This document shows, in pieces, positions 1 through 58,666 of a stretch of DNA of 58,666 nt; position 1 is the stretch's first letter; each line of letters starts with the position of its first letter. A program made the translations under genes and the position numbers. The DNA lies in IMG/VR virus record IMGVR_UViG_3300010413_000002, positions 64,001 to 122,666 of that record, one strand, 5' to 3'. The notes under the pieces are model-generated. The model made no database searches, was not told where the DNA came from, and saw only the letters and a list, made by a program, of their open reading frames with translations. This stretch comes from a virus.

Positions 1-1
1 T

Positions 2-55
2 TTAGATAAATTAGAGAAAGATAGTCTTATTAAAATCTTTAATATAGACAAATAA
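2..55 (+). CDS. C-terminal end of a gene entering from the left
   Basis: An open frame runs from the window edge to a TAA at 53-55 and encodes the last 17 residues of a protein (ending FNIDK). An intrinsic terminator follows directly, which supports this being a real gene end. Too little is visible for a function. Confidence 0.5.
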   Translation, partial: LDKLEKDSLIKIFNIDK

Positions 56-57
56 TT

Positions 58-83
58 AAAACCGTGATATTTATCACGGTTTT
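58..83 (+). terminator. Intrinsic terminator
   Basis: An 11-bp perfect stem (58-68 with 73-83) closes a 4-nt loop. Its 3' arm ends in TTTT. It lies 3 nt after the stop codon of the leftmost partial gene and 22 nt before the next start codon. Confidence 0.75.
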
Positions 84-104
84 ATAATAAACAATCAGAG
101 AAAT

Positions 105-413
105 ATGAAAATATCAGAATATAAATGGTATGAATTAAAAAATTTATTTAGTAAATATATTTATAAACCAATTGATTGGCATTATAGATTTAATGATATT
201 CTTTGTAATATTTTAATAAAAAGTAAATTTTTTAATGATGATTATAAAAATAATACAATTAAAAGTATTTATAATGAAGCAATTGAAGACAATTTATTTG
301 AATATTATGATAATGAAAAAGAGGCAATAAAAATTAGCTGTGAAGAATTGTTGAGACTTTCTAAACAATTACAAGAGATAGCTGAAAAGAAATTAAAGGA
401 GTTGAAAAATTAA
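105..413 (+). CDS. Hypothetical small phage protein
   Basis: A 102-residue Lys/Glu/Asn-rich protein not assigned to a family. It is predicted helical, with a charged C-terminal helix (roughly residues 65-102) that could form a short coiled coil. It is the first gene of a five-gene plus-strand run (105-1579) with spacings of a few bases or small overlaps, which suggests one operon after the terminator at 58-83. The ATG at 105 is the only reasonable start. Confidence 0.6.
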   Translation: MKISEYKWYELKNLFSKYIYKPIDWHYRFNDILCNILIKSKFFNDDYKNNTIKSIYNEAIEDNLFEYYDNEKEAIKISCEELLRLSKQLQEIAEKKLKELKN

Positions 414-414
414 A

Positions 415-783
415 ATGAAAATAATAATAAAAACTAATAGCAAAGAAGAATGTTATAATTTATATGATAAAGATAGTGATCAATCTCATGATGGAGATGG
501 AGCTATAGAACTTATAGCAAATGTTTTTGAAAGAGAAAATGCTGTTTTAATAGCAAGGTTTTTAAATAAAAAAGAAAATCGTTTAAAGTATGACAAAAAA
601 GATAAAAATGGTAAAGATATTTATGAAGGAGATATTGTTCAAGTTTCCATAAAAGAAAAATTTGCTATAGAAGACGAGGTTTGTGTTATAGATGGAGTTT
701 TTAGCACAAGTAAGAATATAAATAATAAATCTTTAGAAGAACTAGGTTTAGAAAATATAGAGGTTATTAGAAGTTCTTATTAA
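415..783 (+). CDS. YopX-like phage protein
   Basis: A 122-residue protein. Residues about 60-77 carry the core of the YopX family, with the motif DKNGKDIYEGDIV followed by a small beta-rich region. The family is common in phage accessory regions and has no established function. The N-terminal 55 residues precede the YopX core and are not recognised. The gene starts 1 nt after the previous stop, consistent with translational coupling. Confidence 0.75.
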   Translation: MKIIIKTNSKEECYNLYDKDSDQSHDGDGAIELIANVFERENAVLIARFLNKKENRLKYDKKDKNGKDIYEGDIVQVSIKEKFAIEDEVCVIDGVFSTSKNINNKSLEELGLENIEVIRSSY

Positions 784-805
784 TTAAAAAAATAAAAGAA
801 GAATT

Positions 806-1087
806 ATGAGTTTGGCAACAGGAATAGTAGTAGGAATGTCTATGAAAGCAACTAAAGGTTTTTCAATGTGTCTTTCTAAATTACCTTTAAGTCTTAATAT
901 ATTGCTACATATGTTAATAGGCTTAGTATTTATTGTTTTTATTTGTGAAGCAGTATGTATTCTTAAAGAAGTTTATAAAGATTTTAAAAATAATGAAAGT
1001 TTAGAAATAATTTTATGTAGATTGTTTTTTTCTTTACTTTTTTTAATTTTAGGTTTGATACTGTTATTTTTAATGATAAATAGTTAA
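806..1087 (+). CDS. Small membrane protein
   Basis: A 93-residue protein with two clear hydrophobic segments, about residues 30-52 and 71-91, separated by a charged loop (KEVYKDFKNNE). It is probably inserted in the inner membrane with both ends on the same side. The family is not recognised. It is followed 1 nt later by another small two-segment membrane protein, so the pair may act together. Confidence 0.6.
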   Translation: MSLATGIVVGMSMKATKGFSMCLSKLPLSLNILLHMLIGLVFIVFICEAVCILKEVYKDFKNNESLEIILCRLFFSLLFLILGLILLFLMINS

Positions 1088-1088
1088 A

Positions 1089-1313
1089 ATGTTGAAAATA
1101 TTTAAATTAAAAACATTATGTTTTCCAATTATAACAATTATAATAATTTCGGTAGCAATTTGTAGTTTAATTGTTTATATGAAAATCACTCTTATGATTG
1201 CAATAAAATTTGGATTTTTATATGGTATTTTATTTATACTTAGTCCTTTTTTGTTATTTTTCTTTTATTTATGGATTAAAGCTATTATTAATGAATACAA
1301 AAAATTGAAATGA
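1089..1313 (+). CDS. Small membrane protein
   Basis: A 74-residue protein with two long hydrophobic stretches, about residues 11-31 and 39-63, and a basic C-terminal tail. No family is recognised. It begins 1 nt after the preceding membrane-protein gene and overlaps the next gene as ATGA, an arrangement typical of coupled translation in a phage operon. Confidence 0.55.
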   Translation: MLKIFKLKTLCFPIITIIIISVAICSLIVYMKITLMIAIKFGFLYGILFILSPFLLFFFYLWIKAIINEYKKLK

Positions 1314-1579
1314 GAAACAAAATAAAAAAAATTATAGAATGGCAAAATAATATATTAGAAACCTTTATAAACGATAGTTTAAACAATGCTATCCCTAAAA
1401 TCAAAGGAAAAACAACAAAAGGAAAACTTAAATGGAGAGGAATAAAACTTTGTAGCGTGATAAAAAGTTATCCTAATAAGTATTGGTTAACACAAAGAGG
1501 TAAAAAAATAAGTAAATATTTATTTATAGATTTTATAAAAAAAGATAATGAATTTTATCATAAAGCTTTTTTAAGATAA
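1310..1579 (+). CDS. Hypothetical basic protein
   Basis: An 89-residue very basic protein with clusters of Lys and Arg and a segment KTTKGKLKWRGIKLC that looks beta-rich. It could bind nucleic acid, but no motif proves this. Its start codon overlaps the preceding stop (ATGA at 1310). It is the last gene of the small plus-strand operon and converges on the minus-strand gene ending at 1585. Confidence 0.5.
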   Translation: MRNKIKKIIEWQNNILETFINDSLNNAIPKIKGKTTKGKLKWRGIKLCSVIKSYPNKYWLTQRGKKISKYLFIDFIKKDNEFYHKAFLR

Positions 1580-1584
1580 GTTTT

Positions 1585-1833
1585 TTAATTATTATCAGAC
1601 AAACTTCCTCTACCTTTAATAGAGCCAAATACTCCTCTTCTAAAATGCTTTTTTTTCTCTTCTACGTATTTAGCATCTAAGGTAGCACCTTTCTCTATAA
1701 CTTTCCAACCTTTAGACCATTCTCCATTCTCCTTGAGGTCTATAATTTTATTGATTTTAGCAAATTCACTAGGAATGAATGAAGTTGTAAAAGTATTTCC
1801 TTTTTGCAATTTGCATTGAGTATATGTTGACAT
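1585..1833 (-). CDS. Hypothetical conserved small phage protein
   Basis: An 82-residue protein. Its layout (an N-terminal YTQCKLQKGNTFTTSFIPSEFA, then Lys-rich beta segments and a WKVIEKG motif) resembles a small uncharacterised protein seen in many phages. The C-terminus is basic (KKKHFRRG). No function can be assigned. It is the most downstream gene of a minus-strand group (1585-2623). Confidence 0.6.
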   Translation of the reverse strand: MSTYTQCKLQKGNTFTTSFIPSEFAKINKIIDLKENGEWSKGWKVIEKGATLDAKYVEEKKKHFRRGVFGSIKGRGSLSDNN

Positions 1834-1836
1834 ATT

Positions 1837-2201
1837 TTAATTATTAATAAAATTCATTTCTTTAAAAACTTTTTCTCTAATTTGTTTTTTTTGTTCTTCT
1901 TTTTTTCTTTTTCTTTCTTCTTCAAATTTAACTGAAGCCTTTTCAGATTCTCTTCTTTTTTTTCTATATATATCATAAAAAGTATCAAATAACAAACAAG
2001 ATTCTTCAATGTTTAAATCTATTTCAATATATTCAGAATAATTATTTTTATCTTTTCCTTTTATCTTAAGGTTTGCAGTAAATTCTTCAAAAAGAATTCT
2101 TGTTCAAGTTTTTTATTGCAAAAATTAAAATAACCATTCATTTTTGATGTAAAAATTTCAGCGTTATCTATTATTTTTTGTATTTCTGGTTTTATTATCA
2201 T
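1837..2201 (-). pseudogene. Frameshifted gene, paralogue of the gene at 7609-8025
   Basis: An ATG at 2201 opens a frame (MIIKPEIQKIIDNAEIF) that runs into a T5 homopolymer at 2089-2093 (plus-strand A5) and then stops after 46 residues. The other frame after that homopolymer is open to a TAA at 1837 and continues sensibly (EEFTANLKIKGK). A one-base change in the run restores about 120 residues. The restored protein resembles the product of 7609-8025 in order: a start IEEIANNAEKF versus IQKIIDNAEIF, an EE..LL block, then a KKR-rich coiled tail. A genuine mutation, a sequencing error at the homopolymer, or unproven recoding are all possible. No canonical -1 slippery heptamer is present. Confidence 0.6.
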
Positions 2202-2412
2202 TTTTTATTATTTTATTATTTTTTGTAAATTCTTTTAAGAAATTGGGAGTTGTATCTATTAAAACTTCGTTTTTATCATATTCATATTTTATCTTAAAGA
2301 AATCATCTAATGCTATTCTTATTTGCATTGATTCTGAAATCCCACTAATTTTAGTGTTGTATTTAAGTATAGAATTTTGATAATCGTTTAAATAAATTTG
2401 TTTTCTTATCAT
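2164..2412 (-). CDS. Ribbon-helix-helix (CopG-like) DNA-binding protein
   Basis: The start is placed at the ATG at 2412 because the protein then begins MIRKQIYLNDYQNSIL, the usual start of a ribbon-helix-helix domain: a short basic strand followed by helices with SESMQIRIALDDF. An upstream in-frame ATG at 2454 would add 14 residues that do not fit the family. Such proteins dimerise and bind operators through the N-terminal strand. The C-terminal 35 residues are Asn/Lys-rich. It overlaps the flanking genes slightly on both sides. Its target is unknown and could be a local operator. Confidence 0.65.
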   Translation of the reverse strand: MIRKQIYLNDYQNSILKYNTKISGISESMQIRIALDDFFKIKYEYDKNEVLIDTTPNFLKEFTKNNKIIKNDNKTRNTKNNR

Positions 2413-2437
2413 GTTAAATTGTTTTATAATTATAGTT

Positions 2438-2623
2438 TTAACACCAAATTTCATAAGGTTTAGTATATGGATTTAATTCTTTATTAGGAATTAGATATGG
2501 AATTTGTATATATTCATAATGTTTCTGTGGATTAAGTCTGTATTCTTCTATTACTTTTTTTAGAGCGAATATTTCTTTTTCTAATTCAGAGATTTTCTTT
2601 TTTAATTTTTCTACTTCTGACAT
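2438..2623 (-). CDS. Small coiled-coil protein
   Basis: A 61-residue protein whose first 28 residues form a heptad-like coiled coil (leucine, isoleucine and valine positions alternating with Lys/Glu). A Pro/Tyr-rich tail ending YEIWC follows. It is the first gene of a minus-strand group and lies about 53 nt downstream of a minus-strand ACTTCC element. The function is not recognised. Confidence 0.5.
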   Translation of the reverse strand: MSEVEKLKKKISELEKEIFALKKVIEEYRLNPQKHYEYIQIPYLIPNKELNPYTKPYEIWC

Positions 2624-2682
2624 AAAGCTTGACTTTATTGATAATATACATTATTATAATGTATAATTTTAACTACGGAAGT
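2624..2682 (-). promoter_or_regulatory. Minus-strand leader with ACTTCC element
   Basis: On the minus strand ACTTCCG (ACTTCC at 2682-2677) is followed by TATACA and TATAAT-like boxes and then the ATG at 2623. The same ACTTCC(C/G) element lies about 50 nt before starts at 13766 (minus) and at 15539, 21765, 32678 and 34591 (plus). It may be a promoter or leader element. The gap to the TATAAT-like boxes is not constant between copies. Confidence 0.4.
2629..2657 (+). promoter_or_regulatory. Possible sigma70-like promoter for tRNA-Glu
   Basis: TTGACT (2629-2634), a 17-nt spacer and TATTAT (2652-2657) precede the plus-strand tRNA-Glu gene by about 30 nt. The region is AT-rich, so the -10 call is weak. 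Confidence 0.35.
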
Positions 2683-2686
2683 CAAA

Positions 2687-2758
2687 GGTTTCTTCGTCTA
2701 ATGGTTAGGACGTCAGCTTTTCACGTTGGCAATACGGGTTCGAGTCCCGTAGAGACCA
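2687..2758 (+). tRNA. tRNA-Glu (TTC)
   Basis: The 7-bp acceptor stem GGTTTCT/AGAGACC has one G-T pair. The anticodon loop TTTTCAC gives TTC, and the T-arm is CGGGTTCGAGTCCCG. CCA is not encoded. The gene stands alone about 1 kb before the main tRNA cluster. Confidence 0.9.
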
Positions 2759-2785
2759 CAAATAACAAAGGAAAAACTTAAAAAA

Positions 2786-2956
2786 TTAATTAATTAAGCT
2801 AATAAAGCAAAGTGTAGTAAAAAATAAGCCTAAAACTCCGAATATTGTACTAGGATGAATATTTCCTTCGAATTTTTTTCCATTTTTCCAACCGTATATA
2901 AACAGAAATAAAAAGAATAAAAACCAAAATGTACAAAGAATATATTTTACTATCAT
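2786..2956 (-). CDS. Small membrane protein (56 residues)
   Basis: An ATG at 2956 opens a 56-codon frame ending with TAA at 2786. The product has two hydrophobic segments, about residues 4-21 (ILCTFWFLFFLFLFIYGW) and 38-54, separated by a short KNGKKFEGN loop. It is too short for most gene callers. It follows the endonuclease ORF and tRNA-like 3' end on the same strand and may be co-transcribed with them. No family is recognised. Confidence 0.5.
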   Translation of the reverse strand: MIVKYILCTFWFLFFLFLFIYGWKNGKKFEGNIHPSTIFGVLGLFFTTLCFISLIN

Positions 2957-2970
2957 AATTTATTTAAAAA

Positions 2971-2997
2971 GTGAGAGAGACAAGGATTTGCACCTTA
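2971..2997 (-). other. tRNA-Leu-like 3' end (T-arm and acceptor)
   Basis: On the minus strand this reads as a T-arm (TAAGG, loop TGCAAAT, CCTTG) followed by CTCTCTC and AC. That acceptor strand pairs exactly with GAGAGAG at 3459-3453, about 470 nt upstream. One extra T lies between T-arm and acceptor, so it is at best a decayed or atypical tRNA end. Confidence 0.5.
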
Positions 2998-3432
2998 TCT
3001 AACCCAATTAACTTTAAATTCTTCAAAATTATTACTTTTTTTTGTTTTGTTGATATTTCCTTTCGGATAAAAAGTAATACTTCTTCTTCCTAATATTTTT
3101 TCTATAGGAATTAGATATACCGACATAGTCTCTTTCTCTATAGCACATAATAAATCAAAAGATTTATTAGTATATTTTTTATTTATTCTTCTATTGCTTC
3201 CTCTTATATGAGAGGTAACACAACTAATTAAATATCTTTTCTTAGAATTATCAAAATATATAGTTTTAACCTGAACTCTAATTAATTTATTCCATAAATC
3301 ACTTCCGATTACTAAATCATACTCATTAAAGTCATTAATTGGCTTAGATACAACAGACCCTATGCTAACAAAATAAGCCATTGCCAACAACTCACTAACA
3401 GTTCCGTTTCTATGTGTTTTTATATTACTCAT
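2995..3432 (-). CDS. PD-(D/E)XK endonuclease, I-Ssp6803I/PDDEXK_5-like
   Basis: A 145-residue protein from the ATG at 3432. A GTG at 3453 would add seven residues read from a tRNA-like sequence, so it was not chosen. The order G-x-VSE-x-LAMAYFVSIG, then NEYDLVIG, then VQVKTIYF matches the PD-(D/E)XK fold: a helix Glu, the catalytic Asp in YDLV, and the Q-V-K strand. Length and motifs fit the family of group-I-intron endonucleases that includes I-Ssp6803I, which is encoded within a cyanobacterial tRNA gene. Here the ORF lies exactly between tRNA-Leu-like 5' and 3' ends. A homing endonuclease is the favoured role; another PD-(D/E)XK nuclease is possible. Confidence 0.65.
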   Translation of the reverse strand: MSNIKTHRNGTVSELLAMAYFVSIGSVVSKPINDFNEYDLVIGSDLWNKLIRVQVKTIYFDNSKKRYLISCVTSHIRGSNRRINKKYTNKSFDLLCAIEKETMSVYLIPIEKILGRRSITFYPKGNINKTKKSNNFEEFKVNWVR

Positions 3433-3440
3433 ATTTTTTT

Positions 3441-3461
3441 CTAATTCCGCCACTCTCTCAC
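3441..3461 (-). other. tRNA-Leu-like 5' end (acceptor and D-arm start)
   Basis: The minus strand reads GTGAGAGAG then TGGCGGAATTAG. This is the typical start of a bacterial tRNA-Leu: a 7-nt acceptor, T8-G9, then GCGGAATT. The sequence then departs from tRNA and enters the endonuclease ORF nine nt later. GAGAGAG pairs perfectly with the CTCTCTC of the 3' end at 2971-2997. Confidence 0.5.
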
Positions 3462-3586
3462 ATAATAATTTAGGTGGGGAAATAAAAGCGTTTAATTCCT
3501 TTCTTTTTTCTTCTATTTATTATTCTACGTTTATAATAAATTTTCTCTTTTAAATACGTTAAAAGTTTAGAAAGTTTCCCCTTATC

Positions 3587-3610
3587 CCTCAAAACTTAAA
3601 AGTTTTGAGG
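3587..3610. terminator. Strong hairpin in the leader or intergenic region
   Basis: A perfect 10-bp stem CCTCAAAACT/AGTTTTGAGG closes a TAAA loop and is followed on the plus strand by TTTT. It could terminate plus-strand transcription. It could also fold within the long minus-strand leader of the endonuclease gene. A second stem, TGAGATA/TATCTCA, lies at 3627-3644. Confidence 0.5.
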
Positions 3611-3650
3611 TTTTCAAACAACTAAATGAGATAGGTTTATCTCAAGATTT

Positions 3651-3678
3651 ATTATAAAGTATACTTTGTAAATATCAA
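3651..3678 (-). promoter_or_regulatory. Sigma70-like promoter
   Basis: On the minus strand TTGATA (3678-3673), a 16-nt spacer and TATAAT (3656-3651) are seen. The predicted transcript starts just before the 7-bp hairpin at 3627-3644 and has a leader of about 190 nt before the tRNA-like 5' end and endonuclease ORF. Confidence 0.55.
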
Positions 3679-3686
3679 GAAAAATC

Positions 3687-3715
3687 TTGCTTTTTATATA
3701 AAGAAAGATTAATTT
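3687..3715 (+). promoter_or_regulatory. Possible promoter of the tRNA cluster
   Basis: TTGCTT (3687-3692), 17 nt and TAATTT (3710-3715) lie just before the first tRNA of the cluster. An alternative -10 is TATATA at 3715-3720. It is weak, but it is the only candidate close enough. A small CAAGA/TCTTG hairpin overlaps the -35 box. Confidence 0.3.
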
Positions 3716-3726
3716 ATATAATTAAT

Positions 3727-3813
3727 GGGCAAACGCTGCAGTGGGAGAGGCAGGCTTCGCTGTAAACGAAGTACTTTTTAGTTTAGTTGGTTCGAATCCA
3801 TCTTTGCCCACCA
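3727..3813 (+). tRNA. tRNA-Tyr (GTA)
   Basis: Acceptor GGGCAAA/TTTGCCC, anticodon stem CTTCG/CGAAG with loop CTGTAAA (GTA), a long variable arm as in bacterial tRNA-Tyr, and an encoded CCA. First gene of the sixteen-tRNA cluster. Confidence 0.92.
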
Positions 3814-3851
3814 ATTTGACAAATCATAAAATATAATATACAATAAAATCA

Positions 3852-3922
3852 AAGGGCTTGGTTCAAAAGTAGAACGACGGTCTCCAAAACCGTAGACGAG
3901 GGAGCATTACCTTCAGCCTTTG
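3852..3922 (+). tRNA. tRNA-Trp (CCA)
   Basis: Acceptor AAGGGCT/AGCCTTT (one G-T), anticodon stem ACGGT/ACCGT, loop CTCCAAA (CCA). The T-stem GAGGG/CCTTC encloses the atypical loop AGCATTA, which lacks the usual TTC. No 3' CCA is encoded. Confidence 0.78.
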
Positions 3923-3927
3923 CATGT

Positions 3928-4003
3928 GTTAGGCGTAGTTTAATGGTTAAAACAACAGGTTGTGGTTCTGTTAATGTCGGTTCGACTCCGATCGTTTAAC
4001 CCA
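3928..4003 (+). tRNA. tRNA-His (GTG)
   Basis: Acceptor TTAGGCG/CGTTTAA with an extra G at position -1 opposite C73, the identity feature of bacterial tRNA-His. The anticodon loop TTGTGGT gives GTG, the T-arm is GTCGG/CCGAT, and CCA is encoded. Because G-1 is already in the DNA, the phage Thg1-like protein should not be needed to add it. Confidence 0.9.
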
Positions 4004-4008
4004 AATTA

Positions 4009-4089
4009 CCGCCCATGATGGAATGGTAGACATGAGAGACTTAAAATCTCTTGGCTTATGCCGTGCTTGTTCGAGTCAAGCTGGGCGGA
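4009..4089 (+). tRNA. tRNA-Leu (TAA)
   Basis: Acceptor CCGCCCA/TGGGCGG, anticodon stem AGAGA/TCTCT with loop CTTAAAA (TAA), a long variable arm, and T-loop TTCGAGT. No CCA is encoded. Confidence 0.9.
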
Positions 4090-4098
4090 CATAAATTA

Positions 4099-4182
4099 GC
4101 TCCTATGGCGAAACTGGTAAACGCGGTAGATTTAGAATCTATTTTCCTACGGGAAGTAAGAGTTTAAATCTCTTTTGGAGTA
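4099..4182 (+). tRNA. tRNA-Leu (TAG)
   Basis: Class II tRNA starting GCTCCTA-TGGCG. Anticodon loop TTTAGAA gives TAG. T-stem AAGAG/CTCTT with loop TTTAAAT. The acceptor has one mismatch and one G-T pair. No CCA is encoded. Confidence 0.85.
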
Positions 4183-4185
4183 CAT

Positions 4186-4274
4186 GGAAGATTGACCGAG
4201 TTGGTAAGGTAGCGGATTGCTAATCCGTACAACGTTAACGCGTTGCATAGGTTCGAGTCCTATATCTTCCGCCA
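4186..4274 (+). tRNA. tRNA-Ser (GCT)
   Basis: Acceptor GGAAGAT/ATCTTCC, anticodon loop TTGCTAA (GCT), a long variable stem-loop, T-loop TTCGAGT, and an encoded GCCA end. Confidence 0.92.
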
Positions 4275-4276
4275 AC

Positions 4277-4352
4277 GTCTTCGTAACTCAGTGGTTAGAG
4301 TACGTTCCTTTTAAGAACGGAGTCCTTGGTTCAAATCCAAGCGGAGACGCCA
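4277..4352 (+). tRNA. tRNA-Lys (TTT)
   Basis: Acceptor GTCTTCG/CGGAGAC, anticodon stem CGTTC/GAACG with loop CTTTTAA (TTT), T-arm with TTCAAAT, and an encoded CCA. Confidence 0.93.
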
Positions 4353-4353
4353 A

Positions 4354-4429
4354 GTTAACATAGCTCAGTGGATAGAGCAAGTGCCTTCTAAGCACTAGGT
4401 CGGAAGTTCGAATCTTTCTGTTAACGCCA
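4354..4429 (+). tRNA. tRNA-Arg (TCT)
   Basis: Acceptor GTTAACA/TGTTAAC, anticodon stem AGTGC/GCACT with loop CTTCTAA (TCT), T-loop TTCGAAT, and an encoded CCA. It reads AGA, the dominant Arg codon here. Confidence 0.93.
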
Positions 4430-4430
4430 T

Positions 4431-4506
4431 TCTCTTGTAGCTCAATTGGCAGAGCGATTGACTGTTAATCAATAGGTTACTGGTTCGACCCCAGTCAAGA
4501 GAGCCA
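4431..4506 (+). tRNA. tRNA-Asn (GTT)
   Basis: Acceptor TCTCTTG/CAAGAGA, anticodon stem ATTGA/TCAAT with loop CTGTTAA (GTT), and an encoded CCA. Confidence 0.93.
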
Positions 4507-4507
4507 T

Positions 4508-4583
4508 ACACAAATAGCTTAATGGTTAAAGCAACGATATTATACGTCGGAGATTGAAAGTTCAAGTCTTTCTTTGTGTACCA
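4508..4583 (+). tRNA. tRNA-Ile (TAT), reads ATA
   Basis: Acceptor ACACAAA/TTTGTGT, D-stem GCTT/AAGC, T-stem GAAAG/CTTTC, and an encoded CCA. The anticodon loop ATTATAC gives TAT. The anticodon stem ACGAT/GTCGG has three Watson-Crick pairs, one wobble and one mismatch, so the assignment is slightly less certain. Most bacteria read ATA with a lysidine-modified CAT anticodon, so a TAT anticodon is notable. Confidence 0.75.
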
Positions 4584-4588
4584 AAATT

Positions 4589-4676
4589 GGAAAGTAAACT
4601 GATAAGGTATCAGACCTGACTTGAAATCAGAGGGTACGTTTACGCGTATGGGTTTCGATTACTCTGCTTTCCGCCA
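4589..4676 (+). tRNA. tRNA-Ser (TGA)
   Basis: Acceptor GGAAAGT/GCTTTCC, anticodon loop CTTGAAA (TGA), a long variable arm and an encoded CCA. The T-arm uses TTCGATT with a short stem. Confidence 0.88.
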
Positions 4677-4677
4677 A

Positions 4678-4754
4678 GCTGTCTTAGCTCAATTGGCAGT
4701 AGCAACTGACTTGTAATCAGTAGGTTGAGAGTTCAAGCCTCTCAGACAGCACCA
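4678..4754 (+). tRNA. tRNA-Thr (TGT)
   Basis: Acceptor GCTGTCT/AGACAGC, anticodon stem ACTGA/TCAGT with loop CTTGTAA (TGT), and an encoded ACCA end. Confidence 0.93.
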
Positions 4755-4755
4755 C

Positions 4756-4830
4756 GGAACGATAGCTCAACGGTAGAGTGTTCGACTGTCTATCGAATGG
4801 TTGCGGGTTCAAATCCCGTTCGTTCCGCCA
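4756..4830 (+). tRNA. tRNA-Asp (GTC)
   Basis: Acceptor GGAACGA/TCGTTCC, anticodon stem TTCGA/TCGAA with loop CTGTCTA (GTC), and an encoded GCCA end. Confidence 0.93.
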
Positions 4831-4835
4831 TATAT

Positions 4836-4911
4836 ACAGCCTTAGCTCAATTGGTAGAGCGATTCCCTTACAAGGAATTGGTCGTAGGTTCAAATCCTAC
4901 AGGCTGTACCA
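4836..4911 (+). tRNA. tRNA-Val (TAC)
   Basis: Acceptor ACAGCCT/AGGCTGT, anticodon stem ATTCC/GGAAT with loop CTTACAA (TAC), and an encoded ACCA end. Confidence 0.93.
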
Positions 4912-4985
4912 TCGGAGGTCGTCTAATGGTAGGACGTGTTCCTTTGAAGAACAAAATAGAGGTTCGATACCTTTTCTCCGAACCA
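4912..4985 (+). tRNA. tRNA-Gln (TTG)
   Basis: Acceptor TCGGAGG/TCTCCGA, anticodon stem TGTTC/GAACA with loop CTTTGAA (TTG), and an encoded ACCA end. It abuts the flanking tRNAs, so processing of a shared transcript is implied. Confidence 0.92.
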
Positions 4986-5060
4986 GCGAGTGTAGTATAA
5001 TGGCTATTATGCTTGGCTTCCAACCAAGAGACGCGAGTTCGATTCTCGCTACTCGCACCA
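4986..5060 (+). tRNA. tRNA-Gly (TCC)
   Basis: Acceptor GCGAGTG/TACTCGC, anticodon stem CTTGG/CCAAG with loop CTTCCAA (TCC), and an encoded ACCA end. Last gene of the sixteen-tRNA cluster. Confidence 0.93.
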
Positions 5061-5061
5061 T

Positions 5062-5167
5062 ACTTCCCTAAAAAATTGATTATAAATATAATTAAATTAC
5101 TGTTTTAAGCAGGATTATTCGTATTAAGCGAGTGATATTTATTTATTAATTAATTTAGGTATTTATT
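5062..5167 (+). promoter_or_regulatory. Leader with ACTTCCCTAAAA element
   Basis: ACTTCC (5062-5067) followed by CTAAAAAATTGAT and TATAAA lies immediately after the tRNA cluster and about 100 nt before the ATG at 5168. It matches the element before the terL, gpK-like, fibre and protease genes, but here the distance to the start codon is longer. Confidence 0.4.
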
Positions 5168-5500
5168 ATGTATACATTGAAAATAGAATCAGATAATGGT
5201 TTTTGCTATGTTAACCTACCAAAGAAATTTAAATTCAATTTCAATTCCAAGAATTTTTATATAAGTGAACATATGTTAAATTTAAGACCGTATTTAGTAG
5301 ATGTAATAGTTAGAAACCCTAACGAAAACAATTACAAAATAGAAAAAGATAAATCGGAAGAGGGTGTTTTAATTTATGTTTTTCTACAAAAATTTAAAGA
5401 TATTGAATATTTTTCAGAAAATGGCGAAAGATGTAAAATCTTTTTTAATGGAGACGCTTATCTTGTAAAAGAAGGCGGAAGAACAATAGAAAAGTTTTAA
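5168..5500 (+). CDS. Hypothetical protein
   Basis: A 110-residue soluble, mostly beta-predicted protein with no recognisable family. It stands alone on the plus strand between the tRNA cluster and a gene-free region. It is preceded by the ACTTCC leader and followed by two inverted repeats, so it looks like its own transcription unit. Confidence 0.55.
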   Translation: MYTLKIESDNGFCYVNLPKKFKFNFNSKNFYISEHMLNLRPYLVDVIVRNPNENNYKIEKDKSEEGVLIYVFLQKFKDIEYFSENGERCKIFFNGDAYLVKEGGRTIEKF

Positions 5501-5897
5501 TTAAAAATATTAAATGAGATGAAAAAATATATAAAAATTAAATTTCATCTCATATATATTTATATAACGGAAAAACCGTTTTATCCGAATTATGGAAGTT
5601 AATAACTTACTGTAACTCAATGTTATTATAAAGTTATTTTTAAACTAACCTATAATCAAGATATTGTTATTATATTATAAAAAAATTATTTGTCAAGTAT
5701 TTTTTTAAAAAAATATAGATAAGTTCAAAGAAAGCTTGAGGTTAATAATAAAATAACGAAAATAATATTGAACAAAAGAAAGACCTCAAGCTTATTATTA
5801 TCTAATATCATTTAATATTTTAATCTCTCATCTAACTCATCATAAGATATTAGATATTAACATTATTACATTATAATTGATTTTTGGGAAGTCTAAA
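5501..5897. other. Gene-free region with several inverted repeats
   Basis: No ORF of useful length is seen in 397 nt. It holds an 11-bp inverted repeat ATGAGATGAAA/TTTCATCTCAT (5514-5524 with 5543-5553) and a short terminator-like stem AACGG/CCGTT (5576-5590). It also holds a second 11-bp repeat AAGCTTGAGGT/ACCTCAAGCTT (5732-5742 with 5783-5793) with a 40-nt loop. On the minus strand a TTGACA box lies at about 5690 and an ACTTCCC element with TATAAT at 5892-5870, directly after the stop of the next minus gene. Small RNAs or mRNA ends are plausible; nothing proves them. Confidence 0.45.
5576..5590 (+). terminator. Short terminator-like hairpin
   Basis: AACGG-AAAAA-CCGTT is followed by TTA. 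It lies 76 nt after the gene ending at 5500. The stem is only 5 bp, so termination strength is doubtful. It would be equally stable on the minus strand. Confidence 0.4.
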
Positions 5898-6242
5898 TTA
5901 ACTATTCTTATTTTTTAAATAATTTTGATGATATTTAGCAACTTTATCTTTATTGTTGTTTTTCCAATGTTTTAATGACTCTTTATATTTTTTAGTTTTA
6001 AATCTCTTTTTTTGACACTCTATACAATGCGATGTTAATCCTGTTTTATTTTTTTTAGATTTACTTTTATCAAAATAAAAATATTGTCTTGTAGTTGGTT
6101 TAAATCTTTTGCATTTTGGACACTTTTTTTGTTTAGAATTATTTACTTCTAGTCTTGATGAATTTAAAGGTTTTTCATTTAGATAATAATTTTTTTTATT
6201 ATTTTTTTTGATTGCTTCAGATATTTTTTTAAAAATTTTCAT
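5898..6242 (-). CDS. Zinc-finger protein, CxxC...CxxC
   Basis: A 114-residue basic protein. Residues 41-76 contain C41-P-K-C44 and C73-I-E-C76, with the spacing and aromatic/Lys pattern (KPTTRQYFYFDKS, then KTGLTSHC) seen in the zinc-binding part of phage HNH or endonuclease-VII-like proteins. No HNH catalytic motif follows; the remainder is a Lys/Asn-rich tail. It may bind nucleic acid, or be a remnant or partner of a nuclease. A consensus sigma70-like promoter and a hairpin-bearing leader precede it. Confidence 0.6.
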   Translation of the reverse strand: MKIFKKISEAIKKNNKKNYYLNEKPLNSSRLEVNNSKQKKCPKCKRFKPTTRQYFYFDKSKSKKNKTGLTSHCIECQKKRFKTKKYKESLKHWKNNNKDKVAKYHQNYLKNKNS

Positions 6243-6320
6243 AATCTTTTTTTTAATTTCCTAAAAGATTTTTTTAGGGAAAATTTAAACAACTAAATGA
6301 GATATGTTATCTCGAGTTTA

Positions 6321-6348
6321 ATTATATATTATTTATTTTAATTGTCAA
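6321..6348 (-). promoter_or_regulatory. Sigma70-like promoter
   Basis: On the minus strand TTGACA (6348-6343), 16 nt and TATAAT (6326-6321) form a near-perfect promoter. The leader begins with a GAGATA/TATCTC hairpin followed by ATTTAGTTGTTT. The same arrangement is seen downstream of the promoter at 3651-3678. Confidence 0.65.
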
Positions 6349-6370
6349 GTTTTATTTTATATCTATTTTT

Positions 6371-7297
6371 TTAGTTTTTTTTTGATAAACAATCTTTACA
6401 TTGTTTTCTATATCCGTTCTTTTTTGTTACATCCTTTCTAAAATTTTCTAAAGATTGCGGTTTTCCTTTATGAATACAATTTTTATTATGGCAAATTATT
6501 TTTTCTTTAGGAAGAAAAAATTTTAATATTCTTTTTATTTTATTTTTTTTTCGATATTTTTTAATTCTTTTGTTTTTGGAAATTTTTTCACAATCTTTAC
6601 AGCGTGAACGGTATTTTCTTTTTTTTCTACTTGCATCTTTATTGAAATTTCTTAAAAATTGCGGTTTTCCTTTATGAATACAATTTTTATTTGAACATAT
6701 TAATGTTTTATTTGTATTTAATGATTCCGATTTAATTTTTTCTTTTGGAAACAAAAAATAATTTTCGTTTGTTTTTTGTGTTGTGTGTTTAATATTGTTT
6801 TTATTTTTTGAAATCAAATCTTTGTATTTTTCTATAGATAAAATAACCGCAACTTTTTTACCTCTTTTTTTAATTATAATTTTGTCTTTTTTAGAAATAT
6901 ATTTTAAAATAGCTCCAGTATGATTTTTTAAGTCACTTGAATTTGCAATTTTGTTTTTTATTCGATATTGTTTTTTATCTTTTTTTCTTTGTTCTTGTTC
7001 GAATTCTTTTAATCTTTTTCTTAATCTTTCATTACCTTCATCATTATATCCTAAAACTTCGCCTCTTGATTTATATTGTTTTCTATCTTCTCGTTTAATT
7101 TTATGTTGATTTCTAATTGCTTTTAAAATACCATTGTTATCTTTTGTCTATTTTTTTTGATATTTTTTACGACAATCATTGCAATATGTATGGTATTGCC
7201 CTGTTTTTTCATTATAATAAAATTCATCAATATCTTTTTCTTTTCCGCAGGCATTAGAACTTCCTCTTTTACCTCCGCAGATTTTTGTTCCTATCAT
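6371..7297 (-). pseudogene. Zinc-ribbon / Phd-like / tandem zinc-finger ORF interrupted by TAG
   Basis: From the ATG at 7297 the frame runs 49 codons with Cys at 7, 17, 39 and 42, meets TAG at 7150-7148, then stays open in the same frame to 6371 (308 residues if read through). After the stop come a basic region, then a Phd/YefM antitoxin-like stretch (NSSDLKNHTGAILKYI, then KIIIKKRGKKVAVILSIEKY). Two tandem copies of a zinc motif follow (IC.NKNC then CKDC, each with HKGKPQ). The part after the stop has no ATG near its beginning; a TTG at 6817 would give only the zinc repeats. No CTA-anticodon suppressor tRNA is visible. A recent nonsense mutation, readthrough or a sequence error are alternatives. 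Confidence 0.6.
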
Positions 7298-7328
7298 TTT
7301 TAATAAAATAAAATTAATAATTTTCTAT

Positions 7329-7357
7329 AATATAAATATAAAAATTTGAAAAGTCAA
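7329..7357 (-). promoter_or_regulatory. Sigma70-like promoter
   Basis: On the minus strand TTGACT (7357-7352), 17 nt and TATATT (7334-7329) lie about 30 nt before the ATG at 7297 of the amber-interrupted zinc-finger ORF. Confidence 0.5.
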
Positions 7358-7384
7358 GAAAAAGTTAGAAATTATCATTGATTT

Positions 7385-7461
7385 TGGTCTAGGTAGCAGG
7401 ATTTGAACCTGCGACCCCAAGACCCCAAGACTCGTATGCTACCAAACTACACCATACCTAG
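7385..7461 (-). tRNA. tRNA-Pro (TGG)
   Basis: Acceptor CTAGGTA/TACCTAG, anticodon loop CTTGGGG (TGG), T-arm GCAGG-TTCAAAT-CCTGC, and an encoded ACCA end. The anticodon stem has one T-T mismatch next to the loop. The loop region shows a short tandem CTTGGGGT repeat. Confidence 0.85.
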
Positions 7462-7464
7462 ACA

Positions 7465-7535
7465 TTGCGGACTTGGGACTCGAACCCAAAGCTTCGGCGT
7501 ATGAGACCAACGAGTTACCTTTACTCCAATCCGCA
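7465..7535 (-). tRNA. tRNA-Met (CAT), probably elongator
   Basis: Acceptor TGCGGAT/GTCCGCA, anticodon loop CTCATAC (CAT), T-arm TTGGG-TTCGAGT-CCCAA. Position 1 is paired and the anticodon stem lacks the three G-C pairs of initiators, so it is elongator Met. An Ile tRNA with modified CAT is less likely because tRNA-Ile(TAT) is present. No CCA is encoded. Confidence 0.85.
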
Positions 7536-7542
7536 TAAAAAT

Positions 7543-7571
7543 ATTATACAGTTATTTGTGATTTTTGTCAA
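7543..7571 (-). promoter_or_regulatory. Consensus promoter of tRNA-Met/tRNA-Pro
   Basis: On the minus strand TTGACA (7571-7566), 17 nt and TATAAT (7548-7543) lie 8 nt before tRNA-Met. The -35 is part of a palindrome TTGTCAA-GTA-TTGACAA (7565-7581), which could be an operator. Confidence 0.7.
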
Positions 7572-7608
7572 GTATTGACAAATTTTAGATAAGATTTTGA
7601 AAACAATA

Positions 7609-8025
7609 TTAATAAATTATTATAGTATTTAAAAATTTTTCAGCTTCTTTTTGGATTTTTTTATTTGTTTCTAAAATATTTTTATCGCTTTTACTTTTTC
7701 TTTCGTTTTTGATTTTTTGTATATCTTCTTTATTGTTTTTTCTGTATTCTATTCTTTTTTTATAAAGAGCTTTTTCAAAAGCAATACAAAGTAGATTATT
7801 CTCTTCTGCTGATAAATCAAAATTAAATCCATTAAATTTTTCATCTTTTGGATTTTCTATAGACAGTTCTATTTCGTTAGTTATATTTGATAATACAACT
7901 ACAATTTTTTTCTTATCTTTGTCTTCAAAAGAAAATAAAAACCTTGTTCTATTTAAAACTTTTTCTGGTTGATATAATTCAAACTTTTCAGCATTATTTG
8001 CTATTTCTTCTATTTTTTTATTCAT
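7609..8025 (-). CDS. Hypothetical protein, paralogue of the broken gene at 1837-2201
   Basis: A 138-residue protein with an N-terminal IEEIANNAEKF, a beta-rich centre (FLFSFEDKDKKKIVVVLSNI), a LSAEENNLLCIAFEKAL helix and a Lys/Glu coiled-coil tail. The order matches the frameshifted gene at 1837-2201. No family is recognised. It precedes tRNA-Met and tRNA-Pro and follows two other minus-strand genes (8062-9238), probably in one transcript. Confidence 0.55.
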   Translation of the reverse strand: MNKKIEEIANNAEKFELYQPEKVLNRTRFLFSFEDKDKKKIVVVLSNITNEIELSIENPKDEKFNGFNFDLSAEENNLLCIAFEKALYKKRIEYRKNNKEDIQKIKNERKSKSDKNILETNKKIQKEAEKFLNTIIIY

Positions 8026-8061
8026 TTTTATTTGTTTTTATTAAAAAAATATTTTATAAAA

Positions 8062-8349
8062 TTAAAATTTTATATTTTTAAAGTCAAACTTTTTCTTTAT
8101 TTCTGTTTTAAAAATTCTTATTTTTTTATCACTATTTAAAAATTCTTTTTTTATCTTTATAACTTTTTTTGGATCTAAATTTGCGTATTCACAAACTGAT
8201 ATAAAATTATTATTATTTAAATTCATCCATTCGTTTGAGGCTTTTTTGTTTATAATAGAAGCTCTACTTGTAGCAACAGAAGATAAATCTATAAAAGCTT
8301 GTATTATTACATTTAACCAAAAATTTTCTAAAGCTTCACCTTCAGTCAT
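8062..8349 (-). CDS. Small phage protein, paralogue of 15085-15471 and 55565-56044
   Basis: A 95-residue protein. It shares an architecture with two other genes in the window: a helix containing IIQAFIDL (or MIIAQGLIDV), a WM/WF position, then FISVCEYANLDPKKVIKI (or FLLICKLADVDPNYILKL), followed by a basic region. The pattern resembles an uncharacterised small-protein domain common in alphaproteobacterial phages and is possibly a helix-turn-helix. It begins 1 nt after the stop of the nucleotidyltransferase gene, so the two are coupled. Confidence 0.55.
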   Translation of the reverse strand: MTEGEALENFWLNVIIQAFIDLSSVATSRASIINKKASNEWMNLNNNNFISVCEYANLDPKKVIKIKKEFLNSDKKIRIFKTEIKKKFDFKNIKF

Positions 8350-8350
8350 C

Positions 8351-9238
8351 TTAATTGTCGTATTTATTTACTAAGTTTTTTAATTCTCTCAATAAATCTT
8401 GGCTTCCATTATTGTTTATAATAGCATTATCAATATTACCATAATAACTCTCTAAGCAATTTAATAAAACTTTTTTAATTTTTTCAATATTTGGTTTTTC
8501 TCTAAGACTACTTTTAACATAAAGACCAGTTAAGTCAAGCTCTTTTTGCTCGAACCACTTTTCTAATCTTTCCAAACTCCAGTCGCCTTTTCTTATTGAT
8601 GATAAAATCTTAACATTGGAATTCAAAGTTAGAGTTCCATACATTAAAATCTCTTCACACTCTAATAAAAGTCTAACTAAATGATAAGCAAATTTTGTAT
8701 CATATCCTAATTTTTGAATACTCTTATTTCTTTTTTCGTTTTGATGTGAAGTTCTATTTTTAATTTTATTGTATTGAGAAAAAGCATAACCTCTAAATTT
8801 CTTCCAACAACCTTTATGTAAAAATAATTCTTTATTTTCTCTTATTATTTCACCGATTTCGTTTGAATAAGTTATACAATTTCTAGGTACAAATAGGCTA
8901 TCAATCATATTCGGATTATTTTCTACGATTAGATTAAAGTATTTAATAATTGAATAGATTGAAATATCGAAAGTTTGCTTTTCGTCTTTTATATGATGTT
9001 TTTGAAAAACTTCAAATTGTTTTACTTTTGTATGAAAATTATAAATATATCCATCCAAATGAGGAAATACTTCTTTTTTAGGAGGTATTGCAACGGCGTA
9101 AATATCCATATCAGAGTTATCTTTTGATACGCCATAAGCCATACTTCCCATTATAACTTCATATATAAGTCCTTCCTTGATATTATTTGATAATATCAAT
9201 AGATTTTTTTCTGCTAATTTTTTTATATAACTTGTCAT
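8351..9238 (-). CDS. Nucleotidyltransferase, RlaP (DNA polymerase beta superfamily) type
   Basis: A 295-residue protein. Residues about 31-50 carry the polymerase-beta-type nucleotidyltransferase signature GSMAYG...NSDMDIYAV: Gly-Ser, then Asp-x-Asp for metal and NTP binding. The following IPPKKEVFPHLDGYI and the helical rest fit the RlaP-like family (PF10127), which occurs in phages and has been linked by genome context to RNA repair. The substrate is unknown; transfer of a nucleotide to an RNA or small-molecule end is plausible. A promoter with TTGATT-17-TATAAT precedes it, divergent from the methyltransferase operon. Confidence 0.7.
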   Translation of the reverse strand: MTSYIKKLAEKNLLILSNNIKEGLIYEVIMGSMAYGVSKDNSDMDIYAVAIPPKKEVFPHLDGYIYNFHTKVKQFEVFQKHHIKDEKQTFDISIYSIIKYFNLIVENNPNMIDSLFVPRNCITYSNEIGEIIRENKELFLHKGCWKKFRGYAFSQYNKIKNRTSHQNEKRNKSIQKLGYDTKFAYHLVRLLLECEEILMYGTLTLNSNVKILSSIRKGDWSLERLEKWFEQKELDLTGLYVKSSLREKPNIEKIKKVLLNCLESYYGNIDNAIINNNGSQDLLRELKNLVNKYDN

Positions 9239-9263
9239 TTTGGTTGTTATTTGTTATAATAAA

Positions 9264-9292
9264 ATTATATAGTGAGTTGTATTACAAATCAA
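9264..9292 (-). promoter_or_regulatory. Sigma70-like promoter
   Basis: On the minus strand TTGATT (9292-9287), 17 nt and TATAAT (9269-9264) lie 26 nt before the ATG at 9238 of the RlaP-like gene. It is back to back with the plus-strand promoter at 9300. Confidence 0.65.
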
Positions 9293-9299
9293 GTAATTC

Positions 9300-9328
9300 T
9301 TGACAGTGTTTTAATAACGTTATATGAT
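9300..9328 (+). promoter_or_regulatory. Sigma70-like promoter
   Basis: TTGACA (9300-9305), 17 nt and TATGAT (9323-9328) drive rightward transcription into the gene at 9421 and the C5 methyltransferase. It forms a divergent pair with the promoter at 9264-9292. Confidence 0.65.
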
Positions 9329-9420
9329 TAAATTTAATTAAATTAACAATAAAAACAAGCAAAATAAAAACAGAAATTGTAACCTTGGAAAATGATTTAA
9401 AAATTAATAAAAAATACAAG

Positions 9421-10221
9421 ATGGAAAAAGAAAATTTAATATTTATGTATAGTAAAGAAAGAAATGAATATATTGATCATTTTTTTGAAAAAGGAGACGA
9501 AAAAAAGTTAAAAAAGAAAATTAAAGAGTTTAATTCTTCTAATCTTAAATGTTTTGATCAATATTTTTATAAATTAATAAAAAACAAAGATTGTATAAAA
9601 GCTTGCAAAAAAAGCGATAAGAGATTGAAAAATTTGTCTAATATATTTATAAAAATAAAAAATTTATTGACAGAAACAAATAATATAGTAGAGAAAGATT
9701 TTTTTGCTTTTGATAAACATTATAAAAATCTCATATCTGAAAAGGGCAGATTAATAAAAGGAATTTTGTGTTTTGAATTTTTTAAGATAGAAATAGATGA
9801 ATATCCTAGTTGGGAGAAAAGAAATACAGGAGATTTTACTGTTGATGATATTGATTTCGTATTTTATAATTACGAACCAAAAAAAGAAAAGGTAATAGAA
9901 GAGTTATATAGCACATCTACAAACATACCTAACGCAATAGAAGAGATATTTGGTACAAAATATAATCATAATCCAGAAGTTGATATTGCTTTTTATAAAG
10001 TGTTTTCACGGTTTTTAAAAGATCCTAAAAAATATTTATTAATTGTAGCAGGGGCAACAAAAACAATAGGGTGTACATCAACTCATAATTGGACAAGTGC
10101 ATTTTCGGGTAATTTTCTTTTAAGATATAACGAAAAAGCTAAAGCAATTGAAAGAGTATTCGATAAAGAAAATAGTGAAACTTTAAAAAATTCAGAAGAA
10201 TTGATTAAATTATTAAAATAA
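9421..10221 (+). CDS. Hypothetical protein upstream of the C5 methyltransferase
   Basis: A 266-residue protein from the ATG at 9421. A TTG at 9385 would add 12 residues, but it has no better ribosome-binding site. The N-terminal 90 residues are very Lys-rich and helical. The C-terminal part has more globular sequence (GILCFEFFKIEIDEYPSW, then VAGATKTIGCTSTHNW). No family is recognised. It ends 9 nt before the methyltransferase start and shares its promoter, so a restriction-modification accessory or DNA-binding role is conceivable but not shown. Confidence 0.5.
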   Translation: MEKENLIFMYSKERNEYIDHFFEKGDEKKLKKKIKEFNSSNLKCFDQYFYKLIKNKDCIKACKKSDKRLKNLSNIFIKIKNLLTETNNIVEKDFFAFDKHYKNLISEKGRLIKGILCFEFFKIEIDEYPSWEKRNTGDFTVDDIDFVFYNYEPKKEKVIEELYSTSTNIPNAIEEIFGTKYNHNPEVDIAFYKVFSRFLKDPKKYLLIVAGATKTIGCTSTHNWTSAFSGNFLLRYNEKAKAIERVFDKENSETLKNSEELIKLLK

Positions 10222-10230
10222 AGTTATAAA

Positions 10231-12660
10231 ATGAAAAAAGAAGGAATAACCGTACTTAGTCTTTTCGATGGTCTTTCGGTTGGTCAACTAGCACTTAAAG
10301 ACGCAGGAATAAAAGTAAACAAATATTATAGTTCAGAAATAGATAAATATGTTATAGGTATTACTCAATATAACTTTCCAAACACAATTCAGTTGGGAGA
10401 TATAAAAAAATGGAAAGAATGGAATATTGATTGGAAAGAAATTGATTTAATTTTCGGAGGATTCCCCTGTTTTGCTAAAGGAACTAAAATAATAACAAAA
10501 ACTGGTTATAAGAATATAGAAGATATTAAAATTGGAGAATATGTTTACACCCATAAAGGAAGATATAAAAAAGTTTTAAATACAAATAAGAAAAAAAATA
10601 AAATTTGGAAATTAAAATCTCAAGGAACTTTAATAACAGAGACTACTGCCGAACATCCTTATTATATAAGTAAAATGTCAAGAATATGGAATAATAAACG
10701 CAGAACCTACAAAAGAGTTTTTTCTAATCCAAATTGGATTCCAGTTAAAGAATTAAAAAGAATTGAATATTTTACTTATCTTCCGATTATTAAAATTGAA
10801 GAAAATCCTTTAAATTTAAATAAAGAGTTGTGTTGGTTATTAGGGAGATATGTAGCTAATGGATTTTATCAAGATTCGAAAAGAAAAAATAGAAAAAATT
10901 CTTATAATTATAAAATAATTATATGCGTTGGAAAACATAAAACTAAAGAATTTGAAGAAAATATAAAAACAATTAAATATACAAAAAGTGAGAACAGAAC
11001 TGTTTTTAAATATATTTTTTGCTCTATGAACTTACTATCTTTAGTAAAGAAATTAAATTTAGGAAGAAGTGCTATAAAGAAAAGAGTTCCACAGGAAATA
11101 CTTCATTTACCTAAAGAATTAGCTAAGGAATTTTTAGATGGATATATGTCTGGAGATGGATGTTATTCTAGGGAAAAATATAAAGCCACTTCTATTAGTA
11201 AAGAATTATGTATGGGTTTGAACTTATTAATAGCTAAAATTTATGAGGTTAATTCAGGCATAGTTTATTGTAAAAGACCAAAAACAACTATAATAGAAAG
11301 TAGAATAGTTAATCAGCGGGATACTTATTCAGTAGATTTTTTCACCGAAATGAAAAAACAAACACATGCTGTAATAAAAGATAGTTTTGTTTTATTGCCG
11401 ATAACTAAAATAGAAGAAACAAACGAGATAAAAGATGTTTATAATATAGAAGTTGAAGAAGATAATTCTTATTATGCTAATAATTTATGTGTTCATAATT
11501 GTCAAGCTTGGTCAAAGGCAGGTAAACAATTAGGAGATAAAGATGTAAGAGGAAGTTTAATGTGGGATATGTTAGAGATAAAAAAACACGTTGAATCATT
11601 GAATCCAAAAGTTAAGTTTCTTTTTGAAAATGTTGTTATGAAAAAAGAATTTTTAGCTTACGTTAATAAAGCTATAGGCGTACAACCCGTAAAAATTAAT
11701 AGTTCAAAGCTTTCCGCGCAACACAGACAGAGACTGTATTGGACTAATATTGAAGGAAAAGAAGAAAGTGATTTATTTCAAAAGAAAATAGGACAACCAA
11801 AAGATAAACATGTTTATCTAAAAGATATTTTAGAAAAAGAAGTCGACGAAAAATATTTCTTAAGTGACAAGATGATTAAATGTATTTTGGCGGGCGGAAC
11901 TAAAAATTATAATGTTAGTGGAGAACTCAATCCTAAAAAGTCCTATGCTTTATTAGCTACTATGTCAAAAATGCACAGATTAGGAATAGACACTTATGTT
12001 TGTTGTGCTATGAGGGGAAGACATTTGGAAAACGGAAAAAGAAAAGATATAAAAGGTTCTGAAACTAAACAACTTGTAGAAATAAGAAATGATGATAAAA
12101 CTAATTGTTTAACTACTGTACAAAAAGATAATCTATTATTAGAAAAACCAATTAAAATTGGAAAATTTGAAGAAGAGAAAGAACAATTAATTTTTGAAAA
12201 AAATAAAGATATAATAAATCTTAAAAAAGGAAGCACTGGAAAAAGTTGGTGGTTTGAACAACAAACTTATCATCCAAATAGTAAAACAAGAGCTTTAAAA
12301 TCAAGTAGTGGCTCTGGCAATATTCCTAAAGTCTTTCAAGAACCTAAAAGAATAGGTCATTTTAACAAAGGAGGCCAAGGAGATAGAGTATATGATCCAA
12401 AAGGCAAAAGTGTATGTTTGAGTGCTTTAGGAGGTGGTCGAGGAGCTTGTACGGGACGCTATCAAATTAAAAGTAGAATAAGACGACTTACCCCAAGAGA
12501 ATGTGAAAATTTACAAACTGTTCCAATAGATTTTACTGCAAAAGGCATTATTAACGAAAAAGTTGTAGATATAAGCGACTCACAACGATATAAAGCTCTC
12601 GGTAACGCTTGGACAAAAGATGTGATTGTTTGGATACTTTCTCATTTGAGATTAGATTAA
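10231..12660 (+). CDS. DNA (cytosine-5) methyltransferase containing an intein
   Basis: An 809-residue precursor. Extein motifs in order: LSLFDGLSVGQ (residues 9-19, SAM-binding motif I), GGFP then CQAWSKAGKQL (motif IV, catalytic Cys at 424), FENV (465-468, motif VI), QHRQRLYW (motif VIII), LTPRECENLQ (motif IX) and YKALGNAW (motif X). Residues 80-423 are an intein, so the spliced enzyme is about 465 residues. It transfers a methyl group from SAM to C5 of cytosine in a target sequence that cannot be read from this. No cognate endonuclease is adjacent, so protection from host restriction is the likely role. It overlaps the convergent RusA-like gene by 4 nt. Confidence 0.9.
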   Translation: MKKEGITVLSLFDGLSVGQLALKDAGIKVNKYYSSEIDKYVIGITQYNFPNTIQLGDIKKWKEWNIDWKEIDLIFGGFPCFAKGTKIITKTGYKNIEDIKIGEYVYTHKGRYKKVLNTNKKKNKIWKLKSQGTLITETTAEHPYYISKMSRIWNNKRRTYKRVFSNPNWIPVKELKRIEYFTYLPIIKIEENPLNLNKELCWLLGRYVANGFYQDSKRKNRKNSYNYKIIICVGKHKTKEFEENIKTIKYTKSENRTVFKYIFCSMNLLSLVKKLNLGRSAIKKRVPQEILHLPKELAKEFLDGYMSGDGCYSREKYKATSISKELCMGLNLLIAKIYEVNSGIVYCKRPKTTIIESRIVNQRDTYSVDFFTEMKKQTHAVIKDSFVLLPITKIEETNEIKDVYNIEVEEDNSYYANNLCVHNCQAWSKAGKQLGDKDVRGSLMWDMLEIKKHVESLNPKVKFLFENVVMKKEFLAYVNKAIGVQPVKINSSKLSAQHRQRLYWTNIEGKEESDLFQKKIGQPKDKHVYLKDILEKEVDEKYFLSDKMIKCILAGGTKNYNVSGELNPKKSYALLATMSKMHRLGIDTYVCCAMRGRHLENGKRKDIKGSETKQLVEIRNDDKTNCLTTVQKDNLLLEKPIKIGKFEEEKEQLIFEKNKDIINLKKGSTGKSWWFEQQTYHPNSKTRALKSSSGSGNIPKVFQEPKRIGHFNKGGQGDRVYDPKGKSVCLSALGGGRGACTGRYQIKSRIRRLTPRECENLQTVPIDFTAKGIINEKVVDISDSQRYKALGNAWTKDVIVWILSHLRLD
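10468..11499 (+). other. Intein with LAGLIDADG-type homing endonuclease
   Basis: Residues 80-423 of the methyltransferase precursor. The intein begins C-FAKGTKIITKTGYKNIEDI (block A, Cys1), has a TAEHP block B motif, and ends NLCVHN before Cys+1. Two degenerate dodecapeptide motifs (LLGRYVANG near residue 205 and FLDGYMSGDG near residue 302) mark a LAGLIDADG endonuclease. The +1 extein residue is the methyltransferase's own catalytic Cys, so the enzyme should be inactive until splicing. Confidence 0.88.
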
Positions 12661-13025
12661 TATTTACTTATTGTCAACTCGCAATAATCCTCTTCTCCTT
12701 TTAGACTTTCCATGCTTACACGACCAACATATTTTATTGTATCATCTTTTATGATTTCGTAATAACTCATACAGTCCTCGAGAAGTTTAATTTGATAAGA
12801 ATTATTTGTGCTATCTAGACATCTACCTTTAAAATAGAATTTAAAATCTAAGTTAACTTTATAATCAAATTTCGGAAACTTGTTTTTGTAAATCGAAAAC
12901 CATTGCAAATAATCATTTTTTAATTTCTTTCTAAAAGTCCAATGTTTTCCTGCATAAATTTTGTTTGTAGATACTTTAATATAGTCTTTTAGTATTATCT
13001 TAAATTCTTTTTCTTCTAATCCCAT
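12657..13025 (-). CDS. rusA: RusA-like Holliday junction resolvase
   Basis: A 122-residue protein of RusA length. The C-terminal half has RCLDSTNNSYQIKLLEDCM followed by IIKDDTIKYV, matching the RusA pattern of conserved acidic residues (D..N..K..LD then DD). The N-terminal STNKIYAGKHWTFRKKLKND corresponds to the RusA substrate-binding start. It would cleave branched DNA during phage recombination or before packaging. It overlaps the upstream gene by 10 nt. A RusA-fold protein of altered activity is the main alternative. Confidence 0.65.
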   Translation of the reverse strand: MGLEEKEFKIILKDYIKVSTNKIYAGKHWTFRKKLKNDYLQWFSIYKNKFPKFDYKVNLDFKFYFKGRCLDSTNNSYQIKLLEDCMSYYEIIKDDTIKYVGRVSMESLKGEEDYCELTISKY

Positions 13026-13585
13026 AGACAGCCAACATACTTTCCAAAATTTTCAGTAGCGTTTTTTCTTCTAACACAAATCCTTTTATATTTTTTCTTA
13101 TATTGAATTTCGGAAATTTCTTTTTCAAGATAATATTTATCAGAAAGCTCATCTTCTTCTTTATCACTATTTTTTGCCCACCAAAGAATTTCTTTTAGAA
13201 TTTTTTTCCATTGTTTTTCGGTTAATGGTTTTTTAGTATCTGGATTAATTGGCATTCCGTGATGAGTTTCTAATAATTTTTCTAATCTTGGTGCTAACCA
13301 TTTTTTTAAATACCAGTCTAAATTCCAAACTTCTCTATCATCATATCCTCTAAATAATCTTTGAGTAAAATATTTTATAGCGTCACAAGCGTTTTCTATT
13401 TGATTTAAAAAATACCAATGAAATGGCAATATAAAATATTTATTATACCATTTATTTTGCCAAACTTTCATTTCTTTAAAACATTCATCAAGTGGACGAC
13501 ATTCTTTTGATGGTTCTAGTCCCATTTGCTTTTGAAAAATAGGGCTACATATAATTTTAAATTCTTTATTTTTCTTATTTTTCAT
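13016..13585 (-). CDS. Conserved phage protein of unknown function
   Basis: A 189-residue Trp-rich protein. The segment RLFRGYDDREVWNLDWYLKKWLAPRLEKLL resembles a conserved but uncharacterised phage family in which YDD..VW.LD and a later HHGMP motif are typical. It is predicted all-helical. It overlaps the zinc-ribbon gene upstream and the RusA-like gene downstream, so all three belong to one minus-strand operon. Confidence 0.6.
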   Translation of the reverse strand: MKNKKNKEFKIICSPIFQKQMGLEPSKECRPLDECFKEMKVWQNKWYNKYFILPFHWYFLNQIENACDAIKYFTQRLFRGYDDREVWNLDWYLKKWLAPRLEKLLETHHGMPINPDTKKPLTEKQWKKILKEILWWAKNSDKEEDELSDKYYLEKEISEIQYKKKYKRICVRRKNATENFGKYVGCLWD

Positions 13586-13766
13586 TTTCTTCCTCTATGA
13601 ATTGAATTCCGCATTGTTCACAATTAACATATGTTAAAAAATCAACATTAAGTTTTTTAATTTGACTTATAAAAAAACTATTATATTTATCTTGTATTGG
13701 CTTATCAATATCTATCTCTTTTTTTCTTTGTATATGTCCACATTCAGGACATCTCACTAAATCCAT
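13575..13766 (-). CDS. Zinc-ribbon protein
   Basis: A 63-residue protein with C6-P-E-C9 and C49-E-Q-C52, a complete four-cysteine zinc ribbon. The CPECGHIQRK start is typical of small nucleic-acid-associated or transcription-related ribbons. The partner is unknown. The ACTTCC element ends about 50 nt upstream of its start, suggesting that a promoter or leader lies between it and the preceding gene. Confidence 0.6.
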   Translation of the reverse strand: MDLVRCPECGHIQRKKEIDIDKPIQDKYNSFFISQIKKLNVDFLTYVNCEQCGIQFIEEENEK

Positions 13767-13822
13767 CTTATTATTCTAATTACACTATCTTAATTTTAGT
13801 GCTTTATAATAAAATGGGAAGT
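13767..13822 (-). promoter_or_regulatory. Minus-strand leader with ACTTCCC element
   Basis: On the minus strand the upstream gene's TGA stop overlaps ACTTCC (13822-13817), followed by CATTTTAT and TATAAA, and the ATG of the zinc-ribbon gene at 13766. The position directly after a stop and about 50 nt before the next start repeats what is seen at 21705, 32620 and 34536 on the plus strand. Confidence 0.45.
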
Positions 13823-14145
13823 CATTCATCTTTTTTTAAATTGTCTTCTTTTGTTTCTTGTTGTAATTTTTCTTCTGTTTTTAGTTTTTTCTTTTGCTCT
13901 TCTTGTATTTTTTTAACTTCGTCATTACAAAGTTTATTAAGTTTTTTTCTAGTTGTTAATTTATTTTTTATTAATAATTTAGATAAAACAACTTGAATAA
14001 TATCAAGACGAAATGTATTATCTTCTGTTTTTTTTAGATGTTTCAGAATTTTTCCTATTACTTCTCTTGCAATTTCATCGGTTTTTTCTAATTCTTTTAA
14101 ACGTTTTTCTATTTTTTCTAATTTTTTATTTATTTGTTTTGTCAT
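13822..14145 (-). CDS. Coiled-coil protein
   Basis: A 107-residue Lys/Glu-rich, almost entirely helical protein. Residues about 1-45 and 70-107 look like coiled coils. The middle (IGKILKHLKKTEDNTFRLDIIQVVLSKLL) is more hydrophobic. No family is recognised. It starts 2 nt after the ClpP-like gene on the same strand, so a partner or adaptor role for that protease is possible but unproven. Confidence 0.5.
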   Translation of the reverse strand: MTKQINKKLEKIEKRLKELEKTDEIAREVIGKILKHLKKTEDNTFRLDIIQVVLSKLLIKNKLTTRKKLNKLCNDEVKKIQEEQKKKLKTEEKLQQETKEDNLKKDE

Positions 14146-14147
14146 TT

Positions 14148-14723
14148 TTATTCTATTTCATTTAAAAATTTATCCGCTAATTTCCAATCTATAATTTTTT
14201 GTCCTCTGATATATAATTGATCGTCATTGATAACTTTTTCTAAATTTGGAATATTTGCATATTTTTTATAAATATTTTTTACAAAATCAAAATGTGCTTT
14301 TGAATGTTCAACGCTTCTATCTAATTCAGTATTGTTTTTTACTTCTGCTAAATAAGTGCTTCCAAGATGACAAAGATGCTCGGCATACTCAGAAATATAT
14401 CGATGTCCAACAGTTCCGCTACAAGCTAACATTGAACCACAAGAGTAAGCATAAGAAGATACCCTAGTTTCTATTATAATATCATTTTGTTTACAATATT
14501 CTACTCTTGAGAGTAAATCCATTAAATATCTTGCGTAACCACCATTTGAGTTTATGTCAAAAATTATTTTTCCTTTCTTTTTCTTTTTTTCTTTTTCAAT
14601 TAAAGAATCCAAATTTTGTATAATTCTTTCAGAAACGCTTTCATCAAAAACTCCATGTAAGTAGATTTTGTTATCAACAATATAATTTAAAATTTTATCT
14701 TCTTCTATTCTTCTTCTTTCCAT
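14148..14723 (-). CDS. ClpP-like serine protease
   Basis: A 191-residue protein, the size of bacterial ClpP. It has the ClpP core FDINSNGG (oxyanion loop), VSSYAYSCGSMLACSG (nucleophile Ser region), CHLGST (catalytic His region) and a C-terminal IRGQKIIDWKLAD like the ClpP handle end. Phages use such proteases in prohead maturation or to process host proteins. Since a separate S78-type prohead protease lies at 34591-35724, this one may instead act on host or regulatory proteins. The family is clear; the role is open. Confidence 0.75.
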   Translation of the reverse strand: MERRRIEEDKILNYIVDNKIYLHGVFDESVSERIIQNLDSLIEKEKKKKKGKIIFDINSNGGYARYLMDLLSRVEYCKQNDIIIETRVSSYAYSCGSMLACSGTVGHRYISEYAEHLCHLGSTYLAEVKNNTELDRSVEHSKAHFDFVKNIYKKYANIPNLEKVINDDQLYIRGQKIIDWKLADKFLNEIE

Positions 14724-14738
14724 TTTTATTATTTGTTG

Positions 14739-14812
14739 TGGAAGTGATGGGAATTGAACCCATAACCTTTTGCTTGCAAGGCAAATGCTCTAGCCAATTG
14801 AGCTACACCCCC
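14739..14812 (-). tRNA. tRNA-Ala (TGC)
   Basis: Acceptor GGGGGTG/CACTTCC with two G-T pairs, anticodon stem TTTGC/GCAAA with loop CTTGCAA (TGC), T-loop TTCAATT. CCA is not encoded (ACAA). It lies between the HU-like and ClpP-like genes on the same strand and is probably excised from their mRNA. Confidence 0.9.
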
Positions 14813-14825
14813 TATTTATAAATAA

Positions 14826-15107
14826 TCAATTAATTTCTTTAAGAATTATTGTGCTAGGAGTAAATTTAACTTTTTTTCTTTTGGGAACTTTATAAGGTTT
14901 ATCCAAAGTTGGAATTTTTATATTTCTACTAGCGACATCTTTAACTCTTAGTATTCCTATTTTAGGCAAAGTAACTTTATTATCTAAAATTAAGTTTCTT
15001 GATATAAAATCAAAAAATTCATCTATGATAGCTTTAGCATCTGTTTTTGGTATAGAAAATTTTTTTGATATGTTTGCGATATAATTATCTTTTACTATTT
15101 TTGTCAT
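14826..15107 (-). CDS. HU/IHF-like DNA-binding protein
   Basis: About 93 residues from the ATG at 15107. The longer frame from 15161 adds an Ile/Lys run that is not part of the family. The protein has the HU pattern: an N-terminal helix pair (IVKDNYIANISKKFSIPKTDA then IIDEFFDFI), a strand VTLPKIGILRVKD, and a C-terminal VPKRKKVKFTPS that corresponds to the end of the DNA-binding arm. HU proteins bend DNA and help nucleoid or packaging architecture. It overlaps the upstream gene by 23 nt. Confidence 0.7.
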   Translation of the reverse strand: MTKIVKDNYIANISKKFSIPKTDAKAIIDEFFDFISRNLILDNKVTLPKIGILRVKDVASRNIKIPTLDKPYKVPKRKKVKFTPSTIILKEIN

Positions 15108-15471
15108 TTTTTTCTTTTTTTTTATTAATAAAATTATAATAATCTTTTGAGTTTTTGTCAATGATTTTTGTTAGTTGTTTAGTAATTAAAGTATCTTTTA
15201 AACAATGTTTCCTTTTTTTATTTGAAACTATATTTTTATACAACTTTAAAATATAATTTGGATCTACATCTGCTAATTTGCATATTAACAAAAAATCTTT
15301 ATTGTTTTTTTTAAACCATCTAACTGAACTTTGTTTTCCGTATTTTCTTATTTTATTTTTTGTTTTTGCATTAACATCTATAAGACCTTGTGCAATAATC
15401 ATTCTATATAAATTTAAACACCTTCTGCTTTGTTCTATATTATATAGAATCTCATTATATTCGTCTTTCAT
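15085..15471 (-). CDS. Small phage protein, paralogue of 8062-8349 and 55565-56044
   Basis: A 128-residue basic protein. The segment CLNLYRMIIAQGLIDVNAK, followed by WFKKNNKDFLLICKLADVDPNYILKLYK, is nearly identical in plan to the protein at 55565-56044 (YLNLFRMIIAQGLIDINSK and NEDPNYILKIYK). It is similar to the one at 8062-8349. The C-terminus is Lys-rich. The function is unknown; a DNA-binding helix-turn-helix is possible. It is the first gene of the minus-strand operon facing away from terL. Confidence 0.55.
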   Translation of the reverse strand: MKDEYNEILYNIEQSRRCLNLYRMIIAQGLIDVNAKTKNKIRKYGKQSSVRWFKKNNKDFLLICKLADVDPNYILKLYKNIVSNKKRKHCLKDTLITKQLTKIIDKNSKDYYNFINKKKEKNDKNSKR

Positions 15472-15482
15472 AACCTTTAAAC

Positions 15483-15538
15483 ACTTCCCTAACTAGCAAA
15501 AATATTATTTAATAATATTATAACATATTTTTTATATT
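15483..15538 (+). promoter_or_regulatory. Leader of the structural operon with ACTTCCC element
   Basis: ACTTCC (15483-15488) is followed by CTAACTAGC, a perfect palindrome AATATTATT-T-AATAATATT (about 15500-15518) and the ATG of terL 50 nt downstream. The position matches the other ACTTCC leaders. The palindrome could bind a regulator. Confidence 0.45.
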
Positions 15539-17182
15539 ATGACAAATACTTTTACGCAAAATCGTATCAATTTAATACAAGGGTATTCTTTAGTTGATAT
15601 TTGGAAAACATTTATGTATATTACTGAATTAAGAGAATTAATACCAAATTGGCACATAGAATACATTTTTGAAAATCTTAAAAATATAATAGAAAAAAAA
15701 TCTAAAAATTTAATTTTAAATGTTCCACCAGGTCATAGTAAAACTACTATAATGATGACATTTGTTGCGATATATTTAGGAATTTATCCAGATAGTAGGA
15801 TTTTGATACTTTCTGCTGTTAAAAATGTTAGAATAAAATATGCAAGAGGACTTAGAAACATTATAGATTCAGATGCTTTTAAACAGTTGTTTAGCAATAT
15901 AGAAATAAATGAAAACGATGTTAATAGATTAGAAAATTTTTTTATTAAAAAAGTAATTGACTCTAATGGAAACATGATAGGTGGTGGACAGATAAATATA
16001 ATGTCTACAGACGCAAAAATAACTGGAACAGACTCAGAATTGGTTATAATTGACGATCCAATAGATTATAAAACTTATTTAGCTGAAGGTGTTGGTTATG
16101 TAGATAAGGTAAACAAGAATATAAATGGCTTCTTCTCAAGAAGAAGAGAGCTTATGAAGATAAAAGAAGTTCCTTTTGTTTTAATAATGCAGAGAATATG
16201 TGAAGGAGATACTACAGATTTTTTAATTAATGCTAGAAAAAGAGGAGAATGGACGCATATAGTGATTCCAATAATAGAAGAAACAAAACAACCTATAGGA
16301 CGTTCAACAAAAACTGGAAAATATCTTTATGGAAAAATATACAAAGTAAATAAATTTCGTTATGCAAGAAAATATGAAGAAGTTCTTTTTGAAAAAATTA
16401 AAAATCAAGAATCTATTGAAGAAGAAAAAGAGGCTTATCTTTATTTGGGAACGGAAAATGATTTCTATTGGCAATATTATCAAAGAGGATCTAAAAATAA
16501 AAGTTCAATATTTAATGTTAATTATATTGAAGAATATAATAAATCAGAAGTATTAATTAATGATTTTGATAAAATAATAATGTCATGGGATACTGGATTT
16601 GGAAAAAGTATGTCTGGAGACCCGTCATGTTGTACATTATGGGGTCTTAAATTATTAGAGAACGAAAGAACTAAAAGAAAAGATTTTAAAGCATATTTAA
16701 TAGATGTTTGGTTTACTCAAGAGGATTTTCCTTCATTATTAAAAAAATCTCAAGATTTAATAGAAATATACTCTCCAAATTTTATATTAGTAGAAGACAA
16801 AGCTAGTGGACAATCATTAATACAAGAATTAGAAAAAGAGTATTATGGAAAAGTTTTAGAAAATAAAGATCCAAGAAAAAATAAAAAAATTATAGCAATT
16901 AAGGTTGGATATAAATCTGGAAGTAAAGAAGATAGAGCTAAAGCGTGTTCACATTTAATAGATAAAGGTTGCATGGTCTTCCCTAAAGACTATAGAAAGG
17001 TAATATATTTATATGGAAAAAAAATAAATCCTTTAGAAGAATTAAAATATCAACTTAGAGTTTTTCCAAGCACTTCAAAAAAAATTCATGATGATGGAGT
17101 TGATAGTGTTACTCAATTTTTAAATTGGATTAAGACTACATTTGTTAAGAAAAAAAGGGAATTTAAAATATGGATCGCTTAA
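15539..17182 (+). CDS. terL: Terminase large subunit
   Basis: A 547-residue protein. The ATPase domain has a Walker A variant PPGHSKTT (residues 63-70) and a Walker B LVIIDDP near residue 170. The RNase H-like nuclease domain has SWDTGFGKSMSGDPS near residue 350, LVEDKASGQSLIQEL near 420 and HDDGVDSVTQFL near 525, which carry the acidic residues. It pumps DNA into proheads and cuts concatemers. No small terminase gene is recognised next to it. It is the first gene of the rightward structural operon. Confidence 0.92.
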   Translation: MTNTFTQNRINLIQGYSLVDIWKTFMYITELRELIPNWHIEYIFENLKNIIEKKSKNLILNVPPGHSKTTIMMTFVAIYLGIYPDSRILILSAVKNVRIKYARGLRNIIDSDAFKQLFSNIEINENDVNRLENFFIKKVIDSNGNMIGGGQINIMSTDAKITGTDSELVIIDDPIDYKTYLAEGVGYVDKVNKNINGFFSRRRELMKIKEVPFVLIMQRICEGDTTDFLINARKRGEWTHIVIPIIEETKQPIGRSTKTGKYLYGKIYKVNKFRYARKYEEVLFEKIKNQESIEEEKEAYLYLGTENDFYWQYYQRGSKNKSSIFNVNYIEEYNKSEVLINDFDKIIMSWDTGFGKSMSGDPSCCTLWGLKLLENERTKRKDFKAYLIDVWFTQEDFPSLLKKSQDLIEIYSPNFILVEDKASGQSLIQELEKEYYGKVLENKDPRKNKKIIAIKVGYKSGSKEDRAKACSHLIDKGCMVFPKDYRKVIYLYGKKINPLEELKYQLRVFPSTSKKIHDDGVDSVTQFLNWIKTTFVKKKREFKIWIA

Positions 17183-17454
17183 TGAAAAAAAATAATTTTT
17201 TTAAAAAAATAAAAAATTTAATTATTAATATAATTAAAAGTATTATTAATTTTGTTTTTCCTAAAGAAGAACTAAGAAATATAGAAGGAATATATCAATT
17301 AATATTGGTTTTTGGATTGGTGTTAATATCATTTAGATTTTTAATCTTAAAAGATTTTTTTGGTATAATAAAAAATTGTTTAGTTTTTATTTGTCTTTTT
17401 TTAATAATGATTTTTGACAAGTTTTTTGATAAGTTTTTAACAAAGGAAAAATAG
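17182..17454 (+). CDS. Small membrane protein between terL and portal
   Basis: About 90 residues, starting at the ATG that overlaps the terL stop as TAATG; an ATG at 17170 adds four residues. It has a basic N-terminus and two hydrophobic segments, about residues 38-56 and 65-82. No family is recognised. Its place in the packaging block is unusual for a membrane protein. A membrane anchor for early assembly or a holin-like function are guesses only. Confidence 0.55.
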   Translation: MKKNNFFKKIKNLIINIIKSIINFVFPKEELRNIEGIYQLILVFGLVLISFRFLILKDFFGIIKNCLVFICLFLIMIFDKFFDKFLTKEK

Positions 17455-17455
17455 A

Positions 17456-18781
17456 ATGTTTTGGAATACTAAAAATACTAAATCAAGAGAAGTAAAATCT
17501 TGTCAATTAGGCACTAATTATACAATTAGTCAATTTACTTATGATAATTATAATGTTACTTATTTAAATTTAGATAATCAATATGATATAAATCCAGTTC
17601 TAAATACAGTTGTTGGCATAGTTGCTAAAGCTATTGCAAATTTACCTCCAATTATTATTGATTCTGAAAATCAAACGATTTTAAAAGACCATCCTTTTTG
17701 GAGCACAATAAACAAACCAAACGAAGAGCAGATTTGGGAAGAATATATAAGAGATTGTGTTTCTGATTATTTATTAGAAGGAACAAGTTATACTTATTTA
17801 GGTTCTGGAAATTTTAAAGGAGAAATTGATTATATTCGTAGAATAAAACCAAGTAAAGTCAATATATATATAGATACTAAAAATGGCAATCCTGATTATT
17901 ATGATGTAATAGGATATAGTAGTACAGAAAGGTTTAAATACTATCCATATTATGATAAAAGAAGCAAACTATTAAAAATAAGTCAATATAATGCTAAAAG
18001 TTATTATTTTGGAGAATTGCCATCTGCAAAACTAAAATCAGCTTATGATGAGATACAACATTTAGAATTAGCAAGTAAATATAACCTTTCTTTCTTAAAA
18101 AAAGGAGCTAGACCAAGCTTAGCTTTAGTTGTTAACGCACAAAACGGATATGATTCTAATTTAACTGAGGAACAAAAAGAATCTATTAAACAACAAGCTA
18201 AAGAAAAATTTGGCGGTTCTAATAATGCTGGTGAGATAATAGTTTTAGAAGGTGGAATGGATATAAAACAACTTTCTACTAATATGAAAGATATGGATTT
18301 TAAAGATTTAATGGAATTTTCTTTAATATTGGTTTGTATGGTAGCTGGCGTTCCACCTGAAATGTGTGGAGTAATAAAAGCTAAGACTTATAATTCAGCA
18401 GCAGAAGCTAGAATAGCATTTTTTGATAATACAGTTATACCTTTGGCAAATCATTTTTATAAAAAATTAAATTCTTGGATTATGTATAGATACAATCCTA
18501 GTATTTATAATAAGGGTGGAAAATTTAAAAATGCAATTTTAACTTATGATAAACGTTCTATAGATGCTCTTGAAATAAGAAGATTAACAGTTGCTAAGAC
18601 ATTTAAAGAAACAGGAGCTAGTACCATAAACGAAAGAAGAGCTTTACAGCATTTAGATCCAGTTTCAAACGGAGATATTCCAATAATTAACGTTGGAGAA
18701 ATGAGGTACGACCAACAAACAAATAACGCAACTCCAATAAATAACACTACAACTAAGGAGAAAGATGACAGTAAGAGTTAA
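17456..18781 (+). CDS. Portal protein (HK97 family)
   Basis: A 441-residue protein of typical portal length. It has the N-terminal domain with NPVLNTVVGIVAKAIANLP, the GTSYTYLG strand, and the IKPSKVNIYID and PSAKLKSAYDEI regions. The C-terminal VAGVPPEMCGVIKAKTYNSAAEARIAFF is the hallmark of phage portals, followed by a stem and crown. It forms the dodecameric DNA channel at the prohead vertex. The C-terminal tail is Asn/Thr-rich. The next gene overlaps it by 17 nt with a strong ribosome-binding site (AAGGAG). Confidence 0.9.
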   Translation: MFWNTKNTKSREVKSCQLGTNYTISQFTYDNYNVTYLNLDNQYDINPVLNTVVGIVAKAIANLPPIIIDSENQTILKDHPFWSTINKPNEEQIWEEYIRDCVSDYLLEGTSYTYLGSGNFKGEIDYIRRIKPSKVNIYIDTKNGNPDYYDVIGYSSTERFKYYPYYDKRSKLLKISQYNAKSYYFGELPSAKLKSAYDEIQHLELASKYNLSFLKKGARPSLALVVNAQNGYDSNLTEEQKESIKQQAKEKFGGSNNAGEIIVLEGGMDIKQLSTNMKDMDFKDLMEFSLILVCMVAGVPPEMCGVIKAKTYNSAAEARIAFFDNTVIPLANHFYKKLNSWIMYRYNPSIYNKGGKFKNAILTYDKRSIDALEIRRLTVAKTFKETGASTINERRALQHLDPVSNGDIPIINVGEMRYDQQTNNATPINNTTTKEKDDSKS

Positions 18782-19748
18782 AAATGAAATAGTTAATAGT
18801 TATTGGAAGCCAATTATAACAGTAAAAGAACAACAAGTTCATCAAAATGGTTTTCCTGAAATATCAAGTACATTAAATACTTATTTTGGAACAGGAAATA
18901 CTAGTGTTTCTGGAGACGAGATTACTATTGATATTAAACTAGATAACCAAATCAATACTCCTGAAAGTTTTTCTAATGGTAATATAATAAGATTTAAATT
19001 ACAAAATGGAAATTCAACTTATAATAGCATTAAACTTAAATTTGTTGATATAAGTTCTTTAGAGGTAGTTTTAAAAAGACCAACTAATGTTGCAACTTTT
19101 CCTGATAATTCTCTTTTGCCTTATATAAACTATTTAGCAACTTATACAACTGGAACTCCTGATTATTTTCAAATTACAGAAAGTGAAGGATACTTTACTA
19201 ATCTACTTGAAAATAATTATGTTCAATTACAAAAAACTATAGATGCAGTAATAGAATATGCTTCAAAATATACAGGACGAACTATTACTGATAGAGATTA
19301 TATATATAGTTTAAGTGATTTAGTAGATGAAGATGGAAATTATTTTACAATAACATTGCCAAAAAACGACGTTTATAATTTAGAAAAAATTACTTATATA
19401 AACACTTCTGATGTAGAAACAGAGATTGATTTAGATACGTTTTGTATTGAAGAAGACGGTGGTTTTAATGAAAAATTAACTATTACTCCAAGTGCTTTAT
19501 TAGATTTTGAACTTCCAGATGATGTTAGTGAAACAGAAACCTATCCATATAAAGTTTATTATAGTGCAGGCTATCAAAACAATCAAATTCCAGAAGCTTT
19601 AAGGCATGCGATGAAAAATCACTGTGCGTTTTTATGGGGTAATAGAGGAGATATGGTTAATTACGCTGAAATTAAAGAATACAAAACATTGGATAAATGC
19701 GATGCCGCTAAAAATCTTTATAATAAATATAAATATATTGGGGTGTAA
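18765..19748 (+). CDS. Head-tail connector (gp6/gp15-like) with N-terminal extension
   Basis: A 327-residue protein. Residues about 150-327 fit the head-tail connector fold (VIEYASKYTGRTI near the start, then the beta insertion with SDVETEIDLDTF, then YPYKVYYSAGYQNNQIPEALRHAM and a final helix). The first 130 residues are an extra beta-rich domain not usual in the family. It would sit under the portal. It ends ATG-overlapping with the next neck gene. Confidence 0.7.
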   Translation: MTVRVKNEIVNSYWKPIITVKEQQVHQNGFPEISSTLNTYFGTGNTSVSGDEITIDIKLDNQINTPESFSNGNIIRFKLQNGNSTYNSIKLKFVDISSLEVVLKRPTNVATFPDNSLLPYINYLATYTTGTPDYFQITESEGYFTNLLENNYVQLQKTIDAVIEYASKYTGRTITDRDYIYSLSDLVDEDGNYFTITLPKNDVYNLEKITYINTSDVETEIDLDTFCIEEDGGFNEKLTITPSALLDFELPDDVSETETYPYKVYYSAGYQNNQIPEALRHAMKNHCAFLWGNRGDMVNYAEIKEYKTLDKCDAAKNLYNKYKYIGV

Positions 19749-20161
19749 TGTCTGTAAGTAAAAGAAACTATGGTAAATTTAATAATTTTAATATTGGTGA
19801 TTTTTCTCATTATATAGAAATACAAAAAAGAACTGAAACTCAAAACAATACCGAAGAAGGTGAACCAAAAATTAATTTTAAAACAATAAAGTATGCTATG
19901 GCTTTTTGGGAAGATTTAAAGCCAATAGAAGTTGTTGGAGATACAGGAGGCTCTGAAGGATTGGTAGCGAGAAGATTAAAAAATGCTTTTATAGTAATTC
20001 CTTATATGGAATCTACTATATTTAGTAGTGACATATGGATTTTATCACTAGGAGTTCGATATAGAATAGATTCTATTGATGATACTGATAAGAAAAAACG
20101 TTATTTAAAATTATATATTTGTGAAACTGGAGACGAAGATTTAACAACTTCAAAAACATAA
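19748..20161 (+). CDS. Head-tail joining protein (head closure)
   Basis: A 137-residue beta-barrel-like protein. GDFSHYIEIQKRTETQNN, the central AMAFWEDLKPIEVV and the late WILSLGVRYRIDSI match the phage head-tail joining family (SPP1 gp16/HK97 gp7 type). It closes the head after packaging. Its start overlaps the preceding stop (TAATG) and the next gene starts at its own stop, so neck proteins are made stoichiometrically. Confidence 0.75.
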   Translation: MSVSKRNYGKFNNFNIGDFSHYIEIQKRTETQNNTEEGEPKINFKTIKYAMAFWEDLKPIEVVGDTGGSEGLVARRLKNAFIVIPYMESTIFSSDIWILSLGVRYRIDSIDDTDKKKRYLKLYICETGDEDLTTSKT

Positions 20162-20583
20162 TGGCTACTTTAAATGATTTAATTGATAGGTTAGAGAGAA
20201 TAAGCCAAGATACAGAAGCTTTTAGTTCATTAGCTGATGAAATTGGCTCTAAAATGGTAGAAGAAGCAAAAAAAAGTTTATTTTTACCAAAAAGTGGAAA
20301 GCTTAATAGAATAACTGGAAAACTTAGGTCTGCCAAAGGAGAGCCTCCAGCTTATGATACAGGTGGATTTTATAGGAATACAACTCATTTTGTAAAAGTA
20401 AATAAAAGCGGACCAACTATTATAAGTTTACAAAATAATACGGTTTATGGACATCGTGTTGAAGTAGGTTACGATAGACCATATTTAACCTATGGACGAG
20501 ATAAAGTATTAGAAAATAAAGCATTTATAGAAAGAACTATTAATCAAGTTTTCTATGATTTTTTTAAAAAGAATTTAGGATAA
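20161..20583 (+). CDS. HK97 gp10-like neck/tail completion protein
   Basis: A 140-residue protein with the gp10 family plan: an N-terminal helix (LNDLIDRLERI), LADEIGSKMVEEAKKSL, a GKLRSAKGEPPAYDTGGFYRN loop, NTVYGHRVEVGYDRPYL and a C-terminal helix. It acts at the head-tail interface. It is encoded between head closure and tail genes, as in Mu-like and HK97-like phages. Confidence 0.72.
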   Translation: MATLNDLIDRLERISQDTEAFSSLADEIGSKMVEEAKKSLFLPKSGKLNRITGKLRSAKGEPPAYDTGGFYRNTTHFVKVNKSGPTIISLQNNTVYGHRVEVGYDRPYLTYGRDKVLENKAFIERTINQVFYDFFKKNLG

Positions 20584-20586
20584 TTT

Positions 20587-21696
20587 ATGTACTTAAATAC
20601 AATAACAAAACAAATAAAAACTTGGATACCAGAGTTAACAACATTATTTTCAAAAAATCAATCAATAAGTACAATATCTGTTGTTAGTGGCTTAGCTACT
20701 GTTACTACAAGTTCTGCACATAATTTAAGTGTTGGAGATTATGTTTATATTAAAAATGCCAAAATTCCAATTAAAATTTCTAGCATAACAAAAGAAGAAA
20801 TAGATTCAGAAGTGGCAACGATAACAACTTCTTCATATCACGATCAAACTGAAGGTTATACCGAAACAGTAGAGATAGATGGTGTTTCTGATTCAAAATA
20901 CAATGGAGACAAAACATTTATAACAGATATAGATGGTTATAATTATACAATAGAAGTCGATAGCACAGCAACTCAAACGCCAGATGTAACTAATGCTTAC
21001 ATGTATATACATAAATATCAAACTATAAATGGTTGGAAAAAGGTCTTATCAGCTCCAACCGATACAACTTTTACTTATCAAGATAACAATACAAATATTA
21101 CAGCTACAATAAATAATTCAGGAATTATTTTAATAAAAAATCAAAGAATTTTTAATTGTTTAGATTTTCAAGATTCAATGAGTATGTATTGTAATAGTTA
21201 TGGAACTATAAATAAAAATACTGGTTTATTAGAAGATATAAATTTTAAAAACGATAATGAATTAACCATGTTTGTTTGTTTAGATCCTAATAATAAAAGC
21301 TTAGTTACAGTTTATAATAGTATTGGTTTTTATGAGTATATGATACATCTTTATATTTATAAACCAATGAAAAATTCTTATAAGTATTTAGCTAGAGATA
21401 GCATGAGTTTTCTTGAAACAAAAGTTTTAAATCCAATTTTAGGTAATAAAACTTTAGCTAGTGATGATTTGCATAATGTAACAGAAACAGAAACTTTAAA
21501 ATTTTTAGGTGGAAATAAGGCTTATGATAGAAATGAAGTTTTATATGTTCATAGTTTTACATGGTCATTTAGAATAAGAACAAATAAAGCAGATTTAGAT
21601 TTACCAGCAGATAGTGTTAGATTTAATAAAATTGATTTTAATTGGACTTCAGATGAAAACTCTGGAGTTTTGAATGAGTTTATTGTTGATTATTAA
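20587..21696 (+). CDS. Tail terminator/neck-region protein with inserted beta modules
   Basis: A 369-residue protein encoded where Mu-like phages have the tail terminator. The N-terminus (TKQIKTWIPELTTLF) and C-terminal beta region could form that fold. Residues about 30-60 (VVSGLATVTTSSAHNLSVGDYV) and 75-125 (VEIDGVSDSKYNGDKTFI) look like the small Ig-like modules often inserted in phage structural proteins. A related pattern is seen in the baseplate J protein here. The role is inferred from position. Confidence 0.5.
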   Translation: MYLNTITKQIKTWIPELTTLFSKNQSISTISVVSGLATVTTSSAHNLSVGDYVYIKNAKIPIKISSITKEEIDSEVATITTSSYHDQTEGYTETVEIDGVSDSKYNGDKTFITDIDGYNYTIEVDSTATQTPDVTNAYMYIHKYQTINGWKKVLSAPTDTTFTYQDNNTNITATINNSGIILIKNQRIFNCLDFQDSMSMYCNSYGTINKNTGLLEDINFKNDNELTMFVCLDPNNKSLVTVYNSIGFYEYMIHLYIYKPMKNSYKYLARDSMSFLETKVLNPILGNKTLASDDLHNVTETETLKFLGGNKAYDRNEVLYVHSFTWSFRIRTNKADLDLPADSVRFNKIDFNWTSDENSGVLNEFIVDY

Positions 21697-21702
21697 TTTT
21701 TA

Positions 21703-21764
21703 GGACTTCCGTGAAATTTAGTTTTCATATTTAATATGAATAATATTAATTAATAATTATCTCG
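21703..21764 (+). promoter_or_regulatory. Leader with GGACTTCCGT element
   Basis: ACTTCC (21705-21710) lies 9 nt after the preceding TAA and 54 nt before the ATG at 21765. It is followed by GTGAAATTTAG and a small CATATT/AATATG hairpin. It marks a transcription-unit boundary within the structural operon. Confidence 0.45.
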
Positions 21765-22004
21765 ATGAAAAATTCAAACAACAAAATAAGAATTCAGATA
21801 AATAGTAAAAATTTTAGAAAAGGTAAAGACTTAATTTCAGTTGGAAGCAAAATTACTGTAGAAGTTGATAAACAAGGACTTCCTATTGATACCTTTTGGA
21901 AAAAAAGACTAGAAGAAGCAAAAATTGACAATAGTTTGTCTATAGTGAAAAAAGACAAAATCAAAAAAAAAGTAATTAACAACAACGACAAGGAGAATAA
22001 GTAA
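21765..22004 (+). CDS. Mu gpK/DUF2635-like small tail protein
   Basis: A 79-residue protein. SVGSKITVEVDKQGLPIDTFWKKRLEEAKIDNSL matches the DUF2635 pattern (G..V....FW.RRL..G.V), the small protein found directly before the sheath gene in Mu-like phages. The C-terminus is Lys/Asn-rich. It ends overlapping the sheath start with an AAGGAG ribosome-binding site in its last codons. Confidence 0.65.
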   Translation: MKNSNNKIRIQINSKNFRKGKDLISVGSKITVEVDKQGLPIDTFWKKRLEEAKIDNSLSIVKKDKIKKKVINNNDKENK

Positions 22005-23521
22005 TGCCTAAAGTATTAATTAGCACTTTAACGCAAGGACAATATGACCTAGGTTATAAGACTTTAATGATTGGAAGTGCTACAACTGGTTCATCAGTTA
22101 CAACTGGAGAATTAGTTACAAATATAAGATCGGCGTCTGCTTTAGCAACAGCTATAGGTAATGATAACTTCTTATATAATATGGCTAGAAAATATTGGTT
22201 AGCAGATCCTAATTACGAAACACAATTAGATTATATTTTCTTAGCAGAGGAAGGTGGAGCGACAGCTACAACAATAACAACCGCAGTAAGTGGATCAGCT
22301 ACTGCTGATGGAAGTGTAACTTTGGTAGTTGGAGAAAGAGAATGGACGGTTACGGTTGCAATTTCAAATGGCGACGCTGCTACTGATGTTGTAGATGATT
22401 TTGTAACAGCATTAAATGCTTTAAGTTATTTTCCATTTACTGCAAGCAATGCTACTGGAACTTTAACGTTAACTTCTAATGTAAAAGGTGGAATTGGACA
22501 AGTTCCTGTTAAATTAACTGGTTCTGCAGCTGGAATAACTTTTGGTGCTTTAACAAACAACGCAGGTTCTACACCTCCATTAGCAACAGGAATTAAAACT
22601 ATCTTGGATGGAGTAATTGGTGCTAAATATGATATGATAATAGTAGAAGACGAAGTTGTTTTAACTCCTATTATTTCTATGCTTGATACTTATATTACAA
22701 TTAACAATGAAAATAAATCAGGAGCATTAGTAATTCCTTTAGTTGATACTTATGCTAATTTATTAACTGCACAAACAAGTTATAATAAGAGAAATATTCC
22801 AATATTTGGATTAAAAACAATAACAGATACATCTACAGAAATTAATTCAAATCATGTTTTTGCAACTCCTTGTTTATTTTTAGGATATTGGGCAGGTGTT
22901 CTTGCTGTTTGTTTAACTGACGATGCTGATTGTTCTTCATTTCTTGGAGGAGCAAATATTGTAACTGGGACGCCAAGTAATAGAAGTATTCCTTTTGCTG
23001 ATATTGTTACAACGAAGTATTATACAACAGATGCACAAGGCTGGACTCAAACAGAAATAGACGGCTTAGAAACAGGAGGAATAACAGCTTTTTATAACAA
23101 CAAAGCAGGAAATTTAGTTATTAATAATCTAGTTTCAACATATTTAACTAATGGCGATGGAAATCCTGACTCAACATACCATTTCTTTAATGATTGGTTA
23201 AGTAGCGATTTTGCAAACGGATATATGTTCGAAGCAGCTAAAGCACAAAAACATCAAAGATTAGAATCGGAAACAGCTAATGGAAAAATGATAGCTTTAT
23301 TTGCTGGTTGGTATGATACATTATCAAACGTTGAAGAAGACAGTTCTGGAAATAGATATTCAATATTAGATTCTGGAGGAAAATCAGATTTTATGGATAG
23401 TGTAAGAAATACAATGACTATTGATTTTTCTTTAGGAAGAGTAACTGTAAGTAGAGCTGTTGAAACTTTATTAGCTCAATTTAGAGAATTGAGATTATAC
23501 AATTTATTTAAACATATTTAG
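22004..23521 (+). CDS. Tail sheath protein (Mu gpL-like)
   Basis: A 505-residue protein. The N-terminus has VTNIRSASALATAIGNDNFLYNMARKYW, the order seen in Mu gpL-type sheaths. An inserted beta domain at about 85-190 (GEREWTVTVAISNGDAATDV) follows, then the conserved core (DMIIVEDEVVLTPIISMLD, ATPCLFLGYWAGVLAVCL) and a C-terminal segment with DSVRNTMTIDFSLGRVTVSRAV. The sheath contracts around the tube to drive DNA injection. Its presence makes this a contractile-tailed phage. Confidence 0.88.
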   Translation: MPKVLISTLTQGQYDLGYKTLMIGSATTGSSVTTGELVTNIRSASALATAIGNDNFLYNMARKYWLADPNYETQLDYIFLAEEGGATATTITTAVSGSATADGSVTLVVGEREWTVTVAISNGDAATDVVDDFVTALNALSYFPFTASNATGTLTLTSNVKGGIGQVPVKLTGSAAGITFGALTNNAGSTPPLATGIKTILDGVIGAKYDMIIVEDEVVLTPIISMLDTYITINNENKSGALVIPLVDTYANLLTAQTSYNKRNIPIFGLKTITDTSTEINSNHVFATPCLFLGYWAGVLAVCLTDDADCSSFLGGANIVTGTPSNRSIPFADIVTTKYYTTDAQGWTQTEIDGLETGGITAFYNNKAGNLVINNLVSTYLTNGDGNPDSTYHFFNDWLSSDFANGYMFEAAKAQKHQRLESETANGKMIALFAGWYDTLSNVEEDSSGNRYSILDSGGKSDFMDSVRNTMTIDFSLGRVTVSRAVETLLAQFRELRLYNLFKHI

Positions 23522-23529
23522 GAGAAACT

Positions 23530-23937
23530 ATGGCAACTATAACTTGGGAAAATGCTAATCTTAATGAATTTCCTATTATAGAAATTAATGGTGAAGTTTT
23601 TCCATACGCAGTTCAGGATGGAAAAATAGATATACAAAATTATGGCTTAAACAATATTATAACCAAAAAACTTAGTACAGGAAGTATAGTTATTTCAGAA
23701 GAAACAAATACAGATGGTGCTAAAATTGGTATACCTGTATATCAAATGCCAGGATTAAGAAAGTGGGTAAAAGATAGAACTGAAGAAGGATTGTTTACAA
23801 TAGTATTTAATTATACAAAAGCTAGTTATGTAGAAAAAATTACAAACGCAACTATTGAAAACGTTCCAACAGGTCAAAATGGTGAAACTGTAACTATGAT
23901 AGTTAGAGGAAGTGTGGTGGATGTTCAACAAACATAG
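23530..23937 (+). CDS. Tail tube protein (Mu gpM-like)
   Basis: A 135-residue beta-rich protein directly after the sheath, the usual place and size for the tail tube. Features such as IQNYGLNNIITKKLSTGSIVISEETNTDG, GLRKWVKDRTEEGLFTIVFNY and a final VTMIVRGSVVDVQQT fit the family. The ribosome-binding site is AGGAG 6 nt upstream. It polymerises as rings inside the sheath. Confidence 0.78.
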   Translation: MATITWENANLNEFPIIEINGEVFPYAVQDGKIDIQNYGLNNIITKKLSTGSIVISEETNTDGAKIGIPVYQMPGLRKWVKDRTEEGLFTIVFNYTKASYVEKITNATIENVPTGQNGETVTMIVRGSVVDVQQT

Positions 23938-23964
23938 TTATTTTTTATTAATAATTAATTAAAA

Positions 23965-24510
23965 ATGAAAGTAAGTAAGGAACAACCAAAAAAATTAGTT
24001 TATGATTTACCAAAAGATTTAGAATATTCTAAAAACGGTAATTTTATAAAAACCAAAAAACTTTATATAAAAGAATTTGTTTATGGAGAATTAAGTTTTC
24101 TTGAAGAGAAATTAGATGATTTTTTAGATGAATTTGAAAACTATAGAGAAAAAGGTGCTGAAATTTTTGAAAAAGAAAATAGAGAAACTATTCAAGAACC
24201 AAAAGATTCAAATCCTGAAGATTTAAAAAAGAAAATTGAACTAGAGAAAGAGATAGCTAAGACTAAAAATGATATTCAATTAATGTCAGCACTTCAATTT
24301 CTTTGTGCTAAAAAAGGTGGATTACCAACAACTTATTTAAAAAAAGCTTTATTACCTTTTTTAATAAATTATATATATTGTGATGAAGAAATGACTATAA
24401 AAATCACAGAAAAAAATTTAAAAGAATTGGGATTAACTCAAAGAGGGCTTATTGATTTTTTCTTACTAGGCGAGTTGTTGCCTTGTTACATTTCATCAAG
24501 TTTAAAGTAG
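23965..24510 (+). CDS. Tail assembly chaperone (gpG-like, unshifted product)
   Basis: A 181-residue protein between tube and tape measure, the fixed position of tail assembly chaperones. It is charged and helical (EEKLDDFLDEFENY, then a long Lys/Glu region) and ends with an all-helical module (ALQFLCAKKGGLPTTYLKKALLPFLINYIY). Near its 3' end it carries T TTT TTC in the reading frame needed for -1 slippage, giving a longer second product. It binds the tape measure and tube subunits before tail polymerisation. Confidence 0.75.
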   Translation: MKVSKEQPKKLVYDLPKDLEYSKNGNFIKTKKLYIKEFVYGELSFLEEKLDDFLDEFENYREKGAEIFEKENRETIQEPKDSNPEDLKKKIELEKEIAKTKNDIQLMSALQFLCAKKGGLPTTYLKKALLPFLINYIYCDEEMTIKITEKNLKELGLTQRGLIDFFLLGELLPCYISSSLK

Positions 24511-24671
24511 AAAGAGATAAAGAAGCTAGAGATTTAATAAAATTCTATAAAGGTGGATTAAATATACAATATCTAAAAAAGATTACTTTAATGAATTTCT
24601 TTTATGAAATTTATCTAGCTAATATTTTAGCAAAAGAAGAAAAGGAAGCAATTAATGGATCAGCCATATAA
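23965..24671 (+). CDS. Tail assembly chaperone frameshift fusion (gpGT-like)
   Basis: Slippage by -1 at 24456-24462 joins codons 1-166 of the chaperone to the -1 frame, which is open from 24462 to a TAA at 24671. The added 69 residues (LTRRVVALLHFIKFKVER, then helical and Lys/Glu-rich) end 17 nt inside the tape-measure gene. The extension alone has no ATG at its beginning. This is the usual gpG/gpGT arrangement of long-tailed phages. Confidence 0.72.
24456..24483 (+). promoter_or_regulatory. Programmed -1 ribosomal frameshift site
   Basis: Heptamer T TTT TTC (24456-24462) is in the correct phase after GAT. Five nt later an AGGC/GCCT stem (24468-24483) may act as a weak stimulator. It sits at the end of the tail chaperone gene, where such sites are known. 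Confidence 0.75.
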
Positions 24672-26754
24672 ATTAGATATAGATATAAAACAAGAACTTC
24701 TTAAGTCTTTGGCTGTAGCTAAAAATTTAGTTGCAGGAATTAGCGAAGAAGCTTTAAAATCTAAAAAAAATCTAAATGCTTCTTTAAGAGAAGCTCGTCA
24801 AGTAATTAAAGGTGCTTATACTGCCACACAATCGATAGCAAATGCCTATAAAAGTGCCATAAGAGCTTCAGGACAATATTATCAAAATCTTCAAAAAATT
24901 AAATCAGCTTCAAAAGAAATAGCTGAAGCAAGAATACAATCCTTATTAACTTCTGGTGTTAATATAGGAGCAGCTAGAACTACTGGTTTGTTTAGACAAG
25001 CAGGAGGAACAGCTGGAATGGCAGAAATTTATCCAGAAGTTGAAGCTATTCAAAGAAGAGTAAGAGCTGGAAGATTAATAAGTGCAACTGAATTGTATAA
25101 TTTAGGCAAGAAAACTGGTATTAAATTTACCAATGGAATGCTTGATGAAATTAATAAAGCCGCTAAAACAAGAAGAGTTGATTTAAGCAGAATGGTTGCA
25201 ATAGAAAGATTAACTGGAAAAAAAATCTATTCTACTGTAGAGGCTAATACATTTGAAGGGTTTAAAAAAGGAATTAGAAGAGCTGAACCATATTTAGTTA
25301 GAAGATTTAAATCTATAATATCATTTTTTGGAATATATGGAGTAGCTCGTATAACAACTTCTGCAATACAAGCTAGAGTAGAAAGAGAACAAGCTCAAAG
25401 AACAATAGCAACAATATTACCGAATTTAGGTATTACTGGTAGTATAAGAGAGAGATTAAAGTTTGCAAAAGGAGAAATCGAAAGATTTATGAGAGAAATG
25501 TCCGGAATGGGCGTTGATCCTTTTGCATTACAAAGACCATACATGCAATTCTTAGCTGCTTCTAAAGGAAGTATAGAAGAAGCTAGAAGACAATTTTCTG
25601 CATTCATGACATTAGCTAAAGTTTATGGTTTAAATTCTGAAGGTATTAAGGGAATGACATATGCTTTAGTTCAGATGAAATCTAAAGGTAGGTTATCAAT
25701 GGAGGAACTCAGTAGACAAATGGGTAACCAATTACCAGGTGCTGTAAGAATTTTTGCTGATGCAATGGGAATGAGTTATGAAACAATGCTTTCTACTATC
25801 AAGAGTGCAGGTATTGATTCTGAATTTGCTATAAGAAAAGTAACTGATTATGTTCAAAATAAATTTCAAGGCTTAGGTAAGTTTTTGACACAAGATTTTG
25901 GAAGTGTATTGCAAACTTTAAGAGGAAATTTTAGATTACTTACTGCGGAAATGGTTTCTGGAACAAGTGGAGGAATAATAAGAGCATTTGCTTTTTCAAT
26001 GAATAGAGTATTAATTATTGCAAGAGAATTCGCTCCATTAATTAATGCTGTTTCTGTTGGCATAATAGCCTTATCTATTAGTGCCAATAAAGCTAAAATC
26101 TTAAAAGTTTTATTTGGTGCTTCCACAATAGCTCAAATAAGAACAATGCAAGGAACTATGACTGCCTTTGGAATGAGTGCTTTAATGGCTTATGGTTCTT
26201 TTGAAATTCTTTTTAATAAAATAAGGCAACTAAGTAGACTCAGACAAGTTGGTGGTAAAGGAAGTGGTATACAATTCCTTAGAGATATTTTACCTTTAGT
26301 TGGAGCTGGAGCTTTAGCTATAGGAACAACTGTTAAGGGTTTTTATCAAACTTTCACTATATTAAATAAAATTTATAAACAAACTCAATCTTATTTAATG
26401 CTAAAAAAGGGATTACTTTCTATATTAAGAAAAGAACTTTTTTTAGAAACTCTTATAGCTATTGTAAAAAATCCTGCTAAGTTAGCTATTGGTCTTGGAG
26501 TTGCTGCTGGAGTAGGAGCGGTTGGATATGGAATTTGGAAAGCTGGAGAGGCTAGAATTGAAAGAACGCAAGAAAACAATAGGCAAACAACATCATTAAC
26601 AAGAGACGCTTATAGAATTCAACCATTAGATATAAATATGAATTTAACTGGTGGGGTATCTGGTATGGGAGATTATAGCACAACAATGACAGTGGAAGAA
26701 AATAAAGATGTTGGCGTATTTAATTTTAATAATTTAACAGGAAATCAAATTTAG
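24655..26754 (+). CDS. Tape measure protein
   Basis: A 699-residue protein. The N-terminal 230 residues are helical. Residues about 235-420 contain the tape-measure domain (REQAQRTIATILP, MTYALVQMKSKGRLSMEELS, RQMGNQLPGAVRIFADAMG, SGTSGGIIRAF). Hydrophobic segments with Gly/Ala follow near 450-520 and 600-640 (LAIGLGVAAGVGAVGYGIW). It sets tail length and is thought to enter the host envelope during infection. By the usual 0.15 nm per residue rule the tail would be about 100 nm long. Confidence 0.85.
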   Translation: MDQPYKLDIDIKQELLKSLAVAKNLVAGISEEALKSKKNLNASLREARQVIKGAYTATQSIANAYKSAIRASGQYYQNLQKIKSASKEIAEARIQSLLTSGVNIGAARTTGLFRQAGGTAGMAEIYPEVEAIQRRVRAGRLISATELYNLGKKTGIKFTNGMLDEINKAAKTRRVDLSRMVAIERLTGKKIYSTVEANTFEGFKKGIRRAEPYLVRRFKSIISFFGIYGVARITTSAIQARVEREQAQRTIATILPNLGITGSIRERLKFAKGEIERFMREMSGMGVDPFALQRPYMQFLAASKGSIEEARRQFSAFMTLAKVYGLNSEGIKGMTYALVQMKSKGRLSMEELSRQMGNQLPGAVRIFADAMGMSYETMLSTIKSAGIDSEFAIRKVTDYVQNKFQGLGKFLTQDFGSVLQTLRGNFRLLTAEMVSGTSGGIIRAFAFSMNRVLIIAREFAPLINAVSVGIIALSISANKAKILKVLFGASTIAQIRTMQGTMTAFGMSALMAYGSFEILFNKIRQLSRLRQVGGKGSGIQFLRDILPLVGAGALAIGTTVKGFYQTFTILNKIYKQTQSYLMLKKGLLSILRKELFLETLIAIVKNPAKLAIGLGVAAGVGAVGYGIWKAGEARIERTQENNRQTTSLTRDAYRIQPLDINMNLTGGVSGMGDYSTTMTVEENKDVGVFNFNNLTGNQI

Positions 26755-26756
26755 AT

Positions 26757-28082
26757 ATGACAATAAATTATATTAGAGATTATATAACATTAAATGAAAG
26801 AAAGTTTTTTTGGATAAATTCTTCAGAAGATTATTCTAAAAAACTTGATATACAAAATATTCCAAAAACAAATATACCAGTTGTTCAATATTTAGGTGAA
26901 GGAAATAAATATATTAATTTAGAATTAAGAACTGGTGGAAAAACAAATTCTGAAAACAGCACACAACCAGAACAAGAATATATATCAGAAAAAGAATGGA
27001 TTAGAACTTTTTTAGGAACTAGAAAAGGTTTAAAAGTAAAAACCGTTTTACCAGATGCAAAAAGTTATGATTGTGTTTTATTAGAAGGGAAAATAACAGA
27101 AGATAATTCTTTATTAAATATAATAAGCTTTAATGTTAAATTATTAATTATACCAATTATTCCTCCTAGAAATATTTCGAATAAAAACGCTTTGTTAACG
27201 CAAGCCCAAAGCGCAAGAAATACCTTGAAAGAAAATATTGGAGAAAATATTCCAGATACTGTTTTTGCAGATAAAAAAGATAGTATTTTTTCTATAATGA
27301 AGAGAAATGGAATAACTTTTTATAAAAGAGGAAAAGATCTTTTTAAAAAATTTTCTAAAGGAGCAAAAGTAGTTGGAGATTATACGAGAAAAGTTCAAAG
27401 TAAATTAAATAAATTAGCACTTATAAAAAGTAAAATAATAAGTTTTTCTCAAAAACCAAGTCAATGGGTTGGTGATTTATTAGAAATAAATAGAAAAGTA
27501 AGAGAATTAGCAAATACTCCAACTCAATTGTTTAATATAATAGTAGATACTATAGGAAGAGCAAAAGTTTATTTTGGAGATACAAAAGAAACTTTAAGTG
27601 GATTATTAAGTGCATTTGATTTTACTAAATCAGAGCCTAAAACGGTAAATAATTTGAATACTTTTTATAGAAACTCTGATGAAGAAGGAATAAAAAATAT
27701 AACTAATGCCGCTTTATTGATTACAGCTTATGAAATGGCAGCAAATATAGATTATAGTAATAGTGATGATATAAAAGAAGTCCAAGAGAGTTTAAGTTTA
27801 ATGTATAATTCAATAATGGCAAATCCCTTATTAGATGAAAATACAAAGAATGCAATTTATTTACTTAAAGTAGAAGTTGACAAATTTCTTAATAATTTAT
27901 TAAAAAATGTAAACAATGTAATCATTGTAAATATATCAAGACCAACACCGTTTGATGTTATAATTTTTGATAGATATGGAAATCTTGATTTATATGACGA
28001 ATTAATTGCTTTAAACCTTGGGACTATTACTGATTTATCAAATGTTAGTGGAGACATAAAGTTATATGCAGAGCAAATATAA
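26757..28082 (+). CDS. DNA circularisation/gpN-like baseplate protein
   Basis: A 441-residue protein. Residues about 10-130 (KFFWINSSEDYSKKLDIQNI, then VVQYLGEGNKYINLELRTGG and a late ISFNVKLLI) fit the N-terminal domain of Mu gpN-type DNA-circularisation proteins. These belong to the baseplate and tail tip. The rest is helical. It lies in the same place as Mu gpN, between tape measure and the gp44-like hub. Confidence 0.65.
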   Translation: MTINYIRDYITLNERKFFWINSSEDYSKKLDIQNIPKTNIPVVQYLGEGNKYINLELRTGGKTNSENSTQPEQEYISEKEWIRTFLGTRKGLKVKTVLPDAKSYDCVLLEGKITEDNSLLNIISFNVKLLIIPIIPPRNISNKNALLTQAQSARNTLKENIGENIPDTVFADKKDSIFSIMKRNGITFYKRGKDLFKKFSKGAKVVGDYTRKVQSKLNKLALIKSKIISFSQKPSQWVGDLLEINRKVRELANTPTQLFNIIVDTIGRAKVYFGDTKETLSGLLSAFDFTKSEPKTVNNLNTFYRNSDEEGIKNITNAALLITAYEMAANIDYSNSDDIKEVQESLSLMYNSIMANPLLDENTKNAIYLLKVEVDKFLNNLLKNVNNVIIVNISRPTPFDVIIFDRYGNLDLYDELIALNLGTITDLSNVSGDIKLYAEQI

Positions 28083-29562
28083 TTATTTTGATGCTGGTAC
28101 TTTAGAAATAGAAATAGTCAGTATTAGAAATAAAAATGGACAAGATAAAATAATTGGAAAAAAACTTATACCAAATTCTGCAAAAATAGGAATAAATTTT
28201 GGCGATATATGTTATAGTATAGAATTTACAGTTCCAAATATTACAGGATATTTTGTTCCAATGATTAACGGAGTTGAAATAAAAGTATATTTAGACGGAG
28301 AATTTCGTTGTGGTGGATATATTATTGGGCAAGAAACTAAGAAAAACTCAGTATCTTACAAAGCTATTGGATATGGTTATGAAATAACAAAAACTTTCTG
28401 TCTTCCTTTAACTGGCTATACTAAAGGAATTTCCGTTAGTACCTTTATATTACAAACAATAAGACAAAATTTAATTAAGAGAAAAAAAATAATAATTGTT
28501 AGTAATGAAACAGAAAAAAGAACAGAAGTTTATACTAGGAATGTTAGAGTAGCTTTTGTTTTGTATGATCCTAATAATCTTGGAGATGAAATAATAAATA
28601 TACAAACAGAATCTAAATATGAAGAAAATATTTTATCTTATTTAAATAATTTCATAAAACCATCTAATCTTTTTATTAGGTGTCTTGGAAATTTTGATGA
28701 TATGAAAGGTTATATAAAAGAAAATATTTTAAATAATACTATAAATAATAATATTTTATCAAACAATATATCATTAGATGATCCTAATGATTTAGGTTTA
28801 AGAGAGCAAACAGTTTTTGTTTTAGAATTATATAAACCAATAACAAAACAAACTGGAGGTTCAATTACCTTAGATTCAGATAAAAAATATGATTTTTCGA
28901 TAAAAAGTGAGGGTTATATATCTGATAATATTATAAATCAGCAACCAACTTTTAGAATTGATTATTCAAATAGATATGGATGTTATTTTGCAACTTCAAA
29001 AAACCAACCAAATATTAACACAGGCACAAACAATGCTTATGCAGAAGATCCAGTCATTAACGATGGAACTGCAACAGTAATTAAATTTGATTTAAATTTA
29101 GATATTAATAGATTACAAAGTTTATTGTATTATGAGGTTAATAAAAGAATAGCAGAAAGTTTTACATATGATTGTACGGTAATAGGTTTTAGACAGGGAT
29201 TAAATATATTTAATGTAAATAATGGTATAGAAAAAGGAAATTTAGCTTTTTGGGATATAAATCACAGTATTAAAGTTACAGACAATTCAAATGGAGTAAA
29301 AAATAATCAATTTTTAATCAAAGGATTGGTAATGAATTGGGGTAAAAGTGGAGCTACAACAAATTTAAATTTAACACTTCCAAATGCTTATACTCAAGAA
29401 AAACCACCTGCTCAATTAGAAAGCGAATATTTAGATGAAATTAAAAGAGAAGAAGAAAAAAGAAAAAATTTTGTTTTTTCTAAAAAAGAAGGATATGGAA
29501 TTTATTTGGACAGAAATATTAAAAATAAAGAAAACGTAACTTTAGAAATGTTGGGTATATAA
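28066..29562 (+). CDS. Baseplate hub protein (Mu gp44/gpP-like)
   Basis: A 498-residue protein. It begins with a beta-rich domain (DICYSIEFTVPNITGYFVPM, EIKVYLDGEFRCGGYIIGQE, YGYEITKTFCLPLTGY) of the hub family related to phage T4 gp27 and P2 gpD. The second half has NINRLQSLLYYEVNKRIAESFTYDCTVIGF, typical of the third hub domain. The C-terminus is charged (KREEEKRKN). It is followed by the spike gene, as in Mu. Confidence 0.72.
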   Translation: MQSKYNYFDAGTLEIEIVSIRNKNGQDKIIGKKLIPNSAKIGINFGDICYSIEFTVPNITGYFVPMINGVEIKVYLDGEFRCGGYIIGQETKKNSVSYKAIGYGYEITKTFCLPLTGYTKGISVSTFILQTIRQNLIKRKKIIIVSNETEKRTEVYTRNVRVAFVLYDPNNLGDEIINIQTESKYEENILSYLNNFIKPSNLFIRCLGNFDDMKGYIKENILNNTINNNILSNNISLDDPNDLGLREQTVFVLELYKPITKQTGGSITLDSDKKYDFSIKSEGYISDNIINQQPTFRIDYSNRYGCYFATSKNQPNINTGTNNAYAEDPVINDGTATVIKFDLNLDINRLQSLLYYEVNKRIAESFTYDCTVIGFRQGLNIFNVNNGIEKGNLAFWDINHSIKVTDNSNGVKNNQFLIKGLVMNWGKSGATTNLNLTLPNAYTQEKPPAQLESEYLDEIKREEEKRKNFVFSKKEGYGIYLDRNIKNKENVTLEMLGI

Positions 29563-29563
29563 A

Positions 29564-30211
29564 ATGTATAGAGTAAAAATTAAAGAAGTAAAAGGAACTT
29601 CTAATCCATATGAAATCATATATAGAAGATATGATACTGATAAACCAATAAGATTGCCTACTGGGCAAGTTATACAAAATGATGTTCTTAAGGGTTTAAC
29701 TTATCTATATAACGATATAGGAATTGCTACGCATCCTCAAGAAGGAGACGAAGTATTAGTTATGCCAATTAATGCAACGGAATACATAGGATTTTGTGTT
29801 GATTGGCAATCAAAACCATCAAGAGCTATAAATGAATTATGTTTAGGAAATTTTAAAACAAGTAATTTTCTTAGAATAAATAACAATTCAATAAAAGCTG
29901 AAGAAAGCGGTACTAATTATATAACTTTTATTTCTTTAATTAAACATTTAGTACAAAGCGCACTGGTTGAAATTATTTCTTCAGGAACAGCTAAACTAGA
30001 AAGCTTAGGAGATTTAACTTTAGAAAGTACAGGTGGCAAGACTTCCGTAAAAGCCTCATCTGATATAGATTTAATTACAAGTTCCAATGTAAATTTAGGT
30101 AATACAGGAGGAGTTGGAGTTGCGAGAATAGGCGATACAGTTGATTTAGTTCCAGCGAGTCCAACTTATGGACAAATAATAACAGGAAGTTCAAACGTTA
30201 AAAGTATATAA
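29564..30211 (+). CDS. Baseplate spike protein (Mu gp45-like)
   Basis: A 215-residue protein. An N-terminal OB-like domain (THPQEGDEVLVMPINATEYIG) is followed by a run of short beta repeats rich in S/T/G (AKLESLGDLTLESTGGKTSV), expected to form the trimeric beta-helix spike. The C-terminal VARIGDTVDLVPASPTYGQI, then GSSNV, resembles the spike tip seen in gp45-like and PAAR-like proteins. It pierces the outer membrane, consistent with a Gram-negative host. Confidence 0.78.
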   Translation: MYRVKIKEVKGTSNPYEIIYRRYDTDKPIRLPTGQVIQNDVLKGLTYLYNDIGIATHPQEGDEVLVMPINATEYIGFCVDWQSKPSRAINELCLGNFKTSNFLRINNNSIKAEESGTNYITFISLIKHLVQSALVEIISSGTAKLESLGDLTLESTGGKTSVKASSDIDLITSSNVNLGNTGGVGVARIGDTVDLVPASPTYGQIITGSSNVKSI

Positions 30212-30645
30212 TGGATAGCAATAATAAAATTATGGACTTAAAGCTAGAATTAAACAACAATGGAATATTTGATTTTGTTTTAGAAAATGGAGGTATTGCT
30301 TTTGATTATAGCATTAATACTTTGATTAATGATCTTATTTTTACAAATCGTTTAGATTTAGATTATCCATTAGGACATAAAGAAGGGTGGAAGGGCGGAG
30401 AAAGATATAGTTATGTTTGGAAATATAAACATCATTCAGCAACAGAAGATACAGCCTTGGGTTTAAAAGATGCTATAAGAAATGCTTTACAACCACTAAT
30501 CGATAATGAAATATGTAGCAATATTACAGTTGATAGTACCATATCATCAAAAGTAATAAATATAACTATTACATATTCAGATATAAAAGGAAATGAAACT
30601 GGAAAATATTATGTAGCATTTAAACTTTCAAGTACAGGTAATTAA
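30211..30645 (+). CDS. Baseplate wedge protein, Mu gp46/GPW-like
   Basis: A 144-residue protein of gp46 size between spike and baseplate J genes. YPLGHKEGWKGGERYSYVWKYKH corresponds to the conserved R-G-WW..W.. region of the family. The final helix-strand (LKDAIRNALQPLIDNEICSNITV) is the gp25/GPW-like part. Start and stop codons overlap the neighbours by one base (TAATG). Confidence 0.68.
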   Translation: MDSNNKIMDLKLELNNNGIFDFVLENGGIAFDYSINTLINDLIFTNRLDLDYPLGHKEGWKGGERYSYVWKYKHHSATEDTALGLKDAIRNALQPLIDNEICSNITVDSTISSKVINITITYSDIKGNETGKYYVAFKLSSTGN

Positions 30646-32009
30646 TGGCAATAAATTATACAGATTTAGAAACAACACAATCAGATGTAGATTTTTTAGT
30701 AAAGCAATATTTAGCTGATAATAGTATAAATATAGATTATAATACGGCTGAAGGAAAAGTTCCTCAAGCTTGGAATTTTGCTATATCTAATGCTGTATGG
30801 CAATTATATAGACAATTAATAGACATAATTCAACCTCAAATGTTTCCTCAAACAGCAAGCCAAGATTATCTTGAAGCTTATCATGGAAACGAATATTCGG
30901 TAAGTAGAAGAACTTCTACTGAAGCTAGAGGAGATGTTATTTTTGAAGGAGTATCTGGAACGACAGTTCCATTAGCTACTCAAATTATTGTCAATGAAGC
31001 AACATATGAAACCACAGAAGTAAAAATTATATCAACGCTTGTAGTTGATGTAACTAGCATTGTTGTTGCAGGAGGAATTGCAACGGTTACCTTAGATCAA
31101 AATATTGATATGGGTAGCGGTATGCACGTTTCTATATTAGGTGCTACACCATCTGAATTAAACGTAGTTGATGAGGCAATAAATGTAACCTTAAATAACA
31201 CATTTACTTTTACTACAACAGCAGCTCCAGGAACAGCAACAGGAACTATTACTGCAACTTTTGTTTATGCTTCAATAGAAGTTATTTCTACTGGAACTGG
31301 TTCTGGTTATAATTTAGATAACAATACCACTTTAACTTTAGTAAGCTCTGTTACGGATATAGAAGATGATTGTTATGTTGAATATAATGGAATAATAAAT
31401 GGAACGAATATCGAAACTGATGAAAATTATAGAGCTAGAATTTTAGATATAACACAAAATATACCACAAGGATTTAATGCTTCAAATATAGAAGTTGAAA
31501 TAAAATCTTTTGATAATGATAAATATGCTGATGCTAAAGTTTTTACTCCAAGAGCAGAAAGAACAGATGGGGTAGTAGAAGGTGGTTATACAACTATATA
31601 TTTTTTAAAAGCGAATAATGAAATTCCAACTTCTGGAGAGTTAACAGAAATAAAAAATCAATTATTAGATACAATATATCAAGCATATTCTTTAGAAAGT
31701 AAATTAAATGTAGTTGCACCTTCTCAAAAATTAGTTGCTGTACAAATACAATTAGATTCAGCTTATAATACACTTACAATGCAAGAGGCAGTCAATAGTT
31801 CTGTCCAAGAGTTTTTTTTAGATGACTCAACAGCTTATTTTAGAACTGATGTTTTGATTGAAGCTTTAAAGCAAAAAATAAGAGCCACATATGATAGTAA
31901 TGGTGAATTTTTAGAGGATAATTATACTTTAGTAGCTCCATCGTCAGATGTAACTTTAGCTTATAATGAATTTCCATTTTTAAGCGGAGGTGCTGTTGTC
32001 TTTATATAA
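30645..32009 (+). CDS. Baseplate J-like protein (Mu gp47)
   Basis: A 454-residue protein. The N-terminal LETTQSDVDFLVKQYLADN, TASQDYLEAYHGNEY and ARGDVIFEGVSGTTVPLATQI are diagnostic of baseplate J proteins. An Ig-like module is inserted at about residues 125-205 (SIVVAGGIATVTLDQNIDMG). It is followed by the usual GSGYNLDNNTTLTLVSSV, NIETDENYRARILDI and a C-terminal wedge domain. It forms the baseplate ring. Confidence 0.85.
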   Translation: MAINYTDLETTQSDVDFLVKQYLADNSINIDYNTAEGKVPQAWNFAISNAVWQLYRQLIDIIQPQMFPQTASQDYLEAYHGNEYSVSRRTSTEARGDVIFEGVSGTTVPLATQIIVNEATYETTEVKIISTLVVDVTSIVVAGGIATVTLDQNIDMGSGMHVSILGATPSELNVVDEAINVTLNNTFTFTTTAAPGTATGTITATFVYASIEVISTGTGSGYNLDNNTTLTLVSSVTDIEDDCYVEYNGIINGTNIETDENYRARILDITQNIPQGFNASNIEVEIKSFDNDKYADAKVFTPRAERTDGVVEGGYTTIYFLKANNEIPTSGELTEIKNQLLDTIYQAYSLESKLNVVAPSQKLVAVQIQLDSAYNTLTMQEAVNSSVQEFFLDDSTAYFRTDVLIEALKQKIRATYDSNGEFLEDNYTLVAPSSDVTLAYNEFPFLSGGAVVFI

Positions 32010-32619
32010 CAATAAAACACAAGAAGAATGTAGGAGAATATTTAGTCTTAATTTACCAAAAGGTTTAGCATATGAAGCTTCTGGCATAGAAGGCACAAAT
32101 ATGTATTATTTTGCTAAAGCTTATGGATTAATTTTGGCTAATTTTGATCAATGGCTTTCAGAAAAAATAGAGAGTTTAAAAATAACTGAGAATTCCGATT
32201 GGTTAGATTATTATTGGGATAAGTATGGAATAGGTAAGTATATATCTAAACCATCATCTGCTTCAAGACAAGTTGAAATAATTAAAGCTTTTGCTTATGC
32301 AAGAAGAGGATTGTTTACTTTAAAACAATTTCAGGATTTTTTTTTAGCTGTATTTGGAATTGAAATAGAAATAGAATTAGCTAGTGCAGCTTCATTTTCT
32401 TTTGAATATGAATTTCCATTGGTTTTTTATGGTGAAACAGATATTAATTGGACAATTGTAGTAAGAATTAAACCTGCTGATATTTTAGATCCAGGATTTA
32501 ATAATTATGAATTTGAACAATTATTCTATGAAGGAGATACAAGAAGAGATGCAATTATAGCTTTAATTGAAGAAATAGTAGATATAAATTTTAGGATTGT
32601 TTATGAAGATTTGATATAG
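31996..32619 (+). CDS. Mu gp48/DUF2313-like tail protein (gpI-type)
   Basis: About 207 residues. GGAGG at 31985-31990 is best spaced for a TTG start at 31996; a GTG at 31990 is the alternative. It has SLNLPKGLAYEASG near the start, a long helix, RRGLFTLKQFQDFFLAVFGIEI, and a C-terminal FEQLFYEGDTRRDAIIALIEEI as in the gp48 family. The family links baseplate J to the tail fibre. The gene overlaps the end of baseplate J. Confidence 0.7.
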   Translation: MSLYNNKTQEECRRIFSLNLPKGLAYEASGIEGTNMYYFAKAYGLILANFDQWLSEKIESLKITENSDWLDYYWDKYGIGKYISKPSSASRQVEIIKAFAYARRGLFTLKQFQDFFLAVFGIEIEIELASAASFSFEYEFPLVFYGETDINWTIVVRIKPADILDPGFNNYEFEQLFYEGDTRRDAIIALIEEIVDINFRIVYEDLI

Positions 32620-32677
32620 ACTTCCCTAAAACTTAATAATTATAGATAATTTTAAAAACAACTAAGTGAGATAATAA
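32620..32677 (+). promoter_or_regulatory. Leader with GACTTCCCTAAAACTT element
   Basis: ACTTCC (32620-32625) starts one nt after the TAG of the gp48-like gene, and the ATG at 32678 lies 52 nt further on. AAAACAACTAAGTGAGATA (32653-32671) precedes the start codon and recurs in similar form at 3616, 6290 and 34577. It marks the start of the fibre unit. Confidence 0.45.
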
Positions 32678-34219
32678 ATGTTAATAACAGCTATACCAAA
32701 ATCGGTAGCCGTTGGTACTCCAACAGATTCAAATAGATGGTTAGCAAGTGAAGCTAATCAAGTTATAGATGAATTACAAAATGTATTAGATGATACTGGA
32801 CAAACAAAATCATCTTCTGATTTATATCAATTATCAAAAGGTATTGCTAGATATGTATTTGGAAATACTTTAGCTGAAGATAGTGGTTCTTCTACTCATA
32901 GCGGAAGCGCTGATAGTTATGTTGTATTAAGAGATGGAGGAGATTCTAAGAAAATTCCAGCAACTTTATTAAGAGGAATTATCCCAATAAAAATAGTAAA
33001 TGCAAACCAAAGTAATGATGTTGCTTTACAAATCGGAACAACAGCTTCAAAAGATTGGAAAAAATTTGATATGGCTGGAAATCTAACTGAAATAGCGGTT
33101 GGAGAATTAAGAGCAAATGATATAGTTTATGCTCAATACGATACCGATGTTGGAGTTTATATTTTAAAGAAAGTTTTATCCGATGATGAAGTAAAAAATA
33201 TAGTTGGCAAATTTAATATATTAAATTTTTTAGATTTTACAACTTCAGCACCAACAAGTGGTGGCACTATCGGAGATAGATATATAAATACTACAAGCGG
33301 AACTATTTCTGCTGGAAATGTAGGTGCTAGTGGAACAACTGTAACTTTAGATAAAATTTATGAACTATATGATATTACAGCTGGATATAATTGGAGAGAA
33401 ATAGATCCACAAGATGGTGATTTTGTTTTTAATGATAATGATAAAAATAATTATATAAGAACTAGTAGTTCTTGGAATAGAAATTATTTTAATGCTAATA
33501 AATATTCAATAAGTGGATTCGTTCCAGTTAGCGGTACTACTTCAGATGAACAAGTAACCGTTTCAACTGGAATATGTCTTTGTGAAGATGGTTCAACAAC
33601 ATTAGAATTAACTTCAACTGCTACAGATATAGATTTTCCAACATTAAATGGTGGGGCTTTATCCGTTAGTACAACTTATCATTTATTTGCCTATAAAAAA
33701 AATGATAATACCTTAGGTTGGCATTTAGATACTACCTTGTCACCTACAATAAGCAGTATTAAAAGTGTTGGTGCTTATAGACGTATTGATAGTAATAAAA
33801 CTGATAGTAGTGGAGATTTATTAAAATTTTATTCAGTTCAAAGAGGACATAGTATTATTAAACGACTTGATTTAGTTGTTAATGAATACAATTCAGCTCC
33901 AACAACAACAAGGACTACAACAACATTTTCTTCAATTCCAGTAGGTTTTAAGGTTTTGGTTAAGTTAGGTGTAGCAATTGTTTCTACTGGTACGGTTCAA
34001 GGTGAATATAGAATATGTGACCCTGATACTCAAGATGTTGCAACAACTGCAATTAATTCAACTTTTGCAAATGGAGAAGCTGGAGATTCAAGTGATGGAG
34101 GTTCTCAACACGAAGTATTAAGCAACACGTCCGGTCAACTTGCACATAGAGCTAATTCTGCAACAGGTAATTTATATTTGAATTGTATAGGTTATGAAGA
34201 TTTTAGAAATTATTTTTAG
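32678..34219 (+). CDS. Tail fibre/receptor-binding candidate
   Basis: A 513-residue S/T/G-rich protein following gp48, where Mu-like phages encode the tail fibre. The N-terminus (LITAIPKSVAVGTPTDSNRW) may attach to the baseplate. The rest is beta-rich with a late domain (SIIKRLDLVVNEYNSAPTTT, FSSIPVGFKVLVKLGVAI) resembling C-terminal fibre domains. No enzyme motif is seen. The assignment rests on place and composition. Confidence 0.62.
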   Translation: MLITAIPKSVAVGTPTDSNRWLASEANQVIDELQNVLDDTGQTKSSSDLYQLSKGIARYVFGNTLAEDSGSSTHSGSADSYVVLRDGGDSKKIPATLLRGIIPIKIVNANQSNDVALQIGTTASKDWKKFDMAGNLTEIAVGELRANDIVYAQYDTDVGVYILKKVLSDDEVKNIVGKFNILNFLDFTTSAPTSGGTIGDRYINTTSGTISAGNVGASGTTVTLDKIYELYDITAGYNWREIDPQDGDFVFNDNDKNNYIRTSSSWNRNYFNANKYSISGFVPVSGTTSDEQVTVSTGICLCEDGSTTLELTSTATDIDFPTLNGGALSVSTTYHLFAYKKNDNTLGWHLDTTLSPTISSIKSVGAYRRIDSNKTDSSGDLLKFYSVQRGHSIIKRLDLVVNEYNSAPTTTRTTTTFSSIPVGFKVLVKLGVAIVSTGTVQGEYRICDPDTQDVATTAINSTFANGEAGDSSDGGSQHEVLSNTSGQLAHRANSATGNLYLNCIGYEDFRNYF

Positions 34220-34228
34220 AGGTTAATT

Positions 34229-34534
34229 ATGATATATTTAAAAAATAAAAAAACTGGACAAATCGGAAAATTTTCTTGCTTTCAAGGAGAAAAATGGGAA
34301 AAAGCTACAAAAGATGAAATTAAAAATTTTGAATTAGAACAAGAGAAACCTAAACTAATCAATAAAAGAATATCTTATTTAAAATCTACTGATTGGTACA
34401 TAATACGGGAACTTGAAGGTAATAAAAAGTGTCCAAAAGAAATTTCTAAAAAAAGAAAAAAAACAAGAGAAGAGATTAACGAAATTGAAAAAACAACCAA
34501 AAAAGAAGACCTAAAACAATACGAAAACTTCTAG
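34229..34534 (+). CDS. Small tail protein, XkdW/fibre-assembly-like
   Basis: A 101-residue protein. ISYLKSTDWYIIRELEG followed by CPKEISKKRKKTREEINEIE matches the YL..TDWYVIR.L..G...P......R...R..IN pattern of small proteins encoded after phage fibre genes. It may help fibre assembly or be a minor tail protein. It starts 9 nt after the fibre gene. Confidence 0.55.
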   Translation: MIYLKNKKTGQIGKFSCFQGEKWEKATKDEIKNFELEQEKPKLINKRISYLKSTDWYIIRELEGNKKCPKEISKKRKKTREEINEIEKTTKKEDLKQYENF

Positions 34535-34590
34535 GACTTCCGTAAACTTTTAAAGTGTGAATATAATATTTTAAACTAAACAACTAAATA
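34535..34590 (+). promoter_or_regulatory. Leader with GGACTTCCGTAAA element before the capsid module
   Basis: ACTTCC (34536-34541) starts immediately after the preceding TAG. A TATAAT (34562-34567) and AAACTAAACAACTAAAT (34574-34590) follow, and the ATG of the protease is at 34591, 49 nt after ACTTCC. This is the best candidate for a separate promoter of the capsid genes. Confidence 0.5.
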
Positions 34591-35724
34591 ATGAGAGAAA
34601 ATAAAACACTTGATTTCAAGTTTGAAATCAAACAATTAAGTGAAGATGGTACTATAGAAGGATATGGTGCAATATTTGGCAACAGAGATAGACATAATGA
34701 TCTTATAGAAAGAGGCTCTTTTACTAATACTCTTTTAGAAAGTGATCCTAAAAAAATAAAAATGCTTTGGCAACACGATTCTAGTGAGCCAATTGGGTTT
34801 TGGAACGAAATAAAAGAAGATGAAAGAGGTCTTTATTGTAAAGGTCAATTGCTTTTAGAATTAACAAAAGCAAAAGAAGTTTACAAAATGCTTAAATCAG
34901 GTATAGTTGATGGATTATCTATAGGATATGACACAATAAAATGCAGATATGAAGAAGACGAAGACGGAGATCGGATAAGAACAATTAGCGAAATTTATCT
35001 TTGGGAAATTTCTGTTGTAACTTTTCCAGCAAATCCTATAGCTAATATTACAAGTATTAAATCTGTTAGTCCTTCAATGGATTTGCCAATAGCTTTAAGA
35101 GATAGAATTTGGAGCAAAACAGAAGCTGTTGGAAGGATAAGAGCTTATACAGATTCTGTAGATAGTCCAAGTACTTCTTATAAGAAATACTTTATGTATT
35201 ATGATGCAGAAAATAAAGAAAATTTTGGAGCATACAAACTTCCTTTTGTAGATATAATTAATGGAAGACCATATATAGTTCCAAGAGCTGTGTTTGCTAT
35301 AGCAGGAGGAAGAGGGGTCGTTAATGCTGATATTCCAGCGAATGAAAAAGAAATAATCAAAGGAAAAGTTAATTCTTTATATGCAAGATTTAGAAAAGAG
35401 TTTGATGATGATACAATAGTAAGTCCTTTTGAAGATAAAAAATCAATTATAGAAAATTGGGAATTAAAAGAATTTGATAAATTTTTAAAAAATTCTTCAT
35501 TATCAAATAGTGAAATAAAAATATTCAGAAAAAGATATTTAGAACTTCATAACACAAAAACTGAAGAAAAAATAAAAACAAAGTCTCCAGCGGAGATCGA
35601 AGGTGATAAAAATAAAATGTCTCCAGAGGGGGCGACAACAACTAAAAAAGAAGAATCTCCTGAGGAGAAATTAAAGAAATCTCAACAAGAGATTTTAAAA
35701 GTTTTACAAAAATATATAAATTAA
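34591..35724 (+). CDS. Prohead protease (HK97 S78 family) with C-terminal extension
   Basis: A 377-residue protein. Residues 1-165 are an HK97-type prohead protease: GTIEGYGAIFGNRDRHND, MLWQHDSSEPIG with the catalytic His, DGLSIGYDT with the catalytic Ser, and IYLWEISVVTFPANP. Residues about 170-275 add a domain (YKKYFMYYDAENKENFGAYK, VPRAVFAIAGGRG) found fused to or near phage capsid proteins. A Lys/Glu-rich scaffold-like tail ends the protein. It cleaves the scaffold or delta domain during capsid maturation. Confidence 0.82.
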   Translation: MRENKTLDFKFEIKQLSEDGTIEGYGAIFGNRDRHNDLIERGSFTNTLLESDPKKIKMLWQHDSSEPIGFWNEIKEDERGLYCKGQLLLELTKAKEVYKMLKSGIVDGLSIGYDTIKCRYEEDEDGDRIRTISEIYLWEISVVTFPANPIANITSIKSVSPSMDLPIALRDRIWSKTEAVGRIRAYTDSVDSPSTSYKKYFMYYDAENKENFGAYKLPFVDIINGRPYIVPRAVFAIAGGRGVVNADIPANEKEIIKGKVNSLYARFRKEFDDDTIVSPFEDKKSIIENWELKEFDKFLKNSSLSNSEIKIFRKRYLELHNTKTEEKIKTKSPAEIEGDKNKMSPEGATTTKKEESPEEKLKKSQQEILKVLQKYIN

Positions 35725-35736
35725 CAGGTTATTAAA

Positions 35737-37134
35737 ATGGAAGCAAAAAAAATTGAAGAAATTTTGACAAAAGTAGAAGAGCAAAAAAAAGCTGATACTG
35801 CTAGAATTGAAGAAATTTCAACTAAGTTTGATGGAGCTATAAATGAGTTAAAAACTAAATTAGAAACGACAGAGAACGAACATAAAGCTACTAAAGAAGA
35901 TTTAGAATCTGCAAAAGTTGAGCTTAATGAATATAAAACAGCTTTAGAGAATGAAAAAAAAGCAAATGCAGCTATATTTGCAAAAGCAGAAGAACAAAAA
36001 AATAACAATAAAGAAAAAATTGTTGTTGATTATGAAAAAGCTTTCGCTGAAGCATTAAGAACTAAATCTAAAATAGATGAAAAGATTTTTGAAAAAGCAG
36101 TTGATCTTTATGTTAAAACAAAAATGGGAAATACAGCTAATGAGAACGATGTTAACAAAGTTAAAAGCGAAATTTTATCTGATGCAAAAGTTGTAGAAGC
36201 TCCTTTGTTAGAGTTAAAAACTTTAAGAGAAGGTGTTAGTCCAGATGGTGGATATATTGCTAAAAGACCAGAGTTAGGCGGAGTTCAAGTTAGAGAATTC
36301 GCTTCTTTAAACTTTAGAAATCTTGCATTTACTCAAAATATTAGTTCTGATAGCATAGACTTTCCAATTGATGATGGATTATTTGCTGCTACACATTACG
36401 GCGAAGAATCAACAAGAAGTACAACAGATACTTCTCAAATTGGTAAAGTTTCTATTAAAGCTGGAGAGCTTTGGGCAGAACCAGTTGTCACTTTAAAAAT
36501 GATTGAAGACTCAGCTATAAACATAACAGCTTGGATTTCAAACAAAACTACTCAAAAATTTGAGTTGCTTGAAGAAGAAGACTTCATGGTTGGAACTGGA
36601 TTAAACGATAGAGCTAAAGGATTATTTACTTATGATGCTTGGAGTAATTCAACAGTTTATGAAAGAAATAAGTTAGCTACTTTAACAATTACAGCCTATA
36701 CAGAATTAGCAGATGCTATAATTGATTTATATGAAATATTACCAAATAGAGCTAAAGCAAATGCTGTTTACTTAATGCACCCAACAACTTGGAGAGCAAT
36801 TTTAAGATTAAAAGATGGTATTTCAAGATATTTGTTAAATGCAAATATGCTTGCAGCAGGTTATGGTAAGACATTATATGGAAGACCAGTAGTTCTTTCT
36901 GATTATATTGCCCCAATGTTTACAATAAGTGGTTCTACAGTAACACCAATTAGTGGTGCTAAAGGTATTGCTTGTGGTGATATGAGAGAGACTTATGCTA
37001 TCGTAGATAGAATTGGTTTAACAAGATTAACAGATCCTTATACACAAAAAGGTTTTGTTAAATATGCTTCAAGAAAGAGGGTTGGTGGAGGAGTTAAAAA
37101 CTTCCAAACTTGTAAATTCTTAGCAATAGCTTAA
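35737..37134 (+). CDS. Major capsid protein (HK97 fold)
   Basis: A 465-residue protein. Residues 1-95 form a Lys/Glu coiled coil, a delta-type scaffold domain likely removed by the protease. The shell domain follows: SPDGGYIAKRPELGGVQVRE, SLNFRNLAFTQNISSDSIDF, IKAGELWAEPVVTLKMIEDS, LMHPTTWRAILRLKDG and a C-terminal GLTRLTDPYTQKGFVKY. This is the full phage_capsid pattern. It starts 12 nt after the protease. A 9-bp hairpin follows the stop. Confidence 0.88.
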   Translation: MEAKKIEEILTKVEEQKKADTARIEEISTKFDGAINELKTKLETTENEHKATKEDLESAKVELNEYKTALENEKKANAAIFAKAEEQKNNNKEKIVVDYEKAFAEALRTKSKIDEKIFEKAVDLYVKTKMGNTANENDVNKVKSEILSDAKVVEAPLLELKTLREGVSPDGGYIAKRPELGGVQVREFASLNFRNLAFTQNISSDSIDFPIDDGLFAATHYGEESTRSTTDTSQIGKVSIKAGELWAEPVVTLKMIEDSAINITAWISNKTTQKFELLEEEDFMVGTGLNDRAKGLFTYDAWSNSTVYERNKLATLTITAYTELADAIIDLYEILPNRAKANAVYLMHPTTWRAILRLKDGISRYLLNANMLAAGYGKTLYGRPVVLSDYIAPMFTISGSTVTPISGAKGIACGDMRETYAIVDRIGLTRLTDPYTQKGFVKYASRKRVGGGVKNFQTCKFLAIA

Positions 37135-37140
37135 TTAATC

Positions 37141-37165
37141 GCAAGACTATATTTAGTAGTCTTGC
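37141..37165 (+). other. Hairpin after the capsid gene
   Basis: A perfect 9-bp stem GCAAGACTA/TAGTCTTGC closes a 7-nt loop, 6 nt after the capsid stop. No T-run follows, so it may stabilise or process mRNA or attenuate transcription rather than end it. Confidence 0.55.
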
Positions 37166-37194
37166 ATATATAAAATAAAAAAAGGGAAAATACA

Positions 37195-37653
37195 ATGCCT
37201 ATGGATATATTAAACGATACAGGTGCAGTTAAAGCATTTAACGAACAAACAATAAGCTCTGATACTACAACAAATGGTAACATAATAGACACAGAAGTAT
37301 TTCGTGGCGATATTATGGTTTTATTCAGTGGTCAATTTACCGCTGGTGATTTAACACCTTTGATTGAAGAGTCTTCTAGTTCAAGCTTTACTACATCAAA
37401 TCAAGTTGCAGATGCTGCAATTAAACCATTTATTTTAAGTGGTACAAAATATGAAACAGGACAAGAAGCAGCAGCTATAATTGACGGAACTCCTGCATTT
37501 AACAGATTAGGTTTAAAGAAAGATCAGCTAAAAAGATACATAAGGTTATCTTTAGTTTCTGCTAACTCTGCAAACGTAATTGCAAGTGGTTGGATGATTC
37601 AAGAAGCTTTAGTAAAATCTTCTCAAGGAACTGTAACTGATACACTTGATTAA
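37195..37653 (+). CDS. Head decoration/structural protein candidate
   Basis: A 152-residue beta-rich protein directly after the capsid gene. It starts MPMDILNDTGAVKAFNEQTI and ends LKRYIRLSLVSANSANVIASG, a plan often seen in capsid-associated small structural proteins of marine phages. A hairpin precedes it and another follows it, setting it apart as its own mRNA segment. The function is inferred from position. Confidence 0.5.
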   Translation: MPMDILNDTGAVKAFNEQTISSDTTTNGNIIDTEVFRGDIMVLFSGQFTAGDLTPLIEESSSSSFTTSNQVADAAIKPFILSGTKYETGQEAAAIIDGTPAFNRLGLKKDQLKRYIRLSLVSANSANVIASGWMIQEALVKSSQGTVTDTLD

Positions 37654-37663
37654 AAAAACTTAT

Positions 37664-37688
37664 AACGGAGTGCAGTTAGCACTTCGTT
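37664..37688 (+). other. Intergenic hairpin
   Basis: A 10-bp stem AACGGAGTGC/GCACTTCGTT with one G-T pair closes a 5-nt loop, 10 nt after the decoration-like gene. There is no T-run, so processing or stability is likelier than termination. Confidence 0.5.
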
Positions 37689-37706
37689 AAATAATTAAAA
37701 ATTTAA

Positions 37707-38192
37707 ATGAAAGTTAAAATAAAAATTGATTGTCTTGGTTCTGAAAACGGATACCAAATAAAAAGATTTAAAACTGGAATGGAATATGATATTACTAATA
37801 AATTGGCTAATAGCTTAATTAAAAGAGGGCAAGCAGTTATTGTAAATCCTAAAATTGAAGAAGTTGAAGAAGAAATAAATGCTCCTAAGGAAGAAGAAGT
37901 TATTGAACAAGTAAAAAACATAATAATTCCTGAAAAAGAAATAATTAAAGAAGTTGAAGAAGAAAAACCAATAGAAAAAGTTATAATTAAAAAAATTATA
38001 AAAAAAGAAAAAAAAAGAGAAAATAAAAAAAAAGTAAAAAAAGATGATAGAAAAATTTCTAAAAAAAAAAGTGAGGAAAAAGAAGAAAAAGAAATTGAAA
38101 AAAAAATGCTTAGTTCCTACGAAAACAAAGCAATTAAATCTTCTTCAGAAAACAAAGGAAAAGTTATTAAAAAAATTAAAATTAAGAGGTAA
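37707..38192 (+). CDS. Head-region protein with very charged C-terminal tail
   Basis: A 161-residue protein. Residues 1-48 form a small folded unit (KTGMEYDITNKLANSLIKRGQAVIV) like a domain encoded beside many capsid genes. From residue 50 the sequence is a Glu-rich then Lys-rich tail (KEEEVIEQV, then KKIIKKEKKRENKKK), probably extended or coiled. The tail may contact DNA or other head proteins. The role is unknown. Confidence 0.5.
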   Translation: MKVKIKIDCLGSENGYQIKRFKTGMEYDITNKLANSLIKRGQAVIVNPKIEEVEEEINAPKEEEVIEQVKNIIIPEKEIIKEVEEEKPIEKVIIKKIIKKEKKRENKKKVKKDDRKISKKKSEEKEEKEIEKKMLSSYENKAIKSSSENKGKVIKKIKIKR

Positions 38193-38198
38193 AAAATA

Positions 38199-38816
38199 AT
38201 GAGTGGAAATACATCAAAAAACTATTTTGAACAAACAGGAAGTGGTTTAGATAACAAACTTAATCTTGGTGGTTCAGTTGAATTTAAGAGTGGCTCAACT
38301 ATTGTAGATAATGGAACTTGGACTAAGAATGTTACAGATTTTGTTAAATTCTTAGGTATAAACGATGTTTTGTCTTTTTCAGCAGGCACTTGGACAACAA
38401 CAAGAGTAGCACAAGGAGATTATGTTTCTCGTAAAACTGCAGCTGATGATACAACGGTTATTGGCATAGATATTACAGAAATATTAAGAACTACAGCTTC
38501 AAAAGGATTAAAACTTACAAGTTTTGATGTCATATTTAGAAATACAACAGAAGCTCTTGATGCACATACTATAACGTTAGATAAAATTATTTACGCAGAT
38601 AGCGAAACAGTTACAGTAACTTCTGTTCCTTTAACTGGAGCTTTAGGTACTGGAATAGACGCAGATCCTCAAATTGATAATGTTGCTATTACTACACCTG
38701 CATATAATGTAACTGACGATTCTAAATATGTAATGGAATTAACAGTAAATGCAGCAGCTACTTCAGTTTATGATTTTATTGGAATCATGCTTAAATTTAC
38801 AAGAAGCGACTTATAA
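38199..38816 (+). CDS. Structural protein candidate
   Basis: A 205-residue T/S/G/A-rich, beta-predicted protein without charged clusters. NLGGSVEFKSGSTIVDNGTW near the start and repeated DITEI and TITLDK strands suggest a jelly-roll or fibre-like virion protein. It stands in the capsid block, so decoration protein or head fibre are the likeliest roles. Confidence 0.45.
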   Translation: MSGNTSKNYFEQTGSGLDNKLNLGGSVEFKSGSTIVDNGTWTKNVTDFVKFLGINDVLSFSAGTWTTTRVAQGDYVSRKTAADDTTVIGIDITEILRTTASKGLKLTSFDVIFRNTTEALDAHTITLDKIIYADSETVTVTSVPLTGALGTGIDADPQIDNVAITTPAYNVTDDSKYVMELTVNAAATSVYDFIGIMLKFTRSDL

Positions 38817-38823
38817 TTTAAAA

Positions 38824-38844
38824 AGGGAATAAAAAATATTCCCT
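38824..38844 (+). other. Intergenic hairpin
   Basis: An 8-bp stem AGGGAATA/TATTCCCT with a 5-nt A loop lies 8 nt after the preceding stop. It is the third such hairpin between capsid-block genes. No T-run follows. Confidence 0.5.
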
Positions 38845-38869
38845 AATTAATAATTTAATAATAATTAAT

Positions 38870-39205
38870 ATGGCTACTAAAGAAGTATTAGCATATGAAA
38901 TAACAGGTACAAATCAATTTACAACACCAGTAACAGTAGTTAAAGGTGCTTCATTGAGATACGATATAACAAAAGATGTTGGAGTTACTTCTTTTTTGAT
39001 AATAGTTCAAGAAAGTTTGGATGGAGGTACTACTTGGGTTCAACGTGATAAATCCAATGAAAATCCAGTTCAGTTTTCAACTGAAGTTTCTAGTGATAGT
39101 GGCGTTCAAACATATGCACAAACTACTCTATATAGATTTGGAATTCCAACTGGTGGAACTTTTGTAGGAACTGGAAGTATTTATATAACCTTAAAGGCGG
39201 GTTAA
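38870..39205 (+). CDS. Small structural protein candidate
   Basis: A 111-residue beta-rich protein (YEITGTNQFTTPVTVVKGASL, then LIIVQESLDGGTTWVQRDKS and a final GSIYITLKAG). The SLDGGTTW motif is common in small phage virion proteins resembling carbohydrate-binding or fibre modules. It ends 1 nt before the next gene, so the two are translated together. Confidence 0.45.
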   Translation: MATKEVLAYEITGTNQFTTPVTVVKGASLRYDITKDVGVTSFLIIVQESLDGGTTWVQRDKSNENPVQFSTEVSSDSGVQTYAQTTLYRFGIPTGGTFVGTGSIYITLKAG

Positions 39206-39206
39206 A

Positions 39207-39581
39207 ATGTGGAACACTTCAATGTGGGATGATAATTCTTTTTTAAGCGGATCTAATGTAATAATAGATTCTAGTTCTAATATTGTCGTAATTAATGGTT
39301 TAAACAATTATGTTACTAGCGAAAGTATAGAAGATGATGCCTATATAGATATACAATCAGCTACTTCTGGGTTTGGTTTTGTATTGGCAGGAAATAATGA
39401 GGAATATTGTAATTTCGTATTTGCTACAACAGGAGCAGTGTTGTTTTTATTGAGTTCAACTAATGCAACTAATGCAGATACAGATGGTAAACTTTGTATT
39501 TTTGATAATGGTACAAATGTAAGAATTAAAAACAGACTAGGAAGTGCTAAAGTTTTAAAAGTCAATATTTACTATTCGTAG
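39207..39581 (+). CDS. Small structural protein sharing its N-terminus with the large fibre
   Basis: A 124-residue protein beginning MWNTSMWDDN, nearly the same as the start of the 1442-residue fibre (MWDTSMWDED). The rest is beta-rich (DIQSATSGFGFVLAGNNEEY, then a final AKVLKVNIYYS). The shared start suggests a common attachment site on the virion or a past gene duplication. No enzymatic motif is seen. Confidence 0.45.
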   Translation: MWNTSMWDDNSFLSGSNVIIDSSSNIVVINGLNNYVTSESIEDDAYIDIQSATSGFGFVLAGNNEEYCNFVFATTGAVLFLLSSTNATNADTDGKLCIFDNGTNVRIKNRLGSAKVLKVNIYYS

Positions 39582-39599
39582 TAATTAAAGGATATTAGA

Positions 39600-42500
39600 A
39601 TGTGGGATACTTCAATGTGGGATGAAGATAATGTAATTTCATCTCCTTTTCCAGAAGAAGGAGAAATAGGAAATGTTTATATAGAAACCACAGATAAACA
39701 ATTATATTTATGGGATAATGATACAGATGCTTATGTAAAAGTAGGCGATAGTACTTTTGAACCAAGAATAACAAATTTAGAAAATACAAATGTCAAACAA
39801 ACCATTTGGGAAGAAATCACGTCAAAAGGAATTGATAACACCGTCAATAACTTCAACGGAAAAACGTCTGTTGACACAACGATATGGGATAGCTCGCCTT
39901 ACAATTCTGAAGCTAAAAAAGTCGATTCGGGAGGAAATTACACGGGAGAAGACATTTTTACAGCGAGTGGCACGCATATCAAATCTATAATTGATTCTAA
40001 CGGAGATTATTTATTATCAGGAATACCAAATCCAACTCTTTATCCAAGATACGCAATAATTTATAACAGAAAAGGCACAGCAAAAGAATTTGGAGAGGAA
40101 GGAATTCCATCAAGTCAAATTTTAGAGGTTATAGAAACTCCAGCAATGGTTAGGGACGTAGAGAATTCCGAAATAAAACCAAAAAATGATGGCGACAATC
40201 TCAATATGGAAACAGGCGGCTTTAAAGATAGTAATGTTTCTATTGTTGTGCCTTTAGGAAGTGCAGACGATCCAGTTTTACAAACTCTCAAAAAGAATTT
40301 ATTAGGTGCAATAAATGAAGCTAATTTACGAATTTTATCTTCTTTAGGAAGTGGTAAATGGAGCGGATTAGTAATTTCAAAAAGTGGTACGAATAAATTT
40401 AATGTTGGAGCTGGTGTTTATGTTATTGTAGATAATTATACAGACCAAGATAATCCAACTTTTACATTTTATTTATTTGCAGGACAAAATGACATAACAC
40501 CTACATATTTACCTTTTGCAAACGCAACTTTTGTTGGAATGAGTGCAAGTGGAATTTATCAATCTCCATATTTAATTACTCCAGATCAGAAAAAAACCAT
40601 TATCCCAATTGGAACTTTAATACATACAGACCAAACAACTGTTCAATATACTTCAAGTACAGGAATAGTATTACCAAGTATTGGTCTTGAGTTTATTGAC
40701 TTTTTAAATGTTTTAGGACCAAGGTTTAATGAAAAAGGAAATGATTTTTCTGCAAATGGATCAAATGTAAATATTTCTAAATCAGAAGGTATAATGATTG
40801 GAACAGGTGTTAATTATGACAATTCGTTCAAAAATCCTCACACAAAAACTTTACCTTTTAAATCCGTTGTTTCATTTTTAAGAGTTAAGCGAGGAGTTAG
40901 CATTGCTGGAACTGTTCCGTCAACAGATATAGATACTGCACAATATGACCCTAACGGAGACGGCACTTTGGTTGATATTCCTAATGGGGAATTTGTAGCT
41001 CATAGAATAATGATAGTGCCTGAGTTTGGCACTGATGGATTAACTCTTATTCAATATGGACAAAAGAGTTATGATACTATGAAAAATGCTCTTGACTCCT
41101 TCCAAAAAGAAGAATTTGAAAAGATTGTTGAGGCAGAAAATATACATATACGTTGTGCTATAATTGTTAAACATGGAGCAACGGATTTATCGGACAGAAC
41201 ACAAGCTAATTTTGTGAATTTTGGTAGATTAGGAGAAGTCAATTTTACTCGCAACCCAAGATACGCGGAAACTTCATCAGCCGTACCAGTAATAAGCGGT
41301 ATGTCAGACCAAAGACAAGTGATTTCTTTTGTTAATAGTGGCGGTGTATTGTATGCTGATATTGGTAAATCCTGTAATTTAAAGAGAAATGACATATCGT
41401 TTATTGCTTCTGATAAATCTATTAATACTTCTGGTGGAGATTTTACAGAATGCAATCCTCAAATTGGCGATAAAATTATTGTTTATGATAGTGTAAATAA
41501 CAATGGGGCTTTTACTATTGCCTCAGTAACCTCAACAAAAATTATTGTAAATGAAACAATAATTGATGAGTCTGCAGGTTCTTATATTTTTATCGAATTT
41601 GGCGGAAATGGTGATATAACTTTCAACTTTAATGACTGGAAATATATATTAGATTGCACAACTGGTTCGGGTGTTGGTGGTCGTGCAAGAATAGCTTTAA
41701 CCGCTGGAACAGATACAGTTCCACAAGAAAATTGGCTTTTTACGATTCCAAGTGGCGAAGATGCAATTTTACAACAATCATTAACTGAACCAGATCCTGA
41801 AGATTATCCAAACGGATTAGGTATGGTTTGCTCTGTTTTTGTTCCCAGTGTTACTGAAACTGTTTCAATTGGGGCTTATAATTCTCGTAGATGGACTGAT
41901 ACAAAAAATGTTGATGGCAGAGGTGTTATTGCGACTATTTTGTCAAAATTACGCGATAGAACTGATTATAAATCGGGATTGGGAGCGACTATTACTATTG
42001 ATACAGCTCCGACTCCTGATAGTGTTGATTTTACGGTTGCGTCAGGTGTTGTAAGAGAGATATACAAACAACGTATTAATGCCTTACAATTATCTATAGA
42101 TAGTGCTTTAATTGTAAACGATCCAACTACCGCCTATAGAAAAATAACAGATTTAAATGTAATCACGGTCGATTCAACTGGAGCAAGTTTAAATAATAAA
42201 TATTTCCAATTAATAATAGCTGTCTCCTTAAATACTGATGGTTATCCCGATAGATTATTAATAAATTTACCAAATGGATCTTATATAAATGCTCAAGATG
42301 CCTTTGATGATATTAATAATTATTCTGTAACTACTTTTCCTGCTGGATTTAAATCTGTTTATTTATTATTTGCTGGTGTTTTCAAGATTACTGGAGGAAA
42401 TGTTTGGACAAACGAAGCTTTATCTTTTGGAATTAACAATATTGATTTAAGAGGTCAACCTTTAGGTGTTAAATCTAGCGGTTCTGGAACTTCTGCAGTA

Positions 42501-43928
42501 ACTGAATTTTCAGATACTAGTTTCGGTGTTTATGATGAGGGTGATAATACTAAATTATTAAGACTTCAATGTTCAGGAATATCTACTGGAACAACAAGGT
42601 TATGGACTGTTCCTAATAGAAATTTGGATTTAGGAAATCCTATTTTTGATAGTTTAGACGTTGACGATATTAATATTAACGGAACTATTATAGAAAGTTC
42701 TTCACAATTAAATTTAAGAGGCGCTACAACTTCTGGTGTCTTGGTAAATAATATTGGAGATGGAGCTAAATTTAATATTATTGCAGATCAAGGCACAGAA
42801 AATTTAAAAGAATTTATATATAAAGAACATTCAAGTGCTGGTATTATTGCTGGAGGCGGAATTTATGAAACAGTTTATTTAGATAATGGTATTGGGTTGT
42901 CTGATGATACACACTTAGTTCTTTATCAAGTTTCTGATGTTACTTTAAATAATGTGAAAGCTTTTTATAGCATTGTTTTGTTAGATGAAGCTGGAGATGG
43001 TTTGCAAACAAGATTTATAATAGACCACGACGGAGCGTTAAATTTGCCAACAAGTGGCTCTCAATACGAAATTGGTGGAACTTCGGTTTTAAATGCAACG
43101 ACTTTGGGTGTTAATATTGTGAATTCAAGCTTGACAAGTTTAGGCACGATTGCAAGTTTAGTTGCTACAACAGCCGATATAAACGGAGGTACGATTGATG
43201 GCGTAACTATTGGCACAAATTCGGCTTGTACAGATTTAATAGTTGACAATTTACAACTTGATGGAAACACTATAAGTTCTACGAATACAAACGGGGATAT
43301 AACAATTACTCCCAATGGAACAGGAAATATATTAAGTCCTAATAATATTCTAGTAGGTGATACAGGTGGATTGTATTTTTCAATTAGTGGAAACATTGTT
43401 CAATTCCATCGAGATGCTAATCCATCATATATAGACCAATTTGGAACGGGTAGTATAAGATTTAGATTTGGAGCTAGTGCAACTACACGAGTTCGTTTTG
43501 AAAATAATGGTAATATCTATTTTCCTGAGGTTTACAATAACACAACAGCTTCGTCAGCAAATAGATATATTGACTCAGCAGGTTTAGAGTATCGTTCAAC
43601 TTGTGGAGAGTATTGGAAAAAAAACTTAAGAGATATAGAAATTGATACTTCTAAAATATATGATGTTTCAATTAAAACTTTTGAAGAAAAAACTACTAAC
43701 AAAACTTATTCGAGCATAGTAGCAGATGAGAATACTTATAACGCTATTCCTGAAATAGTTATCAAATCAGACGCTTTAGCAATTGATGAAAATGGAGAAA
43801 AGTTGTTAGATGAAAATGGAGAAAGTATTATAGAAAAAGACATATACGATTCTCTTAATTGGAATTTAATTATAACAGCAATGCTTTGTGAAATGAAAAA
43901 ATTAAAACAAAGAATTGATATTTTGTAA
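39600..43928 (+). CDS. Large tail fibre with C-terminal chaperone-like domain
   Basis: A 1442-residue protein, the largest in the window. It starts MWDTSMWDED, followed by a long S/T/G/D-rich beta region. Residues about 1100-1290 contain phage-fibre beta repeats (LNLRGATTSGVLVNN, GDITITPNGTGNILSP). The last 110 residues resemble the S74 intramolecular chaperone (TYSSIVADENTYNAIPEIV, then a C-terminal coiled coil AMLCEMKKLKQRIDIL). The usual Ser-Asp cleavage dyad of S74 is not evident; the corresponding place reads GEYWKKNL. It probably recognises the host surface. Confidence 0.7.
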   Translation: MWDTSMWDEDNVISSPFPEEGEIGNVYIETTDKQLYLWDNDTDAYVKVGDSTFEPRITNLENTNVKQTIWEEITSKGIDNTVNNFNGKTSVDTTIWDSSPYNSEAKKVDSGGNYTGEDIFTASGTHIKSIIDSNGDYLLSGIPNPTLYPRYAIIYNRKGTAKEFGEEGIPSSQILEVIETPAMVRDVENSEIKPKNDGDNLNMETGGFKDSNVSIVVPLGSADDPVLQTLKKNLLGAINEANLRILSSLGSGKWSGLVISKSGTNKFNVGAGVYVIVDNYTDQDNPTFTFYLFAGQNDITPTYLPFANATFVGMSASGIYQSPYLITPDQKKTIIPIGTLIHTDQTTVQYTSSTGIVLPSIGLEFIDFLNVLGPRFNEKGNDFSANGSNVNISKSEGIMIGTGVNYDNSFKNPHTKTLPFKSVVSFLRVKRGVSIAGTVPSTDIDTAQYDPNGDGTLVDIPNGEFVAHRIMIVPEFGTDGLTLIQYGQKSYDTMKNALDSFQKEEFEKIVEAENIHIRCAIIVKHGATDLSDRTQANFVNFGRLGEVNFTRNPRYAETSSAVPVISGMSDQRQVISFVNSGGVLYADIGKSCNLKRNDISFIASDKSINTSGGDFTECNPQIGDKIIVYDSVNNNGAFTIASVTSTKIIVNETIIDESAGSYIFIEFGGNGDITFNFNDWKYILDCTTGSGVGGRARIALTAGTDTVPQENWLFTIPSGEDAILQQSLTEPDPEDYPNGLGMVCSVFVPSVTETVSIGAYNSRRWTDTKNVDGRGVIATILSKLRDRTDYKSGLGATITIDTAPTPDSVDFTVASGVVREIYKQRINALQLSIDSALIVNDPTTAYRKITDLNVITVDSTGASLNNKYFQLIIAVSLNTDGYPDRLLINLPNGSYINAQDAFDDINNYSVTTFPAGFKSVYLLFAGVFKITGGNVWTNEALSFGINNIDLRGQPLGVKSSGSGTSAVTEFSDTSFGVYDEGDNTKLLRLQCSGISTGTTRLWTVPNRNLDLGNPIFDSLDVDDININGTIIESSSQLNLRGATTSGVLVNNIGDGAKFNIIADQGTENLKEFIYKEHSSAGIIAGGGIYETVYLDNGIGLSDDTHLVLYQVSDVTLNNVKAFYSIVLLDEAGDGLQTRFIIDHDGALNLPTSGSQYEIGGTSVLNATTLGVNIVNSSLTSLGTIASLVATTADINGGTIDGVTIGTNSACTDLIVDNLQLDGNTISSTNTNGDITITPNGTGNILSPNNILVGDTGGLYFSISGNIVQFHRDANPSYIDQFGTGSIRFRFGASATTRVRFENNGNIYFPEVYNNTTASSANRYIDSAGLEYRSTCGEYWKKNLRDIEIDTSKIYDVSIKTFEEKTTNKTYSSIVADENTYNAIPEIVIKSDALAIDENGEKLLDENGESIIEKDIYDSLNWNLIITAMLCEMKKLKQRIDIL

Positions 43929-43955
43929 TCTATGGTTTAACAAAAAGGAAAAATT

Positions 43956-44153
43956 ATGAAAAAATATATAGTAAATGAAGATTTAATAAATAATTATAAA
44001 ATAATTGTAAATAAGCTTTGTGGTAATAAACAAAATATTTTTACTGCAAATGAATTATTTATACTTTCTAAGTTATTAGATACAATAGAGTTTTTTGAAG
44101 AACAAAAAGATAACAATAAAAAAAATAAACAAAATGAAAATACAATTTCCTAA
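43956..44153 (+). CDS. Hypothetical small protein after the fibre
   Basis: A 65-residue helical protein (KYIVNEDLINNYKIIVNKL, then Lys/Asn-rich). It has a plausible AAAGGAAAA ribosome-binding site before the ATG at 43956 and overlaps the next gene by 20 nt. No family is recognised. It may be a fibre-related small protein or the first gene of the lysis block. Confidence 0.5.
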   Translation: MKKYIVNEDLINNYKIIVNKLCGNKQNIFTANELFILSKLLDTIEFFEEQKDNNKKNKQNENTIS

Positions 44154-44682
44154 AACCATAAGTGGTTGGACTATATTAGTTGCTGTTTTATCATATATTT
44201 TTGATAAAATAGTTAAAATGTTAATATTTCTTTTTAAAAACAGAGGATCTTCAAAAGAAACCGAGGAAGAGTTTATAAGAATAAAAGAAGATAATGAAAA
44301 AAGACACAAAGAAATAAAAGAATCTATTCTAAGTATAACCGAAAAACAAGATTCAATGAAAGATGATTTTAGAATTATCATGAGAGAAGAAATGAAAAAT
44401 TTAGTTTCTAAAGAAATGTTTGAAGAAAGAATTAAAAATTTAAAACAAGAAATAAATAATGATATTAAATTGAAATTTATAAAAATACAATCGGTTTGTG
44501 ATAAAGCAATTGAAAATGCTAAAAATCAAGAAATAGAAGCAAGAGGAATGAAACATCAATTAAGAGAGGTTTTTAAACCAATGATTGCAGAATATCATAA
44601 AATGAATGAGGATAAAACAAAAAAATCTATTAAAAATAAAGTTAAAAAAATATTGGAAAACAAAAATGAAGAAATGGATTAA
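44134..44682 (+). CDS. Membrane-anchored coiled-coil protein, holin-region
   Basis: A 182-residue protein from the ATG at 44134; a TTG at 44095 would add 13 Lys/Asn residues. Residues about 8-32 (ISGWTILVAVLSYIFDKIVKMLIFLF) form one membrane segment. The rest is a long coiled coil (KETEEEFIRIKEDNEKRH onward). The position just before the spanins suggests a holin or membrane-associated lysis or tail role. A single N-terminal segment does not decide between them. Confidence 0.45.
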   Translation: MKIQFPKTISGWTILVAVLSYIFDKIVKMLIFLFKNRGSSKETEEEFIRIKEDNEKRHKEIKESILSITEKQDSMKDDFRIIMREEMKNLVSKEMFEERIKNLKQEINNDIKLKFIKIQSVCDKAIENAKNQEIEARGMKHQLREVFKPMIAEYHKMNEDKTKKSIKNKVKKILENKNEEMD

Positions 44683-44893
44683 AAGAATATGGGGAAGTAA
44701 GAAATCATTAACTTGGTTTGTTAATGAAGGAATGAATATTTCTTGGTTTATTAGATTGTATCTAAAACAAGAGCCATTAGGATTAGATGAATTAATAGTA
44801 TTTTCTATAATAAATTTGGTAAGTTTAATATGTCTTGGTTTGATAGAGTTTTCAAAAATTAAAATAGAATATAAAAAAGGACGAGATGTTTAA
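44666..44893 (+). CDS. Small membrane protein, possible holin
   Basis: About 75 residues from the ATG at 44666, which overlaps the previous stop; a longer frame from 44606 is out of context. A basic amphipathic N-terminus (MKKWIKRIWGSKK) is followed by one strong hydrophobic segment (LIVFSIINLVSLICLGLIEF). It stands directly before the i-spanin gene and overlaps it, the usual place for a holin. It is small and has one segment, so the call is tentative. Confidence 0.45.
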   Translation: MKKWIKRIWGSKKSLTWFVNEGMNISWFIRLYLKQEPLGLDELIVFSIINLVSLICLGLIEFSKIKIEYKKGRDV

Positions 44894-45113
44894 AAAAATA
44901 AAAAATTTAAAAAATTATGCCGTTATTGCAGTAATACTTGCAATTGTTTGTAAAATTTTTAAAATGGGACAAGCAAAACAAGAATTAAAACAAATAAAAG
45001 CTTATGACAAAAGAAAAAAACAAGCGAAAAAAAATTATGAAAAAACTATTAATAGCGATGGTTCTGCTAGTCGTAAGTGGTTGCATAACAAAAAATGTAA
45101 TAAAAACAGTTGA
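44886..45113 (+). CDS. Rz: i-spanin (Rz-like)
   Basis: A 75-residue protein with an N-terminal membrane anchor (residues about 11-23, AVIAVILAIVCKI) and a short Lys-rich periplasmic helix. The o-spanin gene begins inside it in another frame, the classic Rz/Rz1 arrangement. The i-spanin is anchored in the inner membrane and pulls the outer membrane during the last lysis step. It is short for the family, but the context is strong. Confidence 0.65.
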   Translation: MFKKIKNLKNYAVIAVILAIVCKIFKMGQAKQELKQIKAYDKRKKQAKKNYEKTINSDGSASRKWLHNKKCNKNS

Positions 45114-45231
45114 ATGTGGTTGGTATGAACCAATTTATCCCCATTTAACACATAAAGAAATTGATATTTTAAATATTAATGCAATTAATACTATAAAACA
45201 TAATGATAAAGAATATGAAAAATGTCCATAA
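45037..45231 (+). CDS. Rz1: o-spanin lipoprotein (Rz1-like)
   Basis: About 64 residues from the ATG at 45037. It has a lipoprotein signal KKLLIAMVLLVVSGC with lipobox VSGC, so the mature protein starts at Cys and would be lipidated in the outer membrane. It overlaps the i-spanin gene in another reading frame and extends past it. The mature part is short and contains two further Cys. It supports a Gram-negative host. Confidence 0.7.
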   Translation: MKKLLIAMVLLVVSGCITKNVIKTVECGWYEPIYPHLTHKEIDILNINAINTIKHNDKEYEKCP

Positions 45232-45235
45232 TTTC

Positions 45236-45265
45236 TTGACTTTTATTTTTTATTTATTATATAAT
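45236..45265 (+). promoter_or_regulatory. Sigma70-like promoter of the YqeY/Thg1 operon
   Basis: TTGACT (45236-45241), an 18-nt spacer and TATAAT (45260-45265) lie 26 nt before the ATG at 45291. It would transcribe the 85-residue protein, YqeY, tRNA-Cys, the Thg1-like gene, tRNA-Phe and the following genes. Confidence 0.6.
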
Positions 45266-45290
45266 ACTTTTATTAAAAAAATTAAAACAA

Positions 45291-45548
45291 ATGAAATATA
45301 AAAAAGTTTCAGAAAAAAAATTTAAAGAATTTATAAAAAATAATTCTTTAACTAAATTTGTAGAAAAAAATAGAGTTGACAAATTAAGCTTAATTTTTTT
45401 TAAAGATTCTTCTGAGGAAATTATAGCCAAATACTATAAAGATCCAGAAAAAAAAGAAACTTTTGGATTTTCAATAAAAAAGGATTATAATGAAAATATT
45501 AAACCAACTAAAAGTATTGGCAACAAAATATCTAAAAGAAAAAAATAA
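45291..45548 (+). CDS. Hypothetical protein before yqeY
   Basis: An 85-residue basic protein (KKVSEKKFKEFIKNN, then FFKDSSEEIIAKYYKDP). It is not assigned to a family. It is the first gene after the promoter at 45236 and overlaps the yqeY start by 59 nt in another frame, so translation is probably coupled. Its place suggests a link to tRNA metabolism, but nothing in the sequence shows it. Confidence 0.5.
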   Translation: MKYKKVSEKKFKEFIKNNSLTKFVEKNRVDKLSLIFFKDSSEEIIAKYYKDPEKKETFGFSIKKDYNENIKPTKSIGNKISKRKK

Positions 45549-45915
45549 AGAATATCTAATAGCAACAAGAAATATAATAAACGCACTTCAAAATAAACAA
45601 AAAGACAAAAAAAACAACCTAACTGAACAAGAAGAAATTCAAGTTTTGAAAAATCTAAGAAAAAAATCATTAGAATCAATAGAAGCCTACAAAAAAGGAA
45701 ATCGTCAAGATTTAGTTAAACTAGAAAAGATTGATTTAAAAATCATAGAACAATTTTTACCAAAAGAATTATCCGAAGAAAAAACTAAAGAGATTATTGA
45801 AAAAGTAATTCAAAAATTAAATACTAAAGATATAGGTTTAATTATGAAAGAGTTAAAACAGTATAAAAATATTAATATGGGTCTTGCTTCTAAAATAATT
45901 AGAACCTTAATATAA
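45490..45915 (+). CDS. yqeY: GatB/YqeY-domain protein
   Basis: A 141-residue protein, the size of bacterial YqeY. The pattern EYLIATRNIINALQNKQ, LTEQEEIQVLKNLRKKSLES, AYKKGNRQDLVKLEKIDLKI, EQFLPKELSEEKTKEIIEKV and a final MGLASKIIRTLI follows the YqeY family along its whole length. The domain is also the tRNA-binding tail of GatB in the Glu/Asp-tRNA amidotransferase. The free protein's role is not settled. Its stop codon is the first base pair region of the tRNA-Cys gene. A phage copy beside tRNA genes is unusual. Confidence 0.85.
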   Translation: MKILNQLKVLATKYLKEKNKEYLIATRNIINALQNKQKDKKNNLTEQEEIQVLKNLRKKSLESIEAYKKGNRQDLVKLEKIDLKIIEQFLPKELSEEKTKEIIEKVIQKLNTKDIGLIMKELKQYKNINMGLASKIIRTLI

Positions 45916-45985
45916 ACTAGGTGGCAGAAGGGTTATGCAACGGTCTGCAAAACTGTTTATGCGAGTTCAAATCTCGTCCTAGTTT
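45915..45985 (+). tRNA. tRNA-Cys (GCA)
   Basis: Acceptor AACTAGG/CCTAGTT, anticodon stem ACGGT/ACTGT with loop CTGCAAA (GCA), T-loop TTCAAAT. Discriminator base is T, as in tRNA-Cys. Its first base is the last base of the yqeY stop codon. No CCA is encoded. Confidence 0.9.
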
Positions 45986-45999
45986 CAAACCAAAATAAA

Positions 46000-46782
46000 A
46001 TGAATGGAAAAAATATTAAATATTATGAATTGATTCAAAATAATGAAGTTATAATTCCTAATTTACCTTTATATATTAGAATTGATGGAAGAAGTTTCCA
46101 TGTATTTACAAAAGGTTTCCAAAAGCCATTTGATTTAGATTTTATGAAAATAATGCAAAAAACTACTTCAGAATTAATTAAGGAAACAAAAGCTTGTATT
46201 GGTTATACTCAATCTGATGAAATAAGTTTAGCTTTTTATCCTAAAGACAATAATGAAATTTTTTTATTTGGAGGAAGAAAATTTAAATTAATCTCAGTCT
46301 TTTCTTCTCTTGCTACAAGTATTTTTATAAAAGAATGTTTAAAATCTAAAAATAAATTAATAAAAGAAAGAACTAAAAAAATTAATGTTTCTTTTGATTG
46401 TAGAATATATCAACTTCCAAATATACAAGAATTATTTAATGTATTTAAATGGAGAGAAGATGACGCAGTAAAAAATTCAATTAATATGCTTGCTCAAAGC
46501 CTATATAAACACAAAGAACTTCAAAACAAAAATCAAACAGAGCTTCAAGATATGATCTACGATAAAGGTTTAAATTGGAACAATTGCATTCCTGATTTTA
46601 AAAGAGGAACTTTTTTTGTTAAAGTCTTTAAAAAAAGAAAAGTTAAAAAAGAATATTTAAACAAATTTAAAATTAAAAATAAATTTTATTTTAGAGCAAA
46701 AATTGAAAAATTAAATTTAGAAGAAAATAACGGTATAACCATTGAAAAATTCAATGAATTTTATAAAAATCTTGATTATTAA
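46000..46782 (+). CDS. thg1: Thg1-like protein (tRNA 3'-5' polymerase family)
   Basis: A 260-residue protein. LYIRIDGRSFHVFTKGFQKP (Asp29 metal ligand), IGYTQSDEISLAFY (Asp73-Glu74) and GRKFKLISVFSSLATSIF are the conserved core of tRNA-His guanylyltransferase/Thg1-like proteins. These add nucleotides in the 3'-5' direction to tRNA 5' ends. Bacterial and phage members are mostly repair enzymes. The phage tRNA-His already encodes G-1, which favours repair of truncated tRNA 5' ends over G-1 addition. It sits between tRNA-Cys and tRNA-Phe. Confidence 0.88.
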   Translation: MNGKNIKYYELIQNNEVIIPNLPLYIRIDGRSFHVFTKGFQKPFDLDFMKIMQKTTSELIKETKACIGYTQSDEISLAFYPKDNNEIFLFGGRKFKLISVFSSLATSIFIKECLKSKNKLIKERTKKINVSFDCRIYQLPNIQELFNVFKWREDDAVKNSINMLAQSLYKHKELQNKNQTELQDMIYDKGLNWNNCIPDFKRGTFFVKVFKKRKVKKEYLNKFKIKNKFYFRAKIEKLNLEENNGITIEKFNEFYKNLDY

Positions 46783-46808
46783 TTTTTTTAAATTAATATA
46801 AAATTATT

Positions 46809-46884
<76 letters not shown>

Positions 46885-46899
46885 CATTATAGGAGAAAA

Positions 46900-47145
46900 A
46901 TGTTTAGAATTTTTTTTAGAAAAAGATTTGTTTGTGGGCATATAGCTTATTTTGGTGCAGACGAAAAAAGCGAAAGTTTTAAAATTTGGAATACAAGTTT
47001 TAATTTTGCAGAAGACGCAAAAAAATGGTTTAAATTTTATATGTATAAACCTGTTATTTTATATGATAGAAAAACAAAATGCTTAATAAAGACAAGAAAT
47101 CTTATCAGCATTTATTTTAATGAAATAAAGGAGGAAAATGACTAA
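46900..47145 (+). CDS. Hypothetical protein
   Basis: An 81-residue protein. The ATG at 46900 is chosen because AGGAG lies 6 nt upstream; the longer frame from 46852 runs through tRNA-Phe. It contains GHIAYFGADEKSESFKIWNT and FAEDAKKWFKFYMYKPVILY. The beta/alpha mix suggests a small folded domain of no known family. A strong AAGGAGG for the next gene is in its last codons. Confidence 0.55.
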   Translation: MFRIFFRKRFVCGHIAYFGADEKSESFKIWNTSFNFAEDAKKWFKFYMYKPVILYDRKTKCLIKTRNLISIYFNEIKEEND

Positions 47146-47863
47146 AAAAACAGAATTAGATCCATTGGAATATTTCCAAGATTTAAAAACTAAAAAAAGA
47201 AAATGGAATACTGAAAAATTAAAATTATTATTAAATAACACTGAAAAACTTCTAACAAAAGCTTATAAATTAAATCAAGAAGAAGTTTGTAGAAAGTTAT
47301 TGTTTAATTTAGATGTAATACAAAAAGAAAAAAAAGTTTTTGATTTAGGAATAGATACTTTTATATATTCTGAAGACATCTTAGAATATATAAATGATAT
47401 TTCTAATAAAGAAGTAAAAATAATAGAATTAAAGAAATTTCCTAGAGAGATTCCTGACAATATTTCTAATAAAATTTTAGAATTAAAAGAAAAAAAAATC
47501 TTTGATGACTTTCTTATAGTTTTTACAGATTATACTGGAGAAGTAGAAAAACAAGTAGAAAAAGAAAGAAGAAGAAAAGACCCAATAATATTTGGAATTT
47601 TTACTAAAGATAAAAACTTTTGCAATAGATGTTATTTCATAGCTGACTGGGAAGATGAATATTGCGATTTGACTTTAGAAAGAATGATTGGAGAAATGGC
47701 TGAAGAAGGTATTAACATAAAACACTCCGTCGAACAAAACATCGAACTAGACGACATTAGAAGCTATATCAATTCTTTAGATGAAAAGAATAAGGTTTTA
47801 ATGAATCGTATTAGTAGAAAACCATCGTTTTTTGAAAAGGTTAGATTATGGTTAAAAAAATAA
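47138..47863 (+). CDS. Hypothetical phage protein
   Basis: A 241-residue acidic protein with an N-terminal helical part (LKLLLNNTEKLLTKAYKLNQ) and a central alpha/beta region (FDDFLIVFTDYTGEVEKQVE, DPIIFGIFTKDKNFCNRCYF, ADWEDEYCDLTLERMIGEMA). The centre resembles small uncharacterised phage proteins with a D-W-x-D-x-Y-C-D-L-T-L motif. No catalytic motif is certain. The ribosome-binding site AAGGAGG is among the best in the window, implying strong translation. Confidence 0.55.
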   Translation: MTKKTELDPLEYFQDLKTKKRKWNTEKLKLLLNNTEKLLTKAYKLNQEEVCRKLLFNLDVIQKEKKVFDLGIDTFIYSEDILEYINDISNKEVKIIELKKFPREIPDNISNKILELKEKKIFDDFLIVFTDYTGEVEKQVEKERRRKDPIIFGIFTKDKNFCNRCYFIADWEDEYCDLTLERMIGEMAEEGINIKHSVEQNIELDDIRSYINSLDEKNKVLMNRISRKPSFFEKVRLWLKK

Positions 47864-48219
47864 GTAGAAGAATAGATTTAACTGAAGATAATCTTTTTTC
47901 TAAAGATAATTCTAGTTTGTCTGTTTATAAAACTATGTTAAAATCTAAAAAGATAATAAAAAAATATTCTAATTTTTTAAATAGAAAAATAAAACAAATT
48001 AATTCAGAAATAGATCTTTATTTAGAAGATAAATATTGTAGTATTTATTGGAAAATAAAAGAACAATCAGATAATTTTAATCTTAAAAATGAACTATTAT
48101 ACCGCTGTCATTTTTGTGGAAAAAAACTTCCACCTTTAACATATGGATTGTGTAAAAAATGCGATAGAGAATTTGGACTATCGCAAAATAATAAAATCTC
48201 TTTTGAAACTTTTTTTTAA
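47848..48219 (+). CDS. Zinc-ribbon protein
   Basis: A 123-residue protein. The N-terminal 85 residues are basic and helical. The C-terminus has CHFCGKKLPPLTYGLCKKC, a four-cysteine zinc ribbon. Its start overlaps the previous gene by 16 nt. It may bind RNA or DNA. It is the last gene of the plus-strand operon and converges on the GapR gene. Confidence 0.55.
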   Translation: MVKKISRRIDLTEDNLFSKDNSSLSVYKTMLKSKKIIKKYSNFLNRKIKQINSEIDLYLEDKYCSIYWKIKEQSDNFNLKNELLYRCHFCGKKLPPLTYGLCKKCDREFGLSQNNKISFETFF

Positions 48220-48455
48220 ATCATTCCCAAGGCATCTTTATAGGTTTCAAGTAATTGTTCTATTTCAATTCTTTGGTCTTGATCCATTTTTCTTAAATTA
48301 ACAATTTTTTTAATTATTTTAGTATTAAAACCTAAAGCTTTAGCTTCTTTATAAATCCCACTTATTTCATCAACAAGCTCTTTTCTTTTTTCCTCTAAAG
48401 CTTCAATATTTTCTACTATTTTTTTTAATTTCAAATCAATATTGTTTTCTATCAT
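48216..48455 (-). CDS. gapR: GapR/DUF2312 family DNA-binding protein
   Basis: A 79-residue protein matching the GapR (UPF0335/DUF2312) family from end to end: LKKIVENIEALEEKRKELVD, EISGIYKEAKALGFNTKII, KIVNLRKMD and a final LETYKDALGMI. GapR is a small tetrameric protein of Alphaproteobacteria that binds overtwisted AT-rich DNA. A phage copy may organise phage DNA or compete with host GapR. It is the best host indicator in the window. A ribosome-binding site (AAAGGA) and a promoter at 48484-48511 precede it. Confidence 0.9.
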   Translation of the reverse strand: MIENNIDLKLKKIVENIEALEEKRKELVDEISGIYKEAKALGFNTKIIKKIVNLRKMDQDQRIEIEQLLETYKDALGMI

Positions 48456-48483
48456 ATTTCCTTTTTTATTATTAATAATAATA

Positions 48484-48511
48484 TTTATATTTTATTTTTT
48501 CTTTTTGTCAA
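48484..48511 (-). promoter_or_regulatory. Sigma70-like promoter of the gapR-like gene
   Basis: On the minus strand TTGACA (48511-48506), 16 nt and TATAAA (48489-48484) lie 28 nt before the gapR-like start, at the 3' end of the upstream membrane-protein gene. Confidence 0.5.
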
Positions 48512-48725
48512 TAAAATTAAGATTATATTTTTTGTTATTTAATTCTATTATACATTTTCTTTTTATAAAATTATATTCTTTAATATTTGTTTTAAAAAAT
48601 TTAGCTTTTTTATAGCAATTTGCATAATCATTGTTATACAAAACCCCAAAAATTATTAAAAAAATTATTGAATATACGAAAATACTAGCGAATATATTAA
48701 CACTATTGTCTTTTTTATATATCAT
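48492..48725 (-). CDS. Small membrane protein
   Basis: About 77 residues from the ATG at 48725, which lies in the last codons of the upstream gene (ATGATATAA overlap); the frame open from 48776 has weaker support. One strong hydrophobic segment (ASIFVYSIIFLIIFGVLY) near residues 11-28 is followed by a Lys/Asn-rich soluble part with two Cys. No family is recognised. It is coupled to the gene at 48715-48993. Confidence 0.5.
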   Translation of the reverse strand: MIYKKDNSVNIFASIFVYSIIFLIIFGVLYNNDYANCYKKAKFFKTNIKEYNFIKRKCIIELNNKKYNLNFIDKKKK

Positions 48726-48993
48726 TTTTATCTGTTTTGTATTTAATATTTTTAACATGTATTTCAACATCGGCACTTAAAAAATCATTTTCTTCAGCTC
48801 CGATTACTTTAGATTTTAATAATAAAGAATTTTTCTTTTTCTTTTTGCACATATTAATAGCCAAACCACAAGATAAAGTTAAAATACTTTCTGATTTTTC
48901 AAAATCCTTATCTTCAAAAAAATCTCTAAATTTTCTAAAATTATCTATAATTAATGTATTTTTTTCATATTCTTCTTTTAATAATTTTTTCAT
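48715..48993 (-). CDS. Hypothetical protein
   Basis: A 92-residue protein with a helical N-terminus (LLKEEYEKNTLIIDNFRKF), a central LTLSCGLAINMCKKKKK and a beta-like C-terminus (SADVEIHVKNIKY). No family is recognised. It lies 15 nt after the endolysin gene and overlaps the next membrane-protein gene, so all three are probably co-transcribed and could be lysis-related. Confidence 0.45.
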   Translation of the reverse strand: MKKLLKEEYEKNTLIIDNFRKFRDFFEDKDFEKSESILTLSCGLAINMCKKKKKNSLLLKSKVIGAEENDFLSADVEIHVKNIKYKTDKNDI

Positions 48994-49008
48994 TTTTTTA
49001 TTATGTTA

Positions 49009-49458
49009 TTAATCAATTTGAAAGTGTCCTCCGTCTTCTATATTTGAAAACCAACCACCCCATTTAATATTTAATCCAGTTTCATAACCAAAACGTAGTA
49101 TAATCCCAGCAATATGATGATAATATTTTATGTTCCAAGTTATTTTTCCATTTAACAATACCACAATATCTACTGCTTTACCTTTTCCTTCTTTATCAAA
49201 CTCTTGATGTTTAGATTTCTTGTTATAACCATCTTTACTTGTTACAACTTTCTTTTTATTTACTATAATCCATTTACCATCTTTAAGCTTTCTTCCTTTT
49301 TTATAAAGTTCAAATTGTTCTTCTGCTGTTCTTATTACATAAAAAACCTTTAATCTTAAAGGAGAATTTATATTAATTAAAAACTGATTTGTGTTTTCTA
49401 TGCAAAATGCTAAATTATTATTTAGATTTTTTAATAGTCTTTTGCTTCTTTTGTCCAT
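49009..49458 (-). CDS. Endolysin, M15 peptidase (L-Ala-D-Glu type)
   Basis: A 149-residue protein. VFYVIRTAEEQFELYKKGR (the R..EQ..LY..GR start of M15), SKHQEFDKEGKGKAVDIVVL (His and Asp zinc ligands) and WGGWFSNIEDGGHFQID (His ligand) are complete. Such enzymes cut the peptide of peptidoglycan between L-Ala and D-Glu. There is no signal peptide, so release depends on a holin. It is on the strand opposite to the spanins and about 4 kb away, an unusual split of lysis genes. Confidence 0.85.
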   Translation of the reverse strand: MDKRSKRLLKNLNNNLAFCIENTNQFLININSPLRLKVFYVIRTAEEQFELYKKGRKLKDGKWIIVNKKKVVTSKDGYNKKSKHQEFDKEGKGKAVDIVVLLNGKITWNIKYYHHIAGIILRFGYETGLNIKWGGWFSNIEDGGHFQID

Positions 49459-49572
49459 TCTCTTCTTCTAGTTTTTTCATTAAATCGATATTTTCTTCAT
49501 TAATTGTATATTTAATTCCTAGTTTTTCTAAAAAATCTATAAACTTTTTTACTCTTTCCTTTGTTTTTCTCT

Positions 49573-49649
49573 TGGTGCGGTTTCTGCGACTTGAACGCAG
49601 GACATACGCCGTATCAGAGCGTTGCTCTAACCAACTGAGCTAAAACCGC
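49573..49649 (-). tRNA. tRNA-Ile (GAT)
   Basis: Acceptor GCGGTTT/AAACCGC, anticodon stem ACGCT/GGCGT with loop CTGATAC (GAT), T-arm CTGCG-TTCAAGT-CGCAG, and an encoded ACCA end. With tRNA-Ile(TAT) the phage reads all three Ile codons. Confidence 0.92.
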
Positions 49650-49659
49650 TCTATTAAGC

Positions 49660-49713
49660 GAGAGAGCAGGACTTTAACTCGGATAAACCGCTGTGTACCT
49701 ATCTCACTCTCTC
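49660..49713 (-). other. Truncated tRNA-Leu-like remnant
   Basis: On the minus strand GAGAGAG-TG begins and CTCTCTC ends a 54-nt segment containing AGGTACAC (D-loop-like) and GCGG-TTTA-TCCG (a shrunken anticodon arm). The T-arm does not pair well. The acceptor is the same as in the tRNA-like ends at 2971 and 3461. It is too short for a functional tRNA, so a decayed tRNA-Leu is likely. Confidence 0.4.
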
Positions 49714-49721
49714 TCTACTAT

Positions 49722-49751
49722 AGTATATAACTATTAATTCTATTTTGTCAA
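49722..49751 (-). promoter_or_regulatory. Promoter before tRNA remnant and tRNA-Ile
   Basis: On the minus strand TTGACA (49751-49746), 18 nt and TATACT (49727-49722) are seen. The -35 lies within an inverted repeat ATTTTGTC/GACAAAAT and shares AATACTTGACA-like context with the promoter at 7543-7571. Confidence 0.5.
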
Positions 49752-50359
49752 GTATTAGACAAAATGTCTCTAATGTCTCTATTATCAATTTCGTTTCCTA
49801 TGCAATCCCAACCTTCATATTTTTCTCTTGAAAAAAGCTCTACTCTTGAAAATTCCTCATATAGTTTTTCTATTCTTTTTCTTACTTCATTTGGTTTTTG
49901 ACTATGTCTTTTTCTTTGAGACACCACACAAGAAGATATATAATTTGAAGTAGGCTTTAATACTTTTCCTTTAGTAAATAATAAACAAACTTCACAATTT
50001 GCTTTTGCGTAGTAGCCAGTTCCAAAAAAAAGAGTTCCATCTTTATTAGTTTTTGTCCAACTAAATCCTAAAGTCTTATAAGTAAATCCCCAAGATTCTC
50101 CTACTTTAATTCCTTCTTTTAATTTTGGAAATGTAACCCAAAGGAATAAAACTGCGTCTTTTTCACAAATTTTTTCTATATTCAAATTACATAATTCTTC
50201 TACAGTCATTAAATCATAATGACCGCCTGCCCCTCCTCCAAATTTTGTATTCTTATTGTTTCTTGCGTTGTATTTCCAAGGAGGTTAAGGGTCAGCATAA
50301 ATGATACTGTATTTCTTAACAATATCATCTTGCTGATTTCCTCCGTTCTTAAAATTCAT
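49748..50359 (-). pseudogene. MT-A70-like adenine methyltransferase with a stop in the DPPW motif
   Basis: From the ATG at 50359 the frame reads MNFKNGGNQQDDIVKKYSII then YADP, then TAA (50287-50285), then PPWKYNARNN and on without another stop to 49748, 204 codons in all. The family's catalytic motif is DPPW; here it reads DP-stop-PPW, as if six bases had been inserted. Downstream regions (AVLFLWVTFPKL, GFTYKTLGFSWTKTN, CEVCLLFTKG, RKRHSQKPNEVRKRIEKLY) are intact. A shorter start (ATG at 50209) lacks the catalytic motif. It is either inactivated or read through; N6-adenine methylation of DNA or RNA is the family activity. Confidence 0.75.
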
Positions 50360-50564
50360 ATTCTGTGTTTATTATTTTATATTCAAATGTTCTTTTAGGG
50401 TCTTTCATTATTTCATTAATAATCTCTAAGGCTTCTTCTATGTTTTCAAATATTATTGCTTTTTCAATTTCTGGTCTCCAAGCGTTTAATTTTTTTCCTT
50501 GATAAGAATTTAATCTATCAATTAAATAAAAATTACTTGGATATTCCCTAATTAAATAAGCCAT
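50349..50564 (-). CDS. Hypothetical small protein
   Basis: A 71-residue protein (YPSNFYLIDRLNSYQGKK, then FENIEEALEIINEIMKD). The second half looks like a helix packed on a strand. No family is recognised. It overlaps the methyltransferase start by 11 nt and begins at the stop of the upstream gene, so it is part of the same minus-strand operon. Confidence 0.5.
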   Translation of the reverse strand: MAYLIREYPSNFYLIDRLNSYQGKKLNAWRPEIEKAIIFENIEEALEIINEIMKDPKRTFEYKIINTEYEF

Positions 50565-51613
50565 TAACTTTTTCTTATGGTTATTAGAGTATCGTCCTTT
50601 TCAAGAAACGGTAAAGGTTCAAATCTATAGTAATTACCATCAAAATCATATTCTATTTCTTGTTTGAATTTAAATTTTAACTTTCTTTTTTTAGCTTCGC
50701 CAACTGTTATCTTTATTGGTTTTTTATAAGAAAAGCCTTTTTTAAATTTTTCAATTTCTTCTTCTATCTCCTCAATATCATCTCCATAAAAAACCAAAGG
50801 AGTGTTTTGTTTACTTTCTCTTAAAAAGTCTTTTATTGAAATTTTTTTATATTCGCTAGAATTAATAATTGTATTTATAATAACAAGATCATTTTCTTCT
50901 GCAAAACAATATATAGAAAAAGGAAAATTGATGCTTAATCTTATAGAATTAGAAGAATCAATATCAAATCCTAATTTTTTAAACTTCTTTTTGATTTTTT
51001 TAAATTTTCTTTTGCTTGTATTTGTTGGAATTTCCAAATATTTTCCTTCAAAATCTTCTTTTGTTCTGATTATGTTTGGTATTTTTGAATAATGAATATT
51101 TAAATTTATTGTATAAGTATGTTCTCCTTTTTCTTTGTATTCTTCTAGCTTATAGAACTGATACATGTGTTCTGGATAAAATAATTTATTGATTTCTTGC
51201 CAATGTTCTTTATTTTTGTTTGGATAAAATTGAGGAGGATTTGCTTCCACATCAGTAAATATCTTACATATATAGAATTTGTTTTTATATTCGACTAAAT
51301 CTCCAGTATAGAATGAGGTTTTTTCTATTGTAAATTCTTGTATATATTTCATTATTTGTTTAGCTTCTTCTTTTGAAGAACATTTATATTTTATTAAATC
51401 ATTATCATCTTCTTTATCTCTGCCCCAAACAAAAAGTTCTCCATCCTTTAATTCTGGATAATCATAAGAACATATACAAAACTTTTCATCTTTTGTATAG
51501 TAAGGTTTTCTGTTTCCTCTTTTTGCTCCATCTAAAAATTTACAATTAGTTATTTTGCCTTTAATAGTTAGTCCATCTTCTTGTATTTTGAGTGTATGTT
51601 GAATTTCAATCAT
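50564..51613 (-). CDS. Hypothetical protein sharing an N-terminal domain with 57244-58158
   Basis: A 349-residue protein. The first ~100 residues (IEIQHTLKIQEDGLTIKGKI, then KRGNRKPYY, ELFVWGRDKEDDND, IMKYIQEFTIEK) align in order with the N-terminus of the methyltransferase at 57244-58158. The remaining 250 residues are unrelated to that enzyme and contain Lys-rich stretches (KRKFKKIKKKFKKLGF). No catalytic motif is seen. The shared part may be a DNA- or partner-binding module used by two effectors. Confidence 0.5.
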   Translation of the reverse strand: MIEIQHTLKIQEDGLTIKGKITNCKFLDGAKRGNRKPYYTKDEKFCICSYDYPELKDGELFVWGRDKEDDNDLIKYKCSSKEEAKQIMKYIQEFTIEKTSFYTGDLVEYKNKFYICKIFTDVEANPPQFYPNKNKEHWQEINKLFYPEHMYQFYKLEEYKEKGEHTYTINLNIHYSKIPNIIRTKEDFEGKYLEIPTNTSKRKFKKIKKKFKKLGFDIDSSNSIRLSINFPFSIYCFAEENDLVIINTIINSSEYKKISIKDFLRESKQNTPLVFYGDDIEEIEEEIEKFKKGFSYKKPIKITVGEAKKRKLKFKFKQEIEYDFDGNYYRFEPLPFLEKDDTLITIRKS

Positions 51614-51624
51614 TGTTTTCCTTT

Positions 51625-51936
51625 TTAATTATATTCTTTCTTTAATAATTCTAGTCTTTTTAAGAAATTTTTATTTTCCTCATTTAAATAACATATAGAA
51701 AAAGCCATGTGTTCAAATGAGCCTTCAATTAATTCAATTTGTGAATCATCAAGACAATATTTTTCTTGAATTTTTTTCATTATTTTCTTTTCTTCTTTTA
51801 TATCTTCGAAGGAAAAATCTCCAATTTCGGATAAAAATCTATTAGTAATCGCCCCTTTAATTCCACATATTTTATAAGTTATTTCTGCTAAATCATAGGC
51901 TATTAATGATATATCGTCTAATGTAATTTTATTCAT
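51625..51936 (-). CDS. Hypothetical protein
   Basis: A 103-residue all-helical acidic protein (ISLIAYDLAEITYKICGIKG, then KIQEKYCLDDSQIELIEGSF). No family is recognised. It overlaps the upstream gene by 8 nt and sits in the long minus-strand operon. Confidence 0.45.
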   Translation of the reverse strand: MNKITLDDISLIAYDLAEITYKICGIKGAITNRFLSEIGDFSFEDIKEEKKIMKKIQEKYCLDDSQIELIEGSFEHMAFSICYLNEENKNFLKRLELLKKEYN

Positions 51937-52444
51937 CTTTTTTATTTAGTTCTTGTAATAATTTTAAAGTTTCTAATATCTTATCATTGTATTGTTCTAA
52001 AATAGGGTATCTTTTGAGCTGAACTTCAGTATAATATTTTGTATAATCTTCTTCGTTAAATTCTTGAGCCATAGCTACTAAATCACAACACATTTCACAT
52101 AAGCAAATATCTTTCATTTCTGTTTGTTTATGAGGATGATGAGTTTCTAATTCACAATGTATTTCCGTAAATTCATTAAACTTCTCTTTTTCTATATGAT
52201 TATTAGATAAACCTAATCTTTGATTTCTATAATATTCATCAATTAAAACATATCCGTCTACTAATTTATTAGAAAATTTAGTTGAATCATGGTGAATACA
52301 TCTTTGCATTAATCTCCATTTATCTATTTCAAAAGGCAATTTGTCTCTATTCTTTTCTAATAAAATCATATTGTCTTGCACTCTTCTTATATGTTTTATA
52401 AGTCTATCTATAAAATTTATTTCATTTTCATTCATTGTTTTCAC
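51929..52444 (-). CDS. DUF5662-like protein with HD-like histidine motifs
   Basis: A 171-residue helical protein. HIRRVQDNM, CIHHDSTKFSNKLVDGY and ELETHHPHK carry His/Asp residues in an order like the uncharacterised DUF5662 family (H..V...HD.SK......Y......HH). That pattern suggests a metal-dependent hydrolase of the HD type or a relic of one. A later C-x4-C-x2-CC cluster (ICLCEMCCD) might also bind metal. The substrate is unknown. Confidence 0.5.
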   Translation of the reverse strand: MKTMNENEINFIDRLIKHIRRVQDNMILLEKNRDKLPFEIDKWRLMQRCIHHDSTKFSNKLVDGYVLIDEYYRNQRLGLSNNHIEKEKFNEFTEIHCELETHHPHKQTEMKDICLCEMCCDLVAMAQEFNEEDYTKYYTEVQLKRYPILEQYNDKILETLKLLQELNKKDE

Positions 52445-52857
52445 TCTCTTTTTATTATAAATAAGTCATTCTTTAAAGAAATAAGCTTAGGATCATATCT
52501 TCCGCAAATATTACACCAAGGAATTGAACAATTATAACACTCCTTGTCTGTAATTGTAAATCCATTATATTTTCTTACGAATTCTATTAAAGTTTTAATA
52601 ATTTTTTTATATATTATATCCCTTTCTTTAATTGAGTCAAACACTTTAAGCTGTTTATCTTTAATAAGATAGTTATTTATTTTGAGTTCAATCAAATTAT
52701 TTTTATTAAATACTTTTTTCTTAAAAGAAGAGTTATTTTTAAATTTTTTATTTAATCTCTTAATTTTAAATAATAATTTGTTAGGTTTTACTTTTTTTAA
52801 AATAAATTGAATATAAACCTTTTTTATTATTGGATAATCTTTATATCTATTTTTCAT
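52441..52857 (-). CDS. Hypothetical basic protein with cysteine cluster
   Basis: A 138-residue strongly basic protein. The C-terminal 35 residues contain ECYNCSIPWCNICGRYDP, a CxxC...CxxC cluster fit to bind zinc. The N-terminal part is Lys/Asn-rich. No family is recognised. It overlaps the next gene by 4 nt (ATGA-type). Confidence 0.45.
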   Translation of the reverse strand: MKNRYKDYPIIKKVYIQFILKKVKPNKLLFKIKRLNKKFKNNSSFKKKVFNKNNLIELKINNYLIKDKQLKVFDSIKERDIIYKKIIKTLIEFVRKYNGFTITDKECYNCSIPWCNICGRYDPKLISLKNDLFIIKRE

Positions 52858-52869
52858 TTTATCCTCCTA

Positions 52870-53958
52870 TTAATTAAAAAACTCCGCTACCTTCTCATTT
52901 CCATATTCCCCATTCGTCAACTCGATTATCTCTCTTGCTGAATATTTCTTTTTTTTGACCGTTAGGCGGTTGTCTACAAAATCCTTCGTTCCAAAACTGC
53001 AAGCACCTGTACAACTACGATAGAATACTATCCATTCTTCCAAAGTCAAGACGCTGTCAAGCGTTAATCCCTCGTACTCCGACATATCCCTCTCGGACAT
53101 TTTGTAGATTAAATCAGCTTTTGCTTGTTTTAACGTATCTCCGTGAGAGTAGACGTTTCCTTTTTTAACTGCTACACAATCTTCAAGGTAGAAAATCTCA
53201 AGGTCTTTGGTTCTTCTGCTTCTCTTGACCTTTTTCTTGATACCGTCGAAGTAAGACCAATACTCGCCTTTGAATTTGTAGACGTCTCCGCAGAGTTTGT
53301 GTTCAAAAGGGAAATCATCTGGTAGTTGCTCGATTGGGTTGCTGGAGCAAGAAAACCATCCTCTTACCTCCTTAGGACAATGCTCAAGAGATGTCAGTTG
53401 GTTGTTGTAGCAAACGAAATATCCTCCTACCTCCTTAGGACAACGCTCAAGAGAAGTCAGTTGGTTGTTGGAGCAATAGAAATCTCCTCTTACCTCCTTA
53501 GGACAATGCTCAAGAGAAGTCAGTTGGTTGTAGGAGCAATCGAAATATCCTCCTACCTCCTTAGGACAATGCTTGAGAGAGGTTAGTTTGTTGTTGTAGC
53601 AATAGAAACCTCCTCCTACCTTCTTCGGACAACCTTCGAGAGATGTCAGTTGGTTGTAGTAGCAATCGAAATATCCTCCTACCTCCTTAGGACAATGCTC
53701 AAGAGAAGTCAGTTGGTTGTTGGAGCAAACGAAATATCCTCCTATCTCCTTTGGGCAACCTTGAAGAGATGTCAGTTGGTTGTTGTAGCAATAGAAATAT
53801 CCTCCTACTATTCCAAACTGCACTGGAATTTCAGTAAGATTTTCATAAGATAAATTTACGTCTCCGTCTACGTCAACTGTCAGGTCTTTGTTGATGGTGT
53901 AGTTGTATATGCTGTATTGGTCTAGCCAATCTTTGATTTGTTTTTTTGTTTTTAACAT
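52870..53958 (-). CDS. Leucine-rich-repeat-like protein
   Basis: A 362-residue protein. Residues 54-200 are seven tandem 21-residue units of the form YF.C.NNQLTSLE.CPKEVGG, plus a degenerate eighth. Such repeats make a curved solenoid for protein binding and are found scattered in large phages. The C-terminal 145 residues are a separate domain (FYLEDCVAVKKGNVYSHGDT, then LEEWIVFYRSCTGACSFGTK). Codon and base use are visibly richer in G and C than in all neighbours, which suggests recent acquisition. The binding partner is unknown. Confidence 0.7.
   Translation of the reverse strand: MLKTKKQIKDWLDQYSIYNYTINKDLTVDVDGDVNLSYENLTEIPVQFGIVGGYFYCYNNQLTSLQGCPKEIGGYFVCSNNQLTSLEHCPKEVGGYFDCYYNQLTSLEGCPKKVGGGFYCYNNKLTSLKHCPKEVGGYFDCSYNQLTSLEHCPKEVRGDFYCSNNQLTSLERCPKEVGGYFVCYNNQLTSLEHCPKEVRGWFSCSSNPIEQLPDDFPFEHKLCGDVYKFKGEYWSYFDGIKKKVKRSRRTKDLEIFYLEDCVAVKKGNVYSHGDTLKQAKADLIYKMSERDMSEYEGLTLDSVLTLEEWIVFYRSCTGACSFGTKDFVDNRLTVKKKKYSAREIIELTNGEYGNEKVAEFFN
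53359..53799 (-). repeat. Seven 63-bp tandem repeats
   Basis: Coding repeats within the leucine-rich-repeat gene. The DNA units are nearly identical (for example ACCTCCTTAGGACAATGCTC recurs), so unit number may vary by recombination. Confidence 0.85.
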
Positions 53959-53962
53959 TGGT

Positions 53963-55189
53963 TTAATTTTTTGTTATTAAATAATATAATTGAGGTTGTA
54001 TATTTTCAACTGTATCTCCTAAATTTCCTACTTCAAAAGAATATTTTTCTTCAGTAATTCCTATTTTACTTAAATTATCTATCACTAACTTTTCAAACTC
54101 TTCTTTGTTAAACTCTATTTTATGATCGTTATGTCTTAATTGATCATCTAAACCATAAAAATCATTAAAATCTTTATTTGGAGTTGTAATGATCATTGAT
54201 TGAATGTTCAAATGCTTTAAAGATAAAAATATCTTTTCTATATCTTCTTTTTCATTATGCTCTATGACTTCTGATAAAATAACTTCTACTGGTTCTTTAA
54301 TTTTTATTTCTTCTTCAAATTGAACGTTATCATATTTTTTTCTTTTAATTTTATTTTCTATTAGTTCTTTAATTTTATCGTCTTTATCAAAGCAATAATA
54401 TATTTTATCTTTTATTTTTTTTGAAAATTTTAAATATTTACCTTCGCCGCAACCAAAATCTAAAATACTATTTTGAAATGATAACTTATTTTCTATGAAT
54501 TTAAATCTTTGCTGAAAATTAGTTCCAATTTCCATTTCAATTCTATCCGTGTTTATTAAATCCTTATTTTCTTCAAACTTCTTTTTACTAGTTAGAATAT
54601 TAAATTTAAATAAATATCTTATAAAATAAGGAGATTGTATCAAATTGATACAATTTAAATATTTTGTTATTATATCGTTTGAAGTTATAAATAATTCCTC
54701 TTGTTTAATCGATTCTATAATTAGCATTACACTAGCTATAGCTAATAATTCTCTTACTTTTTTCTCTGATTTTATAATTAAATACTTTTCGTAAGTTATT
54801 TCGTAATCAGTAAAATGTCTTTGAAACGATTCAATAATTTTTCCTCTAATATTTGGAGTGGCAATTATCATTTGATTTTTAAATCCTTCTTTGTCGTCAT
54901 CCGAATCTTTATTGTATAAACTATTTAAGAAATTACTTATTAATGCTAATGCACAAGTACAAGAAGTAAATTTTTGATTGCTTGTATAATTAGTCTTATT
55001 ATCATCGTCATTACAATATGGATTTACCTTAATTGTATTTTCATCATATCTTAGATTATAAGTAGTTTCGTTTGAAAACCAAGCTATTGACACTCCGTCT
55101 CTTTGTTTTTTAATCAAAGGTATTGTATTTGGGTTTTTATTAAGTATCCAAGATAATTTTGGATTTTCTGATTTAATTTGTATGAACAT
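53963..55189 (-). CDS. hen1: Hen1-like RNA 3'-terminal 2'-O-methyltransferase
   Basis: A 408-residue protein. The C-terminal half has SILDFGCGEGKYL (residues 241-253, SAM site), LSEVIEH (305-311, Glu-x-x-Glu-His metal site), IITTPNKDFN (333-342) and LRHNDHKIEF (351-360), which together are diagnostic of Hen1. The N-terminal 200 residues may correspond to the bacterial Hen1 N-domain. Bacterial Hen1 methylates the 3' end of cleaved RNA before Pnkp ligation so that the repaired tRNA resists recutting. No Pnkp or RNA ligase is in the window. Confidence 0.8.
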   Translation of the reverse strand: MFIQIKSENPKLSWILNKNPNTIPLIKKQRDGVSIAWFSNETTYNLRYDENTIKVNPYCNDDDNKTNYTSNQKFTSCTCALALISNFLNSLYNKDSDDDKEGFKNQMIIATPNIRGKIIESFQRHFTDYEITYEKYLIIKSEKKVRELLAIASVMLIIESIKQEELFITSNDIITKYLNCINLIQSPYFIRYLFKFNILTSKKKFEENKDLINTDRIEMEIGTNFQQRFKFIENKLSFQNSILDFGCGEGKYLKFSKKIKDKIYYCFDKDDKIKELIENKIKRKKYDNVQFEEEIKIKEPVEVILSEVIEHNEKEDIEKIFLSLKHLNIQSMIITTPNKDFNDFYGLDDQLRHNDHKIEFNKEEFEKLVIDNLSKIGITEEKYSFEVGNLGDTVENIQPQLYYLITKN

Positions 55190-55484
55190 CTTTCTCCATT
55201 TTTTTGTTTAAATATTCTATCATTCCTTCATTGTCTTTTAAGACTTTAATATTATTATATATATTAACAGGACTTAAATATGTAGCTAAAGTTTCTTCTA
55301 TTTTTTCATTACTCATTAAATAGATAAAGTATTTTTGCTTATTTCTTAGAATTTTGAATTTAAAATTTTTGTAATATAAAATTAAACTTTCTATATTTTC
55401 TTCTTCTTTGTTATAATTTATATTTGGATAAATTTTTTTTAATTCAGATTCCAATTCTTTAAAAGTATTAATTTTTTCAAACAT
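55173..55484 (-). CDS. Hypothetical protein coupled to the Hen1-like gene
   Basis: A 103-residue protein (FKELESELKKIYPNINY, then FKFKILRNKQKYFIYLMSN). It is beta/alpha mixed with no recognised family. It overlaps the start of the Hen1-like gene by 17 nt and is the first gene of that unit, so it may be a partner of Hen1. This is inference from position only. Confidence 0.5.
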   Translation of the reverse strand: MFEKINTFKELESELKKIYPNINYNKEEENIESLILYYKNFKFKILRNKQKYFIYLMSNEKIEETLATYLSPVNIYNNIKVLKDNEGMIEYLNKKMEKDVHTN

Positions 55485-55513
55485 TATTATTTTAATTGTT
55501 TAATTAAAATAAG

Positions 55514-55542
55514 AAATTATCACTATTATTTTAAAAAGTCAA
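55514..55542 (-). promoter_or_regulatory. Possible promoter of the Hen1 unit
   Basis: On the minus strand TTGACT (55542-55537), 17 nt and TAATTT (55519-55514)lie 30 nt before the ATG at 55484. The -35 is good and the -10 is weak. Confidence 0.35.
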
Positions 55543-55564
55543 GTTTTTTAAAAAAAATTTTTTA

Positions 55565-56044
55565 TCATAAATTAAGTTCAATTTGATAATATTTATGAGT
55601 ACGTTTTAATATTTTGGAAATTTTATACATATTTAAAGTATCTATCAAACAATCTTTTCTATTTTTTAAAAATTTAATTTTTTTATATATTTTTAAAATG
55701 TAATTTGGGTCTTCATTTATTATTTTGCAATATTTAATTAGGTATTTATTATTTTTTCTAAAAAATTTTTTTGCTGATTCTCTTCCTCTTTTTCTTCTTC
55801 TGTTTATAGATTTAGAGTTTATATCTATAAGCCCTTGTGCTATTATCATTCTAAATAAATTTAAATAACATTCTATCTCTTTTGATAATGAGTTTTCAAA
55901 TTTTTCTTTATTAAAAATTTTAATTTCAAAATTTTCAACATAATTAACAAAGTATGGAATTTTTTGATATTTTATTCCATTATTTAAATAACTATATTCT
56001 TTATTTATATTTTTTATATATGTTCTTTTCAAACCATAAATCAT
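55565..56044 (-). CDS. Small phage protein, paralogue of 8062-8349 and 15085-15471
   Basis: A 159-residue basic protein. After a 70-residue variable start it carries YLNLFRMIIAQGLIDINSK, then RRRKRGRESAKKFFRKNNKY and NEDPNYILKIYKKIKFLKNR. It is the closest relative in the window of the protein at 15085-15471. The shared block of about 80 residues is probably a DNA-binding or oligomerisation unit. It starts 2 nt after the upstream DNA methyltransferase. Confidence 0.55.
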   Translation of the reverse strand: MIYGLKRTYIKNINKEYSYLNNGIKYQKIPYFVNYVENFEIKIFNKEKFENSLSKEIECYLNLFRMIIAQGLIDINSKSINRRRKRGRESAKKFFRKNNKYLIKYCKIINEDPNYILKIYKKIKFLKNRKDCLIDTLNMYKISKILKRTHKYYQIELNL

Positions 56045-56046
56045 AT

Positions 56047-57018
56047 TCAGAAATTAAAACTTTTTTGTTTCAGCTCTTCATTTAATCTGTTAATAGATAT
56101 ATCATAATAGTCTTTAAATATTTCGCAACCAATAAACTGTCTATTTTCTCGTATGCAAGCTATCGCAGTTGTTCCACTTCCTAAAAATGGGTCAAACACT
56201 AAATCATTTTTATTACTACATAACGCAATTAAATATTGCAATAATTGAACTGGTTTTACTGTTGGATGTTTGATATTAAAATCTTTATTTTTTCCAAGTT
56301 TTTGTACATTATGCGGCTTAAAACATAATAAATTTTGAGGTTTATATCCACTTAGTAATGTTACTGCTCTATTTACTTCTCTATTTTCTTTTAATAGATT
56401 ACTTCTATCTACTATATTTTCATTACAAGGTCTCCAATCATCAAATCTTTTTTGACCTTTTAAACTTTTATTTAATTGTTTTTTCAATTCTTCATCATTA
56501 ATACAAGCTAATATCATATTCTGTAAATTATCTACAAATTTCCAATTTTTAAATTCCGCAAGGCTTTTTGCAACATGTTTATAACTTCTTTTGATTTGAT
56601 TGAAATCTCTAGGCTTATCTCCTTTTAAAACTATTGAAATATTTTCGTATACCTTGCAAATATCATTTAGATAGTTAGTAATATTATTTTTATACCAAAT
56701 TATTTCTGATTTGTATTTTAAATGTTTAAAAGCATAATTATTCCATTCTGTTAAAGTTGGCTGTAATCCAAAATAAGACATAAAACAATTGTCTTTTAAA
56801 ATCCTTTCCGATTCTAAAACGAATTTTTCTATATCGATATTTGTTTCTATTTTATGTTTTAATGTATTGAAAGGAGGATCGATACAAATATAATCAATAC
56901 TTTCTTCTTGAATTTCTTTTAATAAATCAAAGCAATCGCAATTAATGATTAAAATGCTTTCGTTTTCAAAAGTTTGATATAGAAATTTATTATGTATTTT
57001 TTTTATTAATTCTTTCAT
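56047..57018 (-). CDS. DNA methyltransferase, N4-cytosine/N6-adenine type (beta class order)
   Basis: A 323-residue protein. ICIDPPFNT (catalytic motif IV, residues about 44-52) precedes HPTVKPVQLLQYLI and LVFDPFLGSGTTAIACI (SAM-binding motif I, near residue 280), the order of beta-class N6/N4 methyltransferases. A central helical region may read the target. No restriction enzyme is adjacent. It probably protects phage DNA from host restriction or regulates expression. Confidence 0.85.
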   Translation of the reverse strand: MKELIKKIHNKFLYQTFENESILIINCDCFDLLKEIQEESIDYICIDPPFNTLKHKIETNIDIEKFVLESERILKDNCFMSYFGLQPTLTEWNNYAFKHLKYKSEIIWYKNNITNYLNDICKVYENISIVLKGDKPRDFNQIKRSYKHVAKSLAEFKNWKFVDNLQNMILACINDEELKKQLNKSLKGQKRFDDWRPCNENIVDRSNLLKENREVNRAVTLLSGYKPQNLLCFKPHNVQKLGKNKDFNIKHPTVKPVQLLQYLIALCSNKNDLVFDPFLGSGTTAIACIRENRQFIGCEIFKDYYDISINRLNEELKQKSFNF

Positions 57019-57021
57019 TTA

Positions 57022-57234
57022 TTAAAATCCCATTTCTTCGTACATTTCCATAGCTGTTTTCTGTATTATAACTTCTTTATCTAAGTTTTCTATTATGAAA
57101 CTTAAATATTGCCTTTCTCCTTCTCCATATTTATTATATTTGAATAGTTTTTCATCTCTTGAATAAAGAAAATCTTCATTTTCCATTTTAAAAAAACAAA
57201 ATAAATCTTCTTTAATTATATCTTTTAATTTCAT
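57022..57234 (-). CDS. Hypothetical small protein
   Basis: A 70-residue acidic protein (IKEDLFCFFKMENEDFLYSR, then ERQYLSFIIENLDKEVI). No family is recognised. It lies between two DNA methyltransferase genes, 3 nt from one and 9 nt from the other, in one operon. Confidence 0.45.
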   Translation of the reverse strand: MKLKDIIKEDLFCFFKMENEDFLYSRDEKLFKYNKYGEGERQYLSFIIENLDKEVIIQKTAMEMYEEMGF

Positions 57235-57243
57235 AATAATCCT

Positions 57244-58158
57244 TTAATTGAACCATTTAATAATAGTATCACCTTTATATCCTTTTTCCCAAATATACCA
57301 ACAATAAGCTACCGCACTACTTGGATATTTTTCGAAATCTCCATTTTTGGCACAAGTCAATCTTGAACTTGATACCCAAATTCTTATTGGAGGATTTTCT
57401 TTAAACAATTCTTTTCTTTTTTTTCCTTCTAGAAAAGTTAATTTTAAAAACATAGCTACTTTTTTACCTTTTGGAATTATTTCTAAAGATTTCTCTACAA
57501 AAGATTGAGCTAGAGAATAGGGTGGATTAGTTATTATTGAACCATCCCATTTTTTATTAACTTTCAAAAAATCAATTCCTCCAGTACCATATCCTCTATC
57601 TATTAAATCCATGCTTACAACTTCATAACCAAATTTTTCAAGAACTTTGCTTATGTCACCCCGCCCACAACATGGCTCTAATATTTTATTATCAAAGCTT
57701 TCTAACTCTAATAAAAGTTCAGTAGCTTTATTTTCTGTTGCATAAAAATCATTTTTTTCTCTTTCTCCTTCTGAATGATTACTCGCTCCCAAACAAGTAT
57801 AGATACTATTTTTATTTCTAGTCCAATTTTTTTTAATTTGTTTTGATTCTTCTATAATATCATCTTTTTTATCAATAGAAAATTGATTTATGAATTTTAA
57901 CATTTTTAAAGCATCTTTCTCTGAATTGTATTTACAATGCACTTCAAAATCATCACAACCTTCAGATTCTCCCCATACAAACATAGTATATTTTGTTAAT
58001 GCAGGACTAAAAGCACTACAAATATAATTAGTTTTATTATCGCTATAATGCTTAATATTATCACCCCTTCTTTCTTCATTTTCAAAAATGGTTTTTAATA
58101 TTTTACCTTTTAAAGTAAGTTTATCTTCTTGTAGTTGTATGTTGTGTTGTATTTTCAT
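57244..58158 (-). CDS. DNA N6-adenine methyltransferase with extra N-terminal domain
   Basis: A 304-residue protein. Residues 1-105 (KIQHNIQLQEDKLTLKGKIL, MFVWGESEGCDDFE, KMLKFINQFSIDK) match the N-terminal domain of the protein at 50564-51613. The catalytic domain has FYATENKATELLLELESF, ILEPCCGRGDISKVLE (motif I), SIITNPPYSLAQSFVEKSLE (NPPY motif IV) and AYCWYIWEKG, as in Dam-like phage enzymes. It methylates adenine in DNA; the target is unknown. Confidence 0.82.
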   Translation of the reverse strand: MKIQHNIQLQEDKLTLKGKILKTIFENEERRGDNIKHYSDNKTNYICSAFSPALTKYTMFVWGESEGCDDFEVHCKYNSEKDALKMLKFINQFSIDKKDDIIEESKQIKKNWTRNKNSIYTCLGASNHSEGEREKNDFYATENKATELLLELESFDNKILEPCCGRGDISKVLEKFGYEVVSMDLIDRGYGTGGIDFLKVNKKWDGSIITNPPYSLAQSFVEKSLEIIPKGKKVAMFLKLTFLEGKKRKELFKENPPIRIWVSSSRLTCAKNGDFEKYPSSAVAYCWYIWEKGYKGDTIIKWFN

Positions 58159-58192
58159 TAAATTAAATATCTATAATAAAATATGTTGTGAT

Positions 58193-58225
58193 TCTTTATC
58201 TGTTTCTTTTTTTGAAAGATAAAGA
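58193..58225. other. Inverted repeat between genes
   Basis: TCTTTATC..TTTC with GAAAGATAAAGA (58203-58206 and 58193-58200 pairing with 58214-58225) closes a T7 loop. It lies between two minus-strand genes and could be a weak terminator or leader structure. Confidence 0.45.
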
Positions 58226-58278
58226 TAATGATTGTGATTAATTTTTATTTTCCTTTATTAATTAATAAATTAAAAATA

Positions 58279-58665
58279 TTAAATTTCTATTATCAAATTC
58301 GGATTAAATTCTTTATTTTCGTTTCTTCCTCTAATTGTTTCGTATCCTCTAGGATTCGATATGACTCTGCAATATCCTATTTTATAATCATTATTAGAAT
58401 GGATATGACCGTGTGTCCAAAGTATTATCGAAGGATTGTCTTTAATAAATTCTTCCATATCAGATACATAAGCACAATTTATTTCATTTCCTTTGTATTT
58501 TTTTGGAATTGATTTAGAACTGGGAGCATGATGTGTAATAACAACACATCTTTTATGTTTGTATTTATCTAATTGCCATTGTAGATTTTTTTTAGACATC
58601 AGATGTTGAATATAAGTATCTTCTGCTTTAAGAATTTTTTCTTTACATTGAATGTAGCTATAGTC
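58279..58665 (-). CDS. Metallophosphoesterase, 5' end outside the window
   Basis: The frame is open to the window edge (at least 128 residues; an internal ATG at 58599 is not the true start). CVVITHHAPSS (metal-binding GNHH-like block), NCAYVSDMEEFI, ILWTHGHIHS (GHxH block) and VISNPRGYE are the C-terminal half of calcineurin-like phosphoesterases common in phages. The substrate may be a nucleotide or RNA/DNA end. The missing N-terminus should carry the D-x-H motif. Confidence 0.75.
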   Translation of the reverse strand, partial: DYSYIQCKEKILKAEDTYIQHLMSKKNLQWQLDKYKHKRCVVITHHAPSSKSIPKKYKGNEINCAYVSDMEEFIKDNPSIILWTHGHIHSNNDYKIGYCRVISNPRGYETIRGRNENKEFNPNLIIEI

Positions 58666-58666
58666 A

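What the first reader, a model, noticed from the sequence alone, without database searches (positions are those of the whole stretch)
2687..49649. Intact tRNA genes for all 20 amino acids in one phage window
Twenty-three foldable tRNAs were read by hand: Glu, Tyr, Trp, His, Leu x2, Ser x2, Lys, Arg, Asn, Ile x2, Thr, Asp, Val, Gln, Gly, Pro, Met, Ala, Cys and Phe. Together they cover every amino acid. Sixteen are tandem at 3727-5060; the rest are spread singly or in pairs between protein genes on both strands. A full set is rare and suggests independence from the host tRNA pool, for instance under host tRNA cleavage.
Basis: partly seen in the sequence, partly recalled or inferred. Interest (0 to 1): 0.8.

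Follow-up and report, generated by a model that had tools for sequence, protein, structure and literature searches.

The report
Phage with complete, repairable tRNA set
A 122,500-base virus of bacteria carries its own tRNAs for all 20 amino acids and, elsewhere in its genome, enzymes predicted to mend broken tRNAs, so it could probably keep making protein if its host destroyed tRNAs in defence; similar sets are known from a few larger phages.

Summary
Searches recover all 23 tRNA genes at the stated places, covering all 20 amino acids with no anticodon used twice. Three are weak: Tyr (41.5 bits), Trp (49.3 bits, abnormal T-loop) and Ser-UGA (30.6 bits). Completeness rests on tRNA-Trp alone. 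If U34 reads four-codon boxes, the set decodes 57 of 61 codons and 99.5% of the phage's codons; only CGN-Arg is missing. There is no initiator tRNA, and no synthetase was seen.

The window is part of a complete 122.5-kb myovirus that also encodes Hen1, a three-domain Pnkp, an Rnl2-type ligase, RlaP, a Thg1-like protein, a CCA-adding enzyme and YqeY. So "independence from a cleaved host tRNA pool" gains direct genomic support: probably replacement plus repair of tRNAs cut by host defence nucleases. No function was tested and the host is unknown.

"Rare" needs qualifying. Full sets are published, and large tRNA sets were common in 14 random viral contigs of at least 80 kb, though none covered 20 amino acids. 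Phage XacN1 already shows the whole package. This is a new, smaller member of a known kind.

The parts
2687..2759 (+). tRNA-Glu(UUC), no encoded CCA
   Evidence: ARAGORN; Rfam 59.9 bits; promoter-like TTGATA-18-TATAAT at 2638-2667
3727..5060 (+). 16-gene tRNA array: Tyr, Trp, His, Leu(UAA), Leu(UAG), Ser(GCU), Lys, Arg(UCU), Asn, Ile(UAU), Ser(UGA), Thr, Asp, Val, Gln, Gly
   Evidence: promoter-like sites at 3693-3722 and 3816-3844
3852..3922 (+). tRNA-Trp(CCA) with abnormal T-loop AGCAUUA and no GG in the D-loop; the only Trp tRNA
   Evidence: Rfam 49.3 bits; cloverleaf is the minimum-energy fold; not found by ARAGORN; sequence not found in other IMG/VR contigs
4589..4675 (+). tRNA-Ser(UGA), weakest of the 23
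   Evidence: Rfam 30.6 bits, tRNA-Sec model 37.8 bits; T-loop TTCGATT and encoded GCCA read directly; not found by ARAGORN
7385..7535 (-). tRNA-Met (not initiator-like) and tRNA-Pro(UGG) pair
   Evidence: perfect TTGACA-17-TATAAT at 7571-7543, 8 nt upstream
8351..9238 (-). RlaP, RNA-repair nucleotidyltransferase (GS...YG...SDMD motif)
   Evidence: Pfam PF10127 5e-22; PHROG_388; translation
14738..14812 (-). tRNA-Ala(UGC), no encoded CCA
   Evidence: (74.7 bits)
45490..45915 (+). YqeY (GatB-tail-like domain) protein, directly before tRNA-Cys
   Evidence: Pfam PF09424 3e-23
45915..45986 (+). tRNA-Cys(GCA), no encoded CCA
46000..46782 (+). Thg1-like 3'-5' RNA polymerase (tRNA 5'-end repair family), between tRNA-Cys and tRNA-Phe
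   Evidence: Pfam PF04446 2.8e-31; PHROG_4717 9.5e-69; PDB 4kgk Thg1-like protein E=1e-28 with IDG and SDE motifs kept
46809..46884 (+). tRNA-Phe(GAA)
   Evidence: 70.1 bits
49573..49649 (-). tRNA-Ile(GAU)
   Evidence: 67.4 bits
53963..55189 (-). Hen1: N-terminal ligase-activating domain plus 2'-O-methyltransferase with the EVIEH and RHNDH motifs
   Evidence: Pfam PF22032 2.2e-43; PDB 4xrp_C Hen1 1.3e-28; alignment with four phage Hen1

Best explanation
The phage probably carries a nearly self-sufficient and repairable elongator tRNA pool as protection against host nucleases that cut tRNAs during infection. The 23 tRNAs give about one tRNA per codon box and would replace any host tRNA that is destroyed. 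Cut tRNAs would be mended: Pnkp cleans the ends (5'-kinase, 3'-phosphatase) and, activated by the N-domain of Hen1, seals them, while Hen1 2'-O-methylates the break so that it cannot be cut the same way again. Rnl2 with RlaP would mend other breaks, Thg1 would restore 5' ends, and the CCA enzyme would restore 3' ends and mature the seven tRNAs without an encoded CCA. Shown here: the genes, their intact motifs and the decoding coverage. Inferred: expression, charging, enzyme activity, complex formation and the defensive purpose.
For: Complete non-redundant set, 57/61 codons and 99.5% of codon tokens if U34 reads four-codon boxes. Trp and Met, which have no synonymous codons, are included. Completeness far above chance in simple draw models. 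Six repair enzymes in one 122.5-kb genome: Hen1, three-domain Pnkp with its ligase motifs, Rnl2, RlaP, Thg1, CCA enzyme. Promoter-like sites lie 4-20 nt upstream of Glu, Tyr, Trp and Met tRNAs. Pnkp-Hen1 chemistry and immunity to re-cleavage: PMC4411300. Phage tRNAs and RNA repair as counters to tRNA-cleaving defence: PMC7824862, PMC10264068, PMC11555353 (abstract).
Against: Nothing was tested in a cell. The host and its nucleases are unknown. No initiator tRNA, no CGN-Arg tRNA, no synthetase found. tRNA-Trp is structurally abnormal. Hen1-bearing phages do not carry clearly more tRNAs than random large viral contigs: 10 of 18 with 18 or more, against 5 of 14. G017 has all six repair families with only 2 tRNAs, so the repair kit and full set are separable.
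Confidence: 0.65

Rival explanations
1. Codon compensation: the tRNAs top up host isoacceptors that are scarce relative to the phage's AT-rich codon use; the repair genes are a separate trait.
For: 27% GC and strong A/T-ending codon use, e.g. AUA 4.9% and AGA 2.8%, with matching Ile(UAU) and Arg(UCU) tRNAs. XacN1's authors found such a trend (PMC5852040).
Against: Trp and Met have no synonymous codons, and low-use His and Cys tRNAs are present. Compensation predicts a partial, biased set, whereas 23 genes cover all 20 amino acids without repeats.
Confidence: 0.2
2. Broad host range or host shut-off: the phage degrades or outlives host tRNA itself and needs a portable decoding set in varied hosts; repair serves host RNA damage of any origin.
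For: The set is generic, one per box, and XacN1's authors tie its translation genes to a wide host range (PMC5852040).
Against: No host range is known for this phage. It does not explain Hen1, whose methyl mark protects against repeat cleavage at the same site (PMC4411300).
Confidence: 0.12
3. Mostly passive accumulation of mobile tRNA genes, some already decaying (Trp, the degenerate copy outside the window).
For: Abnormal Trp T-loop and weak Ser-UGA; degenerate tRNA-like gene at genome 49964-50032; large tRNA sets are common in random large viral contigs.
Against: Twenty amino acids from 23 genes with no repeats is not what random accumulation gives: 0 of 200,000 draws, and controls with 44-57 tRNAs still miss at least one amino acid. 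21 of 23 have a canonical TTCRA T-loop.
Confidence: 0.06

Closest known systems
Xanthomonas jumbo phage XacN1 (AP018399; PMC5852040)
   Same: tRNAs for all 20 amino acids plus two Thg1, a CCA enzyme, glutamyl-tRNA amidotransferase, Pnkp and Hen1 (paper); RlaP and RNA ligase families also hit here
   Different: 384,670 bp and 56 tRNAs against 122.5 kb and 23 distinct anticodons; kinase, Hen1 and ligase are separate adjacent genes in XacN1, whereas here Pnkp is one three-domain protein far from hen1; Hen1 only about 26% identical
Stenotrophomonas phage RAS14 and its relative CM1
   Same: RAS14: all 20 amino acids by ARAGORN, Hen1, Pnkp-type ligase, Thg1, RlaP, RNA ligase
   Different: 320 kb; no CCA enzyme hit; includes suppressor-type tRNAs
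Mycobacteriophage Momo / cluster C1 (PMC4472892) and the viral tRNA clusters surveyed in PMC6409571
   Same: Published full sets of isotypes, also in phages that are not jumbo
   Different: More tRNAs (35 in Momo); their repair genes were not examined here
Bacterial Pnkp1-Rnl-Hen1 complex of Capnocytophaga gingivalis (PDB 4xrp/4xru; PMC4411300)
   Same: Hen1 and the ligase part of Pnkp match by sequence with motifs kept
   Different: There Pnkp1 and ligase are separate proteins; here kinase, phosphatase and ligase are fused as in the Pnkp-Hen1 type, and the genes are unlinked in a virus
T4 Pnkp/Rnl repair of PrrC-cleaved tRNA-Lys (as cited in PMC10264068)
   Same: Phage answer to an anticodon nuclease by end-healing and ligation; Rnl2-type ligase present
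   Different: T4 lacks Hen1, so repaired tRNA stays cleavable, and T4 encodes few tRNAs (both own knowledge)

Membership tests
[quoted passage not shown]
   depends on the abnormal tRNA-Trp
Phage with a complete tRNA isotype set (XacN1/Momo kind) | tRNAs expressed and charged | not testable with these tools
   only promoter-like sites
Pnkp-Hen1 RNA repair system | Pnkp with kinase, phosphatase and ligase domains and their motifs | tested here: met
   Pfam AAA_33, Metallophos, PNKP_ligase; motifs GPTSCGKS, DIHG, GD-DKG, GNHE, KYMG, DGE, EGCVIKP in the translation
Pnkp-Hen1 RNA repair system | Hen1 with ligase-activating N-domain and metal-binding methyltransferase residues | tested here: met
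   PF22032; SEVIEH and RHNDH motifs aligned with 4xrp_C and phage Hen1
Pnkp-Hen1 RNA repair system | pnkp and hen1 adjacent | tested here: not met
   genes lie at genome 28399-30966 (+) and 117963-119189 (-); adjacency is seen in the other phages read but is a usual arrangement, not needed for the chemistry
Pnkp-Hen1 RNA repair system | Repair and 2'-O-methylation activity | not testable with these tools
   needs purified proteins
Thg1/TLP family | Thg1 catalytic domain with metal-binding motifs | tested here: met
   PF04446, 4kgk match
Jumbo phage with RNA-repair arsenal (PMC7824862) | Genome over about 200 kb | tested here: not met
   122,522-bp unit from the 144-bp exact terminal repeat

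The most novel reading that the evidence does not exclude
The phage has assembled a near-minimal, one-tRNA-per-box elongator decoding set together with a full break-repair and re-cleavage-proofing pathway, so that translation elongation runs on a virus-owned tRNA pool that is actively maintained (replaced, resealed, 2'-O-methylated, end-repaired) while the host destroys its own tRNAs.
Probability: 0.3. Interest if true: 0.7.

Novelty: new member of a known kind. Interest (0 to 1): 0.45.

Why it matters
Why phages carry tRNAs is long debated (codon compensation versus evasion of tRNA-cutting defences). A phage with one tRNA for almost every box plus Hen1-Pnkp, Rnl2, RlaP, Thg1 and CCA enzymes is a strong genomic case for replacement plus repair, in a genome a third the size of XacN1. 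Whether a phage tRNA set is kept complete to outlast host tRNA destruction becomes directly testable.

Tried and rejected
(1) Hen1-Pnkp as a marker of tRNA-rich phages: not supported; 10/18 Hen1 records have 18 or more tRNAs against 5/14 random contigs of at least 80 kb. All 20 amino acids: 3/18 against 0/14, too few to separate. (2) Close relatives via sheath, terminase or Pnkp as single queries: none in IMG/VR; the terminase is under 30% identical to the best-listed GenBank phages. (3) Host: not found. Best bacterial Hen1 matches are Bacillota at about 34%, but the Hen1 tree puts this phage on a long, poorly placed branch. SD motifs are enriched (AGGAG 15% against 1%); the Bacteroidota-type promoter pattern had 14 hits but no background test, so it says nothing either way. 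(4) Recoding: the standard code gives 89% coding density, with TAA, TGA and TAG all used as stops. (5) Sec tRNA reading of 4589-4672: under Rfam's cut-off (37.8 against 47), the anticodon is UGA; rejected. (6) Rfam plastid hits on the minus strand: below cut-off and antisense to tRNAs; ignored. (8) One search aligned unrelated proteins by mistake and is not used.
Full report
WHAT IS THERE. The window is bases 64001-122666 of a 122,666-base virus record. The first and last 144 bases are identical, so the genome looks complete, with a unit of 122,522 bp that is circular or circularly permuted. It is 27% GC in the window, uses the standard code, and is a myovirus by its terminase, portal, sheath, baseplate and major head protein.

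tRNAs. ARAGORN gives 21 genes; the Rfam tRNA model gives Trp (49.3 bits) and Ser-UGA (30.6 bits). ARAGORN's 21 all have U33 and all but Leu-UAG a TTCRA T-loop; reading, Ser-UGA also has one (TTCGATT), so 21 of 23 do. Trp has AGCAUUA and no GG in the D-loop, though the cloverleaf is its minimum-energy fold. Since it is the only Trp gene, the all-20 claim depends on it. Sixteen genes encode CCA; Glu, both Leu, Met, Ala, Cys and Trp do not. tRNA-His carries an encoded G at -1 and C73. The Met tRNA lacks the C1-A72 mismatch and the three G-C anticodon pairs of initiators (sequence reading against textbook features), so initiation still needs the host.

Decoding. No anticodon is repeated. If U34 reads all four codons of a family box, 57 of 61 codons and 99.5% of 34,637 codons are covered; under strict wobble it is 43 codons and 86%. 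The uncovered box, CGN-Arg, makes up 0.46% of codons. Completeness with so few genes is unlikely by random acquisition: 0 of 200,000 draws from the tRNA pool of eight control contigs, 1e-5 under uniform draws, 4e-5 even if repeats are forbidden. These models assume independent draws.

Repair genes. Pfam, PHROGs and PDB searches show, in the same genome: Hen1 at window 53963-55189; Pnkp at genome 28399-30966 with kinase, metallophosphatase and Pnkp-ligase domains; an Rnl2-type RNA ligase at genome 1218-2189; a CCA-adding enzyme at genome 6668-7990; RlaP at window 8351-9238; a Thg1-like protein at window 46000-46782; and YqeY at window 45490-45915. Catalytic motifs were read in the translations and alignments. 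Thg1 lies between tRNA-Cys and tRNA-Phe with YqeY just before; RlaP lies 0.8-1.7 kb upstream of tRNA-Met/Pro on the same strand; on the circular map Hen1, Rnl2 and the CCA gene share one strand within about 12.5 kb. Of six promoter-like sites scoring 11 or 12 of 12 in window 2400-8200, three lie 8-20 nt before Glu, Trp and Met tRNAs; a 10-of-12 site lies about 5 nt before Tyr. No synthetase appeared among the ORFs of 300 aa or more, each scanned with PHROGs or Pfam.

HOW IT PROBABLY WORKS. Pnkp-Hen1 systems heal both ends of a cut RNA, methylate the 2'-OH at the break and reseal it, leaving RNA that resists the same nuclease; the N-domain of Hen1 switches on the Pnkp ligase (PMC4411300). RlaP, CCA and Thg1 enzymes are held to restore lost nucleotides at breaks and ends, and phage tRNAs to replace cut host tRNAs (PMC7824862). 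The simplest joint reading is a replacement-plus-repair defence of the elongator tRNA pool. It explains why Trp and Met are included, which codon compensation does not, and why Hen1 is present. Gene content is shown; everything from expression onward is inferred.

HOW UNUSUAL IS IT. Hen1 occurs in 5 of 50,697 GenBank phage records (XacN1, RAS14, CM1, sm033, RYC) and was found in 18 IMG/VR contigs with motif patterns; 22 of 23 Hen1-linked records searched also carry a Pnkp-type ligase. Among those searched, all six repair families were hit in this phage, in XacN1 and in G017 (Hen1 in G017 from the 139-residue match); G017 has only 2 tRNAs. A control of 14 viral contigs of at least 80 kb picked by an arbitrary 15-mer had 0-61 tRNAs, median 13, with 5 of 14 at 18 or more; of the eight with 13 or more, whose main tRNA regions were read, none had all 20 amino acids, the best being 19 with 44 and 57 genes. 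In the same control Hen1 was in 0/14, RlaP 2/14, Thg1 1/14, and the RNA ligase family was over its cut-off in 3/14. Big tRNA sets are therefore common; a complete, non-redundant one is not, and the combination with the full repair kit is rarer. It is nevertheless published for XacN1 (PMC5852040), and full tRNA sets alone for several phages (PMC6409571, PMC4472892). I file this as a new member of a known kind, notable for its size, economy and fused but unlinked Pnkp.

LIMITS. No tRNAscan-SE. Host unknown. The control is small and its contigs may be fragments. Family searches by pattern miss distant members. The Hen1 tree does not resolve where the phage got its gene.

Noticed in passing
L011:9964-10032 (genome 49964-50032, outside the window): Degenerate tRNA-like gene (33 bits) without CCA, whose most stable fold has a 5-nt anticodon loop, preceded about 11 nt upstream by a perfect TTGACA-17-TATAAT; relic or decoy, unknown.
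   Followed up: partly
window 10231-12660: 809-aa protein whose DNA-methyltransferase matches at both ends flank matches to helicase/reductase-labelled and unnamed PHROGs; architecture not resolved.
   Followed up: no
window 14148-14723: ClpP-like protease directly downstream of tRNA-Ala on the same strand.
   Followed up: no
window 47138-47863: Putative transposase (PHROG_10081, 3e-67) just after tRNA-Phe, with no Pfam match; could bear on tRNA gene movement.
   Followed up: no
window 39600-43928: 1442-aa protein without any PHROG or Pfam match at the end of the structural gene block.
   Followed up: no
L146-L157 (contigs G005, G006, G007, G008, G009, G011): A group of related Hen1-Pnkp phages with near one-per-box tRNA sets (16-18 amino acids by ARAGORN), all lacking tRNA-His; most also carry a CUA-anticodon tRNA.
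   Followed up: partly
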